NCBI RefSeq assembly: GCF_020524355.2
Contig: NZ_CP129019.1
Location: forward strand, 1,922,001 to 1,986,000
DNA length: 64,000 nucleotides
DNA from: Mesobacillus subterraneus
GTDB taxonomy: Bacteria > Bacillota > Bacilli > Bacillales > Cytobacillaceae
Reading direction: 5' to 3'
Of this stretch, positions 1 to 64,000 are shown in pieces; position 1 is the first letter of the stretch, and each line of letters begins with the position of its first letter. A program made the position numbers and the translations under genes. The notes under the pieces are model-generated. The model worked only from the letters and a program-made list of their open reading frames with translations, was not told where the DNA came from and searched no databases.

Positions 1-902
1 ACTCCTGGATGACACCTTGGTCGGCGAGTTTTTTACCGAATGCGGTTCTTTGGAGAACCCGTTTTGACATCTCTTCAAGAGCTCTTTCAGCCGCTCCGAT
101 CGTTCTCATGCAATGATGTATTCTCCCGGGCCCAAGACGCCCTTGAGCAATGGCAAAGCCTTTTCCTTCCCCCCCATAGCATATTGGAAGCAGGCACTCT
201 CACATTCTTGTATTCTATTTCGGCGTGTCCATGAGGCGCATGGTCGTACCCGAAGACTGGAAGAATTCTCTTGATCGTTACACCAGGTGAATCGAGTGGA
301 ACAAGAATCATCGATTGCTGCTCATGCTTTGGAGCTTCAGGGTCATTTTTACCCATCACAATCGCAATCTTACAGCGCGGATCTCCAGCACCAGATGACC
401 ACCACTTCGTTCCGTTTATGACATACTTATCACCATCACGGACAATGCTAGACTGAATATTTGTTGCGTCAGAGGAAGCGACGTCAGGCTCTGTCATCGA
501 GAAGCAGGACCTGATCTCGCCGTCCAGCAGCGGTTTCAGCCATTGTTCCTTATGGTCTTCAGTTCCATAACGGACTAGCACTTCCATATTACCGGTGTCG
601 GGAGCGGCGCAGTTGAATACTTCTGGGGCGATACTTGACCTTCCCATGATTTCGCAAAGCGGTGCATATTCCAAGTTGGTGAGACCTTCACCGTATTCGC
701 TCTCAGGTAAAAACAGATTCCAAAGCCCTTTTTCTTTTGCCTTTTCCTTTAGCTCCTCCATGATTGGCGGAACTTTGGAGAATGGATCATTTTTATCAAT
801 TTGCTCGTTATAAAGCTTTTCATTTGGGTAGATATATTCATCCATAAATTCTGACAGTCTGGCCTGGTATTCCACGATCTTGTCTGTATGATTAAAATTC
901 AT
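1..902 (-). pseudogene. Acyl-CoA dehydrogenase, FadE2/ACAD11-like, frameshifted and cut by window edge
   Basis: FAD-dependent acyl-CoA dehydrogenase expected to oxidise an acyl-CoA to its 2-enoyl-CoA. ATG at 902 follows AGAAAGAGGTG. The first ~240 residues show the N-terminal helical domain and the FAD/substrate motif [12 protein letters not shown]. The segment [13 protein letters not shown], typical of the FadE2/ACAD11 subfamily, is only readable after a frame change. The change lies at a run of seven C at 169-175 (minus strand G7); with six, the frame reads on through [16 protein letters not shown] to the window edge at base 1. The C-terminal domain lies outside the window. A palindromic operator lies just upstream at 932-951. 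Either a homopolymer sequencing error or real inactivation explains the break. Confidence 0.85.
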
Positions 903-931
903 TTATTACACCTCTTTCTTATTGTTTCTGC

Positions 932-951
932 ATACTAACTAGTAGGTATGT
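932..951. promoter_or_regulatory. Palindromic operator a (candidate TetR site)
   Basis: ATACTAACTAGTAGGTATGT, an imperfect inverted repeat centred on ACTAGT, sits in the 56-bp gap between the two acyl-CoA dehydrogenase genes, 30 bp upstream of the ATG at 902. Very similar palindromes occur at 5293, 13922 and 17063. It resembles (from memory) the PfmR-type box TACCGACCGNTNGGTN of a fatty-acid TetR regulator in Thermus. Inference: operator of the TetR protein at 13994-14557. Confidence 0.6.
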
Positions 952-958
952 CGATATC

Positions 959-2103
959 CTAATATTCTTTTTCCAGTTGTGCCGCTATGATATTTTTCTG
1001 GATTTCGGAGGTGCCCTCGTAAATCCTCGTAATTCGGGCATCCCTGAAAAATCTTTCAACAGGATAATCAGCTATATATCCGAGTCCGCCATGGATTTGC
1101 ACTGCTTTATCGGCGACCCTGTTGTATACCTCTGATCCATAAATCTTTAGCATGGCAGCTTCCTTGATGACCTTCTTGCCGGAGTCCACCATCAAGGCAA
1201 CACGGTATGTAAACGACCGGAGCGCTTCGATTTCAACCGCCATTTCCGCCAGCATATGGCTGACTGCCTGATGCTTGATAATTGGTTTCCCGAACTGGAT
1301 TCTTTCTTTGGCATAGACAACAGACATGTCGAGGAGCTTTTGGCAGGATCCCAAATTTCGCGCTGCAAGGCCTGCCCTTCCGTTGGCGAGTATTTTCAAG
1401 GCATTCACATAGCCCTGTCCTTCCACGCCAAGGACGTTTTCAACAGGTACTTCGCAATCCTCAAAAACCAGTTCGGCAGAGTGCGAACCCTTTAGACCCA
1501 TCTTCTTTTCCATTTTGCCAAGCTTGAAGCCAGGAAAGTTTTTCTCGATGATGAAGGAAGTGATTCCCTTTGCCCCTTTTTCAGAGTCTGTCACTGCCAT
1601 CACTGCGAAAACACTCGCATCTAATGCATTCGTTATATAGTGCTTCAAACCATTCAGCACATATTTATCGCCTGTTTTCACCGCTGTTGTTCTTAAATTT
1701 GCCGCATTCGAACCGGCATCAGGTCTGTGAGGGCAAAGGCACCGATTTTCTCTCCGCTGGCCATAGCAGGCAAATAGTTTTGCTTTTGCTGCTCATTGCC
1801 CATCTCGACAATTCCAACTGTGCCTATTCCGGTGTGGGCGCCAATCAAAGTCGTATAGCCATTATGCGTCTGGCCAATTTCCTCATACAGTGCACATTTC
1901 TCCACCATGCCGATTCCCAGTCCGCCGTATTTCTCCGGTATGCTTAATCCGAAAAGGCCCATCTCCCTGGAAAGCTGGATGATGTTTTCCGGAATTTTGT
2001 CCTCAGCTTCGATCTGCATCGCAACAGGCTCGATTTCACTCTGGATAAAATCACGCACATTTCTTTTTAACGCCATTAAGTCCTCGGCAAAATCAAAGTT
2101 CAC
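959..2103 (-). pseudogene. Acyl-CoA dehydrogenase (short/medium-chain type), frameshifted
   Basis: Full-length acyl-CoA dehydrogenase (~380 codons) split into two frames. GTG at 2103 opens MNFDFAEDLMALKRNV, followed by the N-terminal domain with IPEKYGGLGIG. The frame breaks at the FAD-binding loop: ALTDLMPVRM should read ALTDPDAGSNAANLRTT. This requires one more G in the GG at 1722-1723. The second part (to 959) has VQIHGGLGYIADYPVERFFRDARITRIYEGTSEIQ with the loop catalytic Glu of IYEGT. It lies upstream of the preceding dehydrogenase, with operator a in between. A single-base deletion in a short G run fits either an assembly error or recent inactivation. Confidence 0.85.
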
Positions 2104-2190
2104 TTGTATTTAACACCTCGTCTCACCTATATTCTGATAGAATTCGAGTTTTTGGGCTTAAGAAATTTACTTTTATAAGAGGATGGAAGC

Positions 2191-2313
2191 AGATATTCCT
2201 GAGTTTTTGTAGATATTCCTGAAACTCGCGATTTTATTCCTGAGTTTTTCGTTATATTCCTGAAAGCACGTTTTTTATTCCTTAAAATCTCGTTTTATTC
2301 CTGAATCTGATCA
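2191..2313. repeat. Six-copy degenerate direct repeat (ATTCCTGA unit, ~21 bp period)
   Basis: The intergenic stretch holds six copies of ATTCCTGA (one as ATTCCTTA), spaced 19-22 bp apart, with AT-rich spacers such as GTTTTT and TTTT. It is located between an acyl-CoA dehydrogenase and the MaoC gene. A second array with the same period but a different core (TTATTGGCGA) is at 52171-52270. No ORF explains it. Confidence 0.7.
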
Positions 2314-2327
2314 GAACCTATAGTAAT

Positions 2328-2353
2328 AAACCCAGCAAGTTTTTGCCGGGTTT
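2328..2353 (-). terminator. Terminator of the MaoC operon
   Basis: On the minus strand AAACCCGGCAA pairs with TTGCTGGGTTT just after the stop of the MaoC gene at 2361; the following TTTATTA is only moderately T-rich. Confidence 0.6.
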
Positions 2354-2360
2354 AATTGTA

Positions 2361-2768
2361 TTAAGAAGCATAGCGTTGATACAGGACATCTCCCTTAATG
2401 ACTTCATTGCCATTTTGATTGATGGCTCGAACATGGAACCTTAGGATATTATCATTTTCCTCTGCAAGCTCTGCCTGAAGAGTGACGACATCATTCAGGA
2501 ACACCATACCTTTGAAACGAATCGTATAATCCTGAATAAATCCTTCCTCATAAAAGTCGGTAAATAGCTTTGCCAGGCTACCCATTGTCCACATGCCGTG
2601 AGCAATGATTCCCGGCAGGCCCGCCTTTTTCGCCTCTTCATCGATTGTATGGATTGGATTGTAATCTCCCGAAGCACCAGCATATTTAATCAGGGTAATC
2701 CGGTCGACAGGTTCCAGTTGAATTTCCTTAAGGGCCTCGCCTACTTTCAATTCTGCTAAGCTATTCAT
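2361..2768 (-). CDS. MaoC-like (R)-hydratase subunit
   Basis: 135-residue hotdog-fold hydratase of the MaoC family, predicted to hydrate a 2-enoyl-CoA. The hydratase-2 motif is visible as YAGASGDYNPIHTIDEEA (residues ~29-46), with the catalytic Asp and His, followed by GIIAHGMWTMG. ATG overlaps the stop of the upstream FAS1-type partner by 4 bases (ATGA), so translation is coupled. The two single-hotdog proteins probably assemble as a heteromeric double-hotdog dehydratase, as known for split MaoC pairs in steroid and fatty acyl-CoA pathways. The substrate cannot be told from sequence. Confidence 0.85.
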   Translation of the reverse strand: MNSLAELKVGEALKEIQLEPVDRITLIKYAGASGDYNPIHTIDEEAKKAGLPGIIAHGMWTMGSLAKLFTDFYEEGFIQDYTIRFKGMVFLNDVVTLQAELAEENDNILRFHVRAINQNGNEVIKGDVLYQRYAS

Positions 2769-3214
2769 CCAATCAGCACCTTCCTTACCGCTTCTGTGAT
2801 AATGACGGTTTGTGTAGACGTAAAGACCATCATTCCCATTTCGTCCTCACCGTTGCTTTCTAACACAAGGAAGCCCATTTCACCCTGTGTCCCTTTCTTT
2901 TCAAAGTAATTTTTAATCACCGAATGACAAGTTATTTCTTCACCTACAAACAGAGGGCGTTGGTACTGGTAAGTCTGCTCCCCGTGGATCAGGCCTTTAT
3001 TAGGAAGATTCAGTCCCTCGATTGTCCCATAGTCAAAAACTCTTGGAAAAGTAGGCGGGGCAATGTTCCTGTTATATCTAGAGTTTTTACCAGTCTCCTC
3101 ATCAATGAAAATCGGATGAAGATCTCCGATGGACTCAGCAAATTTCTTGACAGCGCCGCGTTCCACCATGTTTTTAACTTTATTTGATTGCTTGCCTATA
3201 TGCTCTTTGAACAC
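2765..3214 (-). CDS. MaoC N-terminal (FAS1-like) dehydratase subunit
   Basis: 149 residues matching the N-terminal hotdog domain of split MaoC dehydratases (FAS1-like dehydratase domain): VERGAVKKFAESIGDLHPIF near the N-terminus, then APPTFPRVF and LIHGEQTYQYQRPLFVGEEI. This half normally binds the acyl chain and lacks the catalytic Asp/His pair, which its downstream partner supplies. The start is GTG at 3214 behind GAGGTGA. It lies 17 bp after the SDR gene and overlaps the next gene by 4 bases, in the unit acyl-CoA dehydrogenase, SDR, FAS1-like, MaoC. Confidence 0.82.
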   Translation of the reverse strand: MFKEHIGKQSNKVKNMVERGAVKKFAESIGDLHPIFIDEETGKNSRYNRNIAPPTFPRVFDYGTIEGLNLPNKGLIHGEQTYQYQRPLFVGEEITCHSVIKNYFEKKGTQGEMGFLVLESNGEDEMGMMVFTSTQTVIITEAVRKVLIG

Positions 3215-3231
3215 TGACTGTTCACCTCACA

Positions 3232-4000
3232 TTAATTTTTAGGACCGCCAGCTACGTAAATGACCTGGCCGCTGACAAATGACGATTTTTCATCTGCAAA
3301 GAAGGCAACTGCATTGGCGATATCAGCTGGTTTTCCGCTCCTGCCGACCGGAATGCTCGCCACACTGTGTTTAATCAGGTCATCGAACGGGATACCAATT
3401 CGAGCCGCTGTTTCTTTCGTCATTTCCGTCTCGATAAAGCCTGGAGCTACCGAGTTAGCTGTGATCCCATAACGGCCAAGTTCGATTGCAAGTGTTTTAG
3501 TGAAACCCTGCAGGCCGGCCTGCTTTTGCAGCCGCATAGTTTGCCTGACCCCTGTTTCCAAGTGCAGAGGTTGAAGAAATATTGATGATTCGTCCATACT
3601 TCTGTTCAACCATGTACTTCTGGGCTGCTTTTGCTGCATTGAATGAACCTTTCAGATGGACATCCATGACGGTTTGCCAATCAGATTCTGTCATTTTGAA
3701 AAGCATATTATCGCGGATGACACCTGCATTGTTCACAAGGATGTCGACAGAGCCAAACGTGTCATGAACTTCTTTTACTGCCTGTTCAACTTGTTCGGAA
3801 TCGGTAACATTCGCTACTCTGGAGTAAACTTCATATCCTTTCTCACGCAACTCGTTCGTTGTCTCCGCCAAGGCTTCCTCATTCAGGTCGATAAAAGCAA
3901 CTTTTGCTCCTTCCTCGGCGAAAAGCTGAACAATTCCTTTTCCGATTCCCCTGCTGCCTCCCGTCACAAAAGCAACTCTTCCTTCAAATCTTCCTGCCAT
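3232..4000 (-). pseudogene. SDR-family 3-oxoacyl reductase/hydroxyacyl-CoA dehydrogenase, broken by a 4-bp duplication
   Basis: FabG-like short-chain dehydrogenase (~255 codons). The ATG at 4000 follows GAGGAGGAGCGAGA, a better start than the upstream in-frame one. The first part shows TGGSRGIGKG for NAD(P) binding, NNAGV, and the catalytic Ser and YxxxK (NYAAAKAG). Three residues after the catalytic Lys the frame fails: GCAGGCC is followed by an extra GGCC, giving GGCCGGCC at 3513-3520. Removing four bases restores AAAKAGLQGFTKTLAIELGRYG through to VIYVAGGPKN. A tandem GGCC duplication is less typical of a homopolymer read error than the other breaks here, so it may be a real mutation. Confidence 0.85.
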
Positions 4001-4026
4001 TCTCGCTCCTCCTCTATCTAACAAAC

Positions 4027-4040
4027 TGTTAACGCTTACA
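4027..4040. promoter_or_regulatory. cre-like site
   Basis: TGTTAACGCTTACA matches the catabolite-responsive consensus TGWAANCGNTNWCA at 13 of 14 positions. It lies between the acyl-CoA dehydrogenase stop and the SDR start. Inference: CcpA repression of the catabolic operon; an internal roadblock position is possible. Confidence 0.4.
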
Positions 4041-4048
4041 ATTCTCTA

Positions 4049-5224
4049 TTAGACAAACTGGCCGATTTTCACATGCCCTTTTAAAAGATCCCTGGCAATG
4101 ATCATGCGCTGGATTTCATCAGTGCCGTCGTAAATTCTCCAAAGTCGCGCTTCACGATACCAGCGCTCGATTGGTAATTCTCTTGTATAGCCCATACCGC
4201 CATGAATTTGCATGACGCGGTCGACAACCCTGTTTCCCATGTTGGAGCCATACAATTTTGCCATTGAAGCCATATGCCTGTTATCCTCACCGGCATCCAG
4301 CGTATAAGCGGCATTGAGAACGAGCCATCTTGCTGCTTCGATTTCCACGGCTGAATCGGCAATCATCCACTGTATAGCTTGTCTTTCAGCAATCGGTTTT
4401 CCGAAAGTAATACGCTCTTTTGAATAGTCAATTGCCATCTTCAACAAGCGTTCTGCGGATCCGATCGCCCTTGCGCCAACAACCCATCTTGCAAACCCAA
4501 TCCATTCCAAGCCTAATTTATAGCCGCCATCGACTTCGCCGAGGATATTTTCCTCTGGTACGCGGACGTTATCAAACACCAGACCAGCCGGCCCCCATTC
4601 GCCCATCGTATGTATGAATTCTGATTTCCAGCCCATATCCCGGTCAACAATAAAGCAAGTCACACCATCACGGCCCGTGGCACGGTGTTTTTCTTTATCC
4701 GTGATGGCAATGACCATGACAAAGTCTGCTTCATTTCCGCCTGTGATAAAAGTTTTCTCGCCATTAAGGACCCATTCATTGCCGTCCTTTACAGCGGTCA
4801 TTTTTATGTTTCGTGTGTCCGATCCTGCGCCTGGTTCTGTCATCGCGAAGCACGACTTTTTTTCCCCGTTGATCGTAGGGATTAAATACTTTTGTTTCTG
4901 CTCTTCATTGCCATAATAGAGAATATTGTCTGCTGAACCGCCAAATTGGAAGGGCACAAATGTTTTAGACACTTCCATGAGGACGAGAGCCATCATCATT
5001 TGTCCCAAATCTGCACCGCCATATTGTTCCGGTGTATTGATCCCCCAGAATCCTGCTTCTTTAGCTTTCATCTGAAGTTCATGCATTTTACCGGGAGAAA
5101 GGCTTGGACGTCCTTCTCTTTCATTTCTTAAAACCTCATTTTCCAATGGAATTAATTCTTTTTCTACAAATCGGCGAATCGTTTTTTGGATCATTTTTTG
5201 TTCTTCTGTAAGGCGTAAATGCAT
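4049..5224 (-). CDS. Acyl-CoA dehydrogenase with Asp at the catalytic-loop position
   Basis: Intact 391-residue FAD acyl-CoA dehydrogenase, first gene of the unit that continues with the SDR and MaoC pair. ATG at 5224 follows AGGAGTGACTTGA. Visible motifs are CFAMTEPGAGSDTRN (~residues 131-145), the middle beta-domain, and VMQIHGGMGYTRELPIERWYREAR. At the loop that usually carries the catalytic Glu (IYEGT), it reads RIYDGTDEIQ, so Asp replaces Glu. Position by position the helix-G alternative Glu of isovaleryl/long-chain enzymes also seems absent (FARWVV). Asp at this site is seen in some carnitine-CoA and ACAD11-type enzymes, so activity is plausible. The 5293 operator precedes it. Confidence 0.9.
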   Translation of the reverse strand: MHLRLTEEQKMIQKTIRRFVEKELIPLENEVLRNEREGRPSLSPGKMHELQMKAKEAGFWGINTPEQYGGADLGQMMMALVLMEVSKTFVPFQFGGSADNILYYGNEEQKQKYLIPTINGEKKSCFAMTEPGAGSDTRNIKMTAVKDGNEWVLNGEKTFITGGNEADFVMVIAITDKEKHRATGRDGVTCFIVDRDMGWKSEFIHTMGEWGPAGLVFDNVRVPEENILGEVDGGYKLGLEWIGFARWVVGARAIGSAERLLKMAIDYSKERITFGKPIAERQAIQWMIADSAVEIEAARWLVLNAAYTLDAGEDNRHMASMAKLYGSNMGNRVVDRVMQIHGGMGYTRELPIERWYREARLWRIYDGTDEIQRMIIARDLLKGHVKIGQFV

Positions 5225-5292
5225 TCAAGTCACTCCTATTGTAATCTTATATTCTGATAGTCTATTAAAAATGTATGACTGGATTACTCATT

Positions 5293-5314
5293 ACATACCT
5301 ACCGGTCGGTATGT
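5293..5314. promoter_or_regulatory. Palindromic operator b (candidate TetR site)
   Basis: Near-perfect 22-bp inverted repeat centred on ACCGGT (core ATACCTACCGGTCGGTAT), 69 bp upstream of the acyl-CoA dehydrogenase start. Only one symmetric pair is mismatched. It is the best-conserved of the four sites. Confidence 0.65.
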
Positions 5315-5361
5315 TACTTTTATTTTAGAGTGAAATTTCTGAAAAATCAAGTTATTTATAG

Positions 5362-5385
5362 AAAAAGCAGGGAATACTCCCTGCT
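5362..5385 (-). terminator. Terminator after the DUF3892 gene
   Basis: AGCAGGGA-4 nt-TCCCTGCT hairpin; on the minus strand it is followed by TTTTTC and overlaps the end of the gene. Confidence 0.8.
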
Positions 5386-5695
5386 AAAAATGTGGTAAAT
5401 GATCAAAGTTATTTTCTTTCATTCCATCAGGTTCGCTCCTGAGAATATCACGACCATATTTGTGGAATACATCTACATGTGCCAGCTTTCCCGCTTTAGC
5501 CTCAGATAGTGCAGAGATATAATCGAGCTCCCTTCCGCTTTCTGTTTTAAAGGCAATCAGGTCGCCATCATCGTTTTTCCTGACGGCAACAATTTGTTCT
5601 TTTCCCGGTTGTTGTGGGTTTGCTTCAAGTTCCCCTTGTCCATGGCTTTGTTGTTTGTATTCATTGTAAATCTGGTTAAAATCTTTGTTTTCCAT
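5384..5695 (-). CDS. DUF3892-type small protein
   Basis: About 103 residues. The C-terminal part (IVAVRKNDDGDLIAFKTESG, then DYISALSEAKAGKLAHVDVF) is the DUF3892 pattern found in small Bacillaceae proteins; the N-terminus is polar and Gln-rich (NEYKQQSHGQGE). ATG at 5695 is preferred to GTG at 5704 because GGGAGGTGG lies at proper spacing. No function is established. It is a single-gene unit with its own terminator between the catabolic operon and superoxide dismutase. Confidence 0.75.
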   Translation of the reverse strand: MENKDFNQIYNEYKQQSHGQGELEANPQQPGKEQIVAVRKNDDGDLIAFKTESGRELDYISALSEAKAGKLAHVDVFHKYGRDILRSEPDGMKENNFDHLPHF

Positions 5696-5754
5696 AAAAA
5701 CCACCTCCCGAACATATGTTTAGTGTTCGCAACGAGGAGGCTTTTATACAAAAA

Positions 5755-5774
5755 AGAGTGACTGAAGTCACTCC
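5755..5774 (-). terminator. Terminator of the superoxide dismutase gene
   Basis: GAGTGACT-GA-AGTCACTC stem followed on the minus strand by TTTTTT; it overlaps the last residues' downstream bases. Confidence 0.8.
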
Positions 5775-5775
5775 T

Positions 5776-6675
5776 CTAAAATGGCTGCCATGCCAAAGTC
5801 CTGGCTTTATTAAAACGCTGTTCGACTTCTTTCCAGTTAACGACGTTCCACCAGTTTTCGACATACTTTGCTCGATCGTTTTTATACTGAAGATAATAGG
5901 CGTGTTCCCAAACATCCAATACGAGTAACGGAACTACATCCCATTGTGATAAATTTTGGTGTTTTTCTGCCTGGAGGATTTCCAGCCTGTGAGAACGTGG
6001 AGACCAAACAAGGATTGCCCACCCAACCGCCTCAACATTTTTCGCTGCTTCAGAAAAATGATTTTTGAATTGATCAAAGCTGCCAAATGAATCGTTGATC
6101 GCTTTTCCGAGCTGTCCTTTTGGCAAGCCGCCCCCTTTTGGACTCATGATGCTCCAAAAGATCGTATGCAGATAATGGCCTGCACCATGGAACGCAGCTT
6201 CTCTTTCCCAATGTTTAATCAATCCGAAATCACCAGTTTTTCTTGCCTTCTGCATTTCTTTTTCGGCTTTGTTCAAACCATTTACATAGCTTTGGTGGTG
6301 CTTAGAATGGTGCAGCTTCATGATTTCTTCAGCAATGACAGGCTCAAGTGCATTATAAGAATATGGCAAAGGCGGCAGTTTATGTCCTCCAATTGGTACC
6401 GGTTGGAGTCGCTGGGATTGCTGCCGATCATTCTCGTTCTCAGTATCGCTTAAATAATTCGTAAGTTCATCATATAGGTTTCTTGCTTCTGCATATAAAG
6501 ATTCCTCATCGAAGGAACTTTCCACTTTTGCTTTCAGTGTTAAAATGTTTTCTGCCCACTGCTCTAATGCGGTTTCATCTGTTGATTCTCTATGCTGCCC
6601 TTTTACAGAAGCCCATTTTGCCTCCATCTCCCTGCACCATTCCAGCAAAGAATACCTGAACCAATACCCATTCAT
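5776..6675 (-). CDS. Fe/Mn superoxide dismutase with N-terminal extension (SodF-like)
   Basis: Dismutates superoxide. The C-terminal ~200 residues are a complete Fe/Mn SOD: ligands in HHSKHHQSYV and FHGAGHYLHTIFW, then LDVWEHAYYLQY. About 100 extra N-terminal residues (YWFRYSLLEWCREMEAKW and an acidic, helix-prone stretch) precede LPPLPYSYNALEPVI; B. subtilis SodF has a comparable extension of unknown role. ATG at 6675 follows GGGGAGGGATTATT; the 8 upstream in-frame codons overlap the ribosome binding site and are excluded. Probably monocistronic. The extension has no signal peptide, so it is cytoplasmic. Confidence 0.9.
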   Translation of the reverse strand: MNGYWFRYSLLEWCREMEAKWASVKGQHRESTDETALEQWAENILTLKAKVESSFDEESLYAEARNLYDELTNYLSDTENENDRQQSQRLQPVPIGGHKLPPLPYSYNALEPVIAEEIMKLHHSKHHQSYVNGLNKAEKEMQKARKTGDFGLIKHWEREAAFHGAGHYLHTIFWSIMSPKGGGLPKGQLGKAINDSFGSFDQFKNHFSEAAKNVEAVGWAILVWSPRSHRLEILQAEKHQNLSQWDVVPLLVLDVWEHAYYLQYKNDRAKYVENWWNVVNWKEVEQRFNKARTLAWQPF

Positions 6676-6755
6676 AATAATCCCTCCCCAAAACTGCATC
6701 CATAATCAAAATATGAATAGACTGGATTGGTGATTACAGTATTTTGGATTAAGGC

Positions 6756-6785
6756 TTACTTTGCTGCATGAAAAAAGTTTATAAT
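6756..6785 (+). promoter_or_regulatory. Sigma-A-type promoter for the M42 peptidase
   Basis: TTACTT, 18 bp, TATAAT (6780-6785), 38 bp before the start codon. Confidence 0.5.
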
Positions 6786-6823
6786 ATGAATTATGTGAAG
6801 ATTTATATGAGAGGAGTTTTATA

Positions 6824-7873
6824 ATGGCATACCCGAACACAGATGAAACAGTGAGCTTACTGAAAGAGTTGGTCAGCATTCCAAGCCCTTCCGGAAATAC
6901 GAACGAAGTCATTACATATGTAGAGAATTATTTAAAAGAGTTACAGGTTGAGACGAAAAGGAATCGCAAAGGCGGATTGATTGCCACTCTCCCGGGGAAA
7001 GATCAGCAGAACCACAGAATGCTGACTGCCCACGTCGATACTCTTGGAGCGATTGTAAAAGAAATCAAGCCAAGCGGCCGACTTAAACTGGATTTGATTG
7101 GAGGATTTAAGTACAACTCCATCGAGGGTGAGTATTGCGAAATCGAGACATCAAGCGGCAAAAAGTTCACAGGGACGATTTTAATGCACCAGACCTCTGT
7201 GCATGTCTATAAGGATGCTGGGAAAGCAGAACGCAACCAGGACAATATGGAAGTGCGGCTTGACGAAAAAGTACATAGCGTGGATGATGTGAGGGCTCTT
7301 GGGATTGAAGTTGGAGATTTCGTATCATTCGATCCACGTGTTCAAACCACACCTTCCGGATATATTAAATCACGTCACCTTGATGATAAGGCAAGCGTCG
7401 CCATCCTGCTTCAGTTAATCAAGCAAATCAAGAACGAAAAGATAAAATTGCCATACACGACACAGTTTTTGATTTCCAATAACGAAGAAATTGGCTATGG
7501 CGGAAACTCAAATATCACACCAGAAACCGTTGAGTATCTGGCAGTCGATATGGGTGCAATGGGTGACGGCCAGTCTACGGATGAGTACACGGTCTCTATC
7601 TGTGTAAAGGATGCGAGCGGCCCGTACCATTACGAGCTAAGGAAAAGACTGACACAGCTTGCGATCGACAATGAAATCGGCTACAAGCTCGATATCTATC
7701 CATTCTACGGTTCTGACGCATCAGCCGCAATCCGTTCAGGACACGATATCATTCATGGGCTGATTGGACCAGGAATTGACTCATCCCATGCATTCGAAAG
7801 AACCCACAAAGACTCAATTGAAAACACTGCTAAACTGTTATTTCACTATGTTCAATCAGAAATGATTTTATAA
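6824..7873 (+). CDS. M42 family metallo-aminopeptidase (YhfE-like)
   Basis: 349-residue cytosolic zinc/cobalt aminopeptidase of family M42. Metal-site motifs are in order: TAHVDT (~residue 67), RHLDDKAS (~182), NNEEIG with the general-base/ligand Glu pair (~217), AVDMG and SSHAFERTH near the C-terminus. The length matches the family. ATG follows GAGAGGAGTTTTATA. It is alone on the plus strand inside a minus-strand catabolic region and has its own promoter and strong terminator, so it is probably unrelated to the acyl-CoA genes. Confidence 0.9.
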   Translation: MAYPNTDETVSLLKELVSIPSPSGNTNEVITYVENYLKELQVETKRNRKGGLIATLPGKDQQNHRMLTAHVDTLGAIVKEIKPSGRLKLDLIGGFKYNSIEGEYCEIETSSGKKFTGTILMHQTSVHVYKDAGKAERNQDNMEVRLDEKVHSVDDVRALGIEVGDFVSFDPRVQTTPSGYIKSRHLDDKASVAILLQLIKQIKNEKIKLPYTTQFLISNNEEIGYGGNSNITPETVEYLAVDMGAMGDGQSTDEYTVSICVKDASGPYHYELRKRLTQLAIDNEIGYKLDIYPFYGSDASAAIRSGHDIIHGLIGPGIDSSHAFERTHKDSIENTAKLLFHYVQSEMIL

Positions 7874-8068
7874 GGATCTTTTCTAAAAACGTTGTTGCTA
7901 TTGCTGCAAAATGTAAGGGAATGACCTAGTTAACTTCGCTAAATGGACGATTAAGGCGAGAAAAGGGCTTGCAAACTAGATATCGCCCAGCAAAATGCCT
8001 TATCATACGTTAAAAACGCTTTAGGATTTTAACAACAATCATAACGAAAACAGCCTTTTATAAAGTTT

Positions 8069-8108
8069 AAAGGTGATCAGCTTCTAACTTGAAGTGATCA
8101 CCTTTTTT
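8069..8108 (+). terminator. Terminator of the M42 peptidase gene
   Basis: Long hairpin: AAAGGTGATCA then GCTTC pairs with GAAG then TGATCACCTTT, followed by TTT. The stem is about 15 bp and could work on both strands. Confidence 0.8.
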
Positions 8109-8156
8109 CGTATCTGGGAATGAGGGCAGGTTCGTGCACCCTATGCAGATAGTTGC

Positions 8157-9375
8157 TTATTTTATAGCCTCTTCCGTTACGGACTCAAACGGCCATGCTG
8201 GAAGCATATTGGATAATGGCTTATCGACTCGATAGCCTAACACATACTCTCCCCTGCATGATTGTGTGGATTTCTCGCGTTCCTTCATAAATGACTGGTG
8301 CTTTGGCGTTCCTTAAATATCTTTCAACTGGATACTCATTCGAAAAGCCGTAAGCACCATGAATTTGGACAGCATCATTGGCAGCTTCATAAGCATAGTC
8401 GCATGCTTGCCACTTGGCCAGGGAAGTTTCCCGGGTATTTCGCTTCCCCTGGTTTTTTAATGAGCCTGCACGGTAAACGAGCAACCGTGACTGTACCAGG
8501 CCTGCTTCCATCCTGGCAATCATCTGCTGGACAAGCTGGTGCCTTCCAATCTCTTTGCCAAAGGTGCTTCGTTCATGGCAATACTTTACACTAGCTTCAA
8601 GACTTGCCAAATTGTACCGCATGCGCCAGCAGCTACTGTAAAGCGGCCGTTATCCAATGCAGACATCGCAATTTTAAAGCCATCTCCTTCTTGTCCTAAC
8701 AAATTTTCCTTCGGCACCTTTACATTGTCAAAGTAGATTTCACCAGTATTTCCCGCCCTGATCCCCAGTTTTCCTTTGATCGCTTTGGACGAAAAACCTT
8801 CCCAGGTTCTCTCCACAATAAATGCAGATATACCATGGTGTTTCTTGCTTTTGTCACTATAAGCAAATACTAGAAAATGGTCTGCAACATCACATAATGA
8901 TATCCAAGTTTTTGATCCATTGAGTACATAGTAGTCTCCTGCATCACTCACCGTTGACTGCATTGCGGCCACATCAGAACCTGCATTTGGTTCAGTATAG
9001 GCCGAACGCTGCAACCTTCCGTCCTTTTGACTGAGGCACCAGGTACTTCTGCTTTTGCTGCTCATTTCCCCACTGGAGCAAGGTCATGCTGTTAAGCCCC
9101 GTGTGCACAGAGACAGCAGTCCTGAATGCTGTGTCTCCGCGCTCAAGTTCCTCACATACAATTGCAAGGGAATTATAGTCCATGCCGCTGCCTCCATATT
9201 GTTCGGGTATACAAACACCCATGAGCCCCAAATCAGCAAGCCGTGATAAAATACTAGTTTCAAAATGCTGTTTCTCATCCCAATTCTTTATATTAGGCAT
9301 GATTTCTTTATCTACAAAGCTTCTGACCGTTTTTCGCAATAGATCTTGTTCTCTTGTAAAATCAAAATTCATCAT
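8157..9375 (-). pseudogene. Acyl-CoA dehydrogenase broken by three indels
   Basis: Short/branched-chain type acyl-CoA dehydrogenase. ATG at 9375 follows GGGAGTGGTCACCC. The protein reads MMNFDFTREQDLLRKTVRSF through VAAFGL, then needs one base removed at 8996-8999 to give [14 protein letters not shown] second break near 8606-8610 (one base missing before GCAAGTCTTGAAGC) separates [10 protein letters not shown] from [22 protein letters not shown] third, an extra base near 8250, follows HTIMQG; without it the C-terminus continues EYVLGYRVDKPLSNML to TAA at 8157. The loop Glu (VIYEGTREIH) is present. Three lesions in 1.2 kb make this the strongest pseudogene candidate. It is the last gene of the thioesterase-led operon. 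Confidence 0.85.
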
Positions 9376-9665
9376 GGGTGACCACTCCCTTAAATAAGAT
9401 ATGCTTACGCCTGGAAAATTGAAGAAATACTTCGTGTTCTGATTAGAGATAAAAACTTGGAATATTAATAGGCAATGGGGAAATTTCTGCAAAAAGAGAG
9501 TGAAGCACAGACGAAATTCGCTCATGACTCTACTATATTTTCGCCCATCGTCACGAATTGTTGCCTGTCAGCTGAAAGAGGACTTTTGGCTTTATAGAGT
9601 ATTGCAACAAGATATCTCCTGCTGGATAGCTATTTCCTTTTTCGCCACTTCCTAAGTAATTATGA

Positions 9666-10592
9666 TCACGTCAGTTTGTAATACAGAACTGATTCCCGCA
9701 GCTCTTTCTTAACTTCCTCTCGGTCTATCATCAAATCAAGATGACCCTGTATTTGCGAGAGACCTAGAAATACGATTCCACCTTTCAAATGCGGGTAGAC
9801 CTCCAGGCAAATCTCGTAAACATTTTTATCACTCTCTTTTAAAATCTGGTGTATTTGCTGGCAGCGTGCATCCTGCTGAACCAATCTTTTATCGATGAGC
9901 TCAATGTGCTGTGTGAAGGGTTTACCATGTCCTGAATAACACGTTCCTAGCTCTCTGCCTCTTGAACGGATAAGGGATTCCCTGTATTGAATCAAGGGAG
10001 TTGGACGATGCTTCTTCCCTTGCACAGGAGGTTCGATAAAGGAGTTGACGGCCAGCTCCGGAATTATATGGTCCCCGACAAATGTTATCCCCTGCTGTTC
10101 ATCTACAAGAAGGATATCTGTTTGGCTATGGACGGGAACATGCAACACACTGTGTGGTCTTCCACCTATGTATACATCATCACCTTCCTTGAGATAATGA
10201 ACATCTCGCCAAATTTCTTCCTTGTATATCCGCGCATGCTGATGAATAGAAGGGTCAGCACCGCATTGCCGGATAAAATCATTGAAAAATTGATTGATTC
10301 TATTAAACTCTTTTTCTCCTCCTGTGACCACAGGCCTGGCAAGCTCATGTACATGCACGGGAAGGCCGGCTTCCTGTTGAATCAGGCTGACTCCTCCACA
10401 ATGGTCCGTATGCATATGGGTAACAATCATATGGTCAAAGTCTGTGAACTTAAGATTATGTACCTTTAACAGAGATTTAAGCTGGTAAAAGGATTCCTCA
10501 CCTGGATTTCCCGTATCTACAAGCGTTGCTGTTTCACCAAGGACGGCATACACGACAACGATCCCTTCAGAAAAAGGCGAATCAAGAATCAT
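9666..10592 (-). CDS. MBL-fold metallo-hydrolase
   Basis: 308-residue metallo-beta-lactamase-fold hydrolase: HMHTDHCGG (THxHxDH metal motif, ~residues 58-68), later GHGKPFTQH and a C-terminal helical domain (YPHLKGGIVFLGLSQIQGHL). Such proteins often hydrolyse thioesters such as glyoxalase II substrates. The start is unclear. The ATG at 10592 has no close ribosome binding site, while AAAGGGG lies ~27 bp upstream. The in-frame codons before it read HITKIIPMIL, which resembles the usual N-terminus (KIxxPTPF type), so a one-base error near 10614 may hide the true start. It lies between the quinone oxidoreductase and the triple-broken acyl-CoA dehydrogenase. Confidence 0.8.
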   Translation of the reverse strand: MILDSPFSEGIVVVYAVLGETATLVDTGNPGEESFYQLKSLLKVHNLKFTDFDHMIVTHMHTDHCGGVSLIQQEAGLPVHVHELARPVVTGGEKEFNRINQFFNDFIRQCGADPSIHQHARIYKEEIWRDVHYLKEGDDVYIGGRPHSVLHVPVHSQTDILLVDEQQGITFVGDHIIPELAVNSFIEPPVQGKKHRPTPLIQYRESLIRSRGRELGTCYSGHGKPFTQHIELIDKRLVQQDARCQQIHQILKESDKNVYEICLEVYPHLKGGIVFLGLSQIQGHLDLMIDREEVKKELRESVLYYKLT

Positions 10593-10629
10593 CGGTATTA
10601 TTTTTGTGATGTGTCATCGCCCCTTTCTA

Positions 10630-10650
10630 TTAGAATCAGGAGCTGAACGT
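10630..10650. terminator. Hairpin between remnant and MBL gene
   Basis: GAGCTGAA-5 nt-TTCAGCTC stem with little T-run on the minus strand. It sits right after the gene remnant at 10674; possibly an old terminator or RNA-processing hairpin. Confidence 0.35.
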
Positions 10651-10673
10651 GATTCAGCTCTTAATTAACTGTT

Positions 10674-10790
10674 CTACGAAATTACCTTTGCCGAAGTGCC
10701 ATTGAATAAGCCCGCTGCATGCACGCGACGCATTTAATCAATTTGCGATTCAGTCACTCCATATTCTCTAAGCTGAGGAATAAGACCCAG
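10674..10790 (-). pseudogene. C-terminal remnant, phosphotriesterase/amidohydrolase-like
   Basis: Minus-strand translation gives LGLIPQLREYGVTESQID, stop, then MRRVHAAGLFNGTSAKVIS, stop. This resembles the C-terminus of phosphotriesterase/amidohydrolase-family proteins (pattern LRExGVTExQI...NPxxLF). The TAA at 10734-10736 interrupts it and no upstream part remains, since the 3' end of the remnant region abuts the quinone oxidoreductase gene. It looks like a deletion scar in the operon. The family assignment is tentative. Confidence 0.4.
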
Positions 10791-10830
10791 TTACCGTGTT
10801 AATACTTCTCACTTAAGCCTCACCTCTTTA

Positions 10831-11805
10831 TTAAGGTTTTAAAATAAGCTTTCCCTTTGTCTGCCTGGATTGCAAAAGTCGATGGACCTCAGCAGCTTGA
10901 TTCAGTGAATATACGCCTCCGATTGTCAGTTTTAGTTGACCCTTAGATAAATATTCCAACATTTCAGTCATACTGGATTGAATCAAAGCTGGATTTCTCA
11001 TGATTTGCGGAAGGAAAAAGCCTATGACAGACTGATTCCTGACCATCAAGGATGAAGGATAAAAGCGGCTTTGCTCGCCGCTGGCAACTCCATAGATGAC
11101 CAGCCGTCCAAATGTGGCAAGACATTTCAACGTTTTATTGAAAATCTCGCCTCCTGCCATTTCCAGGGCGACATCAACACCTTTTCCTCCTGTCGCTTCG
11201 AGGACCTTTTCCTCCCATCCTTGTTTAGTGTAATTGATAAGTACATCCGCTCCCATATCAGCAGCCAATGCCAGTTTATCATCTGTGCTAGCAGTCGCTA
11301 TGACCTTGCTTGCGCCTGATAGCTTCGCGAGTTGGATAGCGAGAGTGCCTACTCCACCGGCCGCTGCATGCACCAGTACTGTTTCACCTTTTTCCAGTCG
11401 TCCCATCGTTTTCAGGATGTGATAAGCACTCAGTCCTTGAAGCGGGAGTGCGACTGCCTGCTCAAATTCCATAGAGTCCTGCAAAGGAATCAACCCGCGG
11501 CTGTCAGCCAGAGCAAACTCAGCGTAACCACCAGATTCGATCAAGGTCACGATGCGGTCACCTGCCTGGACATTTGTGACTGATTCTCCTGTTTCAACAA
11601 CCACTCCCGCAATCTCCGCTCCTGGGATAAAGGGCAGTTTAGTTGGAACCACATACTGTCCTTCTCTTCTTGCCGTGTCCGCATAATTGACACCTATTGC
11701 ATGGATTTCAATTAACACTTGATGACCTTTAGGAACTGGGCGTTCCATCTCTACTAATTGGAGAACCTCCGGACCGCCATATTCTTTCAGTTGGATTGTT
11801 TTCAT
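10831..11805 (-). CDS. Quinone oxidoreductase-like MDR protein
   Basis: 324-residue medium-chain dehydrogenase/reductase of the NADPH:quinone reductase (zinc-free) type. The GroES-like domain carries GVNYADTARREGQY and PGAEIAGVV; the Rossmann part has VLVHAAAGGVGTLAIQLAK and ends RQTKGKLILKP. Cys zinc ligands are absent. Likely a cytoplasmic NADPH-dependent reductase of enones, quinones or enoyl thioesters. ATG follows AAGGAGGCTAATC, 11 bp after the enoyl-CoA hydratase stop, so it is co-transcribed. Confidence 0.88.
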   Translation of the reverse strand: MKTIQLKEYGGPEVLQLVEMERPVPKGHQVLIEIHAIGVNYADTARREGQYVVPTKLPFIPGAEIAGVVVETGESVTNVQAGDRIVTLIESGGYAEFALADSRGLIPLQDSMEFEQAVALPLQGLSAYHILKTMGRLEKGETVLVHAAAGGVGTLAIQLAKLSGASKVIATASTDDKLALAADMGADVLINYTKQGWEEKVLEATGGKGVDVALEMAGGEIFNKTLKCLATFGRLVIYGVASGEQSRFYPSSLMVRNQSVIGFFLPQIMRNPALIQSSMTEMLEYLSKGQLKLTIGGVYSLNQAAEVHRLLQSRQTKGKLILKP

Positions 11806-11816
11806 GATTAGCCTCC

Positions 11817-12608
11817 TTAATTGCCTGTGAATTTTGGCTTTCTTTTTTCTTTGAAGGCTGCAATGCCTTCTTGATGATCTTCAGTGGATACCATCATTGT
11901 CTGGGTGATCCGTTCCTGCTCAAGAATTTCTTCCAGTGTTGCTGTCATGGAATGGTCGACCAGCTTCTTGATCATTCCATATGTTCTGGTCGGTCCAGTT
12001 GCCAGTTGTCCAGCTAGCTTTAGTGTTTCTTCCTGCAACGTTTCCACTGGCACAAGATGGTTTATTACACCTAGCTGGTACAAACGTTCTGCTGTAATTG
12101 GTTCCGCCGTGAACATGAATTGTTTAGCCAGATGTGGACCTACTAGCCTTGGGACAAAATAGGAACCCCCTCCATCCGAGACAAGGCCTACCTGCGAAAA
12201 GCTCAGCGCAAATTTACTGTCATCCGCTGCGATAATTAAGTCACACGCAAGAACAAGGTTAAATCCTGCACCTGCAGCAAAACCATGAACCGCTGCGATG
12301 ATTGGCTTCTCTGTATTCTTCATTTCAAGGATACATTCGTTCAGCCTGCCGATATGGTCATAAACACCGACTGCATTTGCCTCCCCCATCGTTTTTACAT
12401 CGCCGCCAGCACTGAATGATCGCCCGGCGCCGGACAAAACGATGACCTTTACCTCCGGATCGTTTTGTGCATTTCTTAATGTATCGGTCAGATTAAGAAT
12501 CATATCTGGACTGAAGGCATTCAAGCTCTCCGGTCTGTTTAAGGTCAAGGAAAGTACCGTCCCGTTTTTGTTGATAATTAAATGCTCACTCGTTTTAACA
12601 TTCGTCAA
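11817..12608 (-). CDS. Enoyl-CoA hydratase/isomerase, PaaG-like
   Basis: Crotonase-fold protein of ~263 residues. The oxyanion-hole motif SGAGRSFSAGGDVKTM and AAVHGFAAGAGFNLVLACD are clear. The Glu usual in hydratases at the second position (CELA) is replaced (FNLV), and an Asp occurs in LVSDGGGSYF. That pattern resembles PaaG-type isomerases, so the reaction may be double-bond isomerisation rather than hydration. TTG at 12608, six bases after AAGGGTG, is the best start; the GTG three codons upstream overlaps the ribosome binding site. It lies in the thioesterase, SDR, crotonase, MDR operon. Confidence 0.87.
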   Translation of the reverse strand: MTNVKTSEHLIINKNGTVLSLTLNRPESLNAFSPDMILNLTDTLRNAQNDPEVKVIVLSGAGRSFSAGGDVKTMGEANAVGVYDHIGRLNECILEMKNTEKPIIAAVHGFAAGAGFNLVLACDLIIAADDSKFALSFSQVGLVSDGGGSYFVPRLVGPHLAKQFMFTAEPITAERLYQLGVINHLVPVETLQEETLKLAGQLATGPTRTYGMIKKLVDHSMTATLEEILEQERITQTMMVSTEDHQEGIAAFKEKRKPKFTGN

Positions 12609-12647
12609 AGCAATCACCCTTTCTTGTAATTTAATAGAATCATATAC

Positions 12648-13427
12648 TTATTTAATCATCCAGCCGCCATCCACGAGAATGTCAGAACCGGTCATGTAAG
12701 AAGCTTCGTGTGAAGCGGCAAAAGCTATCACATCCGCAATCTCATCAGGATTGCCAGCTCGCTTTAGAGCAGTATTTTTTCTAATTGCTTTTACAAATTG
12801 TTCATTCTTCATCCCCTGTTCTGTCAGAGGGGTTTCCACGAAGCCAGGTGAAACTGAATTGACCCTGATTCCAAAGGAGGCCAACTCCAATGCTAATGCC
12901 TTTGTAAAATTGATGACACCAGCTTTTGCTGCACTGTAATGAGGGATATGGGCACCAGCCTGGTGTCCGGATAAACTGGCAACATTGACAATAGAACGGT
13001 TTTGAGGAAAATTCCCTTCCCTCTCAGCACTATCTGCCATGAGTTTTCCAAGCATTTTTGAGACAAGGAAAACACTTTTCAAATTGGTATTTTGTACAAA
13101 GTCCCAATCACTTGCTGAAGTGTCCATGATTTTTGAGTGGACCGAACCGCCTGCATTATTGACAAGGACATGCAATTCGCCAAATTGCTCCTCCATGTAG
13201 TGGGCTAGCTCCCTAACATCCTCCTCATCAGTTACGTCAGCTGAAAAGATTTCTTCCCTGGGAAGCTTATGGAAATCATTTATTTCCTGCGCAGCGCTCT
13301 CAAGTTTAGATTTTGTCCGTCCGACCAGTATCACTTTTGCTCCCTCACTGGCAAACCGGAATGCCGCCGCTTTTCCGATTCCGCTCCCCGCTCCTGTAAC
13401 AAGAACTACCGTTTCTGCGAATCTCAT
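12648..13427 (-). CDS. SDR family oxidoreductase
   Basis: 259-residue classical short-chain dehydrogenase: TGAGSGIGKA cofactor motif, NNAGG, catalytic Ser in VNVASLSGH and HYSAAKAG (YxxxK), and the SPGFVETPLT loop. Expected to act on a hydroxyacyl-CoA/ketoacyl-CoA or a related alcohol with NAD(P). ATG at 13427 follows GGAGGTGGCACAG; the longer TTG start at 13442 would include that ribosome binding site and is rejected. It is co-directional with neighbours at short spacing. Confidence 0.88.
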   Translation of the reverse strand: MRFAETVVLVTGAGSGIGKAAAFRFASEGAKVILVGRTKSKLESAAQEINDFHKLPREEIFSADVTDEEDVRELAHYMEEQFGELHVLVNNAGGSVHSKIMDTSASDWDFVQNTNLKSVFLVSKMLGKLMADSAEREGNFPQNRSIVNVASLSGHQAGAHIPHYSAAKAGVINFTKALALELASFGIRVNSVSPGFVETPLTEQGMKNEQFVKAIRKNTALKRAGNPDEIADVIAFAASHEASYMTGSDILVDGGWMIK

Positions 13428-13466
13428 CTGTGCCACCTCCAAAATAAATGCGGATTATTCAGTTAT

Positions 13467-13868
13467 TTAAGCGGGCAATAAATAGCTTTTTAACCCTTCT
13501 TTAAGCAACTCAGGCAATACTTCACTCTTTTGATTTGAAAAATCATAATAGAAAATGATGGCGTTTCCCTTTGCAATCAGCTGCTGTGTCTGGGAGCAAA
13601 CAATGTCATGTTCAAGCTGGAAGCTCTTTGAGCCAATTCTTGAAACATAAGTATTTACCGTTAATAGTTGGTTGAAATAACCCTGGCTGAAAAAATCACA
13701 TTTAGTGGAAGCTAAAATGCATTTCCAGTCATTCAACTTCATGTTGTAGCCTAATAACTCAAAAAAACGGATCCTCGCCTCCTCCAGGTAAATAAAATAA
13801 CTGGTATTGTTAATATGTCCTAGTGCATCCGTCTCACCAAATCGCGCTTGGACCTGAATTTCCTGCAT
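13467..13868 (-). CDS. Hotdog acyl-CoA thioesterase (YbgC/4HBT type)
   Basis: 133-residue single-hotdog thioesterase of the 4-hydroxybenzoyl-CoA/YbgC family. The catalytic motif FGETDALGHINNTSYFIYLEEAR contains the nucleophile/base Asp; family length fits. Likely releases CoA from dead-end or toxic acyl-CoAs. ATG follows AAAGGAGAGATAGA. It is first in an operon with SDR, crotonase, MDR, MBL and acyl-CoA dehydrogenase, and operator c lies 53 bp upstream. Confidence 0.85.
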   Translation of the reverse strand: MQEIQVQARFGETDALGHINNTSYFIYLEEARIRFFELLGYNMKLNDWKCILASTKCDFFSQGYFNQLLTVNTYVSRIGSKSFQLEHDIVCSQTQQLIAKGNAIIFYYDFSNQKSEVLPELLKEGLKSYLLPA

Positions 13869-13921
13869 TCTATCTCTCCTTTATCTGCCAACTAATATAG
13901 TGTTTTGATTCACTATTTTCC

Positions 13922-13941
13922 GTACTAACCAGTTGGTATGT
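13922..13941. promoter_or_regulatory. Palindromic operator c (candidate TetR site)
   Basis: GTACTAACCAGTTGGTATGT, the same palindrome family as sites a, b and d, lies between the TetR terminator and the thioesterase start. Confidence 0.6.
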
Positions 13942-13952
13942 AAATGGCATAG

Positions 13953-13978
13953 AAAGAGGCTTAGCGCTAATAAGCCTC
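13953..13978 (-). terminator. Terminator of the TetR gene
   Basis: GAGGCTTA-7 nt-TAAGCCTC hairpin followed on the minus strand by TTTC, 16 bp after the TetR stop. Confidence 0.7.
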
Positions 13979-13993
13979 TCCCTACATTATTCT

Positions 13994-14557
13994 TCAATTG
14001 ACTTCGATTCCCTTCAGGATCATTTCGACAAAAATCTCGGTCACTTCACGATCAGATACCTTACCTAGTGGATTGAACCACTGATAGCTCCAGTTGGCGG
14101 CGCCAAGTATACCGAATGTAACGATACTAGGATTCAAATCCTTACGGAATTCGCCACTGTCGATTCCTTCTCGGATCAGCCGCTCTACGTTCATCCTGAA
14201 TTGATCCCGCTTTGCGACAATCTGTGCCAGCCTGTCATCACTTAAGTGACGCATTTCCCTGAAAAAGATTTTCGCGGATGCCCCTTTGGATTTGATGCTG
14301 CTGATCAGCATATAAACGATATCAAACAATTTTTGTTTGCTGGGTGACTGTTCTGAGAGAATCTCTTCTTGACGGCCTAATAATTCATCAATATATCTCA
14401 GGTGTATATCCATCAATAATTCTTCTTTGCTGGAAAAATAATAATAAAATGTACCCTTGGTCACTCCAAGTGAGTCGACAATATCTTGGATGGATGTCTC
14501 ACTGAAGCCTTTTTTCTCAAATAATTTAATGCTGTGTGCGGTAATTTTTTCTTTCAC
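13994..14557 (-). CDS. TetR/AcrR regulator of the acyl-CoA catabolism genes
   Basis: 187-residue one-component repressor. Its N-terminal HTH is clear: FEKKGFSETSIQDIVDSLGVTKGTFYYYFSSKEELL (residues ~13-48); the C-terminal half is a helical ligand domain, presumably for an acyl-CoA. It is last in the unit SDR, acyl-CoA ligase, TetR, and neighbours four palindromes that fit a TetR dimer site. It resembles B. subtilis FadR in role, but the operators differ from the FadR box TGAATGANTANTCATTCA as I recall it, so it is probably a separate regulator. Assignment to the palindromes is inference from proximity. Confidence 0.85.
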   Translation of the reverse strand: MKEKITAHSIKLFEKKGFSETSIQDIVDSLGVTKGTFYYYFSSKEELLMDIHLRYIDELLGRQEEILSEQSPSKQKLFDIVYMLISSIKSKGASAKIFFREMRHLSDDRLAQIVAKRDQFRMNVERLIREGIDSGEFRKDLNPSIVTFGILGAANWSYQWFNPLGKVSDREVTEIFVEMILKGIEVN

Positions 14558-14635
14558 TTTGCTGTCCTCACAATCCTACTAGTCTGCACAGAAATTATAT
14601 CATATTTTACCCCCTGTCCCATTAAGCTTAAAGGA

Positions 14636-16249
14636 TTAATTAATTTTCACTTCTTCTCTTAAAGCCCTGCGTAAAATCTTGCCGACGCTTGTCTTTGGCA
14701 GCTGCTCTCTGAATTCGACGATATTTGGAACCTTGTATGCCGCCATATTCTCACGGCAGAATTCCTTGATCTTATCTTCATCTGCTTTTTTTCCTGCTTT
14801 AAGAACGAGAACTGCTTTTACTGCTTCACCCCGGTATTCATCCGGTATGCCAATCACTACAGCCTCCTGTACAGCTGGATGTTCATACAAAACTTCCTCA
14901 ATATCACGTGGATAAATATTGTAGCCGCTCCCGATTATCATGTCTTTTTTTCGGTCGACTATAAATAGATAACCATCTTCATCTACCTTAGCGATATCTC
15001 CTGTATAAAGCCAGCCGTCCCGCAATGTGTTTGCTGTCTCCTCAGGCATATTCCAGTAACCCTTCATAACTTGTGGCCCTTTAAGGATTACTTCCCCCAG
15101 TTCTCCAGCTGGCACTTCTTCTGTCCCTGTTGCCAGGTCGACAATCTTGTATTCAGTTGACGGCATACCGATGCCTACACTTCCAGGCTTTCTTTCGGCA
15201 AAGCTTGGATTGCAATGAGTAGTTGGCGATGCCTCTGAAAGGCCATAGCCTTCAAGGATCTTAGAACCTGTTTTTCTTTCGAATTCTTTTAGCAGTTCTA
15301 CCGGCATAGGTGCACTGCCGCTGTTGCAAAGTTCAATGCTGCCAATACCATACTCCTCGGCTTTCGGGTGGTTCGTTATGGCAACATACATTGTCGGGAC
15401 GCCAGGGAACATGGTCGGTTGCTCATTTTTAATCGTATTCAGAACCTCTTCCAGATCAAAACGCGGCAGCAAAATAATTTCCGCCCCTGTATAGATTGAT
15501 AGATTCATACAGGCGGTCATCCCAAATACGTGGAACAGAGGGATGACTGTCAAGGACCGCTCTACTCCAGGTTTTATGTCATGCTTGAAAAATTCATGGG
15601 ATTGTAGCACATTGGCAAGCAGATTTCGATGGGTCAGCATCGCTCCCTTGGATCTTCCTGTCGTGCCCCCCGTGTACTGCAGCACGGCAACATCCTCTGT
15701 TGGGTTGACATCCACTACCGACGTTCTTCCGCTGCTTTCTGATAAAAATAATTCAAACTTTGTATCTGGTGTAAAATCATGCTCAGAAGGCTGGAGACTG
15801 ACAACGACGATATTTCTTAGTTTAGTAGCAGCCTGAACACTTTTAGCTTTCGCATAAAGCGCATCAAATACGACAATCGTTTCCGCTCCTGAATCATTAA
15901 GGATATATTCAAGTTCACGTTCAACAGACATTGGGTTCACCTGGGTGACAATCGCACCTGCGGTCAATATCCCAAAATAAGAAATGACATATTGAGGACA
16001 ATTCGGCAGCATGATGGCAACCCTGTCTCCAGCTTCCACTCCTCTGTTCTGCAGAGCTGAAGCAAAATGCGTCACAGTCTGGGTCAATTGTTCGTACGTA
16101 ACTTTCCTGCCATAAAAGGATAATGCGTTGTTATGAGGGTACTTCTCTGCAGATTCTCGAAGCATTTGCGGCAAAGATTTTTCAGGAATTGTGATAGTGG
16201 AAGCAATGGAGTCAGGATAATTTGAAAGCCAGACATGTTTCTCGCTCAT
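14636..16249 (-). CDS. Long-chain/medium-chain acyl-CoA ligase
   Basis: 537-residue adenylate-forming enzyme that activates a carboxylic acid with ATP and CoA. The AMP-binding signature is YTGGTTGRSKGAMLTHRN (~residue 190), followed by GYGLSEASP, the hinge GWLYTGDIAKVDEDGYLFIVDRKKDMI, and the C-terminal catalytic Lys in PKTSVGKILRR. ATG at 16249 sits behind GGAGGAAATCAA. It is second in the operon, 39 bp after the SDR. It probably feeds the dehydrogenases of this island; chain length cannot be read from sequence. Confidence 0.9.
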   Translation of the reverse strand: MSEKHVWLSNYPDSIASTITIPEKSLPQMLRESAEKYPHNNALSFYGRKVTYEQLTQTVTHFASALQNRGVEAGDRVAIMLPNCPQYVISYFGILTAGAIVTQVNPMSVERELEYILNDSGAETIVVFDALYAKAKSVQAATKLRNIVVVSLQPSEHDFTPDTKFELFLSESSGRTSVVDVNPTEDVAVLQYTGGTTGRSKGAMLTHRNLLANVLQSHEFFKHDIKPGVERSLTVIPLFHVFGMTACMNLSIYTGAEIILLPRFDLEEVLNTIKNEQPTMFPGVPTMYVAITNHPKAEEYGIGSIELCNSGSAPMPVELLKEFERKTGSKILEGYGLSEASPTTHCNPSFAERKPGSVGIGMPSTEYKIVDLATGTEEVPAGELGEVILKGPQVMKGYWNMPEETANTLRDGWLYTGDIAKVDEDGYLFIVDRKKDMIIGSGYNIYPRDIEEVLYEHPAVQEAVVIGIPDEYRGEAVKAVLVLKAGKKADEDKIKEFCRENMAAYKVPNIVEFREQLPKTSVGKILRRALREEVKIN

Positions 16250-16288
16250 TTGATTTCCTCCATTCAAATATTTCTTAATTTTATATGG

Positions 16289-17041
16289 CTAAAATGTCAG
16301 TCCACCGCCGTCGACTGACAAAGTCGCACCAGTAATAAATGAAGCTTCATCGGAAGATAGGAACAGGACCGCATTGGCGACCTCCTCAGGTGTTCCGATT
16401 CTGCCTAAAGCATTAGCCCTCGAAATAATTGGCCATTTTCGTTCATCATTTTTCCACCCATCGATAATTTGTGTATCGATAACACCCGGGGCGATTGCAT
16501 TTACGCGGATACGATCCTTTCCGTACACTAGCGCAGCATTTTTCGTCAACAGGATGACCCCAGCCTTGGATGCGTTGTAAGCTGCAAGATATTTTTGACC
16601 CTTAATCCCAAGCAAGCTTGAGGTGTTGATGATCGCGCCGCCACTAGCCTTCTTCATCTCTGGAACAGCATACTTAATGCCGAGGAAAACGCTCTTGAGG
16701 TTAATATCTATGATTCTGTCCCAATCCTCTTCCTCTAGATCAACACTTTTAACATCCGGATTTCCTACTCCTGCATGATTAAAGAGAATATCCAGCTTCC
16801 CGAAGTTTCCAACGGTTGCTGAAACGAGTTCTTTCACCTGTTTGGAATCGCTTACATTTGTTTCGTAAAAAAGAGCTGTACCACCCTGTTGTTTAATTAA
16901 ATTGACTGTTTCTTGCCCGCCATCGCCATTTATATCCGCGATAACGATCTGAGTACCTTCATTTGCAAAGCGAAGTGCTGTTGCCCGGCCAATTCCGCTG
17001 GCACCTCCCGTAATGATTGCTGTCTTGTTTTTTAATCTCAT
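16289..17041 (-). CDS. SDR family oxidoreductase
   Basis: 250-residue classical SDR: ITGGASGIGRA at the N-terminus, NHAGVG, the catalytic Ser in NTSSLLG and YNASK, and the C-terminal FITGATLSVDGG. It is expected to be an NAD(P)-dependent hydroxyacyl or alcohol dehydrogenase. ATG at 17041 follows AAGGGGGAATAAA; the 16 codons upstream run into operator d and are excluded. It is the first gene of the SDR, ligase, TetR unit. Confidence 0.88.
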   Translation of the reverse strand: MRLKNKTAIITGGASGIGRATALRFANEGTQIVIADINGDGGQETVNLIKQQGGTALFYETNVSDSKQVKELVSATVGNFGKLDILFNHAGVGNPDVKSVDLEEEDWDRIIDINLKSVFLGIKYAVPEMKKASGGAIINTSSLLGIKGQKYLAAYNASKAGVILLTKNAALVYGKDRIRVNAIAPGVIDTQIIDGWKNDERKWPIISRANALGRIGTPEEVANAVLFLSSDEASFITGATLSVDGGGLTF

Positions 17042-17062
17042 TTTATTCCCCCTTATCCTTTC

Positions 17063-17082
17063 TACTAACCGGTCGGTATGTA
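17063..17082. promoter_or_regulatory. Palindromic operator d (candidate autoregulatory TetR site)
   Basis: TACTAACCGGTCGGTATGTA, with an ACCGGT centre as in site b, 22 bp upstream of the SDR start. It would place the TetR gene under its own control. Confidence 0.65.
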
Positions 17083-17149
17083 CTTTCAACTATATTATAA
17101 CGTTTATATTGAAATATTCAACTATTAGTCTAAATATTCTAATAATATA

Positions 17150-17178
17150 CAAAAAGAGCCCTAAGAATGTTCAGGGCG
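17150..17178 (-). terminator. Terminator of the methyltransferase gene
   Basis: GCCCT...AGGGC hairpin with additional TTC/GAA pairs, followed by TCTTTTT on the minus strand. Confidence 0.75.
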
Positions 17179-17186
17179 TAATCAAT

Positions 17187-17966
17187 TCAAAGCTTTATTT
17201 TGACAGCTTTTGTAGCAACAAAGCATTTAATATATGTATCCAGTGGCCTTCTGCCGCCAAAATCGTCTTCATACAAACCAGAAATGACCAGGCCGGCATC
17301 AATTTGACCCTGAATCTGGTCCTCTAATGTATGGCCGAATTCTATAGTAAGATCAGATTGATAAAATTCTTCCTTTTCTTCATCTGTCAGGTTGTCTAGA
17401 GACGACGTTGGAATCTTATTTTTCACTACCAAGTTTCCTCTCATATCCTCTTCATCATCAAAAATAAATAAAAGAGGATTTGTAAAGCCGGATATCAGTG
17501 TCCCTTTGTCTTTCAGTACTCTTGATGCTTCCTTCCAAACTTGTGAGATGTCTTCTACGAATAAATTGGATACCGGATGGATGATCAAGTCAAATTCCCC
17601 ATCCATGAACGCTGATAGATCTGTCATGCTGCATTGTAATGTATTTATATTCAGTCCATCTCTTTTAGCGACAAACTCATCCTGCTCCAGCTGTTTTTTG
17701 GAAATATCAACAACTGTAACATCCGCACCTGCTGCAGCCAGAACAGGTCCCTGCTGACCTCCGCCAGAAGCAAGACAAAGAACTTTCAAGCCTGTTAGTG
17801 ATTGTGGAAACCAGCTCCTCGGGACCGGTTTTCCAGTTGTCACCGTGATTTCCCATTCGCCCGCTTTGCTTTTTTCAATTACCTCCTTTGAAACCGCCTT
17901 AGTATAAACCGCTTCACTTTCTACCTTCTTGTCCCATGCAAAACTATTTTGTTTAACAGCATCCAT
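17187..17966 (-). CDS. Class I SAM-dependent methyltransferase
   Basis: About 259 residues. A Rossmann methyltransferase: motif I as LKVLCLASGGGQQGPVLA (~residues 83-100), the acidic end of beta-2 in VTVVDISKKQLEQD, then DLIIHPVSNLFVED and a VLKDKGTLISGF strand. The substrate is unknown; it resembles the UbiE/type 11 group. ATG at 17966 is favoured, with AGGGTGAG 4-5 bases upstream. It is monocistronic, with a terminator on its 3' side. Confidence 0.85.
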   Translation of the reverse strand: MDAVKQNSFAWDKKVESEAVYTKAVSKEVIEKSKAGEWEITVTTGKPVPRSWFPQSLTGLKVLCLASGGGQQGPVLAAAGADVTVVDISKKQLEQDEFVAKRDGLNINTLQCSMTDLSAFMDGEFDLIIHPVSNLFVEDISQVWKEASRVLKDKGTLISGFTNPLLFIFDDEEDMRGNLVVKNKIPTSSLDNLTDEEKEEFYQSDLTIEFGHTLEDQIQGQIDAGLVISGLYEDDFGGRRPLDTYIKCFVATKAVKIKL

Positions 17967-18054
17967 TTGGCTCACCCTAACTATCTTAATCTATAATTAC
18001 TAACACTCTCTTCCTTTCCAATTATAGCCAGAATGGAATGCCGGTGACAATAAG

Positions 18055-18086
18055 TAAAAAAGCACTGGCATGAAGCCAATGCTTTT
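18055..18086 (-). terminator. Terminator of the DUF3900-type gene
   Basis: AAAGCATTGGC/GCCAGTGCTTT stem with a TTTTTT tail on the minus strand. Confidence 0.8.
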
Positions 18087-18138
18087 AAGTGTGTAAGCTT
18101 GTACTAATTTTCCTGCCGATCGTTATTGTTAAATACGA

Positions 18139-19200
18139 TCAGCCCTTTTGCCTGATCCTTTCAACTACAGTACCGATTTCATCCGGTTTGGCAAATTCGA
18201 CTGGTGAAAAGCCTTTCTCGAAAGTAATGGTATCAGCCTCTATCATAATGACATACTTTCCATTGACCTTAGCCAGGTGGATGCTGTCACCATAATCCGC
18301 CAGCAACCCTTTTACCGAAATGTGGTCGAGCTTCATTTTTAGTTCCAGTTCAGGAGTATGCTCGATAAGCTGTGCAGCCGCTTCAATGACCTGTTCGGGC
18401 TCGAAACGTTCCTGGAGCTCGCGTTTGTCACTGGCTGCCCAGATTTCCATGGCGTTCTCAAGCTGCTCCCGTTCCTCACTTTCCGGCTCAAACGTTTCTT
18501 CCATATGCCCTCGGACCATCTCTATGACTTGAGTCTTAACGATTTCAGGCATTGACTGGCCATACTCTACAAATTTAAGGAAGTCTTCAAAATAACGTGC
18601 ATGTGAAGACTGGTTGATTTTCAGTTCATTATCCTGGATCATTCCCTCTTCTGGCATATAAGGATACTGAATTGATTTCATGTTTTTTGTCGTTATCGCC
18701 ATTTCCACTTGCTGGATCAATGTCGATTCATCCGAAATAGATGCAACCTTTGGTTCAAAATCGCATTTCAGGATGAACACGAAAGCATCATCAAAAAACT
18801 TGCGAAGCTTAGCTCTCGCAACAATGAAAGCCCCACCTCTTACTGCGCTAGTATCTACGTAAGCAATAGCAAATTTTTCGCTCTCTTGCTGGAAGTCTTC
18901 CTTTGACTCTGCAAAACGGACACGATGGAAAAGGTTGTAGTTCGGGTTGGAGGTTAAATCATGCCCCTCCTCGACGATGAAGTATCCGAGCTTAGTGGGA
19001 ACTTCATCTGTTTTTGGATGGCGATCGACCTTGCGCTTGACGATTTTTGCGAACTCTCCATCAAGAAAATCCTTTAGATGACTTGACTCATATTCTTGCT
19101 CATTCAATGTCTGGAAATGCTTGTATCTTTTATCAGCCTGCTCGCCTTTGCCTTCTACCTGTACTACGTAAAATGATAAATATTGAACTTCAAATTCCAT
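18139..19200 (-). CDS. DUF3900-type uncharacterised protein
   Basis: 353-residue cytosolic protein with no signal or membrane segment. The start MEFEVQYLSFYVVQVEGKG and the overall plan recall the Bacillus DUF3900 family (from memory, moderately sure). It has mixed alpha/beta composition and an acidic, helix-rich middle (FEPESEEREQLENAMEIW). No catalytic motif was recognised. It lies 145 bp downstream of sbcC on the same strand, but a terminator hairpin at 19309 separates them, so independent expression is likely. A nuclease or nucleoid role could be guessed from context but is not supported by any motif. Confidence 0.7.
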   Translation of the reverse strand: MEFEVQYLSFYVVQVEGKGEQADKRYKHFQTLNEQEYESSHLKDFLDGEFAKIVKRKVDRHPKTDEVPTKLGYFIVEEGHDLTSNPNYNLFHRVRFAESKEDFQQESEKFAIAYVDTSAVRGGAFIVARAKLRKFFDDAFVFILKCDFEPKVASISDESTLIQQVEMAITTKNMKSIQYPYMPEEGMIQDNELKINQSSHARYFEDFLKFVEYGQSMPEIVKTQVIEMVRGHMEETFEPESEEREQLENAMEIWAASDKRELQERFEPEQVIEAAAQLIEHTPELELKMKLDHISVKGLLADYGDSIHLAKVNGKYVIMIEADTITFEKGFSPVEFAKPDEIGTVVERIRQKG

Positions 19201-19308
19201 ATTAAAACTCCCTGCTGACGTATGTCTTTGTTACTTCTTGTTTAGTATCAGGACCCTAAACCCATTTAACCGGTACTTCTGGTTTTGAGGCTGCTGAATA
19301 ATCGCGAA

Positions 19309-19338
19309 AATACAGCACCTATTTCAAGATGCTGTATT
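19309..19338 (-). terminator. Terminator of sbcDC
   Basis: AATACAGCA/TGCTGTATT hairpin with a 12-nt loop, followed by TTC on the minus strand, just beyond the sbcC stop. Confidence 0.65.
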
Positions 19339-19345
19339 TCTTGGT

Positions 19346-22300
19346 TTAATTCATTAAGTGAAATTCTGTTCTGCTTCCTGTCTGGGTGGAGATGACCTCG
19401 AGCCTTGCGTCGATCCGTTCCTTTAGCTCTGGTACATGGGAGATGATTCCGACGAGCCGGCCGCTGCTCTGGATATCAATTAATGCTTCAATAGCCTGGT
19501 CCAGGGATTCTGGATCAAGTGTACCGAAGCCTTCATCGATGAACATGGTCTCTAATGAAACTCCACCTGCGTAATTCTGGACAACATCGGCCAAACCGAG
19601 GGCAAGTGATAATGCAGCTTTGAAGCTTTCTCCGCCAGATAATGTTTTTACATGTCGCTCCTGACCTGTATATGCATCCAGAACCAATAGCTCCAATCCA
19701 CTCTGCACATTACCTTTTGAACGATCAGTCTTTCTCAGTAATCGGTATCGTCCGCTCGTCATCTTGTTGAGTCTTACGTTAGCCTCTGCAAGAATATCAT
19801 CCAGGAAAGATGCCAGGACAAAGCGTTCGAATGTAATCCTGTATGTGTTCTGGCCTTTTGAAATCTCGAATAATTGGCCGACTAATTTGTACTTTTCCTC
19901 AAGCAGCTTCATCTGCTCATTCAAAGATGTTACCTGTTCCAAAACAGATTGATTATCACGTTTTTTTAGATTTAAATCCTGATATGCGCCTTCTGTTTCT
20001 TTGATTAATTTATTTAGTTGTGCGAATTCTGATTGAAGTGTTTCCATATCAGGCTTCTTGACATCTTTTAGCATGTCAGACAGCTCTGCGAAACGATCCA
20101 TTACTGACCTGACTTCTTCACGATAATTCGAAATATCTGTATCAAGCTGTTGAATAGCCTGTTCTGATATTTTCGCCTGGTGATAGGCCTGATAATTTTC
20201 AAAGCCCTGGGATGTCATATTGTCTTTAAATGTTTCTCTCTCAGCTGACAATTGCGAGTCTATTTCCTTCAATCTCTTTTCGGCTTCTTCCATTCGTGCT
20301 TTTTCGGTTCCCAGAAGTTCTTTGGCTTCCTGATGATTTTTGCGGGCATGCTCCAGTTCCTCATCCAGCTGCTTTTGTGAGAGTTCTGCTGATTTCAGTT
20401 TTGACTCAAACACTTGTAGTGAACGAAGCTGTTCAGGTATTTTCTCAGTCATTCTACCGAGGGTGGTTTTCTTTTCTGTATACTCGATCATCAGGCTTTG
20501 ATAGCTTTCTTCGATAGCTTTCAGCTGCTTGTTCATTCTTTCTCTGTTATCTTCATACCTTTTGATTTCAGATTTGACTTTTTCCAGGGCTGCTATCCTT
20601 ACCGAATACTGTTTCTGCTCATTTTGGAGCTTTTCAATTTCACTTTCAGTCAGTAGTACGACATCTGCTAACTGGTCGACATCTAAGTCAGGACGGAATT
20701 TGACGATCTCAGCCGACATTTCTTCTGCTAATTCAATCATTGACCTTAATGTCGTGTCTGTTTCGATAAAAGACTTTTCAGCAGCACTCTTCACTTTTTC
20801 AATACCAGCGATCTGCTCTCGTGCAGCTTTTAAATCTTCTTCTGTCGGGATGAAGCCTTCAGTTACTTTCGCGGGTTCAGGATGATTCTCTGATCCGCAA
20901 ACAGGGCAAGCGCCACCTTCATGCAAAGAAGCAGCCAAAACAGCCGCCTGTGAATGCAGCCATTTTTGCTCAAGAGCTTCTGCTGCAGCTTTGGCATCAT
21001 TCAGTCTGGAAACAGCCTGGTCAAACTCACCTTTGCGGGTTTCAAAGCTTGATCGAACCTGTTTGACCTTATGATTGTGGTTGCCTAGCCTTTTCAGCTT
21101 GTCCAATTCTTGAAGCAGCTTTTCCAATTTCCGGTCATTCTCCAGATAAGTAATCTTGGCCTTTTCGGCCTCTTCCTTTTCTATCTGCAAGGCTTTAAGT
21201 CGCTCTTCAGTGGATTTAAGCCTGGCTTCATTGTCCTCCCGTGTCTGTACCGCTTCTGCCAGTGCTTGCTTTAGCTCAGCAAACTGTGAAGCTATGCTGG
21301 CGAATGCTTGAACATCTTCTTTCATATTTTCAAGCTTGTTAACCTGTTCAGCAGCTGCCTTTCGCTCTTGTTCGCGATCAATTTGTTTCTGGTGCTCTAT
21401 TTCGGATGCTTTGAGTCGTGCTGTTACCTGTTCAATTCGCTTCGTGATCACACTTACCTGGTTTGTAATTCTTTCGAGATCGGCCTTGAGCCGGTGGCAA
21501 AGTTGTTCCTGAGCATCCAATAGGGCAGCTTTTTTTGCAAGAATGGTTTGTTTTTCTTTTTCGGCAAAAAGATCCTTTTGGGCTTCAAGCTTATCCTTTG
21601 TTATCTTAAGGGTTTCTAGTGTTTGGATTTGTTTTAAAGTTGCTTCAGCTTCAAACAATCGCTGCTGCATTTTATCGCGGTCCAGCTGAAGTTTTTCACG
21701 GTCCTTGTTCAACTTTTCGAGTTTAGCTTCCATTGCGCCAATTTCTTCTTTTAATAAAGGAAGGATCAAGGTATCGTTTGTACTCCCTGCTTCTACGAAT
21801 TCCTTCAATTCTTCATTTTCGACAGCCTTGATGCTTCGAAGGGCTGAGCTTCTTTTCTCAATCTGGTCCTCAACCGATTTTTTCAGAACAGTCGCTTCTT
21901 CCCTAAGTTTTTCCTCTACTCTCTTATAAATTTCCGTATGGAAAAGCCTTTGCAGAATGACTTCCTTTTCTTTACTATCAGATGTTAAAAGCTTACGGAA
22001 TTCTCCTTGGGGAATCATCAGTATTTGCCTGAATTGATTGCTGTCGATGATCATAATCTCCTTGATCTTTTCGTCCACTTCGCGAACATTCGAAGCAAGC
22101 AATTGCAGTTCACCTTTTTCGTCAATTAAGGATAATTCTGCTTTTGCACCGACAACAGTCGTTCCTTCACCAGACTTCTTTTTCTTCTCCTGCTGCGGAG
22201 ATCTGGTAACCTGATAAGTCTTTTGACGTAAGGAAAATTCAAGGGTAACTTCGGTTAATAATTCATCATCTGCAAACTGGCTTCGTAAATCGGGACCATT

Positions 22301-22483
22301 CCGATCCTCACCGCTTGCCTTGCCGTAAATCGCATAACTGATACCATCAAAAATGGTTGTCTTTCCCGATCCTGTTTTACCAGAAATGACAAACATCGTC
22401 CTGTTCTCCAGTTGCTTGAAATCAATAGTTTCCTTTCCGGCATAAGGCCCGAACGCCTGCATCGTAAGTGTCAGAGGTTTCAT
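19346..22483 (-). CDS. sbcC: Exonuclease subunit SbcC (Rad50-like ATPase)
   Basis: 1045-residue SMC-type ATPase. Together with SbcD it opens and trims DNA hairpins and blocked ends. Walker A is GKTGSGKTTIFDGISYA (~residues 34-50). Two long coiled coils flank the zinc hook CPVCG (~residue 526). The signature LSGGESFKAALSLALGLADV is followed by Walker B MFIDEGFGTLDP and the His switch IISHV. The length is typical. ATG overlaps the sbcD stop by 4 bases (ATGA), and GGAGGAGGGG gives a strong ribosome binding site. Regulation is probably through the LexA-like box before sbcD. Confidence 0.96.
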   Translation of the reverse strand: MKPLTLTMQAFGPYAGKETIDFKQLENRTMFVISGKTGSGKTTIFDGISYAIYGKASGEDRNGPDLRSQFADDELLTEVTLEFSLRQKTYQVTRSPQQEKKKKSGEGTTVVGAKAELSLIDEKGELQLLASNVREVDEKIKEIMIIDSNQFRQILMIPQGEFRKLLTSDSKEKEVILQRLFHTEIYKRVEEKLREEATVLKKSVEDQIEKRSSALRSIKAVENEELKEFVEAGSTNDTLILPLLKEEIGAMEAKLEKLNKDREKLQLDRDKMQQRLFEAEATLKQIQTLETLKITKDKLEAQKDLFAEKEKQTILAKKAALLDAQEQLCHRLKADLERITNQVSVITKRIEQVTARLKASEIEHQKQIDREQERKAAAEQVNKLENMKEDVQAFASIASQFAELKQALAEAVQTREDNEARLKSTEERLKALQIEKEEAEKAKITYLENDRKLEKLLQELDKLKRLGNHNHKVKQVRSSFETRKGEFDQAVSRLNDAKAAAEALEQKWLHSQAAVLAASLHEGGACPVCGSENHPEPAKVTEGFIPTEEDLKAAREQIAGIEKVKSAAEKSFIETDTTLRSMIELAEEMSAEIVKFRPDLDVDQLADVVLLTESEIEKLQNEQKQYSVRIAALEKVKSEIKRYEDNRERMNKQLKAIEESYQSLMIEYTEKKTTLGRMTEKIPEQLRSLQVFESKLKSAELSQKQLDEELEHARKNHQEAKELLGTEKARMEEAEKRLKEIDSQLSAERETFKDNMTSQGFENYQAYHQAKISEQAIQQLDTDISNYREEVRSVMDRFAELSDMLKDVKKPDMETLQSEFAQLNKLIKETEGAYQDLNLKKRDNQSVLEQVTSLNEQMKLLEEKYKLVGQLFEISKGQNTYRITFERFVLASFLDDILAEANVRLNKMTSGRYRLLRKTDRSKGNVQSGLELLVLDAYTGQERHVKTLSGGESFKAALSLALGLADVVQNYAGGVSLETMFIDEGFGTLDPESLDQAIEALIDIQSSGRLVGIISHVPELKERIDARLEVISTQTGSRTEFHLMN

Positions 22484-23625
22484 TTTTGCCCCTCCTCCTT
22501 CAATACTTTGCCTATCACTTCAGTCATGACGTCGCGTTTATCATCAGTAAATTCGCTTGTCGTCATTTCCTTGTAAAACTGTTCGAAAAGCTCCAGTTCC
22601 GACTTTTTTTCTTCCCTGATCGATTTGAAGTGGTGCTTATGCTTTTGGTCCATGGATTCGATTTTACGATCCAGATGAAGGACATTCGGGAAGACCTGGC
22701 GAAGCTTGCCCATTGGGTCGATTATCGCCCCATCATCAAGCAATGTTACTTTTAAATAATCATGAATATTTTCTTTTTCATAAAAGGAAGGATCCAGAAG
22801 CTGTTCCAGGTGGCCTTCCAATTCCCGCATATCCTGCTTCGGTTTCAGGGTCCTGTAACGCATATCAAAACTGCCGTCGTCGTTCATTTCAACGATTGAA
22901 ATCGATTTACGCTGTTTAGCCTCTGAAAAAGAGTATTTTAATAGCGAGCCAGAGTACTTTATCCGATCGTGTCTGATTGCGTCAGGGCTATGGAGATGGA
23001 CCAGCGCGGTAAAAGCAAACGGGTCAAATAAGTCCTGAGTAACACAGCCGGAACCACCGACAGATAATGAACGCTCTGAATCGCATGAGTCTCCACCGAG
23101 AACGAAGGCATGTCCAACAAAAACATTTGCTTCGTCAGGATTCAGGTTTTCTTCGATTTTTCCAATCACTGCCTTCATCGCGTCCTGATGGGAGTGAATC
23201 GAAGAATCATCAAGCATATGACGAACTACGCCAGGTTCAGCATAAGGAATCAGGTAAAAATTGACCCCGTTAATATTAACTGGTCTAAAATCATTCGTCA
23301 GTTTCCCAGTAAGATAAAAATGATTATGCCGGTACCATGAGCTGCCAAATGATAGACGTTCTGCACTGTCATGGTTGCCGGCAATAGCAATAACCGGTGT
23401 ATTCAGTTCCACGTTGATTTTGAAGAGAACTTCATCAAGAAGTTCTACTGCATCAGTTGGCGGTACGGACCTGTCGTAAAGATCGCCTGCAATCACAACA
23501 GCATCAGGTTGTTCTTCCGCGACAAGTTCAATAAATTGATTCAACACCTCTCGCTGATCTTCGGTCATATACATTCCATGGACAAGCTTTCCAAGATGCC
23601 AGTCACCTGTATGAATAAATTTCAT
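22480..23625 (-). CDS. sbcD: Exonuclease subunit SbcD (Mre11-like nuclease)
   Basis: 381-residue calcineurin-type phosphodiesterase with the Mn-binding motifs in order: GDWHLGK (~7-13), AGDLYDRS (~46-53), GNHDSAERL (~83-91), VGHAFV and LVHLHSPDAIRHD. In the last of these, the usual GHxH is read as LVHLHS, a mild deviation. It partners with SbcC encoded directly downstream. ATG at 23625 follows GGGGGGATTTGC. A strong -10 (TATAAT at 23695-23700, minus strand) and a LexA-like box lie upstream. Confidence 0.96.
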   Translation of the reverse strand: MKFIHTGDWHLGKLVHGMYMTEDQREVLNQFIELVAEEQPDAVVIAGDLYDRSVPPTDAVELLDEVLFKINVELNTPVIAIAGNHDSAERLSFGSSWYRHNHFYLTGKLTNDFRPVNINGVNFYLIPYAEPGVVRHMLDDSSIHSHQDAMKAVIGKIEENLNPDEANVFVGHAFVLGGDSCDSERSLSVGGSGCVTQDLFDPFAFTALVHLHSPDAIRHDRIKYSGSLLKYSFSEAKQRKSISIVEMNDDGSFDMRYRTLKPKQDMRELEGHLEQLLDPSFYEKENIHDYLKVTLLDDGAIIDPMGKLRQVFPNVLHLDRKIESMDQKHKHHFKSIREEKKSELELFEQFYKEMTTSEFTDDKRDVMTEVIGKVLKEEGQK

Positions 23626-23745
23626 GCAAATCCCCCCTATTTATAAAGTGATCTATTTTAAATTTCGTTAAAAAGCTGCTTTGAGAATGCTACTATTATA
23701 TCAAACTCGAAAATTTAATGCGCACTCTAAAAAGGAATGGTTGTA

Positions 23746-23759
23746 AGAACGTTCGTTCT
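23746..23759. promoter_or_regulatory. LexA/DinR-like SOS box
   Basis: AGAACGTTCGTTCT matches the Bacillus SOS core GAAC-N4-GTTC, 121 bp upstream of sbcD and upstream of its putative -10. Inference: damage induction of sbcDC. Confidence 0.5.
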
Positions 23760-23910
23760 AATTTTATCAAAAGAACTCTTCGGAATCTACCTGAATTTTC
23801 CTCTGAGTAATGAATCTTGATAACTTTTAAGGTTAACTTTTTAAAATTTGACTTTTCAGGCGTTGTTTTTCACAATAGAAGTACGACTAATCAATAAAGC
23901 AGGGATTAAA

Positions 23911-24753
23911 ATGGAAACAAAAACAGAGGCATTATACAAGTTCCTGGTCGACAATTCGGCTAATTTCACCGAAGACTGGCTTAAACGGCAGCGGGTGATT
24001 CAGGGATCAGATTACTCTGCCGATGCACCGCCAGAGGTAATGAACAGGGTGAAGGAACAGAATTCGAATTATGTTCGTCTAGTAGCAAATTCACTTTTTC
24101 AATCTGAGGAAGAGATGAAGGAAACAATTTCTGACTGGACAGGCCAGACTGCAGCAGACCGCATCAAATCAAAAACCGACCTGACGGAGGTAGCGTGGAA
24201 TTCTGGAGTCTTCCGTCGTGTTTATTGGGAATACATTCAAAAATTTGTAAAGCAGACGGACTTGGAGGTCACCCTCGACGACGTTTTTTCATGGGAAAAG
24301 AAGATCAATTACACGCTTGATTATGTCTTTGAGAGCTTTATTAATGTGTTCATGGATATCCTTATGAACCGATTGGCCTCTCAAGCAACTCTAATTAAAG
24401 AATTGAGCGCACCAGTCATTACCCTGACAAAGGAAGTTGGACTGCTGCCATTGATTGGTGAAATCGATACTACGAGAGCAAAAAGCTTAATGGAGTCAAC
24501 TCTTATACAAAGTATTGATGCTAGAATCAATACTTTGATAGTGGATCTTTCAGGAGTGGTGATGGTTGATACAATGGTAGCTCACCAAATCTTCAAACTG
24601 ATGGATGCTCTAAACTTGCTTGGCGTTCAGACCATCATTACAGGGATTCGTCCAGAGGTTGCCCAAACAGCGGTACAGCTGGGAATTGATTTTTCAAATA
24701 TTATGACTGAAGGTAATTTGCAGAATGTCATCAAAAAATTCATTCAAAGATAA
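23911..24753 (+). CDS. RsbR-family STAS co-antagonist (stressosome protein)
   Basis: 280-residue RsbR paralogue. The N-terminal ~150 residues are the non-haem-globin-like sensor domain; the C-terminal STAS domain contains LLPLIGEIDTTRAKS and DLSGVVMVDTMVAHQIF, matching the two RsbT-phosphorylated Thr sites of RsbR. It would sit in the cytoplasmic stressosome and modulate RsbT release and sigma-B. ATG at 23911 is chosen because the sensor domain starts there; the ribosome binding site GCAGGGA is weak. It is a single-gene unit with a strong terminator. Confidence 0.88.
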   Translation: METKTEALYKFLVDNSANFTEDWLKRQRVIQGSDYSADAPPEVMNRVKEQNSNYVRLVANSLFQSEEEMKETISDWTGQTAADRIKSKTDLTEVAWNSGVFRRVYWEYIQKFVKQTDLEVTLDDVFSWEKKINYTLDYVFESFINVFMDILMNRLASQATLIKELSAPVITLTKEVGLLPLIGEIDTTRAKSLMESTLIQSIDARINTLIVDLSGVVMVDTMVAHQIFKLMDALNLLGVQTIITGIRPEVAQTAVQLGIDFSNIMTEGNLQNVIKKFIQR

Positions 24754-24780
24754 AAGCCTGCTGCCACTAGCAGGCTTTTT
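24752..24780. terminator. Bidirectional terminator
   Basis: AAAGCCTGCT-6 nt-AGCAGGCTTTTT, shared by the convergent RsbR-like and GRDP-like genes. Confidence 0.85.
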
Positions 24781-24785
24781 CATAT

Positions 24786-25751
24786 TTATGACGAGCATCC
24801 TCCCCCACAGCTCGAGCAACTGCTGCTGGAACAGCTGTGGCTGACCCCGTCATTATTTGAATCATGTAGGTCTCCTGAGCCGCAAAAAACGGCAGTGCAG
24901 CCTGAGGTTCCCTGCGTCTGGTGTGAATAAGCGTATTCTTGAGTATATTTCCAATATTCATCAAAGTAATGGTAAGAATAAAACACCATAACCAGGCTCA
25001 ATCCTGATAAGTCACCGTAAAGTCCCGGCCTTTCGAAATACCCTTTACGATCAACTTTGTACATTTCTTGCGTCTTTCTTAGTTGTGACCTAAACTGTTT
25101 GGTTAAATAATTCACCAGCTCCTGATTATCCTCAGTAACCTTGAAAAATTGCTGTTTCAGCTCATCGTCACTAAGTGAATCGATTTTTTGGAGTAGCTGC
25201 TGATCAAGTGGATAATGGAAAAAGTCTCCCCATGTCTGCCACGTGTATTCTGTTATTTCAAATAGCTGAGAGAATACCCAATCAAAGATTGCCCTTTGCT
25301 GTGGTGCTGGTTCTGGTTCCAAGTTCGGCGTATGATGGAGCATGCTGCCAAGATATTTTTCAGAAAAAACTTCATATTGTTTCGTGAACATCAGCATCTC
25401 ATGCCAAACCTCATCAATCTTGCTGCTGAACATTGGTGTGCTTTTCATAAACGAATTAAGGAAGAAATACCGTTTTAATTCAAATAATCGCCATTCAAAT
25501 TCATCATCGGAAATCTCGGGATGTTCGCTTAAAAATCGAAGTTTCACTTGGTTTAAAAAATCATAAGAAAGTGATTTCTCTAATTTATTCAAGATATTAG
25601 AACCAGGAACATCTGCAAGTAAGCCAAGGTGTTCCGGGATGTTTTCCTTCATTAAAACTTTCTTTTTGACTCGATTTGTGGAAAAATAAGCAATGGCAAA
25701 GAGAATCCCTGCTCCAGCCGCGATTGTTATGAAAACACCATTGTTATACAC
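24786..25751 (-). CDS. GRDP-like (DUF1399) membrane protein with Cys/Gly tail
   Basis: 321 residues. An N-terminal membrane anchor (VFITIAAGAGILFAIAYF) is followed by a helical domain. Its core, KIDEVWHEMLMFTKQYEVFSEKY then GSMLHHTP, matches the plant/bacterial glycine-rich-domain-protein pattern (D-x-VWH-x-H/M...Y...HH-P). The extreme C-terminus is Cys/Ser/Gly-rich: SCSSSSCSSCGGGCSS after GCTAVFCGSG, suggesting metal binding or cross-linking. The only usable start is GTG at 25751, though its spacing to GGTGAG is tight. Function unknown; not part of an operon. Confidence 0.7.
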   Translation of the reverse strand: MYNNGVFITIAAGAGILFAIAYFSTNRVKKKVLMKENIPEHLGLLADVPGSNILNKLEKSLSYDFLNQVKLRFLSEHPEISDDEFEWRLFELKRYFFLNSFMKSTPMFSSKIDEVWHEMLMFTKQYEVFSEKYLGSMLHHTPNLEPEPAPQQRAIFDWVFSQLFEITEYTWQTWGDFFHYPLDQQLLQKIDSLSDDELKQQFFKVTEDNQELVNYLTKQFRSQLRKTQEMYKVDRKGYFERPGLYGDLSGLSLVMVFYSYHYFDEYWKYTQEYAYSHQTQGTSGCTAVFCGSGDLHDSNNDGVSHSCSSSSCSSCGGGCSS

Positions 25752-25829
25752 CTCACCTAGTGGAATAGTTGTTACTGGATATTACGTTTTTCATTATGGA
25801 AAAGTTTCAAAATAGAAATTTTGCTACTT

Positions 25830-25855
25830 AAAAAGCTCAGCCAGATGGCTGAGCT
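25830..25855 (-). terminator. Terminator of cold-shock gene 1
   Basis: AGCTCAGCC-4 nt-GGCTGAGCT hairpin with a TTTTT tail on the minus strand. Confidence 0.85.
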
Positions 25856-25873
25856 ATAATGTCAATTTAAGAA

Positions 25874-26074
25874 TTATAGTTTCGTAACGTTAGCAGCTTG
25901 TGGTCCTCGAGCACCTTCCACAACCTCAAAAGATACTTCCTGGCCTTCTTCTAATGATTTGAAGCCTTCTGTTTGAATAGCAGAGTAATGTACGAAAACG
26001 TCATTTCCGTCTTCAGCTTCAATGAATCCAAACCCTTTTTCCGCATTGAACCATTTAACTTTACCGTTTTTCAT
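25874..26074 (-). CDS. Cold-shock protein (CspA/CspB family)
   Basis: 66-residue OB-fold RNA chaperone. RNP1 KGFGFIEAE and RNP2 DVFVHYSAI are intact, and the C-terminus is [16 protein letters not shown] at 26074 follows AGGAGGATGTTTTCAT; the 17 in-frame codons upstream are leader. Binds single-stranded RNA to prevent structure at low temperature. It has its own sigma-A promoter and a ~150-nt leader, as usual for csp genes. A second copy is at 57728. Confidence 0.95.
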
Positions 26075-26227
26075 ATGAAAACATCCTCCTAGTCGGCCGA
26101 ACAAGCCATGATTGATATTTAGCAAATCACAACGACTAGTTCCTCATACATGACCTATTCAAACGTCTACAAACATCAGAATAAGCAAATTGCAAAGTGC
26201 CTAATACGTGTGCAATCAGCTAATTTC

Positions 26228-26256
26228 AATATAGCAACGATGGATTTTATTGTCAA
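26228..26256 (-). promoter_or_regulatory. Sigma-A promoter of cold-shock gene 1
   Basis: On the minus strand TTGACA (26251-26256), 17 bp, TATATT (26228-26233). It implies a ~150-nt 5' leader, which accounts for the gene-free stretch 26075-26359. Confidence 0.7.
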
Positions 26257-26359
26257 CGAAAGACAATCCTGACAAGTTGTTAAGTATGAACCAGGGAGCA
26301 GCTCTCCATTAATAATTTTTGAAAATATCAAAATGACATGAAAGTATTAGAAGGATTAG

Positions 26360-27610
26360 TTACTTTTCTTCTGATAAATTGCTGAAACGAATATGGAAGG
26401 TTGTCCCGATACCAACCTGGCTTTTAACTTCTACTTTCCCTCTCATTGCACGAATGATGCTGAAAGTTACCATCATGCTAAGTCCTGTTCCGTGCTGTCC
26501 TTTTGTCGTGTAATATGGTTCTCCCAATCGGGCGATCTGCTCTTCTGTCATCCCGACTCCTGTATCTCTCACAAGGATATGGATTACAGTTCCGGTGCGG
26601 AAGGTTTGAACAATTAGTTCCCCGCCGTTTGGCATAGCCTCCAAACCGTTCTTGAACAAGTTGATGAATGCTTGCTTGAATTTAGAACGGTCCCCTGATA
26701 TAAATAATTCAGGATTGTATTTAGTCCTTATTTTTACTCCATTAAGGTTAGCCAAAGGATTAAGCACATTGAGAACCTGATTCAATTCCTTATCGACTTC
26801 GATTTCCTCTTCCTTTTCAAAAGCAGTCCTGGCAAAAGTAAGATAGTCATTAATGACCTTTTCAGCACGAATCAATTCCTGGACCGCAATATCGATGAAC
26901 TCCTTTTTCTTTTCATCCGGATAGTCTTTCTCACCGAGCAGCTGCAGAAATCCTTTCACAGTTGTCAGTGGATTACGTATTTCATGAGAAATTGCTGCAC
27001 TTAAATGACTGACGGCTTCAATTTTATCCGCCTTCGCTAGCCTTTGTCGGATAATGAAGGTTTGACGAATTGTCTCAATAGAATAGCTTACTAGACCTGA
27101 AGTTAATGCGGGAATCAAAATGAAGCTGATCCAAGCTTCTGGATGTTTGATTGGTTCACTAACTACTGTAACCAATTGCATTAGTACAAACGAAGTGATG
27201 ACGGTCACCAAAACAGAGATCCCGACCCTGCTGTTCAGAGTAAGCCTGTTAAACCAGGGATGAATCCATTTTAGAATGAGTGCAAGGCCTGCAAAGACCC
27301 CCACCGACACCCAGAAACCTTCGTTTATGCCTAAAAAGCCTCTCATTAGGATAGTGACACCTGCAAGGAGAAAACTATATCCTGTATAAAGACTTCCAAG
27401 AATCATGGGCACCTGTCGAAGATCAAAGTTAATGCCATCCTGAACTTGTACCGAAAAAATATAGCATGTAAAAATCGATATAATGAAATAGAATAATTGA
27501 TATCGTTCTCTGTTCTTTTCCTTCAATTGCCTTTCGATAATTAACTGTATAAAGAACAGAAGGACAAGAAGAAGTGAGAGATTCATTAATAAATGTTTTG
27601 TAGTTTCCAA
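26360..27610 (-). CDS. Sensor histidine kinase, KinB-like (5TM type)
   Basis: About 416 residues. Five to six membrane helices (residues ~1-190), resembling the 5TMR-LYT sensor region, are followed by the HisKA dimerisation box SAAISHEIRNPLTTVKGFL with the phosphorylated His, an N-box (NLFKNGLEAM) and G-boxes (DTGVGMTEEQI, YYTTKGQHGTGLSM). It resembles sporulation kinases of the KinB group and probably feeds a phosphorelay, since no response regulator gene is adjacent. TTG at 27610 after GGTGGTG fits the start of the first helix (METTKHLLMNLSLLLV). Confidence 0.87.
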   Translation of the reverse strand: METTKHLLMNLSLLLVLLFFIQLIIERQLKEKNRERYQLFYFIISIFTCYIFSVQVQDGINFDLRQVPMILGSLYTGYSFLLAGVTILMRGFLGINEGFWVSVGVFAGLALILKWIHPWFNRLTLNSRVGISVLVTVITSFVLMQLVTVVSEPIKHPEAWISFILIPALTSGLVSYSIETIRQTFIIRQRLAKADKIEAVSHLSAAISHEIRNPLTTVKGFLQLLGEKDYPDEKKKEFIDIAVQELIRAEKVINDYLTFARTAFEKEEEIEVDKELNQVLNVLNPLANLNGVKIRTKYNPELFISGDRSKFKQAFINLFKNGLEAMPNGGELIVQTFRTGTVIHILVRDTGVGMTEEQIARLGEPYYTTKGQHGTGLSMMVTFSIIRAMRGKVEVKSQVGIGTTFHIRFSNLSEEK

Positions 27611-27714
27611 TGCAACACCACCATAAGTACTAATTAAGATAGTATTATAATCCAGTGCGTAGCGCAAATTTTATCCAATTTCACCTTTCTATTCCATACC
27701 TTTTTAAAAAATGG

Positions 27715-28020
27715 GTGGATGATTTGATACTGTGGATAATCATTATATTGCTTTTGCTCATACTTATTGATGTTATAAGGCATCACAAGAAGATTAATAG
27801 GTTGAATACTTGTCTGAACCCTGTGACAGTTGGCTGTACTTAAACTGTACAAACCAGAAGCACTGCATGAAAATTGGGCTCTCGAACAGGTAAATAACAA
27901 ATATGTTCAAAATGGATATTCTCTAAAGGTTAACAACCTTGAGGAAGCACGACGTTAATTCCCAGATTTAAAAAACGATTCGCTACCCTATTACGCTATT
28001 TTCAATCATGAAAGATTGCT
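27715..28020 (+). pseudogene. Possible decayed small membrane-protein gene
   Basis: In the 480-bp gap upstream of the kinase, the plus strand first reads a hydrophobic helix (VDDLILWIIIILLLLILIDV then IRHHKKINRL). In a shifted frame it reads KPEALHENWALEQVNNKY and GYSLKVNNLEEARR, then after TAA FPDLKNDSLPYYAIFNHE. Composition looks protein-like on both sides of the breaks, but no start with a good ribosome binding site was found. Weak evidence; the segment may be non-coding. Confidence 0.3.
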
Positions 28021-28054
28021 ATACCGCTCCCCCTTTTACCCCTCCTGCTATACA

Positions 28055-28083
28055 AAAAAAAACAGCCTCACGTAGAAGCTGCT
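28055..28083 (-). terminator. Terminator of the DUF4145 gene
   Basis: GCAGC...GGCTG hairpin followed by a run of nine T on the minus strand. Confidence 0.65.
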
Positions 28084-28093
28084 TGAAGTCAAA

Positions 28094-28771
28094 TCAATTT
28101 AACTTTTTCTCAATTTGTTCGCGGGTCATTTCTATTTTTCCAGGCAATACGAATAGATATTGAATTAGATCCTCCAATAAGTCCATGATCAGTTCTGTCA
28201 TTTCATCATCCATCTCAGTTTCCAGCTCAAGCATTTTATAAAGACCGCCTCCAGATGCCATCAATGGACTTAATGAACTGACTGGTTTAACTAAATTGAT
28301 ATGGTCCGGAAGAATTTCGAATTGCTGGTCAAGAGTCAGGCCTTTGGCTTTTTCGCCTAAAAAGTTTTTAAGCACATTTTCTATGACACGCTTGGCGAGT
28401 ACAGCAGTCGCAGCATTCTCTTTTGAATGATGCACACTGACCGCAGATTTGTAAGCCCTAACCAATTCTTCAGGTATCTTTGGAATGTGTTCGATCTGGC
28501 TTGACGGATTTGTCGTGCTATGGGGATCATATATGTACACATCAGGCTGTGTCTCTTTATCCTTTGTAATGATTATAAATGGGACACTTTGTTTGCATGA
28601 GGGGCAAGCACTTTCCGTCATCAATCCATGTTTGCTGCTCTGATAGGTGGATTTAAGGACAAACTCAACTTTTTCTTTGCAATCTGGACAAATATTTTTA
28701 ATGCTTTTAGGGACCTTCAAATGTCCGAACTGACTGTACGCTGTAATCGAGCCGGGAAAGATTCGCCTCAT
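28094..28771 (-). CDS. DUF4145 protein with N-terminal zinc ribbon
   Basis: 225 residues. Two CxxC pairs (NICPDCKEK at ~28 and SACPSCKQS at ~55) form a likely zinc ribbon, followed by a helical DUF4145 domain (RVIENVLKNFLGEKAKGLTLDQQFEIL, ending with an acidic TEMDDEMTELIMDLLEDL). DUF4145 is often linked to nucleases and defence modules, but this one stands alone, and no nuclease partner is seen. ATG follows GAGAGGGGCACTAAA. Function unknown. Confidence 0.8.
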   Translation of the reverse strand: MRRIFPGSITAYSQFGHLKVPKSIKNICPDCKEKVEFVLKSTYQSSKHGLMTESACPSCKQSVPFIIITKDKETQPDVYIYDPHSTTNPSSQIEHIPKIPEELVRAYKSAVSVHHSKENAATAVLAKRVIENVLKNFLGEKAKGLTLDQQFEILPDHINLVKPVSSLSPLMASGGGLYKMLELETEMDDEMTELIMDLLEDLIQYLFVLPGKIEMTREQIEKKLN

Positions 28772-28883
28772 TTTAGTGCCCCTCTCTATAAATCAAATTT
28801 AAATAATTGTTAATTTCCATACTGTTTTCAAATTTATCCATATTTTTATATAACCCTAATATATAAAATGGAAACACCAAATT

Positions 28884-29843
28884 TTATCTATGGTTCAAAT
28901 GGTAATCAATTTGTTTTCCTAAAAGACCTGATATAAGTTCCAATGTGGTCAGAGAAGAAATATCGTACTCAAGAAGCGGCAAGTAAATTTTTCTCTGATT
29001 CTTGAATTTGTCTTTGATTTCATCAAGATATACTCGCTCGTTCACTCTTCGTTGCTCCATGAACCTTCCATCTGCTTCATCAGGGATGACTTTATTGATA
29101 ACGACCGAATGAACATGTATTCCATGCTGATGCAAAGTTTCGATAGCCTTGCTCGTTTCCAGGATTGGCAGACGCTCGCCGTTAAGCACAAATACATACT
29201 CGGTTTGTGTGTGATCAAGCAGGACTTCTCTTACACGCTTGAATCGGTTTTTCCGTTCATTAAGCTTATCATATAAAGGATCCTCGCTCATTTCACCATC
29301 GTTCATCCACTGTGCGTAATTCTCATTCGCTTTTTTGCGCCGTTCCAACAGGCCGTCCATCCAGACACCCATCAATTCCGGAAGTGTCAGGAGCCTGATT
29401 GTATGACCGGTTGGTGCTGTGTCAAATACTATGCCGTCATAGTTTGCAATTTCCTCAAGAATCAGTGAGGTGATTTTATCAAACAGCGCCGCTTCTTCTG
29501 CCCCAGGCGAGGATGCGGCCATATCAATCTGTCTGTTGACCTCTTCCAGCATCGTCGCTTTGACCAGGCCTTTCAGGTTGCCTTTTACTCCATTGATGTA
29601 ATTCCTTGATTCCTGTTCTGAATCAATTTCCAGTACGTCCAGGTTCTCTGTTGCTCTTTGGATTTTTCCCCCGCTGAAGTTACGATGAAATAAATCGCCT
29701 GTGTTATGGGCGGGGTCCGTCGAAACCAGCAGTATCTTTTTCCCTTTTTGCGCAAGAAAAAGCGCCATTGCCGCGGATGTTGTGCTTTTGCCAACGCCGC
29801 CTTTTCCTCCGATAAAAAAGACCTTTTTTTCCAGCATTTCCAA
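28884..29843 (-). CDS. ArsA/Get3-family ATPase
   Basis: 319-residue single-domain P-loop ATPase. The deviant Walker A FIGGKGGVGKSTTSAA is at the N-terminus; switch I DPAHNTGD and switch II/Walker B IVFDTAPTGHTIRLL follow. It lacks the Cys residues that bind As(III) in ArsA or zinc in Get3; in fact no Cys is seen. No arsB or arsR lies nearby, so arsenite export is unlikely. TTG at 29843 (7 bases after AGGAGG) is preferred to the ATG two codons later. It is third in the operon cstA, Cys-Cys small protein, ATPase (11-bp gap), which suggests a shared, unknown role. Confidence 0.85.
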   Translation of the reverse strand: MEMLEKKVFFIGGKGGVGKSTTSAAMALFLAQKGKKILLVSTDPAHNTGDLFHRNFSGGKIQRATENLDVLEIDSEQESRNYINGVKGNLKGLVKATMLEEVNRQIDMAASSPGAEEAALFDKITSLILEEIANYDGIVFDTAPTGHTIRLLTLPELMGVWMDGLLERRKKANENYAQWMNDGEMSEDPLYDKLNERKNRFKRVREVLLDHTQTEYVFVLNGERLPILETSKAIETLHQHGIHVHSVVINKVIPDEADGRFMEQRRVNERVYLDEIKDKFKNQRKIYLPLLEYDISSLTTLELISGLLGKQIDYHLNHR

Positions 29844-29854
29844 TACAGTTCCTC

Positions 29855-30118
29855 CTAACAGCAGCGTATTCCTTCTAGTGGGGATTTTTCCATCCCTGCT
29901 CTCAGATGCCAATCATGAAAACGCTCGATGATGACAGGATAGAGTTCAAGCGTGTAATAAAACGCCGGGTTCGGCAGGCCGAGCATTTCTGAAAAGCAAA
30001 GCAGCATAAACAGGTCCTCTTCATCCCTTAATTCACGAGCAATTTCAGTCCTGTGCGGCTGTCTGAGAATCTCGTCATATAATGCTATGGCTCGCTTGAA
30101 TTGATCGTAAAAACCCAT
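29855..30118 (-). CDS. Small protein ending in Cys-Cys (cory-CC-star type)
   Basis: 87 residues, mostly helical: MGFYDQFKRAIALYDEILRQ, RDEEDLFMLLCFSEMLGLPN, then FYYTLELYP and FHDWHLRAGMEKSPLEGIRCC, ending at the Cys-Cys pair directly before the stop. From memory this resembles the NCBI family called cory-CC-star; its function is not known to me. ATG at 30118 follows GGGAGGTAAGCGCG. It lies between cstA and the ArsA-like ATPase in one transcription unit, so a metal-, thiol- or membrane-insertion role together with the ATPase is possible. Confidence 0.75.
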   Translation of the reverse strand: MGFYDQFKRAIALYDEILRQPHRTEIARELRDEEDLFMLLCFSEMLGLPNPAFYYTLELYPVIIERFHDWHLRAGMEKSPLEGIRCC

Positions 30119-30149
30119 CGCGCTTACCTCCCTTTCAAAAATAACAATA

Positions 30150-30169
30150 GAGACCGGTAGCCCGGTCTC
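30150..30169 (-). terminator. Hairpin between cstA and the small gene
   Basis: GAGACCGG-4 nt-CCGGTCTC stem in the 58-bp gap. There is no clean T-run, so it is probably a partial attenuator or mRNA-stabilising hairpin rather than a full terminator. Confidence 0.5.
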
Positions 30170-30176
30170 CACTGCA

Positions 30177-31919
30177 TTACATTTCCTTGCTCAATGGCGG
30201 CGGGTTATTCCTGCTGAAGGCTGAGATTGCCTCGATGATGATCCAGAATACAAATATCAGAATCAGTCCTCCAATACCAAAGAGCAGCATGTTCAGCTCA
30301 CCGTTTCCATATCCGGACCACTGGAAAACGACCTGCTGAATCATTGCCCAAAGAGTCATGAAGAATACGAAAACCATCGGGATGAAAGTCACTAGATAGT
30401 TTCTTCCCTGACGTTTCAGCCAAATGGAAACAAGCAGAAGGCTGACTCCAGCCAAAAGCTGGTTGCTTGTTCCGAACAGCTGCCACAATAAGTATCCCCC
30501 GGAACCGAATCCATTAGGTCCTTTTGGCAATAGAACTAGGGCAGCACTGGAAACAACCGCAACAGTTGTAGCCACATGAGTCTTTGTCAGAGCCTTGACA
30601 TTGTACTCGCTTCCGATTTCAGCGATGATGTAGCGCATTAATCTTACTGACGTGTCCAAAGTTGTTGCGGCAAAGCTGACAACAATAATTGAAACAATCG
30701 TCCTTGCAATGTCAGCTGGAATCCAGATCCCGGTCGCAAGCTGGGCGGCGCCATTGATGAAGTTGCCAAGACCGCCTGCGCTTGCAGCAGCAAAACTAGA
30801 ATATGCAGCAGTGAAATCGGCTTTTGTCGCAAACACAGTAACAACAGCAATAATGGCAATAAGGGCAAGGACACCTTCTCCAACTGCACCAAGATAACCG
30901 ACAAAGCGGGCATCCGTTTCTTTTTCCAACTGTTTAGAGGATGTTCCTGAAGAAACAAGTCCATGGAATCCAGAAATGGCACCACAGGCAATTGTAATGA
31001 ATAAGAGCGGGAACCAGGAAACGTCCGTGGCTGCACCGTTCATTGCTGGTGCTGTAACCTTAGGCTGAAGGAAAATCAATCCTGCATACAAAATGAACAA
31101 GCCTACAACCAATTGATGTGAATTAATATAATCGCGTGGCTGTAGAAGCTTCCAGACAGGCAGAGTCGAGGCAATGTAAACATAAACCATCAACACGAGA
31201 ATCCAGACCAAGAATGCCATGGATACACCACTTAGTCCAAACATGACGGTATTCTCCGCACCGCCAAAGTAGTTAACTAGATCGATTTGCAATGCCGGAA
31301 CACGGCTGGCAAGAATGGCTGCCCCATACATGACGGCCAGTGCGATCAAGGAAGGCAGGAGCATTCCCTTCTTCTTTTTATAAACAGCATAACCAATCCA
31401 AATTGCAAGTGGTATCTGTAGGAATACGGATAGAACACTCGCGGGGAATTTTACAAACAAGTTGGCAATGACCCATGCAAAAACGGCGTTAACCATCAAC
31501 ACAAGGATTAAAATAATGAATAAGAACATGATTTTTGCACGTTTTCCAATCAGCTTGTTTGTGATTGTACCGACTGACTGTCCTTTATTTCTGACTGAAA
31601 GGACTAGAGTTCCGAAGTCATGGACACCTGCTGCGAATACTGTACCCAATGTCACCCATAGGAATGCAGGAAGCCATCCCCAATACACGGCAATCGCTGG
31701 CCCAACAATTGGAGCTGCCCCGGCTACAGACGTAAAGTGGTGTCCCCAAAGGATCATCTTCTTTGTTGGGACAAAGTCAACCCCGTCCGAATATTGGTGT
31801 GCCGGTGTCACGTAATTCGGATCGAGGCGGTAAATCTTTTCAGCTACCCACTTTGAATAGAAGCGGTAGCCGATTGTAAAGACGATCATTCCGATCACGG
31901 CTAACCATAAAGAGTTCAT
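30177..31919 (-). CDS. cstA: Carbon starvation protein CstA (peptide/pyruvate transporter)
   Basis: 580-residue polytopic membrane protein with ~16 hydrophobic helices. Conserved CstA segments include WGHHFTSVAGAAPIVGPAIAVYWGW near the N-terminus, GTVFAAGVHDFGTL, SGFHGLVSSGTSSKQ and GSGGYLLWQLFGTSNQLLAG. Family members take up peptides or pyruvate under starvation. ATG follows AGGAGGTAAAAA. It heads an operon with the Cys-Cys small protein and ArsA-like ATPase; the usual YbdD-type CstA partner was not found. The start of transcription must lie in the 32-kb intergenic gap shared with the divergent protease. Confidence 0.93.
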   Translation of the reverse strand: MNSLWLAVIGMIVFTIGYRFYSKWVAEKIYRLDPNYVTPAHQYSDGVDFVPTKKMILWGHHFTSVAGAAPIVGPAIAVYWGWLPAFLWVTLGTVFAAGVHDFGTLVLSVRNKGQSVGTITNKLIGKRAKIMFLFIILILVLMVNAVFAWVIANLFVKFPASVLSVFLQIPLAIWIGYAVYKKKKGMLLPSLIALAVMYGAAILASRVPALQIDLVNYFGGAENTVMFGLSGVSMAFLVWILVLMVYVYIASTLPVWKLLQPRDYINSHQLVVGLFILYAGLIFLQPKVTAPAMNGAATDVSWFPLLFITIACGAISGFHGLVSSGTSSKQLEKETDARFVGYLGAVGEGVLALIAIIAVVTVFATKADFTAAYSSFAAASAGGLGNFINGAAQLATGIWIPADIARTIVSIIVVSFAATTLDTSVRLMRYIIAEIGSEYNVKALTKTHVATTVAVVSSAALVLLPKGPNGFGSGGYLLWQLFGTSNQLLAGVSLLLVSIWLKRQGRNYLVTFIPMVFVFFMTLWAMIQQVVFQWSGYGNGELNMLLFGIGGLILIFVFWIIIEAISAFSRNNPPPLSKEM

Positions 31920-32085
31920 TTTTTTACCTCCTTTTTTATGAGTTGGTACTACAACTTAATAATAAGAAGATGTTACTTAATTAGTCAATAAATTCTGACT
32001 ACATTACAATGAAGTTTATGATAGCGCCCTTCTTTAGCTAAAAAATTTTCCCAACATACAAATTCGACATTTTGCGACTTAGTTG

Positions 32086-32114
32086 TTGAAATGTTCAGAT
32101 TATTAGAGTATAAA
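32086..32114 (+). promoter_or_regulatory. Sigma-A promoter of the neutral protease
   Basis: TTGAAA, 17 bp, TATAAA, about 55 bp before the TTG start. Confidence 0.6.
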
Positions 32115-32144
32115 TATGATAATCTACTAATGATTATTAGCTAG

Positions 32145-33794
<1,650 letters not shown>

Positions 33795-33813
33795 TAGCTT
33801 TATATTTAGCGAG

Positions 33814-33849
33814 ACTGGCTCATTTAAAAACGTGGACCAGTTTTTTTTT
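33814..33849 (+). terminator. Terminator of the protease gene
   Basis: ACTGG...CCAGT hairpin followed by nine T. Confidence 0.65.
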
Positions 33850-33902
33850 GTTAAGCGTACACTTTTTTAAGTGTGGCTAACTGCAGGTAGTTTTCTTAAT
33901 CA

Positions 33903-33939
33903 AGCTCCAGCGCCCAGACCCTCGAGACGCTTCGGTCCT
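33903..33939 (+). repeat. Dispersed intergenic repeat, copy 1
   Basis: AGCTCCAGCGCC...CGCTTCGGTCCT, 37 bp, GC-rich against an AT-rich background. Copy 2 (inverted, three differences) is at 54171-54207. I recall similar elements being common between genes in some Bacillaceae. The rest of the 660-bp gene-free stretch to 34455 holds the S-box leader. Confidence 0.7.
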
Positions 33940-34104
33940 GGGAATGAAGCCCCTGTTCCACGAAAAGCTGTCATAAAAACAACAGAATCTTGACTGCTTC
34001 ACCTACATATCCAGAAAAGCTGTCAAAATAGAATCCCTATGCCAGGCTAAACTTTACACCATAGTTACTTTTCACCTATTTACTTCACCGCTTTAATTTA
34101 ATGA

Positions 34105-34133
34105 TTGACATTCCGTATTAATAGCTGTACTAT
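34105..34133 (+). promoter_or_regulatory. Sigma-A promoter of the methionine operon
   Basis: TTGACA (34105-34110), 17 bp, TACTAT (34128-34133), about 30 bp before the S-box aptamer. Confidence 0.7.
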
Positions 34134-34164
34134 TTAGAGAAATTTAATAATTCAATATTATGAC

Positions 34165-34278
34165 ATCTTATCCAGAGAAGCTGAGGGTTCTGGACCTGTG
34201 AAGCTTCAGCAACCTTCAACCATTTTTGTTGAAAAGGTGCTAATTCCAGCAAGTTTTTAAAACTTGGCAGATAAGAAG
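34165..34278 (+). promoter_or_regulatory. SAM-I (S-box) riboswitch aptamer
   Basis: S-box conserved elements appear in order: P1 5' strand ATCTTATC, AGAGAAGCTGAGGG, the GACCTGTGAAGC core, CAGCAACC, the P3/P4 segments with AAGGTGCTAATTCCAGC, and the P1 3' strand GCAGATAAGA. Binding of S-adenosylmethionine is expected to stabilise P1 and let the downstream terminator form, switching off the metI-metC-yitJ-metH operon. Confidence 0.92.
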
Positions 34279-34294
34279 AATGGCTATTAACTGT

Positions 34295-34326
34295 AAAGTC
34301 TTCTTCTAAAGAAGGCTTTTTTTGTT
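34295..34326 (+). terminator. S-box leader terminator
   Basis: AAAGTCTTCTT-4 nt-AGAAGGCTTT followed by T4; it is the regulated terminator of the S-box leader, 120 bp before metI. Confidence 0.85.
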
Positions 34327-34455
34327 TTATTAGGGACCTCACACTGCACTGACTTTTTGGATCATTGTAGATTAAGCCCCTTTTAAGTCGATAATCTCGT
34401 CTTTTCCCCTAAAACAAAAACTGCCGTCTGACTACAACCAATAGGAGTGAGCAAA

Positions 34456-35571
34456 TTGGCAGAAATGGATACGAAATTAGCCCAGCTTGGTAACAGAAGT
34501 GAAACATCTACAGGAGCGGTCAATCCACCAATCTATTTAACGACCGCCTACCGCCATGAAGAGATTGGACAGTCCAGCGGTTATGATTATGTGCGCACCG
34601 GCAACCCGACTCGCGAAATTCTTGAGAACGCGATTGCAGACCTGGAGGAAGGTGACCGCGGCTTTGCCTGCAGCTCAGGAATGGCAGCAATTTGGACAGT
34701 TCTCTCCTTATTCGAGCACGGGGATGAATGGATTGTCTCAAAAGATTTATACGGGGGCACTTATCGTCTCCTAGAACAAGGCTTCAGAAAGTGGGGATTA
34801 AATAGTACATATGCAGACATGGCGAATTTAAACGAAATCAAATCAGCGATCAATCATAGTACGAAGGCTCTTTTTGTGGAAACCCCGACGAATCCGCTCA
34901 TGGAACAAGCTAATATTGAAGCAATAGCAAAAATAACAAAAGAACACGGTATTTTATTGATTGTGGATAATACCTTCTATACTCCCCTGCTGCAAAAACC
35001 AATCACACTTGGAGCGGATATCGTCATCCACAGTGCCACGAAATATCTTGGCGGGCATAATGATGTCCTTGCTGGTCTGATTGTTGCCAGGGGACAGCAG
35101 TTATGTGATTCTCTTTTCCTTCATCAAAATGGCGGCGGTGCGGTATTAAGTCCATTCGATTCCTGGCTGCTTATCCGCGGGATGAAGACTCTGGCATTAA
35201 GGATGGAACGACACGAGCAAAATGCCAGGGAACTTGTGGATTATTTACAGGGGCACAATGCAGTGAGAGATGTCCTGTATCCCGGAAGAGGCGGGATGAT
35301 ATCCTTCAGGGTTCACTCCTCTGCCATGGTCAATCCATTTTTAAAAAGTCTTTCCACAATCACTTTTGCTGAAAGTCTCGGCGGTGTCGAAAGTTTCATT
35401 ACCTACCCTGCAACCCAGACTCACGCCGACATTCCGGCTGAAATACGTGAAAAAACCGGTGTGTGTGACCGACTTCTCCGATTTTCGGTTGGAATCGAGA
35501 ACATGGAAGATTTGATAGAGGATTTGGAAAAAGCTTTTAAAAAGGCGCTTCAGGAGGCAGAAGTTCTATGA
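34456..35571 (+). CDS. metI: MetI: cystathionine gamma-synthase / O-acetylhomoserine thiolyase
   Basis: 371-residue PLP enzyme of the Cys/Met metabolism family. It makes cystathionine (or homocysteine) from an activated homoserine. Motifs are YVRTGNPTR, CSSGMAAI, ETPTNPL and the PLP-Lys site in IHSATKYLGGHND (~residue 195). TTG at 34456 has AGGAG at good spacing; the GTG 9 bases upstream is too close. It is first in the S-box operon, and its stop overlaps the metC start (ATGA). Confidence 0.92.
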   Translation: MAEMDTKLAQLGNRSETSTGAVNPPIYLTTAYRHEEIGQSSGYDYVRTGNPTREILENAIADLEEGDRGFACSSGMAAIWTVLSLFEHGDEWIVSKDLYGGTYRLLEQGFRKWGLNSTYADMANLNEIKSAINHSTKALFVETPTNPLMEQANIEAIAKITKEHGILLIVDNTFYTPLLQKPITLGADIVIHSATKYLGGHNDVLAGLIVARGQQLCDSLFLHQNGGGAVLSPFDSWLLIRGMKTLALRMERHEQNARELVDYLQGHNAVRDVLYPGRGGMISFRVHSSAMVNPFLKSLSTITFAESLGGVESFITYPATQTHADIPAEIREKTGVCDRLLRFSVGIENMEDLIEDLEKAFKKALQEAEVL

Positions 35572-36752
35572 CTCAGCGATATACATTCGAAACCCAGTTG
35601 CTCCATAACAAGCATAAAGTCGATCCAGCAACTGGCGGAGTCAGCGTACCGATCCAGCATGCCTCCACCTTCCATCAGCAATCTGCAGAACAGTTCGGGA
35701 AATATGATTACAGCCGCAGCCTTAACCCGACAAGAGAAGCGCTTGAGGAAATCATCTCCGAACTCGAGGGCGGTGTAAGGGGCTTTGCCTTTTCTTCTGG
35801 GATGGCTGCCATCTCAACTGCCTTTTTGCTTCTTTCGCAGGGAGATCACGTGATCGTGACCGAAGATGTTTATGGCGGGACTTATCGGATGGTTACACAG
35901 GTATTGAACCGTTTTGGAATTGAGCATACTTTTGTCGATATGACTGATCTTGACGCGGTGGAACAAGCGATGAGGCCAAACACAGCATTGCTTTATGCAG
36001 AAACACCTTCTAATCCGCTGCTAAAGGTATCAGATATTCAGGCTATCAGCGATATTGCAAAGAAAAACGGCGCCTATACATTTGTCGACAATACTTTCAT
36101 GACTCCCTACTTGCAGCGACCGTTGGAACTTGGAGCTGATATTGTCCTTCACAGCGCGACAAAGTTTCTGTCCGGCCACAGTGATACAGTCGCAGGTCTG
36201 GCAGTAGTTAAGGATGAAGAACTGGCAAACAGGCTTTATTCCCTGCAGAATTCTTTCGGGGCTGTCCTCGGGGTCCAGGATGCATGGCTTGTTATGAGAG
36301 GTATCAAAACCCTGTCAGTCAGAATGAATCAATCTCAGGAAAGCGCAAAGAAAATTGCTAGCTTTTTAAAAGATCAGCCTTTAATCAAGAATGTCTTTTA
36401 CCCTGACCTTGCAGATCATCCGCAGTCAGAGCTTCAGATACAGCAGGCATACGGGCCCGGTGCGGTTCTTTCCTTTGAAATTGAAAATGCTGAGGTTTTA
36501 TCCAGATTTATAGAACAAGTGAAACTGCCTGTTTTTGCAGTCAGCCTCGGAGCGGTAGAATCCATCCTTTCCTACCCTGCAAAAATGTCACATGCAGCAA
36601 TGCCACCGGAAGAACGGCAGAAACGCGGAATCGGCGATGGCCTCCTTCGTTTATCAGTCGGACTTGAAAGTGCAGATGACTTGATCGCAGACATTGAGCA
36701 GGCTTTGAATTGCATAGGAACTTTAAGCCTACATAAGGAGGAAGTCAAATGA
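35568..36752 (+). CDS. metC: MetC: cystathionine beta-lyase
   Basis: 394-residue PLP enzyme of the same family as metI, likely splitting cystathionine into homocysteine, pyruvate and ammonia. Motifs: YDYSRSLNPTREALE, SSGMAAI, ETPSNPLL and the PLP-Lys site LHSATKFLSGHSDTVAG (~residue 202). ATG after CAGGAGGCAGAAGTTCT, overlapping the metI stop by 4 bases. The order metI-metC agrees with B. subtilis; gamma-synthase versus beta-lyase roles are assigned by that order. Confidence 0.9.
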   Translation: MTQRYTFETQLLHNKHKVDPATGGVSVPIQHASTFHQQSAEQFGKYDYSRSLNPTREALEEIISELEGGVRGFAFSSGMAAISTAFLLLSQGDHVIVTEDVYGGTYRMVTQVLNRFGIEHTFVDMTDLDAVEQAMRPNTALLYAETPSNPLLKVSDIQAISDIAKKNGAYTFVDNTFMTPYLQRPLELGADIVLHSATKFLSGHSDTVAGLAVVKDEELANRLYSLQNSFGAVLGVQDAWLVMRGIKTLSVRMNQSQESAKKIASFLKDQPLIKNVFYPDLADHPQSELQIQQAYGPGAVLSFEIENAEVLSRFIEQVKLPVFAVSLGAVESILSYPAKMSHAAMPPEERQKRGIGDGLLRLSVGLESADDLIADIEQALNCIGTLSLHKEEVK

Positions 36753-38611
36753 GTTTCCTGAAACGCCTGGAAAATGAAATCTTAATCGCAGATGGAGCGA
36801 TTGGTACTCTCCTCCACTCATACGGAGCCGGTACCTGTTTTGAAGAATTGAATATTTCCCATCCTGATGACATCATACGAATTCATAAAGCTTATATAAA
36901 TGCCGGTGCCGATCTTATCCAGACGAACACATACGCAGCCAATTATATAAAACTCGAAAGATATGGACTCGAGGATCAGGTAAAAGAGATTAATAGTGCC
37001 GCAGTGAGACTCGCCCGTCAGGCAGCAGGCACAGATGCATACGTCCTTGGCACGATTGGCGGGAACCGCGGAATAAGACCTTCTGCCCTTCCTATTGAGG
37101 AAATCAAACGAAGCTTCAGGGAGCAGCTCTACTGCCTTCTCCTTGAGGGTGTGGACGGAATATTGCTCGAGACATTTTATGATATGGAAGAAATCGAGAC
37201 GGTGTTGGAGATTGCCCGAAAGGAAACGGACCTTCCAATTATCGCACAGGTATCCCTTCAGGAAATTGGAATCATGCAGGACCAGACTCCGCTTCAGGAA
37301 GTTTTCAATAAACTCGAGGACCTCGGCGCGGATCTAGTCGGCCTTAATTGCAGGCTTGGCCCCCATCATATGATTTCAAGTCTGGAGCAGATAGAGCTGC
37401 CTTCAAAGGCCTTTTTGTCTGCCTATCCCAATGCCGGTTTGCCGGCCTACACTGATGGAAAATTCCATTATGAAGGCGATCCAGAATATTTCAGGAAGTC
37501 AGCCCACAATTTCCGTGAACAGGGTGTCAGGCTGATTGGAGGCTGCTGCGGAACGACTCCTGAACATATTAAAGCATTTGCTGATGAGCTAAAGGGTTTG
37601 CAGCCAGTATCAGACAAGAAAATCCCTGCAAAGAAACCCAAAATTGTTATCACTCCCGTTGATGTAAAAAGGCCCTTAGCTCCACTGCAAAAGGTGGTAA
37701 AAGAACGACAATCGGTTATCGTGGAGCTCGATCCACCTCGAAAGCTGGATACTACTCGATTTTTTGAAGGAGCAAAAGCACTAAAGGATACAGGAATTGA
37801 TGCCTTGACCCTTGCTGATAATTCACTTGCTTCACCAAGGATTTCGAATGCGGCAATCGGGCAGCTTGTGAAAGAAAAAGTCGGCTTGCGCCCGCTAGTG
37901 CATCTAACATGTCGCGACCGCAACATCATAGGACTTCAATCTCATCTAATGGGTTTGCATACACTTGGGCTGCATGACTTGTTAGCCGTAACGGGTGATC
38001 CTGCCCGCGTAGGTGATTTTCCTGGTGCGTCGTCTGTTTTTGACGTCTCTTCCTTCGAATTAATTGAGATGATCAAGCAATTTAATGAAGGCCTCTCCTA
38101 TTCTGGAAAAGATTTAGGACAAAAAGGTGCATTCTCGATCGGTGCTGCTTTCAATCCAAATGTTCGTTCCATCGAGAAAGCCGTTGCAAGAATGGAAAAG
38201 AAAATTCGTGCTGGTGCACATTATTTCATCACCCAGCCAGTTTACTCTGAAAAAATGCTATTAGACGTCCATGAAGCTACAAAGCATATAGATGCTCCTG
38301 TTTATATCGGGCTGATGCCGCTAACGAGCAGCAGAAATGCTGAATTCCTCCATAATGAGGTTCCCGGTATCAAGATTTCACAGGAAATCCTTGACATAAT
38401 GGCGAAATTCGATAATGAACCGCTCCAATCCAAAAAGGAAGGCATAGCGATTACAAAAGGTTTGATTGAGTCTGCAGCAGAATTGTTTAACGGAATCTAT
38501 TTAATTACTCCTTTTATGAACTATGAAATGAGTGTCGAGTTGTCGAGCTACGCGAATGAATACAGCAGCCGTCTTATGAGGAGGAATCAAAATGTCAACC
38601 TTGTTAACTGA
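36749..38611 (+). CDS. yitJ: Bifunctional homocysteine S-methyltransferase / 5,10-methylene-THF reductase (YitJ type)
   Basis: 620-residue fusion. The N-terminal homocysteine methyltransferase barrel (DGAIGTLLHSYG; zinc motif GGCCGTTPEH at ~263) is followed by a MetF-like FAD reductase from ~320 (VELDPPRKLDTTRFFEGAK, LTCRDRN, GDPARVGDFP). It supplies 5-methyl-THF and may remethylate homocysteine. ATG overlaps the metC stop by 4 bases and its 3' end overlaps metH by 20 bp. The fourth enzyme is directly downstream, so the operon covers the whole path from activated homoserine to methionine. Confidence 0.93.
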   Translation: MSFLKRLENEILIADGAIGTLLHSYGAGTCFEELNISHPDDIIRIHKAYINAGADLIQTNTYAANYIKLERYGLEDQVKEINSAAVRLARQAAGTDAYVLGTIGGNRGIRPSALPIEEIKRSFREQLYCLLLEGVDGILLETFYDMEEIETVLEIARKETDLPIIAQVSLQEIGIMQDQTPLQEVFNKLEDLGADLVGLNCRLGPHHMISSLEQIELPSKAFLSAYPNAGLPAYTDGKFHYEGDPEYFRKSAHNFREQGVRLIGGCCGTTPEHIKAFADELKGLQPVSDKKIPAKKPKIVITPVDVKRPLAPLQKVVKERQSVIVELDPPRKLDTTRFFEGAKALKDTGIDALTLADNSLASPRISNAAIGQLVKEKVGLRPLVHLTCRDRNIIGLQSHLMGLHTLGLHDLLAVTGDPARVGDFPGASSVFDVSSFELIEMIKQFNEGLSYSGKDLGQKGAFSIGAAFNPNVRSIEKAVARMEKKIRAGAHYFITQPVYSEKMLLDVHEATKHIDAPVYIGLMPLTSSRNAEFLHNEVPGIKISQEILDIMAKFDNEPLQSKKEGIAITKGLIESAAELFNGIYLITPFMNYEMSVELSSYANEYSSRLMRRNQNVNLVN

Positions 38612-41600
38612 GCAGATGAGAAAAAAGATCCTGATCATGGACGGAGCGATGGGAACGATGCTCCAGCAGGCAGACCTGACTCCGGAGGATTTTGGCGGTG
38701 AAGAATATGAAGGCTGTAATGAAATCCTGAATTTAACTGTACCGGAAGTGATTGAAAAAATACATTGTGAATACTTTGAAGCTGGTGCGGACATCGTTGA
38801 GACCAATACCTTTGGAGCTACAAGACTGGTTCTTGATGAATATGACCTGGGCCACAAAGCGTACGATATTAACAATGTAGCCGCACTGATTGCCAGGAAG
38901 GCGGCCGATGATGCATCCTCTCCCTCACAGCCCCGTTTTGTGGCTGGTTCCATGGGACCGACAACCAAAACACTTAGCGTGACTGGTGGTGCAACCTTCG
39001 AAGAAATGTCTGCTTCCTACGAAGAACAGGCTCTTGGCCTGATTGATGGCAATGTCGACTTGCTATTGCTTGAAACAAGCCAGGATCTGTTGAACGTAAA
39101 AGCAGCTTTTACAGGAATTCAGCGTGCATTTCAAAAAATTGGCAAAGAGCTCCCTCTGATGATCTCTGCCACCATCGAACCAATGGGCACTACACTAGCT
39201 GGCCAGTCAATCGAAGCTTTCTATATTTCAGTCCAGCATATGAATCCGATTGCGATTGGACTGAATTGTGCAACAGGACCGGAATTCATGCAGGAGCATC
39301 TGCGTTCACTGTCCTCCCTTTCCACTTCGGCAGTCAGCTGTTATCCGAACGCGGGCCTGCCTGATGAAGAAGGTCAATATCATGAAACGCCTGATACGCT
39401 CGCTCAGAAGCTCTCCGATTTTGCCCGTGAAGGCTGGCTGAATATTGTCGGTGGCTGCTGTGGAACAACGCCGGCACATATAAAGGCGATTTCTAAAAAA
39501 ATGCAGGGGCACCAGCCAAGGCAGACGGAAGAAAACAAACTGCATATGGTCTCAGGGATCGAGCCATTCATCTATGATGATCCAACATTAAGGCCTATCA
39601 TGGTTGGTGAACGTACGAACGTAATTGGTTCCCGAAAATTCAAACGTCTGATTTCGGAGGGTAAAATAGAAGAAGCAGCAGAAATCGCAAGGGCACAGGT
39701 GAAAAATGGAGCCCATGTCATCGATATTTGCCTGGCTGATCCGGACCGTGATGAGCTTCATGACATGGAAGAATTCATTAAAGAAGTTGTTAAAAAAGTT
39801 AAGGCTCCCCTCGTGATCGATTCAACCGATGATGAAGTAATTGAAAAAGCCCTGAAATATTCTCAGGGTAAGGCGATTATTAATTCTATCAATCTGGAAG
39901 ATGGCGAAGAACGATTCGAGTCTGTTGCCCGCCTCATTCACAAATATGGTGCTGCTGTCGTTGTTGGTACGATTGAAGAAGAGGGAATGGGTGTTTCTGC
40001 TGAAAGGAAATTGGAAATTGCCAAACGATCATACGACTTGCTCGTCAACAAATATAACGTACCGGCACAGGACTTGATTTTTGATCCGCTCGTCTTCCCT
40101 GTCGGCACCGGGGATGAGCAATATATTGGCTCAGCTAAAGCAACAGTAGAGGGAATAAGGTTGATCAAGGAAACTTTCCCAGAAACACAAACAATCCTTG
40201 GAATCAGCAATGTTTCCTTCGGCCTCCCTCCTGTTGGCCGCGAAGTACTAAATTCGGTATTTCTTTATCACTGCACCCAGGCAGGTCTTGACTACGCCAT
40301 TGTGAATACGGAAAAGTTAGAGCGGTTTGCTTCAATCAGTCCTGAAGAAGTTAAAATGGCTGAACAGCTGTTATTCCATACAACAGACGAGACACTTGCG
40401 GATTTCACTGATTTTTACCGGGATAAAAAGAAGGAAATCAAAAGCACCCTGCCTGATATGAAACTAGAAGAAAGACTGTCCTATTATGTGGTTGAAGGTA
40501 CGAAAGAAGGCCTTCATCCAGATCTTGATCTCGCACTGGACATCTACTCTGCCCCATTGGATATCATCAACGGTCCATTGATGGATGGAATGAAAGAAGT
40601 TGGCAGACTGTTCAATGATAACCAGTTGATTGTGGCCGAAGTCCTTCAGAGTGCGGAAGTCATGAAGGTTGCGGTGTCTTATTTAGAGCCACATATGGAG
40701 AAAAATGATACAACCGCTGCAAAGGGAAAGGTACTTCTCGCAACTGTGAAGGGTGACGTTCATGATATCGGCAAAAACCTTGTGGACATTATCCTCAGCA
40801 ATAATGGTTATGATGTAGTCGACCTGGGAATCAAGGTTACGCCAACTGCCCTCATTGAGGCGGTTAAAAAGGAAAAACCGGATATAATAGGGCTCTCAGG
40901 TCTTCTTGTTAAATCCGCCCAGCAGATGGTACTGACTGCCCATGATATGAAGCAAGCAGGGATAGACATTCCGATACTTGTTGGTGGTGCTGCTTTATCA
41001 AGGAAGTTCACAGATTCAAAGATCGCCAAGGAATATGACGGACTTGTATTGTATGCAAAAGATGCGATGAACGGTTTGTCTATCGCGAATCAACTCCGAG
41101 AACATGATGGATATTCACAATTTTTAACGGAACAGAAAGCAAAGCAAGAAGCAGCCGTGAATAAGCAGGATTTCACCCAAGCAGGATGGAAATCTGCCAC
41201 AACCGTTTTGGAGCGTCCCCAAGCGATGGCCAAGGCTCCGGTATTCATTCCGCAGGATACAAAAAGGCATCTTGTTAAATCCTACTCTCTTTCTCATATT
41301 GAACCCTATATCAACCAGCAAATGCTGCTTGGGCATCATCTCGGGTTAAAGGGAAAGGTAGAAAATTTGCTTGCTGAGGGTAATGATAAGGCAGTCAAGC
41401 TATATGAAGTTGTCCAAAGCCTTTTAAAGGAAGCCAAGTTAAATGAGTGGATTAAACCGGCTGCGGTTTATCAGTTCTTCCCTGCCCAGTCTGATGGAAA
41501 CAGGCTTTATATATTTAATCCAGAACAACCTGATCAAATCCTGGAAACCTTTGACTTTCCACGCCAGGAGGTTGCTCCAGGACTTTGCCTGGCCGATTAC

Positions 41601-42044
41601 GTTCGATCCGTGGATGATTCCAAAAAGGATTACGTCGGGATGTTCGCAGTCACAGCAGGTGCAGGAATTCGCCAGACAGCAGTACAACTGAAAAACGATG
41701 GCTGATTCCTGGAAAGCCATGCCCTCCAGGCACTTGCCCTTGAAACGGCAGAAGGGTTCGCCGAATTAATCCACCGCCAAATACGTGATCTATGGGGCTT
41801 TCCAGATACGCCGGATATGACAATGAAAGACCGTTTCGCCGCCAAGTATCAGGGGCAGCGATTCTCATTTGGATATCCTGCATGCCCAGATTTGGAAGAT
41901 CAACGTAAACTCTTCAACTTGATTGAACCAGAAGATATTGGTATTAATTTGACTGATGGATACATGATGGAACCTGAGGCATCAGTTACGGCTATTGTTT
42001 TTTCTCATCCAGAGGCAAGGTATTTCAATGTGATGAAAAACTAG
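38592..42044 (+). pseudogene. metH: MetH: cobalamin-dependent methionine synthase with an in-frame TGA
   Basis: 1150 codons. Domains: homocysteine-binding (zinc motif GGCCGTTPAH at ~290), pterin-binding (~330-600), cobalamin-binding with DVHDIGKN (~722), and the activation domain from ~900. ATG follows GAGGAGGAATCAAA inside yitJ. Codon 1038 at 41703-41705 is TGA (DG-stop-FLESHALQALALETAE). The same frame then continues without loss through the SAM motif RFSFGYPACPDLEDQ to TAG at 42042. Truncated product would keep methyl transfer but lack SAM-dependent reactivation. Nonsense mutation, paired sequencing errors, or UGA readthrough are possible; selenocysteine is not expected in MetH. Confidence 0.88.
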
Positions 42045-42059
42045 TAGAATAGACGTTTC

Positions 42060-42089
42060 AGCAAGAGGGCTTTTCCCCTCTTGCTTTTT
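42060..42089 (+). terminator. Terminator of the methionine operon
   Basis: GCAAGAGGG...CCCTCTTGC hairpin plus TTTTT, 16 bp after the full-length metH stop, which also supports that stop as the natural end of the gene. Confidence 0.88.
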
Positions 42090-42190
42090 CCTATTTTCTA
42101 ATTTTTTTATTAAAGGTTGGCTTTAAAAATGGATAAATAATCACTTATTGGTAAATATTATTTCCATGAAGAAATCCTGGAGGTTTTTTT

Positions 42191-42409
42191 ATGGAATACC
42201 AACATAACATGGAGTTTGAAATCCGAAATGGTTTTTTACCGAATATGAACAATTCAGACAGATTGAAGGTTTTAGAGGTTTCAGACAGCAGCGTGATCAT
42301 AAAAATGAACAAAGCGGAGAATCGAAGTGTTTTTCCAGTGGATAATTTTGATTATTGGATTAAACGCGGCTTATTAGTGAATGTAAATGAAAAGAGACGT
42401 ACATCCTAA
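42191..42409 (+). CDS. Small protein of unknown function
   Basis: 72 residues, not recognised. ATG after TGGAGGTTTTTTT, a strong ribosome binding site, and a terminator after it make it a credible gene. The middle (RLKVLEVSDSSVIIKMNK) alternates like beta-strands; the C-terminus is basic (NVNEKRRTS). There is no signal peptide or membrane helix. It stands alone between metH and convergent membrane-protein genes. Confidence 0.65.
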   Translation: MEYQHNMEFEIRNGFLPNMNNSDRLKVLEVSDSSVIIKMNKAENRSVFPVDNFDYWIKRGLLVNVNEKRRTS

Positions 42410-42414
42410 ACATG

Positions 42415-42449
42415 AAAACAGCGGAGTGATTTCACCCGCTGTTTTCTTT
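42415..42449. terminator. Bidirectional terminator
   Basis: AAAACAGCGG...CCGCTGTTTT with inner GTG/CAC pairing, shared by convergent small genes. Confidence 0.85.
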
Positions 42450-42806
42450 AGTTATGCTGCTAATGAAAATAATCCCTGAGGCAATCATTGATATTTGAAA
42501 CGTAGAATATGTTCCTATCATAAAATCCCGCACAGGATAAGAAGTCGGAATGAACCAGAAGAATGAAAAATAGATCAATGGCAGGGTCATGAAAATATTC
42601 TTAAACCAGTTGAATCTCCATTCCCCTTCCTTTTGATATTCCTTCAATAACCCTGGGATTCCAAGATAAACTCCAAGAGGAAAATATAAAATAGTAGCAA
42701 GAATACTCCAGGGATAGAGTCTAAAGGTTTCCATTCCGATATTTTCAAATTTTTGCTGGAGGTTTCCAATCACAATCAGCAAAATAATAAAACCTGTCAA
42801 ATACAA
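42432..42806 (-). CDS. Small four-helix membrane protein, unknown
   Basis: 124+ residues with four hydrophobic segments (YLTGFIILLIVIG, WSILATILYFPLGVYLG, NIFMTLPLIYFSFFWF, and ISMIASGIIFISS). Not recognised. The start is uncertain. TTG at 42806 has AAGG six bases upstream, but the codons before it still read KIIRYLL, as in a typical membrane-protein N-terminus, so the true start may be a few codons upstream and obscured. It lies 11 bp after the 51-residue gene and is likely co-transcribed with it. Confidence 0.6.
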   Translation of the reverse strand: MYLTGFIILLIVIGNLQQKFENIGMETFRLYPWSILATILYFPLGVYLGIPGLLKEYQKEGEWRFNWFKNIFMTLPLIYFSFFWFIPTSYPVRDFMIGTYSTFQISMIASGIIFISSITKENSG

Positions 42807-42817
42807 TAAATACCTTA

Positions 42818-42973
42818 TTATTTTGATTTATTCTCCCTCCTTAACGAGTTAATCCACTGAAGCTTAGTGAAATCTGGATAAAGCTTATATGTTTCTCTAA
42901 AATCATCTTTCCGCTTCATTTCTTCCTTCTTTGTATTCCAGATATATTCTAAAGCTAAGTAATTAAAATCCAT
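42818..42973 (-). CDS. 51-residue charged small protein
   Basis: ATG at 42973 follows AAGGGAGGCGAACAAT. The product MDFNYLALEYIWNTKKEEMK then KDDFRETYKLYPDFTKLQWI is helical and highly charged and ends RRENKSK. Not recognised. It lies directly upstream of the membrane protein gene and probably forms a two-gene unit with it. Confidence 0.55.
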   Translation of the reverse strand: MDFNYLALEYIWNTKKEEMKRKDDFRETYKLYPDFTKLQWINSLRRENKSK

Positions 42974-43083
42974 ATTGTTCGCCTCCCTTGTTCTTAATTC
43001 AAGAATAAGGGAATTCAATAATGGAAACATTCACCATCAGATTGATTCTTTCTACGCCTTTTGGCGGAATTGCTTTAAGACTG

Positions 43084-44095
43084 TTAAATGCCTTTTTTCA
43101 TTTGTGCTTCGTACACTTTTGATGTTCTCACTTCTACGGTCAAAGTACCTTTTCCTATTATTGCTTTCAGTAAAAGTGGTACGCCTGTTGTGTTTTCGAA
43201 CTTAAAATCCTTCCCTCCATAGGATACTGTAGCGTCCCTTCCTTCTGGAACATAGCCAACAGATAGAGAATGATGATGCTTCTCCACATATCCAACACCA
43301 AGAACATCAACAGCATTATATAAAGTAGAAGAAGTCTGGCAAATGCCGCCTCCTATCCCCATGACCAGCTTTTTGTTGACAATTTCTTCAGCAGGCTGAT
43401 ATCCATGGGCTTCATCACTCGGACCGACAGTTGTGTTAAAGGAAAACACATCCCCTACGCCCAGAATCACATTGTTAATTGCTTCCGCTGACAGCTCAAT
43501 GTTCTTTGTTCTGCCTGCAACCCCAGCGTTAAAATAAGTTGTATACTTCCCAACAATAACCTCGCCGAGCTGGGCAGCATCATTGAATTCATATGCGCTT
43601 GCCGTTACATAAAGTGGAAGCTCTACGTTTCCTCCTTTTTCTGAAGCCAGGATGATACTTTCAACCAGCTCTGCTTCCTCCAGAATAATCAAAGGTGTCC
43701 CTTTAATCACCTGGCCATCTGGGCCCAGTTTATCCGGAATCATCCTCTGGTCGTATCCAGTTGTCGTCCCTCCGCCGCGAGCCAACTCTCGGGGCCCATT
43801 TCTCCAATTCCGCTTTATACTTTTCATTGTCAATTCCGTAACCCATCTCCGCCGGTGTAAGAGATCGAATCACTTGTTGATTCACAGGATCGATCACATT
43901 TACTACAATAGGTTGAACCTCTTCTTCTTCAACAGGATCCTTTTCTTCATTAGCATTTCCCTTTTCTTGCTCGCCCTCCTGTTCAATGACCTTATTCACT
44001 TTCTCAACTTTCTTTGCAGTAGGTTCCGAACAGCCAACCAATCCAATGAATACCGCAACAACCAACAGCCAAATTATCCTCATATTTCTATCCAT
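43084..44095 (-). pseudogene. VanW-family lipoprotein, frameshifted
   Basis: ATG at 44095 after GGGGGTCAC opens a lipoprotein signal (IIWLLVVAVFIGLVGCSE, lipobox LVGC), then an acidic linker with EEEE. A frame break at GGGG 43791-43794 separates KYKAELEKWA from RELARGGGTTTGYDQRM; one base fewer restores it. The remainder is a VanW domain: NAGVAGRTKNIELSAEAIN, GDVFSFNTTVGP, MGIGGGICQTSSTLYNA and HHHSLSVGYVPEGRDATV. Found on surface-anchored or lipoproteins; precise role unknown. The 1-bp break in a homopolymer favours a sequence error. Confidence 0.85.
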
Positions 44096-44268
44096 GTGAC
44101 CCCCATCATTCCTCTATATATTAAAAATCAACATTTCATTATATTCAGGAATACTTTTCCATATTTCATAAAAGTACTCTCCAAAATAAAAATTAGTGCT
44201 TAAGTCTTCACATATCAAAGAAAAAAAGATAAAATACATATAAACCAATAAGAAAGGTCGGATTTAAC

Positions 44269-44700
44269 ATGACTACTGAGATTCGCTCAATTCCACAGCC
44301 TTTAGTAAGAACAAATCAGTGGTTCATTGTCATAAGTGTTCTAATAACCTGGTTAACAGGTATTGAATGGATATTAACTCTGCCACTGCTCGCTGGAGTT
44401 TCGGGACTGCTATTTGGATATAATCCTGTAATGCGAATAGCCAGACATTTCCTGCGAAAACAACCGTCAGATTATATACCCGAAGACTGGGAACAACAGC
44501 AGTTCAATCAAAAAATCGCTGTTGTCTGCTTAGCAGGCGGACTCATTTCCTATGCAAGCGGATTAACAGCATTTGGACTTATATTTACAGCTATGGTAGC
44601 GTTAGCCGCTTTTGTAGCCATCCTCGGATTTTGTATAGGCTGCTTCATTCGTTTTCAATGGTCCAAATACAAATCAAAAAGACCTGCAACAAATTCTTAA
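44269..44700 (+). CDS. DUF4395 membrane protein
   Basis: 143 residues with four membrane helices arranged in two pairs (VISVLITWLTGIEWILTLPLL; KIAVVCLAGGLISYASGL). It contains the DUF4395 feature GYNPVMRIAR and ends in GFCIGCFIRFQWSK with two Cys. The family is uncharacterised; in other bacteria it can be near thioredoxin-like or rhodanese genes, but none is seen here. ATG follows AAGAAAGGTCGGATTTAAC. Confidence 0.8.
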   Translation: MTTEIRSIPQPLVRTNQWFIVISVLITWLTGIEWILTLPLLAGVSGLLFGYNPVMRIARHFLRKQPSDYIPEDWEQQQFNQKIAVVCLAGGLISYASGLTAFGLIFTAMVALAAFVAILGFCIGCFIRFQWSKYKSKRPATNS

Positions 44701-44739
44701 GAGGGACCCATTTTTATTACTGGGTCTCTTCTTTTTTTG
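44698..44739. terminator. Bidirectional terminator
   Basis: GAGGGACCCA...TGGGTCTCTT hairpin then CTTTTTTT, between convergent DUF4395 and DinB-like genes. Confidence 0.8.
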
Positions 44740-45271
44740 AAATCTCCATCATTTTTTCGTTGAATTGCTGTGAGTGACCTTTAGGAATACTTAGTGTTTT
44801 CCAATTCTCTTTCTTGATCATCTTCGCAATATAAACAATCTGCCCGCCATGGGCTGCTTGATGGACAATTTGTCGCTGGATGGCTTCAATGGCGAAGTGT
44901 GGTTCTTTTCTAATATAGACTGTTTGTTCCAAGTCCTTTTCAGCTAACTGTGAAAGCGTCTCAAAAAGCACGTTCCATCCTTCATTCCAATGAAATAGCA
45001 AATCCTCCCTCGTGGAAAATGCTCCCTCAAATTCCCCATCCCTATTACGGTCAGGCTTTTCGCCATCGGTTGTTAAAAAGTCCCTGAACCTTGATTTAAG
45101 ATTGCCGCTCATATGCTTGGCGATCACGACAATACTGTTAGTATCTTCGTTTGGAGAATAGTGAAGCTGCTCTAAATCCAATTGCTCCATCGCTCTTTCT
45201 GCCTGATTTTTAATGCTTTTGAAATTTTCAATGGCCAACTTTAAATAACTCAAATTCCCCACCTCCTTCAT
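44717..45271 (-). CDS. DinB-superfamily DUF1572 protein
   Basis: 184-residue four-helix-bundle protein of the DinB/YfiT type (DUF1572). Putative metal-binding His are in VVIAKHMSGNLKSRF and RQIVHQAAHGGQIVYIAKMI. Such proteins are often metal-dependent thiol S-transferases; the substrate is unknown. The start is probably at MKEVGNL (45271), or a few codons in at LSYLK. Terminator shared with DUF4395. Confidence 0.8.
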   Translation of the reverse strand: MKEVGNLSYLKLAIENFKSIKNQAERAMEQLDLEQLHYSPNEDTNSIVVIAKHMSGNLKSRFRDFLTTDGEKPDRNRDGEFEGAFSTREDLLFHWNEGWNVLFETLSQLAEKDLEQTVYIRKEPHFAIEAIQRQIVHQAAHGGQIVYIAKMIKKENWKTLSIPKGHSQQFNEKMMEISKKEETQ

Positions 45272-45401
45272 TTAATATTCCTCCTAAAGAAATAGATTCC
45301 TTCTATCTTTTTCCATAATAAGGATAAATTTTTATCAATGATTCTTTTAAATCCTGATAAAAACAACCCGATTATTGTTGTTACATACTTTTACATCGCA
45401 T

Positions 45402-45432
45402 AAAAAAAGTGAGATTCCCAGGGGAATCTCAC
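45402..45432 (-). terminator. Terminator of the MATE gene
   Basis: GTGAGATTCCC-CTG-GGAATCTCAC then TTTTTTT on the minus strand. Confidence 0.88.
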
Positions 45433-45438
45433 ACATTT

Positions 45439-46806
45439 TTATACAACCTCAGCCAAGTTACCGTTAAAACGATGTTTTTGGATGAATATCAATCTGAGCG
45501 ACAAGGATATTCCGGCAGCAAGTAATCCGATGGTCAGTCCTACCCAATAACCTGAAGCTCCAAGGCTGGTATTATGGGCCAGCAGATAGCCGACCGGCAG
45601 ACAGATGAGCCAGTAGGCAATCAAAGTGATAATAAAGGAAATATTCACGTCTTTGTACCCGCGCAATGCTGCGAGTGCAGTCGCCTGGATCGCGTCAGAT
45701 ATCATGAAAAACAAGGCATATATCAAAAACTGTCCAGTTAAAGCAACTACTGCTGGTTCATTTGAATAAAGCCCTGCTACCTCATAACGGAACAGCACCA
45801 AGAGCAGTCCTGCCCCTACCGCTATAATGGCACCGAGATAAATCCCCATCCAGCTGTATGCTTTGGCATCATTATAACGGCCAGCACCGACTTCGAACCC
45901 GACCAAAACAGTTTGTGCCATAGAGATACTCATTGGAATCATATACAGGAAAGATACTATATTTAAAGCTGATTGATAGGCAGCAATCGTCGTGATATTG
46001 AATTTACTGATCATGATCGTGACGACGGCAAACATGCTAGTTTCAAAAAAAATCGATAACCCCATAGGGACTCCGATTTTCAAAATCTCCTTCACTTTCT
46101 CACCGGAAAACTCCTTAAAGTATTCTAAACCGACAAAATCCGAGAATGGCTTTTGCTTGATAATGACCACTGCAGTCATGCCCGCAATCACATAATAAGT
46201 AATCGATGTGGCATAACCAGCACCAGCTCCACCCAATTCTGGAAAGCCCCAGTGTCCGAAAATCAGGACATAGTTCAAGAAGAAGTTGATTGGCAACGAC
46301 ATCAGAAGGATATACATAACCACTCTTGTTTTTCCGAGAGCGTAAATAAATGATCTTAATACGTTAAAAATAAACAATGGGATGATACCAAAACTTAAGC
46401 CTGCCAAATAGCGATAGGCCGTTTCATGAACACTTCCAGGCAAGTTCATCGCCGTTAATATTGGATTGAGCAGAAATACTCCCAAAATGATAACAAGTAC
46501 TGCAATGATTAACGCCAGATAAATTCCGTGAGTGAGGATCGATGATACTTCTTTTCCCTTCTTTTCACCAAAACGCTGTGCTGCAATTGGCGAAACAGCA
46601 AGAAGTATCCCGCTGAGTCCAGTGAAGACCGGGCTCCAAATCGAGGATCCGATTGCTACACCAGCAAGGTCTGAAGAATTATATTTCCCTGACAGGATGG
46701 TATTGAAAAAGACCATTGAAAACATCCCTAATTGTGTAATCAAGATCGGAATGAGCATGACAAAAATCTGTTTTATTTTTTCCTTTGTCGAAAAAGTCTG
46801 GTACAT
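45439..46806 (-). CDS. MATE family efflux transporter
   Basis: 455 residues with 12 membrane helices in two homologous halves; the N-half shows MFSMVFFNTILSGKYNSSDLAGVAIGSSIW and the C-half repeats the pattern after KILKIGVPMGLSIFFETSMF. Exports cationic drugs or metabolites with a Na+ or H+ gradient. ATG at 46806 follows AAGGAGTACAACG. Monocistronic, with a strong terminator; no adjacent regulator. Confidence 0.9.
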   Translation of the reverse strand: MYQTFSTKEKIKQIFVMLIPILITQLGMFSMVFFNTILSGKYNSSDLAGVAIGSSIWSPVFTGLSGILLAVSPIAAQRFGEKKGKEVSSILTHGIYLALIIAVLVIILGVFLLNPILTAMNLPGSVHETAYRYLAGLSFGIIPLFIFNVLRSFIYALGKTRVVMYILLMSLPINFFLNYVLIFGHWGFPELGGAGAGYATSITYYVIAGMTAVVIIKQKPFSDFVGLEYFKEFSGEKVKEILKIGVPMGLSIFFETSMFAVVTIMISKFNITTIAAYQSALNIVSFLYMIPMSISMAQTVLVGFEVGAGRYNDAKAYSWMGIYLGAIIAVGAGLLLVLFRYEVAGLYSNEPAVVALTGQFLIYALFFMISDAIQATALAALRGYKDVNISFIITLIAYWLICLPVGYLLAHNTSLGASGYWVGLTIGLLAAGISLSLRLIFIQKHRFNGNLAEVV

Positions 46807-46979
46807 CGTTGTACTCCTTGAATATATTAATTATATAATTATAACAAAATACTGAGCCGATAATGGGAGTTTTTTCGGATTCCTAAATAGTATCACTATT
46901 TTAAAAAATGGAAATACCCCCCTGATTATTTCCTTGAGTATCCTTGATACAATAGAAGTATATCGAGGAGTGAACCAAC

Positions 46980-47816
46980 ATGAAAATCATAAAAATAATG
47001 CTGCTTTCGTCTCTGCTTGCCGTCCTGTCACTTTCGGCATGGATTTACTATCCCCAATACCAAATCAATAAAATCAAGCAGGAAACTGCACCTTCTGTTG
47101 AAAAGACAAATAAGCTTACCTATATAGATTACTACAGAACTATTCCAGGCAGTACCATTAACCATCTAGCTCTCGGTGATTCAATCATACGAGGTTACCG
47201 TATTCCAGAGGAAGAGAATTTCATCAGTCAATTTTCCACCCAACTCGGGGTTGAAACTGGCAAACAAGTCCTTTCGCAAAACGAAGGTGTGATCGGGATT
47301 ACTAGCGAGAGGCTGAATAAGCTGGTGCAAGATGGTGTGTATGACGAAGCGATCAAGGAGTCCGACCTTATAACGGTTAACGTCGGTGGGAATGACATAT
47401 TACAATTAGTTAAACAGAGCGATATCTATAGTGCGCTAAAATCGTTTGACAGTTTGCAAGATGGGTTCTCACAAAACATTGCTGAAATTACTACTACAAT
47501 TGGTGAGTTGAATCCTACTGCGACAATTGTCCTTCTTGAGCTCTATAATCCTATGCCAGCTGATCATCAATTCTATTCACTTGCAGATAAACTTCTTCCT
47601 AAGTGGAATTTAATGATTTATGAAGCTGCAAAAGGAACATCGTCTTCTGTAGTGGTACAAACTACGAATGTAATCAATAGTGATAATTTAGAATTCCTGG
47701 CGAGTGATGGAGTGCACCCGAACCCTTCAGGCAATACAGCCATTTCAAGTCAAATGCTTCAGCAATTCCAACAACAGCATAAAGCGGATGCCGTACTGGC
47801 AAACCGCCAAAATTAA
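46980..47816 (+). CDS. SGNH/GDSL-family hydrolase, membrane-anchored
   Basis: 278 residues. After an N-terminal hydrophobic anchor (IMLLSSLLAVLSLSAWIYY), the SGNH blocks follow: block I LALGDSIIRGY (nucleophile Ser), block III VNVGGNDIL, and block V DGVHPNPSGN with the Asp-His pair. Acts outside the cell as an esterase or lipase-like enzyme. ATG follows TCGAGGAGTGAACCAAC. Confidence 0.88.
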   Translation: MKIIKIMLLSSLLAVLSLSAWIYYPQYQINKIKQETAPSVEKTNKLTYIDYYRTIPGSTINHLALGDSIIRGYRIPEEENFISQFSTQLGVETGKQVLSQNEGVIGITSERLNKLVQDGVYDEAIKESDLITVNVGGNDILQLVKQSDIYSALKSFDSLQDGFSQNIAEITTTIGELNPTATIVLLELYNPMPADHQFYSLADKLLPKWNLMIYEAAKGTSSSVVVQTTNVINSDNLEFLASDGVHPNPSGNTAISSQMLQQFQQQHKADAVLANRQN

Positions 47817-47842
47817 GCTGGGCACTAAGCCTGGCTTTTATT
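47815..47842 (+). terminator. Terminator of the SGNH hydrolase gene
   Basis: AAGCTGGGC/GCCTGGCTT hairpin with wobble pairs, then TTATTTATT. Confidence 0.55.
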
Positions 47843-47844
47843 TA

Positions 47845-47994
47845 TTATTGCTGTTCATCCTGGAAATGCTCATTTAATAAGGCTGTTTCAGTTTTAGCAA
47901 AATTCACGGATTGAAGACTTGTTTCTTCATCCAGTCCGAATAATTTAGCTACATTCTCGTAGGGCCCCTTCCATCCTATCTTTTCTCACGACAT
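47845..47994 (-). pseudogene. 49-codon small gene with TGA as third codon
   Basis: ATG at 47994 directly follows GGGAGGGAGGTGA. The frame reads MS-stop-EKIGWKGPYENVAKLFG then LDEETSLQSVNFAKTETALLNE and ends HFQDEQQ with TAATAA. There is no alternative start after the TGA. The good ribosome binding site and protein-like sequence indicate a real small gene broken by one nonsense change, or a sequence error. Not recognised; unrelated to the following DUF3231 gene by sequence. Confidence 0.45.
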
Positions 47995-48041
47995 TCACCT
48001 CCCTCCGTATCCCAGTTGCTGTTATCCGCATGAATGAATGG

Positions 48042-49047
48042 CTATTTTTTCGCCAAATCATTGCGGTCTGCTGATAGGGGTGGCTGCTCTAACCATCCTT
48101 CATCAATCATGATGTTTGCCCCATCCTCGGCATATATTAGAATTTCTGTGTTTAAACGAGCGTATATTGCTGCAAGGTCCTTTCTTTGACTGGCCGCAAC
48201 CGACATTCCATAGTTGCCGCTGCCAGCAAAATTCATTAAGGCCAAAACGGAATAACATCAATTTATCAGAAAAAGGTGCTTCCTGTGATTTGGAAACCTC
48301 ATGATTCCAAGTCATTGGAACTGGAAGATTCTCATCACGAAGATATGCCGAAAAAATTTTGATGTGTTTTTCCGAAATTTCTTTCCCTCTCATAAAATAC
48401 TTTCTAACTTTTTTGGATTGTGTAACCTGGCTAAAGCCGATTGCAAGTGCTTCCCCCAGTTTATTGGTTTGTATATTTGCATAAAGATGTGTGATTTCCA
48501 TTCCTGTCAATGGGCGTTTATCACCCATAAAGCCTGATAAAAAGGACTGCTTATGAATGAACTCATTTTTGTCTGGATAAGGGATAATCGCCGGCCTGAC
48601 TGACAGGCCCTTTTTTTTCAATAAGTTGGTTGCTTCATTATTCAACTCAATTGTTGAATGCAAACATTTCGTGTAAAAAGATAAAATATCATCCCTGAAC
48701 ACATGGGGCTGAATAAAACCATAGATGCCCAAGGCCCCTCTTGCTATGTGCTTGATGTAATACAGATAGAATGGATCTGAAAATAACCTTGGTGCTCGTT
48801 TATTTACATCCTGGGCTGTAAAACCAATGGGAATAGGGATGTTTTTCTTATCAAATATTTCCTTAATACCTTTTACGTGCTGCATTGATATATCGAGTGC
48901 ATGTTTCAGCACGGTTTTTATATCTGGATCCTCTACCGTTTCAAGGAACTGTCCGAAAATACAGGTCGACATTGAATCTCCAAGGTAATTTTGATGGAGT
49001 GCCGCTAATTCAGTTGATGTTAACTGGATGTTTTCATGATTTGTCAC
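48042..49047 (-). pseudogene. DUF3231 family protein (spore-coat-associated type), frameshifted
   Basis: ~335 codons in two similar halves, each with a ferritin-like four-helix pattern: LTSTELAALHQNYLGDSMSTC then, after ~170 residues, LTGMEITHLYANIQTNKLGEA. DUF3231 proteins are linked to CotF-like spore coats in Bacillus. The frame fails near 48240: LMLFRFG should continue ALMNFAGSGNYGMSVAAS, which needs one base fewer in the GGCC there. GTG at 49047 is the likely start; the longer upstream TTG lacks a good ribosome binding site. The C-terminal part (RKDLAAIYARLNTEILIYAE, GANIMIDEGWLEQPP) is conserved, so the break may be an error. Confidence 0.8.
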
Positions 49048-49186
49048 TTCTTTCAAACCCTTCTGTTTATTTAAGGATAGAATCCCCCTTCGCAATGAAA
49101 TTATATTGGTATTACTGCACCTGTTATGGACAGCTTTTACAGTTATTCACTTGCTTTTGCTACAGACTTATTACTACACCTGCATT

Positions 49187-49228
49187 AAAAATGCCAGAAC
49201 CTTGTACAAAGACAGGTCCTGGCATTTT
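49187..49228 (-). terminator. Terminator of the SnoaL-like remnant
   Basis: AAAATGCCAG/CTGGCATTTT hairpin extended by GGACC/GGTTC pairs, immediately after the remnant's stop, with TTTTTAA on the minus strand. Confidence 0.65.
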
Positions 49229-49237
49229 AATGATGGA

Positions 49238-49325
49238 TTATAAGAACCAAACTTTCACGATCTTTTCGCCATCTACTTCATATATGGCAATTGCTTTTTC
49301 AATTGGGATTTGTTCACTACAAACC
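49238..49325 (-). pseudogene. C-terminal remnant of a SnoaL/NTF2-like protein
   Basis: Minus strand reads SEQIPIEKAIAIYEVDGEKI then VKVWFL-stop. The ending IYEV-DG-KI-VKVWFL is typical of SnoaL/steroid isomerase-like (NTF2 fold) proteins. Upstream sequence runs into the C-rich hairpin at 49319-49345 and then into the DHA2 pump gene, so the N-terminal ~100 residues are gone. It retains its own terminator. Remnant of a deleted gene. Confidence 0.55.
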
Positions 49326-49345
49326 CCCCTGGAGTCCCGGGGGTT
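49319..49345. terminator. GC-rich hairpin after the DHA2 pump gene
   Basis: AACCCCC...GGGGGTT stem with no T-run; may end or stabilise the pump mRNA. Confidence 0.4.
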
Positions 49346-49348
49346 GAT

Positions 49349-50887
49349 TTAGTTATTTACCAATTTATAAGAAGGGTTCTTTACTGGAGTTTTTTTGCCA
49401 ATGGTGTCTTCCGCCTGTGTTGCACGCTTGATAAAGAAAGCGAGTATCAAGGCGATCGCTGATAAAAATACAGTGACATAAAATGCGTCATTAATACCCT
49501 GCAGCATCGCTTGCATCGCAATCTCATGCTGCATTTCCGCTTGGACAGCAGGTGTGACAGCTTTACCTGCAGCCGCTGCTTCTTTGAGTGCTGATGCCGC
49601 TAATTCTTTTCCATAGGATTCTGCACGCATTGACATTACTGTGACCAACAAAGCAGTTCCAATAGCACCGGAAACCTGCTGCAATGTGTTGTTCATTGCT
49701 GTGCCGTGCGGGTAATAACGAGCAGGCAATTGGTTTAGTCCGTTGGTGTTAACAGGCATATTGACCATCGACATGCCGAACATGCGAACTGTGTAAAGGA
49801 TAATTAGCTGAGTATAAGTCGTTTCCATTGAAAGCTTGCTGAAATAGTAGCTCGTCACAAGCGTGATAATCAAGCCTATGACTGCTAAAGTACGTCCGCC
49901 AAATTTATCAAATAATTTCCCGGTAATCGGTGACATAATTGCCATGGCAATCGCTCCTGGCAATAGCATTAAGCCTGCATCCAGTGGAGAAATTCCGCGA
50001 ATAGTCTGCACGTATATTGGAAGCAACAGCATTCCCGAAAACATTGCCATGGTCACGATCATTGAGATTACTGAAGACAAAGCAAACATTGGATACTTAT
50101 AAATCCTGAAATTCAACATTGGATTATCTTGGCCTAATTGACGAAGGATAAAGACGATCAGTGAAACGGCACCTATCGCTAATGTTAGATAAACAAGAGG
50201 ACTGTCCCATCCCTTCGAACCGGCAGAGCTAAAGCCGTACAGAAGCCCCCCAAATCCTACGCTCGATAACGATAAAGAAAGAATGTCCAAACGCATATGA
50301 ACTTTCTCTTTTTTATCTTTTAACAGGAAGAATCCGAGTAGCAAAACCGTTGCTGCGATTGGCGTTACAAAATGGAAAAGCATTCTCCAGTCGTAATGCT
50401 CAATTAGCCATCCTGAAAGCGTCGGTCCTATTGCTGGTGCGAACATCAGCACCAAACCGAATACACCCATTGCGGTCCCGCGCTTTTCAATCGGAAAGCT
50501 TACGAGCATGACATTCATTAATAGCGGCATCATGATTGCTGTGCCTGATGCCTGGATCATCCGCCCTGCTAATAAAAGCGGAAACACATGGGCTGCTCCG
50601 GATAAGATCGTACCCAAAGTGAATAAACCCATTGCGGTCAAGAATAAATTCCTTACAGAATACTTTTGGATCAAATAAGCACTAAGAGGAATCATGATTC
50701 CACTGACAAGCATGAAGCCGGTTGTCAGCCATTGAACTGTCGTGGCTTCTACCTCAAGATCAGTCATGATTGAAGGCAAAGCTATATTAAGCAAAGTATT
50801 ATTTAAAAATGCGATAAAAGCCCCAACAATTAATACCGCCAATATTCCATAGGGCGGTTTGTCAGGTGTTTTCATATTAAATTCCAA
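49349..50887 (-). CDS. DHA2 family (14-TM) drug:H+ antiporter, YcnB/EmrB-like
   Basis: 512 residues, 14 membrane helices. Motif A-like IMIPLSAYLIQKYSVRNLF and motif C-like VLMFAPAIGPTLSGWLIEHYDWR are visible. Proton-driven multidrug export. TTG at 50887 with AGGGGG at ~8 bases is a fair start; ATG four codons later is the alternative. Divergent from the TetR gene at 51071, an arrangement like ycnB-ycnC of B. subtilis. A 22-bp palindrome lies in its promoter region. Confidence 0.92.
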   Translation of the reverse strand: MEFNMKTPDKPPYGILAVLIVGAFIAFLNNTLLNIALPSIMTDLEVEATTVQWLTTGFMLVSGIMIPLSAYLIQKYSVRNLFLTAMGLFTLGTILSGAAHVFPLLLAGRMIQASGTAIMMPLLMNVMLVSFPIEKRGTAMGVFGLVLMFAPAIGPTLSGWLIEHYDWRMLFHFVTPIAATVLLLGFFLLKDKKEKVHMRLDILSLSLSSVGFGGLLYGFSSAGSKGWDSPLVYLTLAIGAVSLIVFILRQLGQDNPMLNFRIYKYPMFALSSVISMIVTMAMFSGMLLLPIYVQTIRGISPLDAGLMLLPGAIAMAIMSPITGKLFDKFGGRTLAVIGLIITLVTSYYFSKLSMETTYTQLIILYTVRMFGMSMVNMPVNTNGLNQLPARYYPHGTAMNNTLQQVSGAIGTALLVTVMSMRAESYGKELAASALKEAAAAGKAVTPAVQAEMQHEIAMQAMLQGINDAFYVTVFLSAIALILAFFIKRATQAEDTIGKKTPVKNPSYKLVNN

Positions 50888-50904
50888 TGTATATCCCCCT
50901 AAAA

Positions 50905-50926
50905 TTGTTCACAAATTTGTAAACAA
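50905..50926. promoter_or_regulatory. 22-bp palindrome, candidate TetR operator for the DHA2 pump
   Basis: Inverted repeat with core GTTCACAAATTTGTAAAC; only one symmetric base pair is mismatched over 22 bp. It starts 18 bp upstream of the pump start and is well placed to block the pump promoter. Confidence 0.6.
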
Positions 50927-51070
50927 TGTAATTGCACAGGACCTATCATATACTATCGGTACAATTTTTGCAATGTATATAAATTACCTTCATAAAGGGA
51001 TTTGTAATGTCTGAAAATTTACTGTAGTATATTTTTTATACAACTGGTACAAAAAGGTTAAGGTGATGAA

Positions 51071-51940
51071 ATGAACGACAGAAAACGCCATGTCATTGAA
51101 AAAGCACATCAGCTATTCATTGAAAAAGGATTCCAGGCTACCTCTATTCAGGATATCCTCGATTACAGCGGAATATCAAAAGGAACATTCTATAATTATT
51201 TTTCTTCCAAAAACCAGCTGCTCATTGACATTTTTAGAACAACCTTCAAGAAAATAGAGAATGACCGGAATGGATTGCTTCTTGACCAAAATCCCGGTGA
51301 CAAGGATATCTTCATTAACCAAATCGAATTACAGATGACTGCCAACCGGGAAAACAAGATTGTACCGCTATTCGAGGAAGTCTATTTCTCAGGTGATAAA
51401 GAGCTAAAACAATTTATTGAAGTAGGCCAAATGAAGATATTGCGGTGGTTGTCCGATCGGCTTGGGGACTTAACTGATGATAATTGTAAACCATACCTTC
51501 TTGACGGGGCCATAATGCTTAATGGAATCCTGCTTCAGAATATCAGGTTTTATCGTAAAGCGAATGGGGAGGCAGCGAGTTTACTTCCAGTAGTTCGGTA
51601 TAGTGTAACCCGCATATTAAATATGCTCGACGAACTTGCTCTATCTCGGGAACAGTTAGTGCCACCTGAAATTATGGCTCAATGGCTTCCTGTTGTTAAA
51701 ACTGAGGAACTTGAGTGGAGGATCAAATTTCTTTCAATCATTTCCCGCTTGAAGAAAATGGACAGAACTAACACTGATTATTTTAAGAAGCTAGATTTCA
51801 TTGAGGAAGAAATCCTTCGTTCCTCTAGCCCGAGAAAATTCCTGATTGACAGTGTTTTGGTATCAATGAAAGCAATCGATAAAAATGAACTTCGTGAGTT
51901 ACAAGCACTGATCGAAGAGAATTTGCTTGAGAACGCATAA
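51071..51940 (+). CDS. TetR/AcrR regulator (YcnC-like) of the DHA2 pump
   Basis: 289 residues, longer than usual TetR proteins (~200) because of an extended C-terminal half with several extra helices (RIKFLSIISRLKKMDRTNTD). HTH: FIEKGFQATSIQDILDYSGISKGTFYNYFSSKNQLL (~residues 15-50). ATG follows AAGGTGATGAA. Divergent orientation and the 22-bp palindrome between the genes suggest that it represses the pump until a drug-like ligand binds. Confidence 0.88.
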   Translation: MNDRKRHVIEKAHQLFIEKGFQATSIQDILDYSGISKGTFYNYFSSKNQLLIDIFRTTFKKIENDRNGLLLDQNPGDKDIFINQIELQMTANRENKIVPLFEEVYFSGDKELKQFIEVGQMKILRWLSDRLGDLTDDNCKPYLLDGAIMLNGILLQNIRFYRKANGEAASLLPVVRYSVTRILNMLDELALSREQLVPPEIMAQWLPVVKTEELEWRIKFLSIISRLKKMDRTNTDYFKKLDFIEEEILRSSSPRKFLIDSVLVSMKAIDKNELRELQALIEENLLENA

Positions 51941-51948
51941 AAAAACAG

Positions 51949-51984
51949 GGAGAAAACATTTATTTGTTTTCTCCTCCTTTTTTT
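51949..51984 (+). terminator. Terminator of the TetR gene
   Basis: GGAGAAAAC-8 nt-GTTTTCTCC then TCCTTTTTTT. Confidence 0.85.
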
Positions 51985-52170
51985 GTAATCTAGGGTGAAG
52001 ATTCTGTTGGCTAATCGTGGAAAGGACTTCATTTTGCACCTGTTTTTTTCACTTTTCCTCCCAGTATCGATATAAATGTAAACAAAAGCTCCCATCTTGA
52101 TAGTAAGTCACATCTTAAGCTGAATTTTTGTTAAATCCTCTTTATTTTTGGTTGGTATTTTATGATTAAC

Positions 52171-52270
52171 GAATTTTATTGGCGGTTTTCTCAACTTTAT
52201 TAGCGATTTTTACAACTTTATTGGCGAAAATAAATGCTTATTGGCGAAATTTTTTTTTATTTATTGGCGA
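52171..52270. repeat. Five-copy degenerate direct repeat (TTATTGGCGA unit, ~21 bp period)
   Basis: Five units TTTATTGGCGG, TTTATTAGCGA, TTTATTGGCGA, TTATTGGCGA, TTATTGGCGA, spaced ~20-24 bp with T- or A-rich spacers. It occupies the 437-bp gene-free stretch 51941-52377. It parallels the ATTCCTGA array at 2191-2313. Confidence 0.7.
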
Positions 52271-52377
52271 ACTGGAAATTTCGAATGTATTTTTCCAGCT
52301 AACAAACTTGAGATGATGTCAAAAACAGCATGCTATTTGCTTTTACAAGTAATTCGCTCTAGCAAGTGCATTTAAAG

Positions 52378-53088
52378 TCAGTCTTCCGTTTTCAGCCCTC
52401 CTAAATAATACTCCACGAGCTCAGGATAGTCTTCTAGCTCTTTTTTTCCTTGCTCTGAAATGACGTAAATGCCTCTCGCCACTCTTTCATACCAGTTGTA
52501 ATAATTTTTTTGAAGGATCAATGGGGTCTTATCGCCTGTACCGAGAGCAACCAGCGCTCTTGGAGACATTTGTCCGAGTTTTTCGAGATAACAGGCGATT
52601 TGGATGCAATTTTCTTTGTATGCAGTCATGATCTTGGTTTTACTGCTGCCCCCGATATTGTAGTCAGCGCTTCTTCCTTCTATTTCTTTCATCAATGCTG
52701 CTTTCTTCCTCGTATTCTTGCTTGACATGCGTTTGTATGGTTCCGGATGAACCTTAAACTCAACACTTCTCCGATTACCTGAAAAAGAGACTATTATCAG
52801 TCCCAATTCCAGCCTTTTTACTAATTGGATGATATCATTCCAGCGTTTCCTTGAAATGCGTTTTGGTTTCGGAATCGCAATATATACAAGATCAGTCAGC
52901 CGTTGCCTACGTGTTGCCTGCAGCAAAAGGTCGATATTCAAATTCAGTTTTAGTTCGACGATTATTAGAGAATCATCCTTAACAGCGGTTAAATCGCAAT
53001 CGTGCACCTCACCATTGACACGATAGCCTTGTTTTATAAAATGCTTTCGGATAGGCTCATATAAATCGGCTTCGTATAGTTTCGTCAT
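52378..53088 (-). CDS. DUF2161 putative PD-(D/E)xK nuclease-fold protein
   Basis: 236 residues. The N-terminal half has the PD-(D/E)xK layout: CDLTAVKDDSLIIVELKLNLN, with Asp and Glu-x-Lys of the active site, then QATRRQRLTDLVYIAIP. The C-terminal half resembles a winged-helix pair (MSPRALVALGTGDKTPLIL, ARGIYVISEQGKKEL). DUF2161 is a Bacillaceae family of unknown role, possibly DNA repair or defence. ATG at 53088. Monocistronic. Confidence 0.8.
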   Translation of the reverse strand: MTKLYEADLYEPIRKHFIKQGYRVNGEVHDCDLTAVKDDSLIIVELKLNLNIDLLLQATRRQRLTDLVYIAIPKPKRISRKRWNDIIQLVKRLELGLIIVSFSGNRRSVEFKVHPEPYKRMSSKNTRKKAALMKEIEGRSADYNIGGSSKTKIMTAYKENCIQIACYLEKLGQMSPRALVALGTGDKTPLILQKNYYNWYERVARGIYVISEQGKKELEDYPELVEYYLGGLKTED

Positions 53089-53213
53089 GTGTAAACCCTT
53101 CTGTCTTTCCTGCGGTTTTTCCTATCATTATAGCAAACTTTTAAGGGGATTAAGTCATTTAGACAAAGCAGCTTCATATAATGGTTACGGATGAAGCCAT
53201 GGAGGGTGAACAG

Positions 53214-53519
53214 ATGAGGATATTGTTGCTGTTTTTATTGACCCTTCTTCTTGGGTTGATGGTTTTTCTGAAGTTTGAAATGGATGAAGCACGAAAGGTT
53301 TCCAATGAGGTTGAAACAGATTATTTTACGGAAGAATTCATCATTAACAAGAGTGATGATACTGGATATTATGGTGAGAGCACGGATGGTAAAAGCATTC
53401 ATTTTAAAAAAGAAAAAATCTCAAATAAAGTCAACATCAAAAGTGGTGATTCCGTTTTACTTTATTTTGATAAAAGAGGCCGGATTGATGGACCTGTAAA
53501 AATAGAGAAAATAGACTAG
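53214..53519 (+). CDS. Small membrane-anchored protein, unknown
   Basis: 101 residues: N-terminal hydrophobic anchor (ILLLFLLTLLLGLMVFLKF) and a polar domain ending in a beta-rich motif (KVNIKSGDSVLLYFDKRG). ATG at 53214 follows GGAGGGTGAACAG, preferred to the in-frame start 33 bp upstream. Not recognised; the fold could be a small extracytoplasmic beta-barrel. Confidence 0.6.
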   Translation: MRILLLFLLTLLLGLMVFLKFEMDEARKVSNEVETDYFTEEFIINKSDDTGYYGESTDGKSIHFKKEKISNKVNIKSGDSVLLYFDKRGRIDGPVKIEKID

Positions 53520-53543
53520 GGAGCCAGCTGCTGCCAGCTCCCT
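53520..53543. terminator. Hairpin between convergent genes
   Basis: GGGAGC...GCTCCC with an internal CAGC/GCTG stem; T-run weak on both sides. Confidence 0.5.
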
Positions 53544-53550
53544 GCAATTT

Positions 53551-54003
53551 TCATCGAATTGCTTTTCTTTGCTCTAGTTTCTTGGCAATTGCTTCCGTAA
53601 GCTCTTGGCCGCTCTTCGGGAGAGAAGACTTCATTACAGCATTCATCACCGGGGCAAGGGCGCCTTCTGCCGTCATCTCCAGATAACCAGTCATTTTTGT
53701 CTTGTTTTTTCCTAATTTTTCTGCATCAAAATATCCATTTCCTGTCAGGTTTTCATTAATGCCCTTTAAATCAAACGTCACTCTAGTCGGTTCAGTCCAT
53801 TCCTTGATGGTAACCTGTAAACTGATTTTCTTCTTTAATACTCCGACCGTTTCCTTGAAGGTCCAGTTCGATTGCTTTTCATTCAGCTTTTCATGACTGA
53901 TATACCCGGGCAATAATGGTGCCCAGTTGTCCATGTCTTTTACAAAATCCCAGACCTGTTCAATTGAAACATCAATAATGATCTCGTGCTTCCCCTCTGG
54001 CAT
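53551..54003 (-). CDS. CoxG-like SRPBCC protein
   Basis: 150-residue START/SRPBCC-fold protein of the CoxG type (EIIIDVSIEQVWDFVKDMDNWAPLLPGYISHE at the start; FDLKGINENLTGNGYFDAE; C-terminal amphipathic helix). In Bacillus such proteins occur without CO dehydrogenase, as here; may bind a lipid or act at the membrane. ATG follows GGAGGAGAGTTC. Confidence 0.82.
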   Translation of the reverse strand: MPEGKHEIIIDVSIEQVWDFVKDMDNWAPLLPGYISHEKLNEKQSNWTFKETVGVLKKKISLQVTIKEWTEPTRVTFDLKGINENLTGNGYFDAEKLGKNKTKMTGYLEMTAEGALAPVMNAVMKSSLPKSGQELTEAIAKKLEQRKAIR

Positions 54004-54170
54004 GAACTCTCCTCCTTTGTAGAAAATATCCTCTAAGAGTTATATGTTTTACAGGCTGATTTATACTTCTTTAAATAATCTCATTCTGCTCTTAAAAATG
54101 GAAATCTAGGGAAAACAGATCGATGGTCGGTTCTTCTCCGGAAATTAGGCCTCCTGAAAAACAGATTGTT

Positions 54171-54207
54171 AGGACCGAAGCGACTCGAGGGGCTAGGCGC
54201 TGGAGCT
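54171..54207 (-). repeat. Dispersed intergenic repeat, copy 2
   Basis: Inverted copy of the 37-bp element at 33903-33939: reverse strand AGCTCCAGCGCC...CGCTTCGGTCCT with three differences. Confidence 0.7.
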
Positions 54208-54255
54208 GGACAATTCTCGAAGGTGAATTTATACTTCTTCAGTAAAAAAGCACAC

Positions 54256-55161
54256 CTAGTTAGGTGTGCTTGATGACAATTCAAATCCGGAGACGAAGTA
54301 TTCAATTGTCTCATGTTCTTCTTCTGTAAGGTCTCTGTTACCCCTTTTTCTGTAATCCTCTATCATTAATGTTGAATCTCCGCGATGTTTTTCAGTCAGA
54401 TCAGCGATGGACCTTAGGAGATTCGCTTGGTCTTGGAATTCTTTTTTAGATATTATGCCAGAGTGAGAAAGTATGTAAGTGTCTGCATCAAACACTTCAA
54501 TTTTCCTCAGTAGATTTCTAGTTCCCTCGACGGTATAGTTGTCTTTAGCCGAGAAAATATCAGGATAAATGCTGTCAGCCAGGAACAATATCTTTTCCTC
54601 TTTCACAAACACGACGACCGAATCTTCAGCATGGTCACCGCCCACATGCTTAATGATGCAAGTAATGCCGCCAAGATCGATTTCGATTTCATCTTCAAAT
54701 GTCATCTCAGGCAAGCTGATTATAATGTCGCGATGAATCGGAAACTCTTGTTTTATCGCATTAGCACAAAATTCAATTTCAGTTCCTTCTGCCACTCTTT
54801 GATCTAATGCCTCATTTGACCAGGAATAAGGGATTAGCTTTTCAATTTCTTTCCTCGTTTTTCTGGAGGAGATGGACACGGTATTCTCAAGCGAAGACAA
54901 GCCAAAAATATGATCCCAATGCCAGTGTGTCAAAATAACATAAGAGGGTTCCGATACACCCTTTTCTTTTAACAAATCTATGAAAAGATTGGCATGTGCC
55001 TCAGAGTTTCCGGCGTCAATCATCATGGTTCTCTCATTGCCGGCGACCATGCCCAGGATTGGCCTGTCAGTTTCGGAAACAGCAGTCATATACCAAAATC
55101 GCTTTCCTATTTTTCGATTGTTTGCATTTATATCACCTATTTTCCAGTGGCTTTTGTCCAA
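54256..55161 (-). CDS. MBL-fold metallo-hydrolase
   Basis: ~300-residue metallo-beta-lactamase-fold protein: metal motif THWHWDHIFGLSS (~residue 78), IKHVGGDHAEDSVVVF, LFLADSIYP and YILSHSG. Predicted hydrolase, substrate unknown. The open frame starts at TTG 55161 without a ribosome binding site and overlaps the previous gene. A better start is ATG 55127 (AGGTGATATAA), but its frame needs one more base in the TTTTT at 55110-55114, giving MQTIEK before IGKRFWYMTAVSETDRPILGM. A homopolymer error is therefore likely near the 5' end. Confidence 0.8.
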   Translation of the reverse strand: MDKSHWKIGDINANNRKIGKRFWYMTAVSETDRPILGMVAGNERTMMIDAGNSEAHANLFIDLLKEKGVSEPSYVILTHWHWDHIFGLSSLENTVSISSRKTRKEIEKLIPYSWSNEALDQRVAEGTEIEFCANAIKQEFPIHRDIIISLPEMTFEDEIEIDLGGITCIIKHVGGDHAEDSVVVFVKEEKILFLADSIYPDIFSAKDNYTVEGTRNLLRKIEVFDADTYILSHSGIISKKEFQDQANLLRSIADLTEKHRGDSTLMIEDYRKRGNRDLTEEEHETIEYFVSGFELSSSTPN

Positions 55162-56108
55162 AATGACTTTAATTTTTCTTGATACTCTTTTTCAGCGATA
55201 GTATAGGCCTCAGTGTGGCCTGCGCCAGGAACAATCCATAGCTCTTTAACGCTTTTCGCTTTTTCAAAAATGCGTATCCCCATTTCAGTTGGTACTAATG
55301 CATCATTATCACCGTGAATGATGAATAATGGAACTTTATTTTTCGCAACACTGTCCAATGCCGATGCTTCAGCAAATGTGTAGCCTGCCCTAATATTCGT
55401 AATCACAGAAGTAACCTGCATGACCGGGAAGGATGGGAGATTATACAGGTATTTCAATTGGTGACTTAGTTCCTCAAGAACTGTCGTATAGCCACTGTCA
55501 GCAATAATTCCCTTGACCTGGTCAGGAAGTTTTTCCCCGCTCGCCATCAATACAGTTGCCGCGCCCATGGAAAATCCATGAAGGAAAATGGTATCCGCCC
55601 TGGCTTCTTCAGCTAAAAATTTTGACCACTGAACATAATCCTTACGATCATGCCAGCCATAACCTATGTAATCACCTTCGCTAAGACCATGACCTCTCGC
55701 ATCAGGCTTAAGAATATCATACCCCTGCTCATAGTAAAACTTCGTGATTCCTGGCATTTGCTCACTATTTCCTTTATATCCGTGAGCTAGAATGACAGCT
55801 TTTCCTGAAGGATTAGCATTTTTTAAGAAACGTGCCTTCAGCTTTAGGCCATCTTTGGATTCTAATTCAACCAGTTCAAATTTTTGCTTTTCTGTCCAGG
55901 CTAAAATTTCCTCCAGCTTCCTCTGCTCCTCTTCTTCACTAAGCAGTTTGGCTGCCGTGACACTTTCGCCGCCACCGTGAAGGTCAACCGATTCTTGGCT
56001 TCGATTGATTGCGACATTATAAAAATAATTCCCTGCAGCAATTAAACCGATCAAAATTGCTATAATCGTTCCGCTCGCAATCCAAACTAATTTTTTCTTC
56101 ACTGCCAA
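55137..56108 (-). CDS. Alpha/beta hydrolase with N-terminal membrane anchor (YqkD-like)
   Basis: 323 residues. Anchor LVWIASGTIIAILIGLIAAG, then the alpha/beta-hydrolase fold: VILAHGYKGN oxyanion loop, LKPDARGHGLSEGDY, nucleophile elbow LHGFSMGAATVL, Asp in IHGDNDALVP, and His in GAGHTEAYTI. Similar in layout to B. subtilis YqkD. Likely an esterase facing the outside or anchored at the membrane. ATG at 56108, with GGGGAGCTTGGC as ribosome binding site; the stop overlaps the region of the MBL gene start. Confidence 0.87.
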   Translation of the reverse strand: MAVKKKLVWIASGTIIAILIGLIAAGNYFYNVAINRSQESVDLHGGGESVTAAKLLSEEEEQRKLEEILAWTEKQKFELVELESKDGLKLKARFLKNANPSGKAVILAHGYKGNSEQMPGITKFYYEQGYDILKPDARGHGLSEGDYIGYGWHDRKDYVQWSKFLAEEARADTIFLHGFSMGAATVLMASGEKLPDQVKGIIADSGYTTVLEELSHQLKYLYNLPSFPVMQVTSVITNIRAGYTFAEASALDSVAKNKVPLFIIHGDNDALVPTEMGIRIFEKAKSVKELWIVPGAGHTEAYTIAEKEYQEKLKSFWTKATGK

Positions 56109-56197
56109 GCTCCCCTTTACCCCTAGTTTCTTAATCTGTTAAAAACATTTTACCAGATAAAGCAAAAAAAAAGACCAATTTGCAGGGAATTGGAAAA

Positions 56198-56223
56198 GTT
56201 AGAGATTACCGGTTGTTGGGTAT
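56198..56223 (+). promoter_or_regulatory. Sigma-B-like promoter
   Basis: GTTAGA, 14 bp, GGGTAT; compare GTTTAA-N12-14-GGGTAT. Upstream of the small gene at 56256. Confidence 0.5.
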
Positions 56224-56255
56224 ATATAAGTAAAACTCATAGGGAGCTGATTGAA

Positions 56256-56564
56256 ATGGAAATTGAGAAAAAACATGTCCTAAAATCATATAAAAACGAA
56301 CAAGAAGCCATCGACTCAATTGAAAAGATCAAGGACGAAAAAGATAGTCCTGTCAACAGTTCCGCTTCAGGCTATAATGTCGACCAGAAATCGACTAAAG
56401 AATATCCTACCAACTCCTTTAGTCCAGGCGAGCTTGATATGGGAGAACCTGCATTTGAAGATTACAAGGATGATCCTACGGAAAACCCAGTGGTTGAGAC
56501 ACATAAAAACAAGGACTTAGACCGGCCGTTGCCGGAAAGGGCAATGAATAATCGTATTAGATAA
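56256..56564 (+). CDS. Small, probably disordered stress protein
   Basis: 102 residues, polar. The first ~25 (KKHVLKSYKNEQEAIDSIEKIKD) resemble the start of YflT-type general stress domains, but the rest is Pro/Ser/Asp-rich and probably disordered (ENPVVETHKNKDLDRPLPER). ATG at 56256 has AGGGAG upstream; a sigma-B-like promoter precedes it. Not assigned to a family; general stress role inferred from the promoter. Confidence 0.6.
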   Translation: MEIEKKHVLKSYKNEQEAIDSIEKIKDEKDSPVNSSASGYNVDQKSTKEYPTNSFSPGELDMGEPAFEDYKDDPTENPVVETHKNKDLDRPLPERAMNNRIR

Positions 56565-56567
56565 GAC

Positions 56568-56600
56568 AAGGTGCACGGGTTTTCCGTGCACCTTTACTTT
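56568..56600 (+). terminator. Terminator of the small stress gene
   Basis: AAGGTGCACGG-5 nt-CCGTGCACCTT then TACTTTT. Confidence 0.85.
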
Positions 56601-56694
56601 TGATTATACTGCTCAATGCTTTGCCTATGGAGTCTTAGATAACCTATGTATCAGGGACTTAATGAACAGAGGTCCTACCCTTGTTGAATCAAAT

Positions 56695-56724
56695 ATGTTA
56701 ACTAAATTAATTTTATGTTGACAT
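56695..56724. promoter_or_regulatory. BirA operator (biotin repressor box)
   Basis: ATGTTAAC, 14 bp, GTTGACAT: half-sites in the arrangement of Bacillus BirA operators, one mismatch between them. It overlaps the -35 of the bioY promoter. Confidence 0.8.
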
Positions 56725-56745
56725 ATAATATTCTAAAAGTTTAAT
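56718..56745 (+). promoter_or_regulatory. Sigma-A promoter of bioY
   Basis: TTGACA (56718-56723), 16 bp, TTTAAT (56740-56745); the -35 is inside the right BirA half-site, so BirA binding excludes RNA polymerase. Confidence 0.7.
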
Positions 56746-56784
56746 CTATTATTACATATAAATTACATAAAGGGGATTTAGTAA

Positions 56785-57375
56785 ATGAAATTTAGAACTT
56801 TGGATTTAACCCTTGCAGCGATGTTTGTTGCCCTGATGGCTTTTGGCTCGAACATCACATCCATCGTACCTTTCATGGTTGTGGGAGGCGTGCCGATCAC
56901 ATTGCAAACCTTCTTTGCCATTCTTGCCGGAGCCGTTCTCGGGAGCCGGTTAGGAGCAATTTCAATGGTAGTCTACACATTAGTAGGACTAGTAGGAGTC
57001 CCTGTTTTCGCTCAATTCGGCGCTGGCTTTGGGACATTGGTCAGTCCGACTTTCGGATTTATTCTTTCATTTATTGTAACTGCTTATGCTGTTGGTAAAA
57101 TTGTTGAGAAGAAACGTACGGTTGTGACATTCATCATCGCTTCATTAGTGGGACTTGTAATTAATTATTTTATCGGAACAAACTGGATGTATTTTGCTTA
57201 TAAATTTTGGGCAGCTGCTCCAGAAGGCTTTTCGTATGAAATGGCCTGGCTGTGGATGGTCGTCCCTTTGCCAAAAGATATCATCCTTGCAGTTTTTGCT
57301 GGACTGATGGCTGCCAGGCTGGAGAGGTCTGTGCTTTCAAGACCAAATTTCAGCCATTTACGCAAAACAGCTTAA
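56785..57375 (+). CDS. bioY: BioY biotin transporter (ECF S component)
   Basis: 196 residues, about six membrane helices. BioY features: LAAMFVALMAFGSNI, GGVPITLQTFFAILAGAVLGSRLGA, GVPVFAQFGAGFGTLVSPTFGF. Takes up biotin, with ECF ATPases encoded elsewhere or alone. ATG follows AAGGGGATTTAGTA. The BirA box directly upstream fits a biotin-repressed uptake gene. Confidence 0.94.
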   Translation: MKFRTLDLTLAAMFVALMAFGSNITSIVPFMVVGGVPITLQTFFAILAGAVLGSRLGAISMVVYTLVGLVGVPVFAQFGAGFGTLVSPTFGFILSFIVTAYAVGKIVEKKRTVVTFIIASLVGLVINYFIGTNWMYFAYKFWAAAPEGFSYEMAWLWMVVPLPKDIILAVFAGLMAARLERSVLSRPNFSHLRKTA

Positions 57376-57727
57376 AAGGATTAAAGAGTAATCATTGTTG
57401 AAATAAGTATTCTGTTTTCATTTATTGATCAGACCTTTGGGTTGTAATATTTTTCAGAAGTAAACAATTTTAAGACAGTAATCGATACTAGATTCCCATC
57501 TTAATCTCTTTACCAGTAACAAAAAAATTTATAGAAAAAGTGAAAACGGGTCTTTTGAAGGAATATAAATGGAAAAATAGATTTAAGTTGCTTTTTCTTC
57601 CACATCCTGTTATTCTTAAGAAGAATTATTTTTGTTCGGTGTAAAGGATAGAAATTATTTCGTCTTAATGATCACTTTGGGCAAGGATAGTAACATAATG
57701 TGCTAACGCACTGGGAGGTAACAAGAA
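57376..57727. other. Gene-free stretch with cold-shock gene leader
   Basis: 352 bp without a gene. No bioY terminator was identified. From ~57588 it holds the promoter and about 105-nt leader of the next cold-shock gene; the rest is AT-rich with no recognisable feature. Confidence 0.5.
57588..57616 (+). promoter_or_regulatory. Sigma-A promoter of cold-shock gene 2
   Basis: TTGCTT, 17 bp, TATTCT; would give a leader of ~105 nt, as in csp genes. Confidence 0.45.
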
Positions 57728-57928
57728 ATGGAACAAGGTACAGTAAAATGGTTTAACGCAGAAAAAGGTTTTGGATTCATCGAGCGCGAAGGTGGAGACG
57801 ACGTATTCGTACACTTCTCTGCTATCCAATCTGAAGGTTTCAAATCATTAGACGAAGGTCAAAAAGTTTCTTTCGACGTTGAGCAAGGCGCTCGCGGACC
57901 ACAAGCTGCTAACGTATCAAAACTATAA
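57728..57928 (+). CDS. Cold-shock protein (CspA/CspB family)
   Basis: 66 residues, about four fifths identical to the protein at 25874: RNP1 [12 protein letters not shown]2 DVFVHFSAI, ending [16 protein letters not shown] follows GGGAGGTAACAAGAA. Highly biased toward frequent codons, as expected for an abundant protein. Monocistronic with own leader and terminator. Confidence 0.96.
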
Positions 57929-57944
57929 TATTAGTTTTGTTTAA

Positions 57945-57975
57945 AGAAGAAGGTTCCTCTGGGACCTTCTTTTTA
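57945..57975 (+). terminator. Terminator of cold-shock gene 2
   Basis: AAGAAGGTTCC-3 nt-GGGACCTTCTT then TTT. Confidence 0.88.
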
Positions 57976-58164
57976 TATTGTTTTCATGCCCTCTTATCTG
58001 AAATATTTTAGTGAAAATCACCCCTCTGAAAATAGTCTTTGTCTAATCCAGCTATCTTTACTTATCCCTCTGGAAAAAAACAGTAAAAACACGGAAGTGA
58101 TCTGTGCCCCCCTTTCCATTTCTGCGTATTTATCACTGTTGCTTCCATACAAAAAATAGGGAAA

Positions 58165-58201
58165 CAAAAACCAGGTTCAACCAATAATCGATGAACCTGG
58201 T
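58165..58201 (-). terminator. Terminator of the M28 peptidase gene
   Basis: ACCAGGTTCA-12 nt-TGAACCTGGT then TTTTTG on the minus strand. Confidence 0.85.
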
Positions 58202-58211
58202 GATTCATTAG

Positions 58212-59615
58212 TTATTTAATTTCCTGCTCGTGGTAAAGGTGCGGGACTTTTTGTTCTTTTCCTTTGTTGGCCTTTGGTCCCTGATTCTCCGGACGGGCGA
58301 TATCATAGACAGCTGTACCAACAATTTCTGCTACATCTTGCAGTTTTTCTTTGCTGATTTTGTCAATTGTATCTTCTGGTGTATGGTACCAGGGCTCAAG
58401 CGGTCGATGGATGAACGATGCAGAAGCAATTCCGCCCTCAAAGAACGCTACGTGGTCACTGCTCCCACCAGGTTGGATCGGTGTTGCTTCACCATTTAAT
58501 CTGGCGCTGGAAGCCTGAGCAGTTTGAGAAACAATGTTTTGGTTTCCATCTGGTGTATTGATCACCAAATCACCGGCATCCCTGCTGCCTACCATATCCA
58601 TGTTAAAGTATCCCACAAAGCGATTCTTTTCCTCCTCGGAAAGCTGGCTTACATAATAACGTGATCCAATCAATCCGAGTTCCTCAGCGCCAAAGGTAAT
58701 GAAACGCATTTCCAAATTTGTCGGCAAATCCTTCATGACACGAGCTAATTCGAGGGTCATTGCCGTACCTGATGCATCGTCGTTTGCACCTGGTGCTCCA
58801 GGTACAGAATCATGGTGGGCACCCAATGCGATGATTCCGTCTTTTGATTTATTTTTATTCGTAGGTGCTTTAGTGGCAATGACATTGAAAGATGTTCTCA
58901 TGCCAGCATCTGCACCTTCAATGTTAATCGATCCTGTTAAATTTTCACCACTGCTGAGCTGATCCACTAAAGCTTGTCCAACTTCCTGAGAAATGGCCAC
59001 AGCCGGTACATAATTATCATTCGGGGACCCAAAGGTACCGTTAAGGTCTCCAGGTGCATTGTTGAAAATAATAACTCCTGCTGCACCGTTAGCTGATGCA
59101 TTCAAGACTTTCTCTGCAAATGAAATAGAACCTCGCTTTATCAAAACGATTTTACCTGTAACATCTTGACCTTCGAAATCCTCTGCTTTTCCTAAACCTA
59201 CATAAACCAGCTTACCAGAAGGACTTCCATCCATCCCATATGTAAAGGATTTCGGCTTGATTTCGCCTGAATAACCATCTACTGTCAACTCGACTGTGTG
59301 TGGTGCTGTGTAGCCGAAGAAAGTAAACTCCTGAAGTTCTGTATCGTATCCGTATGACTCGAATTGCTGTTTGACATACTGAATCGCCTGGTACTCGGCC
59401 TCTGTACCTGCAACCCGGGGTGTTCTTGAAAGGTATTCAATATTGTTGTAGATATTTTCTACATTAATTTTGTTCAGGACCTTGTTGTCAAAAACCTTGA
59501 ATGGCTGAACTTGTTGCGGATTCTCTGCCTGCTTTGCGTAAATGGCCGGTGCCCCAAAGCTGCTTACTGCTAGACCTGCTGCTAATGCGATTGATAGATA
59601 AGGTTTCTTTTTCAT
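58212..59615 (-). CDS. Secreted M28 zinc aminopeptidase with PA domain (YwaD-like)
   Basis: 467 residues. Signal peptide (YLSIALAAGLAVSSFGAPAIYA) then a PA insert domain (~130-230; KIVLIKRGSISFAEKV, AAGVIIFNNAPGD). The M28 core has metal ligands ALGAHHDSVPG, GANDDASG, AEELGLIGS, NMDMVG and WYHTPEDTIDKI. Cleaves N-terminal residues outside the cell. The second of two adjacent ATGs (59615) has better spacing to GGGAGG. Closest known relative by layout is YwaD of B. subtilis. Confidence 0.92.
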   Translation of the reverse strand: MKKKPYLSIALAAGLAVSSFGAPAIYAKQAENPQQVQPFKVFDNKVLNKINVENIYNNIEYLSRTPRVAGTEAEYQAIQYVKQQFESYGYDTELQEFTFFGYTAPHTVELTVDGYSGEIKPKSFTYGMDGSPSGKLVYVGLGKAEDFEGQDVTGKIVLIKRGSISFAEKVLNASANGAAGVIIFNNAPGDLNGTFGSPNDNYVPAVAISQEVGQALVDQLSSGENLTGSINIEGADAGMRTSFNVIATKAPTNKNKSKDGIIALGAHHDSVPGAPGANDDASGTAMTLELARVMKDLPTNLEMRFITFGAEELGLIGSRYYVSQLSEEEKNRFVGYFNMDMVGSRDAGDLVINTPDGNQNIVSQTAQASSARLNGEATPIQPGGSSDHVAFFEGGIASASFIHRPLEPWYHTPEDTIDKISKEKLQDVAEIVGTAVYDIARPENQGPKANKGKEQKVPHLYHEQEIK

Positions 59616-59764
59616 CATTACCTCCCGGATTAGTAAAATAGTTATCCGGGATAAATGATATAATATTCTAAAAATACAAACTAGTTAAGTTATTGCTATT
59701 TTCACTAGGTAAATAGAACAGTTTTAAACTGATTCATATAGCTAATAGGTCGAGTTACTTATAA

Positions 59765-59790
59765 AAGGGATGGAATCTGGATTCCATCCC
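59765..59790 (-). terminator. Terminator of adhE
   Basis: GGGATGGAAT-CTGG-ATTCCATCCC then TTTTA on the minus strand. Confidence 0.85.
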
Positions 59791-59809
59791 TCTTTCTTCT
59801 ATTTACCTC

Positions 59810-62413
59810 CTAGACTCCCTTAAATGCCAATCGATAAATTTCTGCAAGCTCTGACACTAATGGAAGTTTAGGGTTAGCTGTTGTGCACTGGTCTTCAAAT
59901 GCCCGGTCTGCAAGCTGATCAACCTTCGCTTCGAATTCTGCTTTATCTACACCGTTCGCTTCAATGCTCATTGGAATATCCATTTCCTTTGCCAATTTGA
60001 TGATTTCCTGAACGAGGCTTTCAACGCCTTCTTCAATTGTACGGCATGGAAGTCCTAGAATCCTGGCTATTTCAGCATATCTCTGGTCTGCCACGAAACT
60101 TTCGTATTTAGGGAAAGCCGTGAATTTCTTTGGTTTTGTTGCGTTATATCGGATGACGTGCGGCATTAAGATCGTATTGGAGCGGCCATGGGCGATATGG
60201 AATTCAGCACCAAGCTTATGCGCCAAACTATGGTTTATTCCCAGGAATGCATTGGCAAACGCCATTCCGGCAATCGTGGAGGCATTATGCACCTTCTCAC
60301 GTGCAACTTCATCCTGGCCATTTCGATACGCTCGTGGAAGATATTCAAAGACAAGCTGAATTGCTTTAATGGCAAGGCCATCTGTGTAATCATTTGCCAT
60401 ACAGCTGACATACGCCTCAATCGCATGCGTCAATACGTCCATTCCTGTATCAGCAGTAATATGTTTTGGAACCGTCATGACAAACTGCGGATCAACAATC
60501 GCCACATCTGGAGTCAACTCATAGTCTGCGAGCGGATATTTGATGTTCGCTTTTTTATCGGTGATAACCGAGAAGGATGTCACTTCTGAACCTGTACCAG
60601 ATGTTGTAGGAATTGCTACAAATTGAGCTTTGCGTCCTAAGTGCGGATATTTGACAATACGCTTGCGGATATCAAGGAACTTTTGCTTCAAGCCATGGAA
60701 GTCTGCTTCCGGGTATTCGTAGAACAGCCACATTCCTTTAGCCGCGTCCATTGCCGAGCCGCCGCCGAGGGCAATAATGACATCCGGCTGGAAGTTCGCC
60801 ATCATTTCTGCGCCCTTCATCACGGTCTCAATTGACGGATCTGGTTCTACAGCAGAGAAGATTTCACAGTGTACGTAGTCTGGACGCTTTCTTAAATGGT
60901 AAAGAACTTTATCAACATACCCCAGTTTCACCATACCAGGATCTGTTACGATGAATGCTTTTGAGATTTTTGGCATTTTCGCAAGATATTGTGTTGAATT
61001 CTTTTCAAAGTATATTTTTGAAGGCACTTTAAACCACTGCATATTCACATTCCTTCTCGCTACTTTTTTAACATTGATCAGATTGACTGCACCTACGTTC
61101 GTAGACACCGAGTTTCCACCGTAAGTTCCGCAGCCGAGAGTCAATGATGGCAGGTAGGCATTATAAATATCACCAATCGCACCCTGGGAAGATGGTGCAT
61201 TTACAATGACGCGGCCAGCCTTCATTCTTAAGCCGTATGATCTCATCACTTCATCATTTGTTGTATGGATCACAGCAGAGTGGCTAAGACCGCCGAATTC
61301 AAGCATCTCTTCTGCGCGCTTAAACCCTTCCTCTGTTCCATTCACTTTATAGCATGCTAACACAGGGCTAAGCTTTTCACGAGAAAGCGGATATTGAGGT
61401 CCTACACCTTTCAGCTCAGCAACAAGAATTTTAGTCTCCTCAGGTACTGACACACCAGACATTTCAGCAATTTTATGAGCTGGCATTCCCACTATATCAG
61501 CATTAACAGCACACGAGTGTTCATTGATGACAAGCTTCTCGACTTTCGATCTTTCTTCCTCGTTTAAAAAGTAGCAGCTATTCTCGATCATTTCTGTTTT
61601 TACTTCATGATAGATTTCTTTATCGATGATTACCGCCTGTTCTGAGGCACAGATCATTCCATTATCGAATGTTTTTGATAAAATCAAGTCATTGACAGCC
61701 CGTTTAACATTTGCAGTTCTTTCGATATAGCAAGGTACATTACCAGGACCAACACCTAGTGCCGGCTTTCCTGAGCTGTAGGCGGATTTTACCATGCCAG
61801 CACCGCCAGTAGCTAAAATCATCGAAATTTTCGAATGGTTCATTAAAGCTTGTGTTGCTTCAAGAGATGGCTTTTCAATCCACTGGATACAATCTGCCGG
61901 TGCCCCTGCTCTAACTGCTGCGTCGCGCAGGATTCTAGCTGCCTCGCTGCTGCATTTTTGCGCAGATGGATGGAAAGCGAAGATGATAGGGTTTCTTGTC
62001 TTGATTGAGATCAACGCTTTGAACATGGTTGTCGAGGTTGGATTCGTAACCGGTGTTACGCCTGCGATCACACCAACTGGCTCTGCAATCGTAATCATGC
62101 CTTCATGCTCATTTTCGTCGATGATGCCAGCCATTTTATCATATTTGATATTGTGGTACACATACTCGGTAGCAAACATGTTCTTAATAATCTTGTCTTC
62201 ATAAACACCGCGTTTGGTTTCTTCAACCGCCATCTTTGCTAATGGCATATGCTGATCAAGTCCTGCCAGTGCCATTTCCTTCACGATTTTATTTACTGTT
62301 TCTTGATCAAGCTCGCGCATTGTAGCTAACGCTTTTATTCCTTTTTCTAATAGACTATCGACCATTTTTGTAACGGATGATTGCTCTTTTACTACTTTTT
62401 CAACTGTCCCCAT
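59810..62413 (-). CDS. adhE: Bifunctional acetaldehyde-CoA/alcohol dehydrogenase AdhE
   Basis: 867 residues. N-terminal CoA-acylating aldehyde dehydrogenase (~1-450; catalytic Cys in DNGMICASEQAV at ~255, PGNVPCYIE) fused to an iron alcohol dehydrogenase (~455-867; GGGSAMDAAKGMW, TTSGTGSEVTSF, metal ligands in HAIEAYVS and GINHSLAHKLGAEFHIAHGRSN). Reduces acetyl-CoA to ethanol with two NADH, forming spirosomes in the cytoplasm. ATG after AAGGAGGTCCTGAAG. A perfect Rex box lies 73 bp upstream, so expression should follow the NADH/NAD+ ratio. Confidence 0.97.
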   Translation of the reverse strand: MGTVEKVVKEQSSVTKMVDSLLEKGIKALATMRELDQETVNKIVKEMALAGLDQHMPLAKMAVEETKRGVYEDKIIKNMFATEYVYHNIKYDKMAGIIDENEHEGMITIAEPVGVIAGVTPVTNPTSTTMFKALISIKTRNPIIFAFHPSAQKCSSEAARILRDAAVRAGAPADCIQWIEKPSLEATQALMNHSKISMILATGGAGMVKSAYSSGKPALGVGPGNVPCYIERTANVKRAVNDLILSKTFDNGMICASEQAVIIDKEIYHEVKTEMIENSCYFLNEEERSKVEKLVINEHSCAVNADIVGMPAHKIAEMSGVSVPEETKILVAELKGVGPQYPLSREKLSPVLACYKVNGTEEGFKRAEEMLEFGGLSHSAVIHTTNDEVMRSYGLRMKAGRVIVNAPSSQGAIGDIYNAYLPSLTLGCGTYGGNSVSTNVGAVNLINVKKVARRNVNMQWFKVPSKIYFEKNSTQYLAKMPKISKAFIVTDPGMVKLGYVDKVLYHLRKRPDYVHCEIFSAVEPDPSIETVMKGAEMMANFQPDVIIALGGGSAMDAAKGMWLFYEYPEADFHGLKQKFLDIRKRIVKYPHLGRKAQFVAIPTTSGTGSEVTSFSVITDKKANIKYPLADYELTPDVAIVDPQFVMTVPKHITADTGMDVLTHAIEAYVSCMANDYTDGLAIKAIQLVFEYLPRAYRNGQDEVAREKVHNASTIAGMAFANAFLGINHSLAHKLGAEFHIAHGRSNTILMPHVIRYNATKPKKFTAFPKYESFVADQRYAEIARILGLPCRTIEEGVESLVQEIIKLAKEMDIPMSIEANGVDKAEFEAKVDQLADRAFEDQCTTANPKLPLVSELAEIYRLAFKGV

Positions 62414-62485
62414 CTTCAGGACCTCCTTATGATATTAGGTTCATTTGCTGCAGTTATGTGAATCATATATTGATAAAAATATAGT

Positions 62486-62503
62486 TTGTGAATATTTTCA
62501 CAA
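62486..62503. promoter_or_regulatory. Rex operator of adhE
   Basis: TTGTGAATATTTTCACAA exactly matches TTGTGA-N6-TCACAA, between adhE and the small gene upstream. A weaker Rex-like site is at 62807. Confidence 0.88.
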
Positions 62504-62521
62504 GAGTAACTAAAAAATAAT

Positions 62522-62749
62522 TTACTCGCAAACTGGATTTCTAGGTATTTTTTCAAAACTGATGTCTGTTACAAACTTCGTACTTCTTTTCACTATTACA
62601 ACAAAGTTGACTGTCCAGATGTATGCTGGTATTTCTGTATCATCTTTATACATCATCGCCTCGAATTCATCACCAATTACTTCTTCGAGCATTTCTTGAG
62701 TATATGTTTCAGTATCTGTTGAGAAGGGTTTAAATTCGCAATACATCAT
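62522..62749 (-). CDS. Small protein upstream of adhE, unknown
   Basis: 75 residues, acidic (YTQEMLEEVIGDEFEAMMYK) with a beta-strand pair near the end (YIWTVNFVVIVKRSTKFVTD). ATG at 62749 follows AAAGGAGTGATCAAG; the GTG three codons upstream lies within that site. Not recognised. Same strand as adhE, separated by 108 bp that hold the Rex box; the upstream region also carries a cre site and Rex-like half-sites, so it may share redox and carbon control. Confidence 0.65.
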   Translation of the reverse strand: MMYCEFKPFSTDTETYTQEMLEEVIGDEFEAMMYKDDTEIPAYIWTVNFVVIVKRSTKFVTDISFEKIPRNPVCE

Positions 62750-62806
62750 CTTGATCACTCCTTTTCCTTTTCTAATTATAGATTATCACATAAACAGAAT
62801 AATAGT

Positions 62807-62824
62807 TTGTGAAATGTTGAACAA
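62807..62824. promoter_or_regulatory. Weak Rex-like site
   Basis: TTGTGAAATGTTGAACAA: left half exact, right half 4 of 6. Upstream of the 75-residue gene. Confidence 0.35.
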
Positions 62825-62873
62825 TATATGAACACTTTTTCACCAACAACAAAGGGTTGTGAACTAATATAAT

Positions 62874-62887
62874 TGAAAACGCTTACA
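62874..62887. promoter_or_regulatory. cre site (CcpA)
   Basis: TGAAAACGCTTACA fits TGWAANCGNTNWCA at all positions, 125 bp upstream of the small gene start and 58 bp after the SDR stop region. Confidence 0.6.
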
Positions 62888-62923
62888 TTATAATTATTAT
62901 TTTGATATAGTAATTAAAAGATA

Positions 62924-62946
62924 AGAGACTCTGTAATAGAGTCTCT
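62924..62946 (-). terminator. Terminator of the SDR gene
   Basis: AGAGACTC-7 nt-GAGTCTCT hairpin with TATCTTTT on the minus strand; overlaps the last codon region. Confidence 0.65.
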
Positions 62947-63838
62947 AAAAATCATACTGTAAACCCGTTAATTCCTCGGATACTGTCCATAATCTTGTCA
63001 TTGTTTCTTGATTAAAAACGCCTGGTCCAGGAATTTCAATTGCCGGATATCCTTTTCTATTTCCTTTCCCGTCAGGACCAATGTATTCACCGCCGCTCAG
63101 GCTATCATCCAAGGCACTATAAATCGTTGGCAGCGCACCCATTTCTGCAGGCTGTGAAAAGAATCTCATCAATCCTTTCAAGTATTTTGGGGTTTCACCT
63201 TTACCTAGATGAAACAAATTAGTGTTTGATATTCCCGGGTGACAGGCGACGCTTATTGTCTCGATTTCATTCTTTTTAAACCGATGATCAAGTTCTTTAG
63301 CAAATAACAGGTTTGCAAGCTTGCTCTGTCCGTAAAACTTCATGGCTTTGTAGCCCTTTGAGCCATCCAGATTATCAAAATCAATCGAAGCTCCCCGATG
63401 GGCAATGCTGCTTAAAGTGACAACCCTGGAACCAGATGTATTTTTCAAAATTGGCAGTAAAAGGCCTGTTAACGCAAAGTGGCTGAGGTGATTGCTGCCG
63501 AATTGAAGCTCAAATCCATCCTTCGTCTTGCCAAATGGCGGGATCATGACCCCTGCATTATTTATCAATATGTCCAAGGAACAGTATTTCTCCATAAAAG
63601 CTGTTGTGAATTGGTGGATACTGTTGAGGTCTGCTAAATCAAGCTTCATCATTTCTAATGAAGCTATGTGATTTTCTTGCAGTATGGAATCAACAGCAGC
63701 TTTCCCCTTTTGCTCATTCCTTACTGCAAGAATAACATGGGCTCCTTTTTCTGAAAGATATTTTGCAGCTTCATATCCAATTCCGCTGTTCGCACCAGTT
63801 ACAATCACTGTCTTACCTGATAAATTTTCTATTAACAT
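62945..63838 (-). CDS. SDR oxidoreductase (retinol dehydrogenase/WWOX-like)
   Basis: 297 residues, longer SDR of the retinol-dehydrogenase/protochlorophyllide-reductase-like type. VIVTGANSGIGYEAAK cofactor motif, NNAGVM, SNHLSHFALT, catalytic YGQSKLAN (YxxxK). Substrate unknown. ATG at 63838 follows AATGGAGGTGGATTCAC. Followed downstream on the strand by its own terminator; unrelated to the acyl-CoA island. Confidence 0.88.
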   Translation of the reverse strand: MLIENLSGKTVIVTGANSGIGYEAAKYLSEKGAHVILAVRNEQKGKAAVDSILQENHIASLEMMKLDLADLNSIHQFTTAFMEKYCSLDILINNAGVMIPPFGKTKDGFELQFGSNHLSHFALTGLLLPILKNTSGSRVVTLSSIAHRGASIDFDNLDGSKGYKAMKFYGQSKLANLLFAKELDHRFKKNEIETISVACHPGISNTNLFHLGKGETPKYLKGLMRFFSQPAEMGALPTIYSALDDSLSGGEYIGPDGKGNRKGYPAIEIPGPGVFNQETMTRLWTVSEELTGLQYDF

Positions 63839-63859
63839 GTGAATCCACCTCCATTAGTT

Positions 63860-64000
63860 CTATTTTACAAAATGACAAATGTTCTCAATGACTTCTTTTT
63901 CCCAATGGTACGAATTAAAGGTATGATCTGCCCCAGCCACAATGTGGAGCTTCGCCTGCTCCTGGTAGCATTTCTCCTGATATTTTATGGAGTCCTTCAT
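63860..64000 (-). CDS. C-terminal end of an alpha/beta hydrolase (partial)
   Basis: The final 46 codons of a gene entering from beyond base 64000: MKDSIKYQEKCYQEQAKLHI, VAGADHTFNSYHWEKEVIEN, then stop TAG at 63860. The GADHTF motif with its His resembles the catalytic His of alpha/beta hydrolases such as the dienelactone-hydrolase group. The apparent ATG at the very edge is probably internal. Ends 22 bp before the SDR start, so the two could be co-transcribed. Confidence 0.6.
   Translation of the reverse strand: MKDSIKYQEKCYQEQAKLHIVAGADHTFNSYHWEKEVIENICHFVK

Follow-up and report, generated by a model that had tools for sequence, protein, structure and literature searches.

The FadR box of Bacillus subtilis reads TGAATGANTANTCATTCA, and the lva genes of Pseudomonas putida stand under a sigma54 activator, not a TetR-family protein. 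For PfmR (TTHB023) of Thermus thermophilus, whose name refers to phenylacetic and fatty acid metabolism, the published site is TACCGACCGNTNGGTN (PMC7022988), and QsdR of Rhodococcus erythropolis is described as a TetR repressor of a lactonase and acyl-CoA ligase operon, freed from DNA by homoserine lactone (PMC6262395). KstR2 of Mycobacterium tuberculosis governs a cholesterol regulon. At the enzymatic level, mammalian ACAD10 and ACAD11 and the lva system are reported to combine a kinase with an ACAD-family enzyme, which phosphorylate 4-hydroxyacyl-CoA and eliminate the phosphate (PMC12440821, PMC11342911).

The locus compared here with these systems belongs to a 64,000-nucleotide stretch of the Mesobacillus subterraneus genome (the window). 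An earlier note had described four near-identical palindromes ahead of acyl-CoA genes, and both parts of this description held. The exact symmetrical core TACYNACYRGTNRGTA occurs four times in the 4.79-Mb genome, each time within the cluster, at 931-950 (operator 1), 5294-5313 (operator 2), 13921-13940 (operator 3) and 17061-17080 (operator 4), so that the whole-genome search proposed in that note confines the exact core to these places. The pattern TACYNACYRGTHGGTATG likewise has four exact plus-strand matches in the window (933-950, 5296-5313, 13923-13940 and 17063-17080), and with up to three mismatches on both strands it gives eight, whereas 100 shuffles averaged 0.97 and reached at most 5. 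Shuffled half-sites used as controls (up to 60 patterns, 20 of the 80 loci) gave 0.32 on average where 25 were observed; TACYANCYRGNTRGTA, a near-identical pattern among these controls, scored 15. The core as first read has 28 mismatched places outside the cluster genome-wide, one with a single mismatch and 27 with two. Eight of them were inspected, five lying within open reading frames of at least 90 aa and three between frames; no acyl-CoA-like genes were apparent at the latter three, as judged by eye from the first residues of the frames, and none of the eight was a convincing distant regulon member. In the left flank, a further match to the symmetrical core with two mismatches lies at position 3909 of locus L039, that of the window genome.

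Gene types were assigned with NCBIfam and Pfam, and all window genes named in this paragraph lie on the minus strand. Operator 1 precedes the N-terminal part of ACAD1, an ACAD10/11-class acyl-CoA dehydrogenase (87-902, start at 902, frame break between 117 and 172), the C-terminal part of which lies beyond the left edge of the window (L039:17519-18109). Operator 2 precedes ACAD3 (4049-5224), the first gene behind it, with its start at 5224; further on lie SDR1 (3232-4024, FabG-like, frame broken near 3520), two MaoC-type dehydratases, one HadA-like or FAS1_DH_region (2765-3214) and one HadB-like (2361-2768), and the acyl-CoA dehydrogenase ACAD2 (959-2103, frame broken near 1723), whose usual glutamate stands in IYEGTSEIQ as read in the relative G124. 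At 4027-4040 there is an exact cre-like site, present in two of 19 loci, which both belong to the same genus as the window. Behind operator 3 comes first a 4HBT-type acyl-CoA thioesterase (13467-13868, start at 13868), then SDR2 (12648-13442), an enoyl-CoA hydratase of the crotonase type (11817-12617) and an MDR or quinone-oxidoreductase-like reductase (10831-11805). The unit membership of the next gene, an MBL-fold hydrolase related to a Bacillus paraoxonase (8zxg; 9666-10592), is uncertain across a 238-bp gap, as is that of ACAD4 (8160-9372, frame broken in three places). Operator 4 precedes SDR3 (16289-17041, ATG at 17041), followed by a long-chain acyl-CoA ligase (14636-16267) and tetR (13994-14557). 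The division into four transcription units proposed earlier stands insofar as a box precedes each, but the unit of box 1 lies mostly left of the window. The earlier note missed this left half of the regulon, in which a dehydrogenase with the ACAD10/11 signature is accompanied by a separate ACAD10/11-type kinase; this left-hand unit is a new finding.

Three of the four window boxes adjoin a promoter match, as would suit operators of the PfmR type. Operator 2 begins 9 bp to the 3' side of the -10 element of TTGATT-17-TAAAAT (5350-5322, minus strand); the 16-bp core of operator 3 lies within the spacer of TTTACA-18-GAAAAT (13944-13915, minus strand); and operator 4 begins 14 bp to the 3' side of the -10 element of TTGAAT-16-TATAAT (17121-17094, minus strand). 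Positions 1-18000 contain four promoter matches at 10 of 12, and this last one is among them. No 9-of-12 promoter match was found near operator 1. Across loci the boxes tend toward promoters, in many cases immediately 3' of the -10 element, with 50 of 110 boxes having no promoter match in a simple scan. A weak operator copy suggested earlier at about 14575, upstream of tetR, is rejected as an operator for want of conservation: among 30 TetR loci, the window's own included, the only match with at most two mismatches within 150 bases before tetR was an exact box in one locus (L017), 84 bases before the gene.

The 187-aa product of tetR belongs to the TetR family (PF00440, the N-terminal TetR_N HTH domain, 59.7 bits against a cut-off of 24; PF17932, TetR_C_24, 110 bits against 26.4), and its predicted fold is all-helical, with TetR-family structures heading the matches. 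Among PDB entries compared by sequence 3dcf ranks first and 3vpr, PfmR, second; by fold, among Foldseek's top 1000, 3vpr comes first but in effect ties with 3ccy, 5k7h and 3him, all less than 1 Z away. Identity to TTHB023 is 28% over 185 aa, and to AibR 22%. The earlier reading that the box is unlike that of FadR and like that of PfmR is supported, as the cluster boxes match the published Thermus site (PMC7022988). The window TetR scores 64.8 bits with the FadR model NF053878, below its cut-off of 200. The true FadR of the genome (316 bits, above the curated cut-off) is encoded at 814279, with a FadR-type box with one mismatch starting 118 bp before the gene. A genome scan found no FadR-type box with at most two mismatches in or near the cluster, and the single FadR-type place in the window, with three mismatches (6657), corresponds to chance expectation. 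FadR control of the cluster is rejected on these grounds, and the proposed FadR-independent acyl-CoA regulator gains support from FadR lying elsewhere with its own box, from the promoter position of the cluster boxes and from their co-occurrence with TetR.

This co-occurrence was followed in related genomes, so that Fisher values would overstate their independence: 72 of 75 sampled family genomes with the window's TetR contain the box, against 10 of 76 without (151 genomes), and so it stands in 19 of 23 against 15 of 128 in the class sample, and in 17 of 17 against none of 4 within the genus. The exact box is missing in three family genomes and four class genomes with TetR, three of the latter from one genus. 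Since 15 of 128 class genomes carry the box without this TetR, it is not exclusive to it. A box lies 3' of tetR in all 30 loci L001-L030, 29 times exact and once with one mismatch, and 57 of 80 loci have one with at most one mismatch no more than 300 bp 3' of the gene. Because the repressor gene and the boxes travel together from species to species, TetR very probably switches the acyl-CoA gene block on and off, and the best reading of these sequence comparisons is a repressor that is independent of FadR, controls its own gene and has an operator of the PfmR type.

ACAD1 carries the features of the ACAD10/ACAD11 dehydrogenases, namely the HCMR motif, the upstream Arg and the catalytic Asp; in the window genome RLADGPDEVH is present and the Arg of HCMR lies within the C-terminal piece, each of the two signature motifs was matched in 46 of 47 ACAD1-bearing loci, and signature residues were also read in the relative G124. 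The Asp at the catalytic position was dropped as a lone marker, being shared by ACAD3 and TTHB015. The kinase resembles the ACAD10/ACAD11 kinase domain: it is APH-type, and its catalytic Asp is followed five residues later by an Asn (the window genome reads HYDYKLNN, with HYD, not HGD). It matches 8v3v with 166 bits. It is the only kinase of this type in the genome at E<=1e-40 and lies inside the regulon; it occurs in 73 of 75 family genomes with TetR against 4 of 76 without. Because of this association, the cluster is suggested to catabolize 4-hydroxy or gamma-lactone-derived acids. Partners around TetR in 80 loci were APH in 54, MDR in 48, LIG in 47, ACAD1 in 47 and ECH in 40. In 23 of the 80 named loci neither ACAD1 nor the kinase was present in the locus DNA examined, so the conserved core of the regulator may extend beyond 4-hydroxy acids.

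With lva and ACAD10/ACAD11 the cluster shares the kinase and ACAD logic as well as the HCMR motif, the Arg upstream of it and the catalytic Asp (PMC12440821, PMC11342911). The two genes are separate in the cluster and in lva, unlike in mammals, and the cluster differs from lva in its larger gene set with an importer. No LvaB-like gene (family DUF6285) lies beside the cluster kinase. The second ACAD of the Thermus pfmR operon has no HCMR motif and shares 33% identity with ACAD1, and the phosphotransferase of that operon is 22% identical to the kinase; the operon is parallel and not identical to the cluster. TTHB015 and TTHB014 did not prove to be close counterparts of ACAD1 and the kinase, so the same Thermus pathway is not claimed. 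QsdR, likened by description only, resembles the cluster in being a TetR repressor over a lactonase and acyl-CoA ligase operon, and its description includes no ACAD11 route in the part of the text available (PMC6262395). KstR2 differs in its cholesterol regulon. Among the open-licence matches listed there was no binding or expression experiment on this TetR; nor was there a published regulator of this cluster, which, as only open-licence papers were covered, is weak evidence of novelty.

We consider it likely that a TetR dimer binds the four PfmR-type palindromes and, when bound, would block transcription at the start site or just after, thereby controlling four adjacent units, the SDR3-ligase-tetR unit of its own gene among them. 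As we infer their extents, these would encode acyl-CoA ligation, a split ACAD10/11-type step of kinase and dehydrogenase, further dehydrogenases, MaoC-type hydratases, SDRs and a thiolase; a Liv-type ABC importer would be encoded on the left. The substrate would be a 4-hydroxy (or 4-oxo, or gamma-lactone-derived) acid closed to ordinary beta-oxidation, and its CoA thioester the likely inducer. The local regulon could be just as real and yet serve general or branched-chain acyl-CoA beta-oxidation, with the ACAD11-type pair as an accessory branch and an ordinary acyl-CoA as inducer. This reading, rather unlikely in our estimate, would account for the loci without ACAD1 and kinase and for MDR, ligase and ECH homologues (at least 50% identity) lying near TetR about as often as ACAD1; fold neighbours moreover bind isovaleryl-CoA (AibR) and stearoyl-CoA (FadR), and KstR2 is listed as binding cholesterol-CoA derivatives (PMC13176608, Table 1). 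It fits poorly with the kinase being the commonest locus partner, so tightly associated with TetR across genomes, and with the sole copy of the window genome lying within the regulon.

That the adjacent TetR is a bystander and another family member binds the boxes is very improbable: the genome does have 16 places that fit the FadR TetR profile (E<=0.001), and some genomes carry boxes without the adjacent-type TetR, but box presence and absence track this TetR down to the genus level, the box recurs 3' of its gene, and the relative PfmR is reported to bind the same sequence (PMC7022988). Hardly credible is the notion that the palindromes are repeats or stem-loops such as terminators; operator 2 is indeed flagged terminator-like on the plus strand, but the boxes share sequence beyond a mere stem, occur in different genera close to promoter matches and the starts of genes, and are not repeated exactly anywhere else in the genome.

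Returning to the repressor of a 4-hydroxy-acid cluster, a broader version is intriguing, if tentative and on balance doubtful: across Bacillales, TetR might be dedicated to sensing for, and repressing, a mobile 4-hydroxy-acid (gamma-lactone) catabolic module built on the split ACAD10/11 pair, with 4-hydroxy- or 4-phosphoacyl-CoA or a close product as inducer, and Thermus PfmR might belong to the same regulatory lineage with a similar ligand. The mechanism itself is ordinary and the comparative evidence strong; the link to the pathway is the interesting part. Through it a repressor of the PfmR type becomes connected with the bacterial equivalent of the ACAD10/11 route for 4-hydroxy fatty acids known from recent mammalian work, which suggests what PfmR-type regulators sense; confirmation of the inducer would open the way to a biosensor for 4-hydroxy acids or lactones. 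Bacillaceae would thereby gain a second, compact acyl-CoA regulon beside that of FadR.

Comparative evidence strongly supports reading the acyl-CoA cluster as a real, local regulon independent of FadR, the separate regulator encoded elsewhere in the genome, as the earlier note had proposed. The four near-identical palindromes described there were all recovered by a motif search of the window (operators 1-4, at 931-950, 5294-5313, 13921-13940 and 17061-17080), and the whole-genome search that it advised showed their exclusiveness: across 4,786,507 bases the symmetrical core TACYNACYRGTNRGTA has four exact copies, found only at these cluster sites. Up to two mismatches to the core as first drawn add 28 places elsewhere in the genome; among eight inspected, five lie within ORFs and three are intergenic, with no visible acyl-CoA genes nearby.

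The box travels with the TetR regulator encoded at 13994-14557 (minus strand). With orthologues called at E<=1e-50, a family sample of 151 genomes divides into 75 with TetR, 72 of which carry the exact box (mean 3.05 per genome), and 76 without, of which 10 do (mean 0.17). The same pattern read backward occurs equally in both groups (0.61 vs 0.58 per genome, with and without TetR), so base composition is not the cause of the split; this control and a fold comparison of TetR both agree with the regulon reading. Within the genus of the window the box is present in 17/17 genomes with TetR and 0/4 without, one of the four being only 66% complete, and a class-wide sample of 151 genomes gives 19/23 against 15/128; in two more genomes of that sample TetR is matched more weakly (E 7e-46 and 2e-39) and the box is missing. 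Fisher probabilities of the association (7e-28 for the family, 2e-11 for the class) ignore kinship and therefore overstate independence, a problem that the class sample eases rather than removes. Where box and TetR share a contig in the class sample, the box lies within 5 kb of TetR in 17 of 18 genomes. Among 80 named loci, the best 80 of 409 confirmed, which include Bacillaceae genera, Planococcus, Sporosarcina, Paenibacillus, Brevibacillus, Aneurinibacillus and Lihuaxuella, 57 hold, in the 300 bases 3' of tetR, a box with one mismatch or none (exact in 49).

Some boxes occur apart from this TetR. In one genus of the class sample (g57, family f9), five of seven genomes have one box each, identical in all five (TACTTACCGGTAAGTA), and lack the TetR of the window; perhaps a second regulator of the same box operates there. 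A distant TetR (34% identity) at locus L057 (G033:C2:104001-116000) has in its vicinity two exact boxes whose starts are 31 bases apart and which may form a tandem operator.

Promoter-like sequences adjoin three of the four boxes: operator 2 follows TTGATT-17-TAAAAT, operator 4 follows TTGAAT-16-TATAAT, and operator 3 is enclosed by TTTACA-18-GAAAAT; operator 1 lacks such a match. Across the 80 named loci, 60 of 110 exact boxes have a nearby promoter match; control positions displaced by 400 bases gave 24 (those falling off a locus were skipped). The -10 element begins 16-25 bases ahead of the box in 36 of these 60 and 10-19 bases past its start in another 10, as at operator 3. This placement is repressor geometry, and it resembles that of PfmR (TTHB023), a TetR of Thermus thermophilus, many of whose sites overlie the transcription start, according to PMC7022988.

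Of the four transcription units that the earlier note had drawn, those behind operators 2-4 are visible in the window, and the left one only at its start; operon extents are inferred from gene spacing and strand. Read along the minus strand, the unit behind operator 4 consists of SDR3, an acyl-CoA ligase and the TetR gene. Behind operator 3 come a thioesterase, SDR2, a crotonase and an MDR reductase, with an MBL-fold hydrolase and ACAD4 as a possible tail. Behind operator 2, ACAD3 is followed by SDR1 and a pair of MaoC genes and then, across a gap of 257 bases, by ACAD2. The unit behind operator 1 exits the window leftward with ACAD1, SDR0, thiolase, an APH-type kinase, a PF04029 protein, an alpha/beta hydrolase, an AMP ligase, LivH, LivM, LivG and LivF. 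Between the MaoC pair and ACAD2, at 2194-2306, a 31-base direct repeat (TATTCCTGAGTTTTT...) occurs in three imperfect copies at a spacing of 41 bases. Between ACAD3 and SDR1, TGTAAGCGTTAACA (4027-4040) is a cre-like sequence that matches the consensus exactly; it is retained in the relative G124, yet present in only 2/19 loci. Frame changes break ACAD1, ACAD2, SDR1, ACAD4 (three times) and thiolase (window 117-172, ~1723, ~3520 and 8251-8998; the thiolase of L039, the locus extending left of the window), all intact in G124, and are probably assembly errors rather than decay. A run of seven C adjoins the ACAD1 break; judged from the window genome alone, LivM, LivG and LivF (L039 7808-10301) look split too.

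The pfmR operon on pTT27 is preceded by two one-mismatch boxes and parallels the cluster in gene content: TetR, ACAD, serine hydrolase, SDR, MaoC, thioesterase, AMP ligase, SDR, ACAD, phosphotransferase, DUF6285 protein and histidine phosphatase. SDR0 shares 51% identity with the operon's SDR TTHB016, and ACAD2 and ACAD4 of G124 share 43-44% with its first ACAD, but HCMR is missing from its second ACAD, and its phosphotransferase shares just 22% identity with the kinase. This comparison suggests that the Bacillales system, which has the same box, would work like PfmR, a likeness that need not mean orthology or pathway identity. The box may be common to a wider TetR group, since a TetR of 35% identity on a Streptomyces plasmid has three one-mismatch boxes no more than 2.3 kb away. 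On a 690-kb replicon of Cytobacillus spongiae filed as a plasmid (L150), a cluster ordered SDR-ACAD-TetR-thioesterase-kinase-FabG-MaoC-MaoC carries an exact box and is flanked by thiamine/cystine and sulfate genes; this setting suggests that the cluster moves as a unit.

ACAD1 and the kinase point to a probable pathway. The kinase (L039:14628-15728) scores 488 bits to 9o56 and 166 to the kinase part of ACAD11 (8v3v), and its motif HYDYKLNN places Asn five residues past Asp, matching ACAD11 D220/N225. The N-terminal piece of ACAD1 scores 272 bits to 4hr3 and 266 to ACAD11 (2wbi), the next other dehydrogenase reaching 85; for the C-terminal piece ACAD11 is top (140 bits), followed by 4hr3 (136) and the next at 53. 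PMC12440821 gives an HCMR motif, an upstream Arg and a catalytic Asp as specific to ACAD10/11. Both signatures, an 11-letter motif and RLADGPDEVH, are present in ACAD1 of the window genome, each is matched in 46 of 47 ACAD1-bearing loci, and the Arg following HCM is seen in the C-terminal piece; the Asp alone is not diagnostic, because ACAD3 also has it (IYDG). In the family sample the kinase occurs in 73/75 TetR genomes against 4/76 others; where one contig carries both (69 genomes), its median distance from TetR is 2 kb and the maximum 27.2 kb. An ACAD with a 10-letter motif, 65% identical to ACAD1 of G124, lies on a plasmid of Deinococcus sp. NW-56 (L149) near an SMP-30/gluconolactonase gene and a kinase of 45% identity; no TetR is annotated in that stretch, and it holds no box even with two mismatches allowed.

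According to PMC11342911 and PMC12440821, ACAD10/11 and bacterial Lva enzymes handle 4-hydroxyacyl-CoA by phosphorylation and elimination of the phosphate, bringing 4-hydroxy acids into beta-oxidation. The MBL hydrolase (138 bits to a Bacillus paraoxonase; present in just 4/80 loci) would fit lactone opening, its membership in the regulon being uncertain. Against a 4-hydroxy-acid role, ACAD1 and the kinase are both absent from the examined stretch of 23/80 loci; nevertheless, the best reading of the cluster is, we infer, a 4-hydroxy-acid or lactone regulon. Its mechanism is ordinary, and the interesting part is the link to a split ACAD10/11 route.
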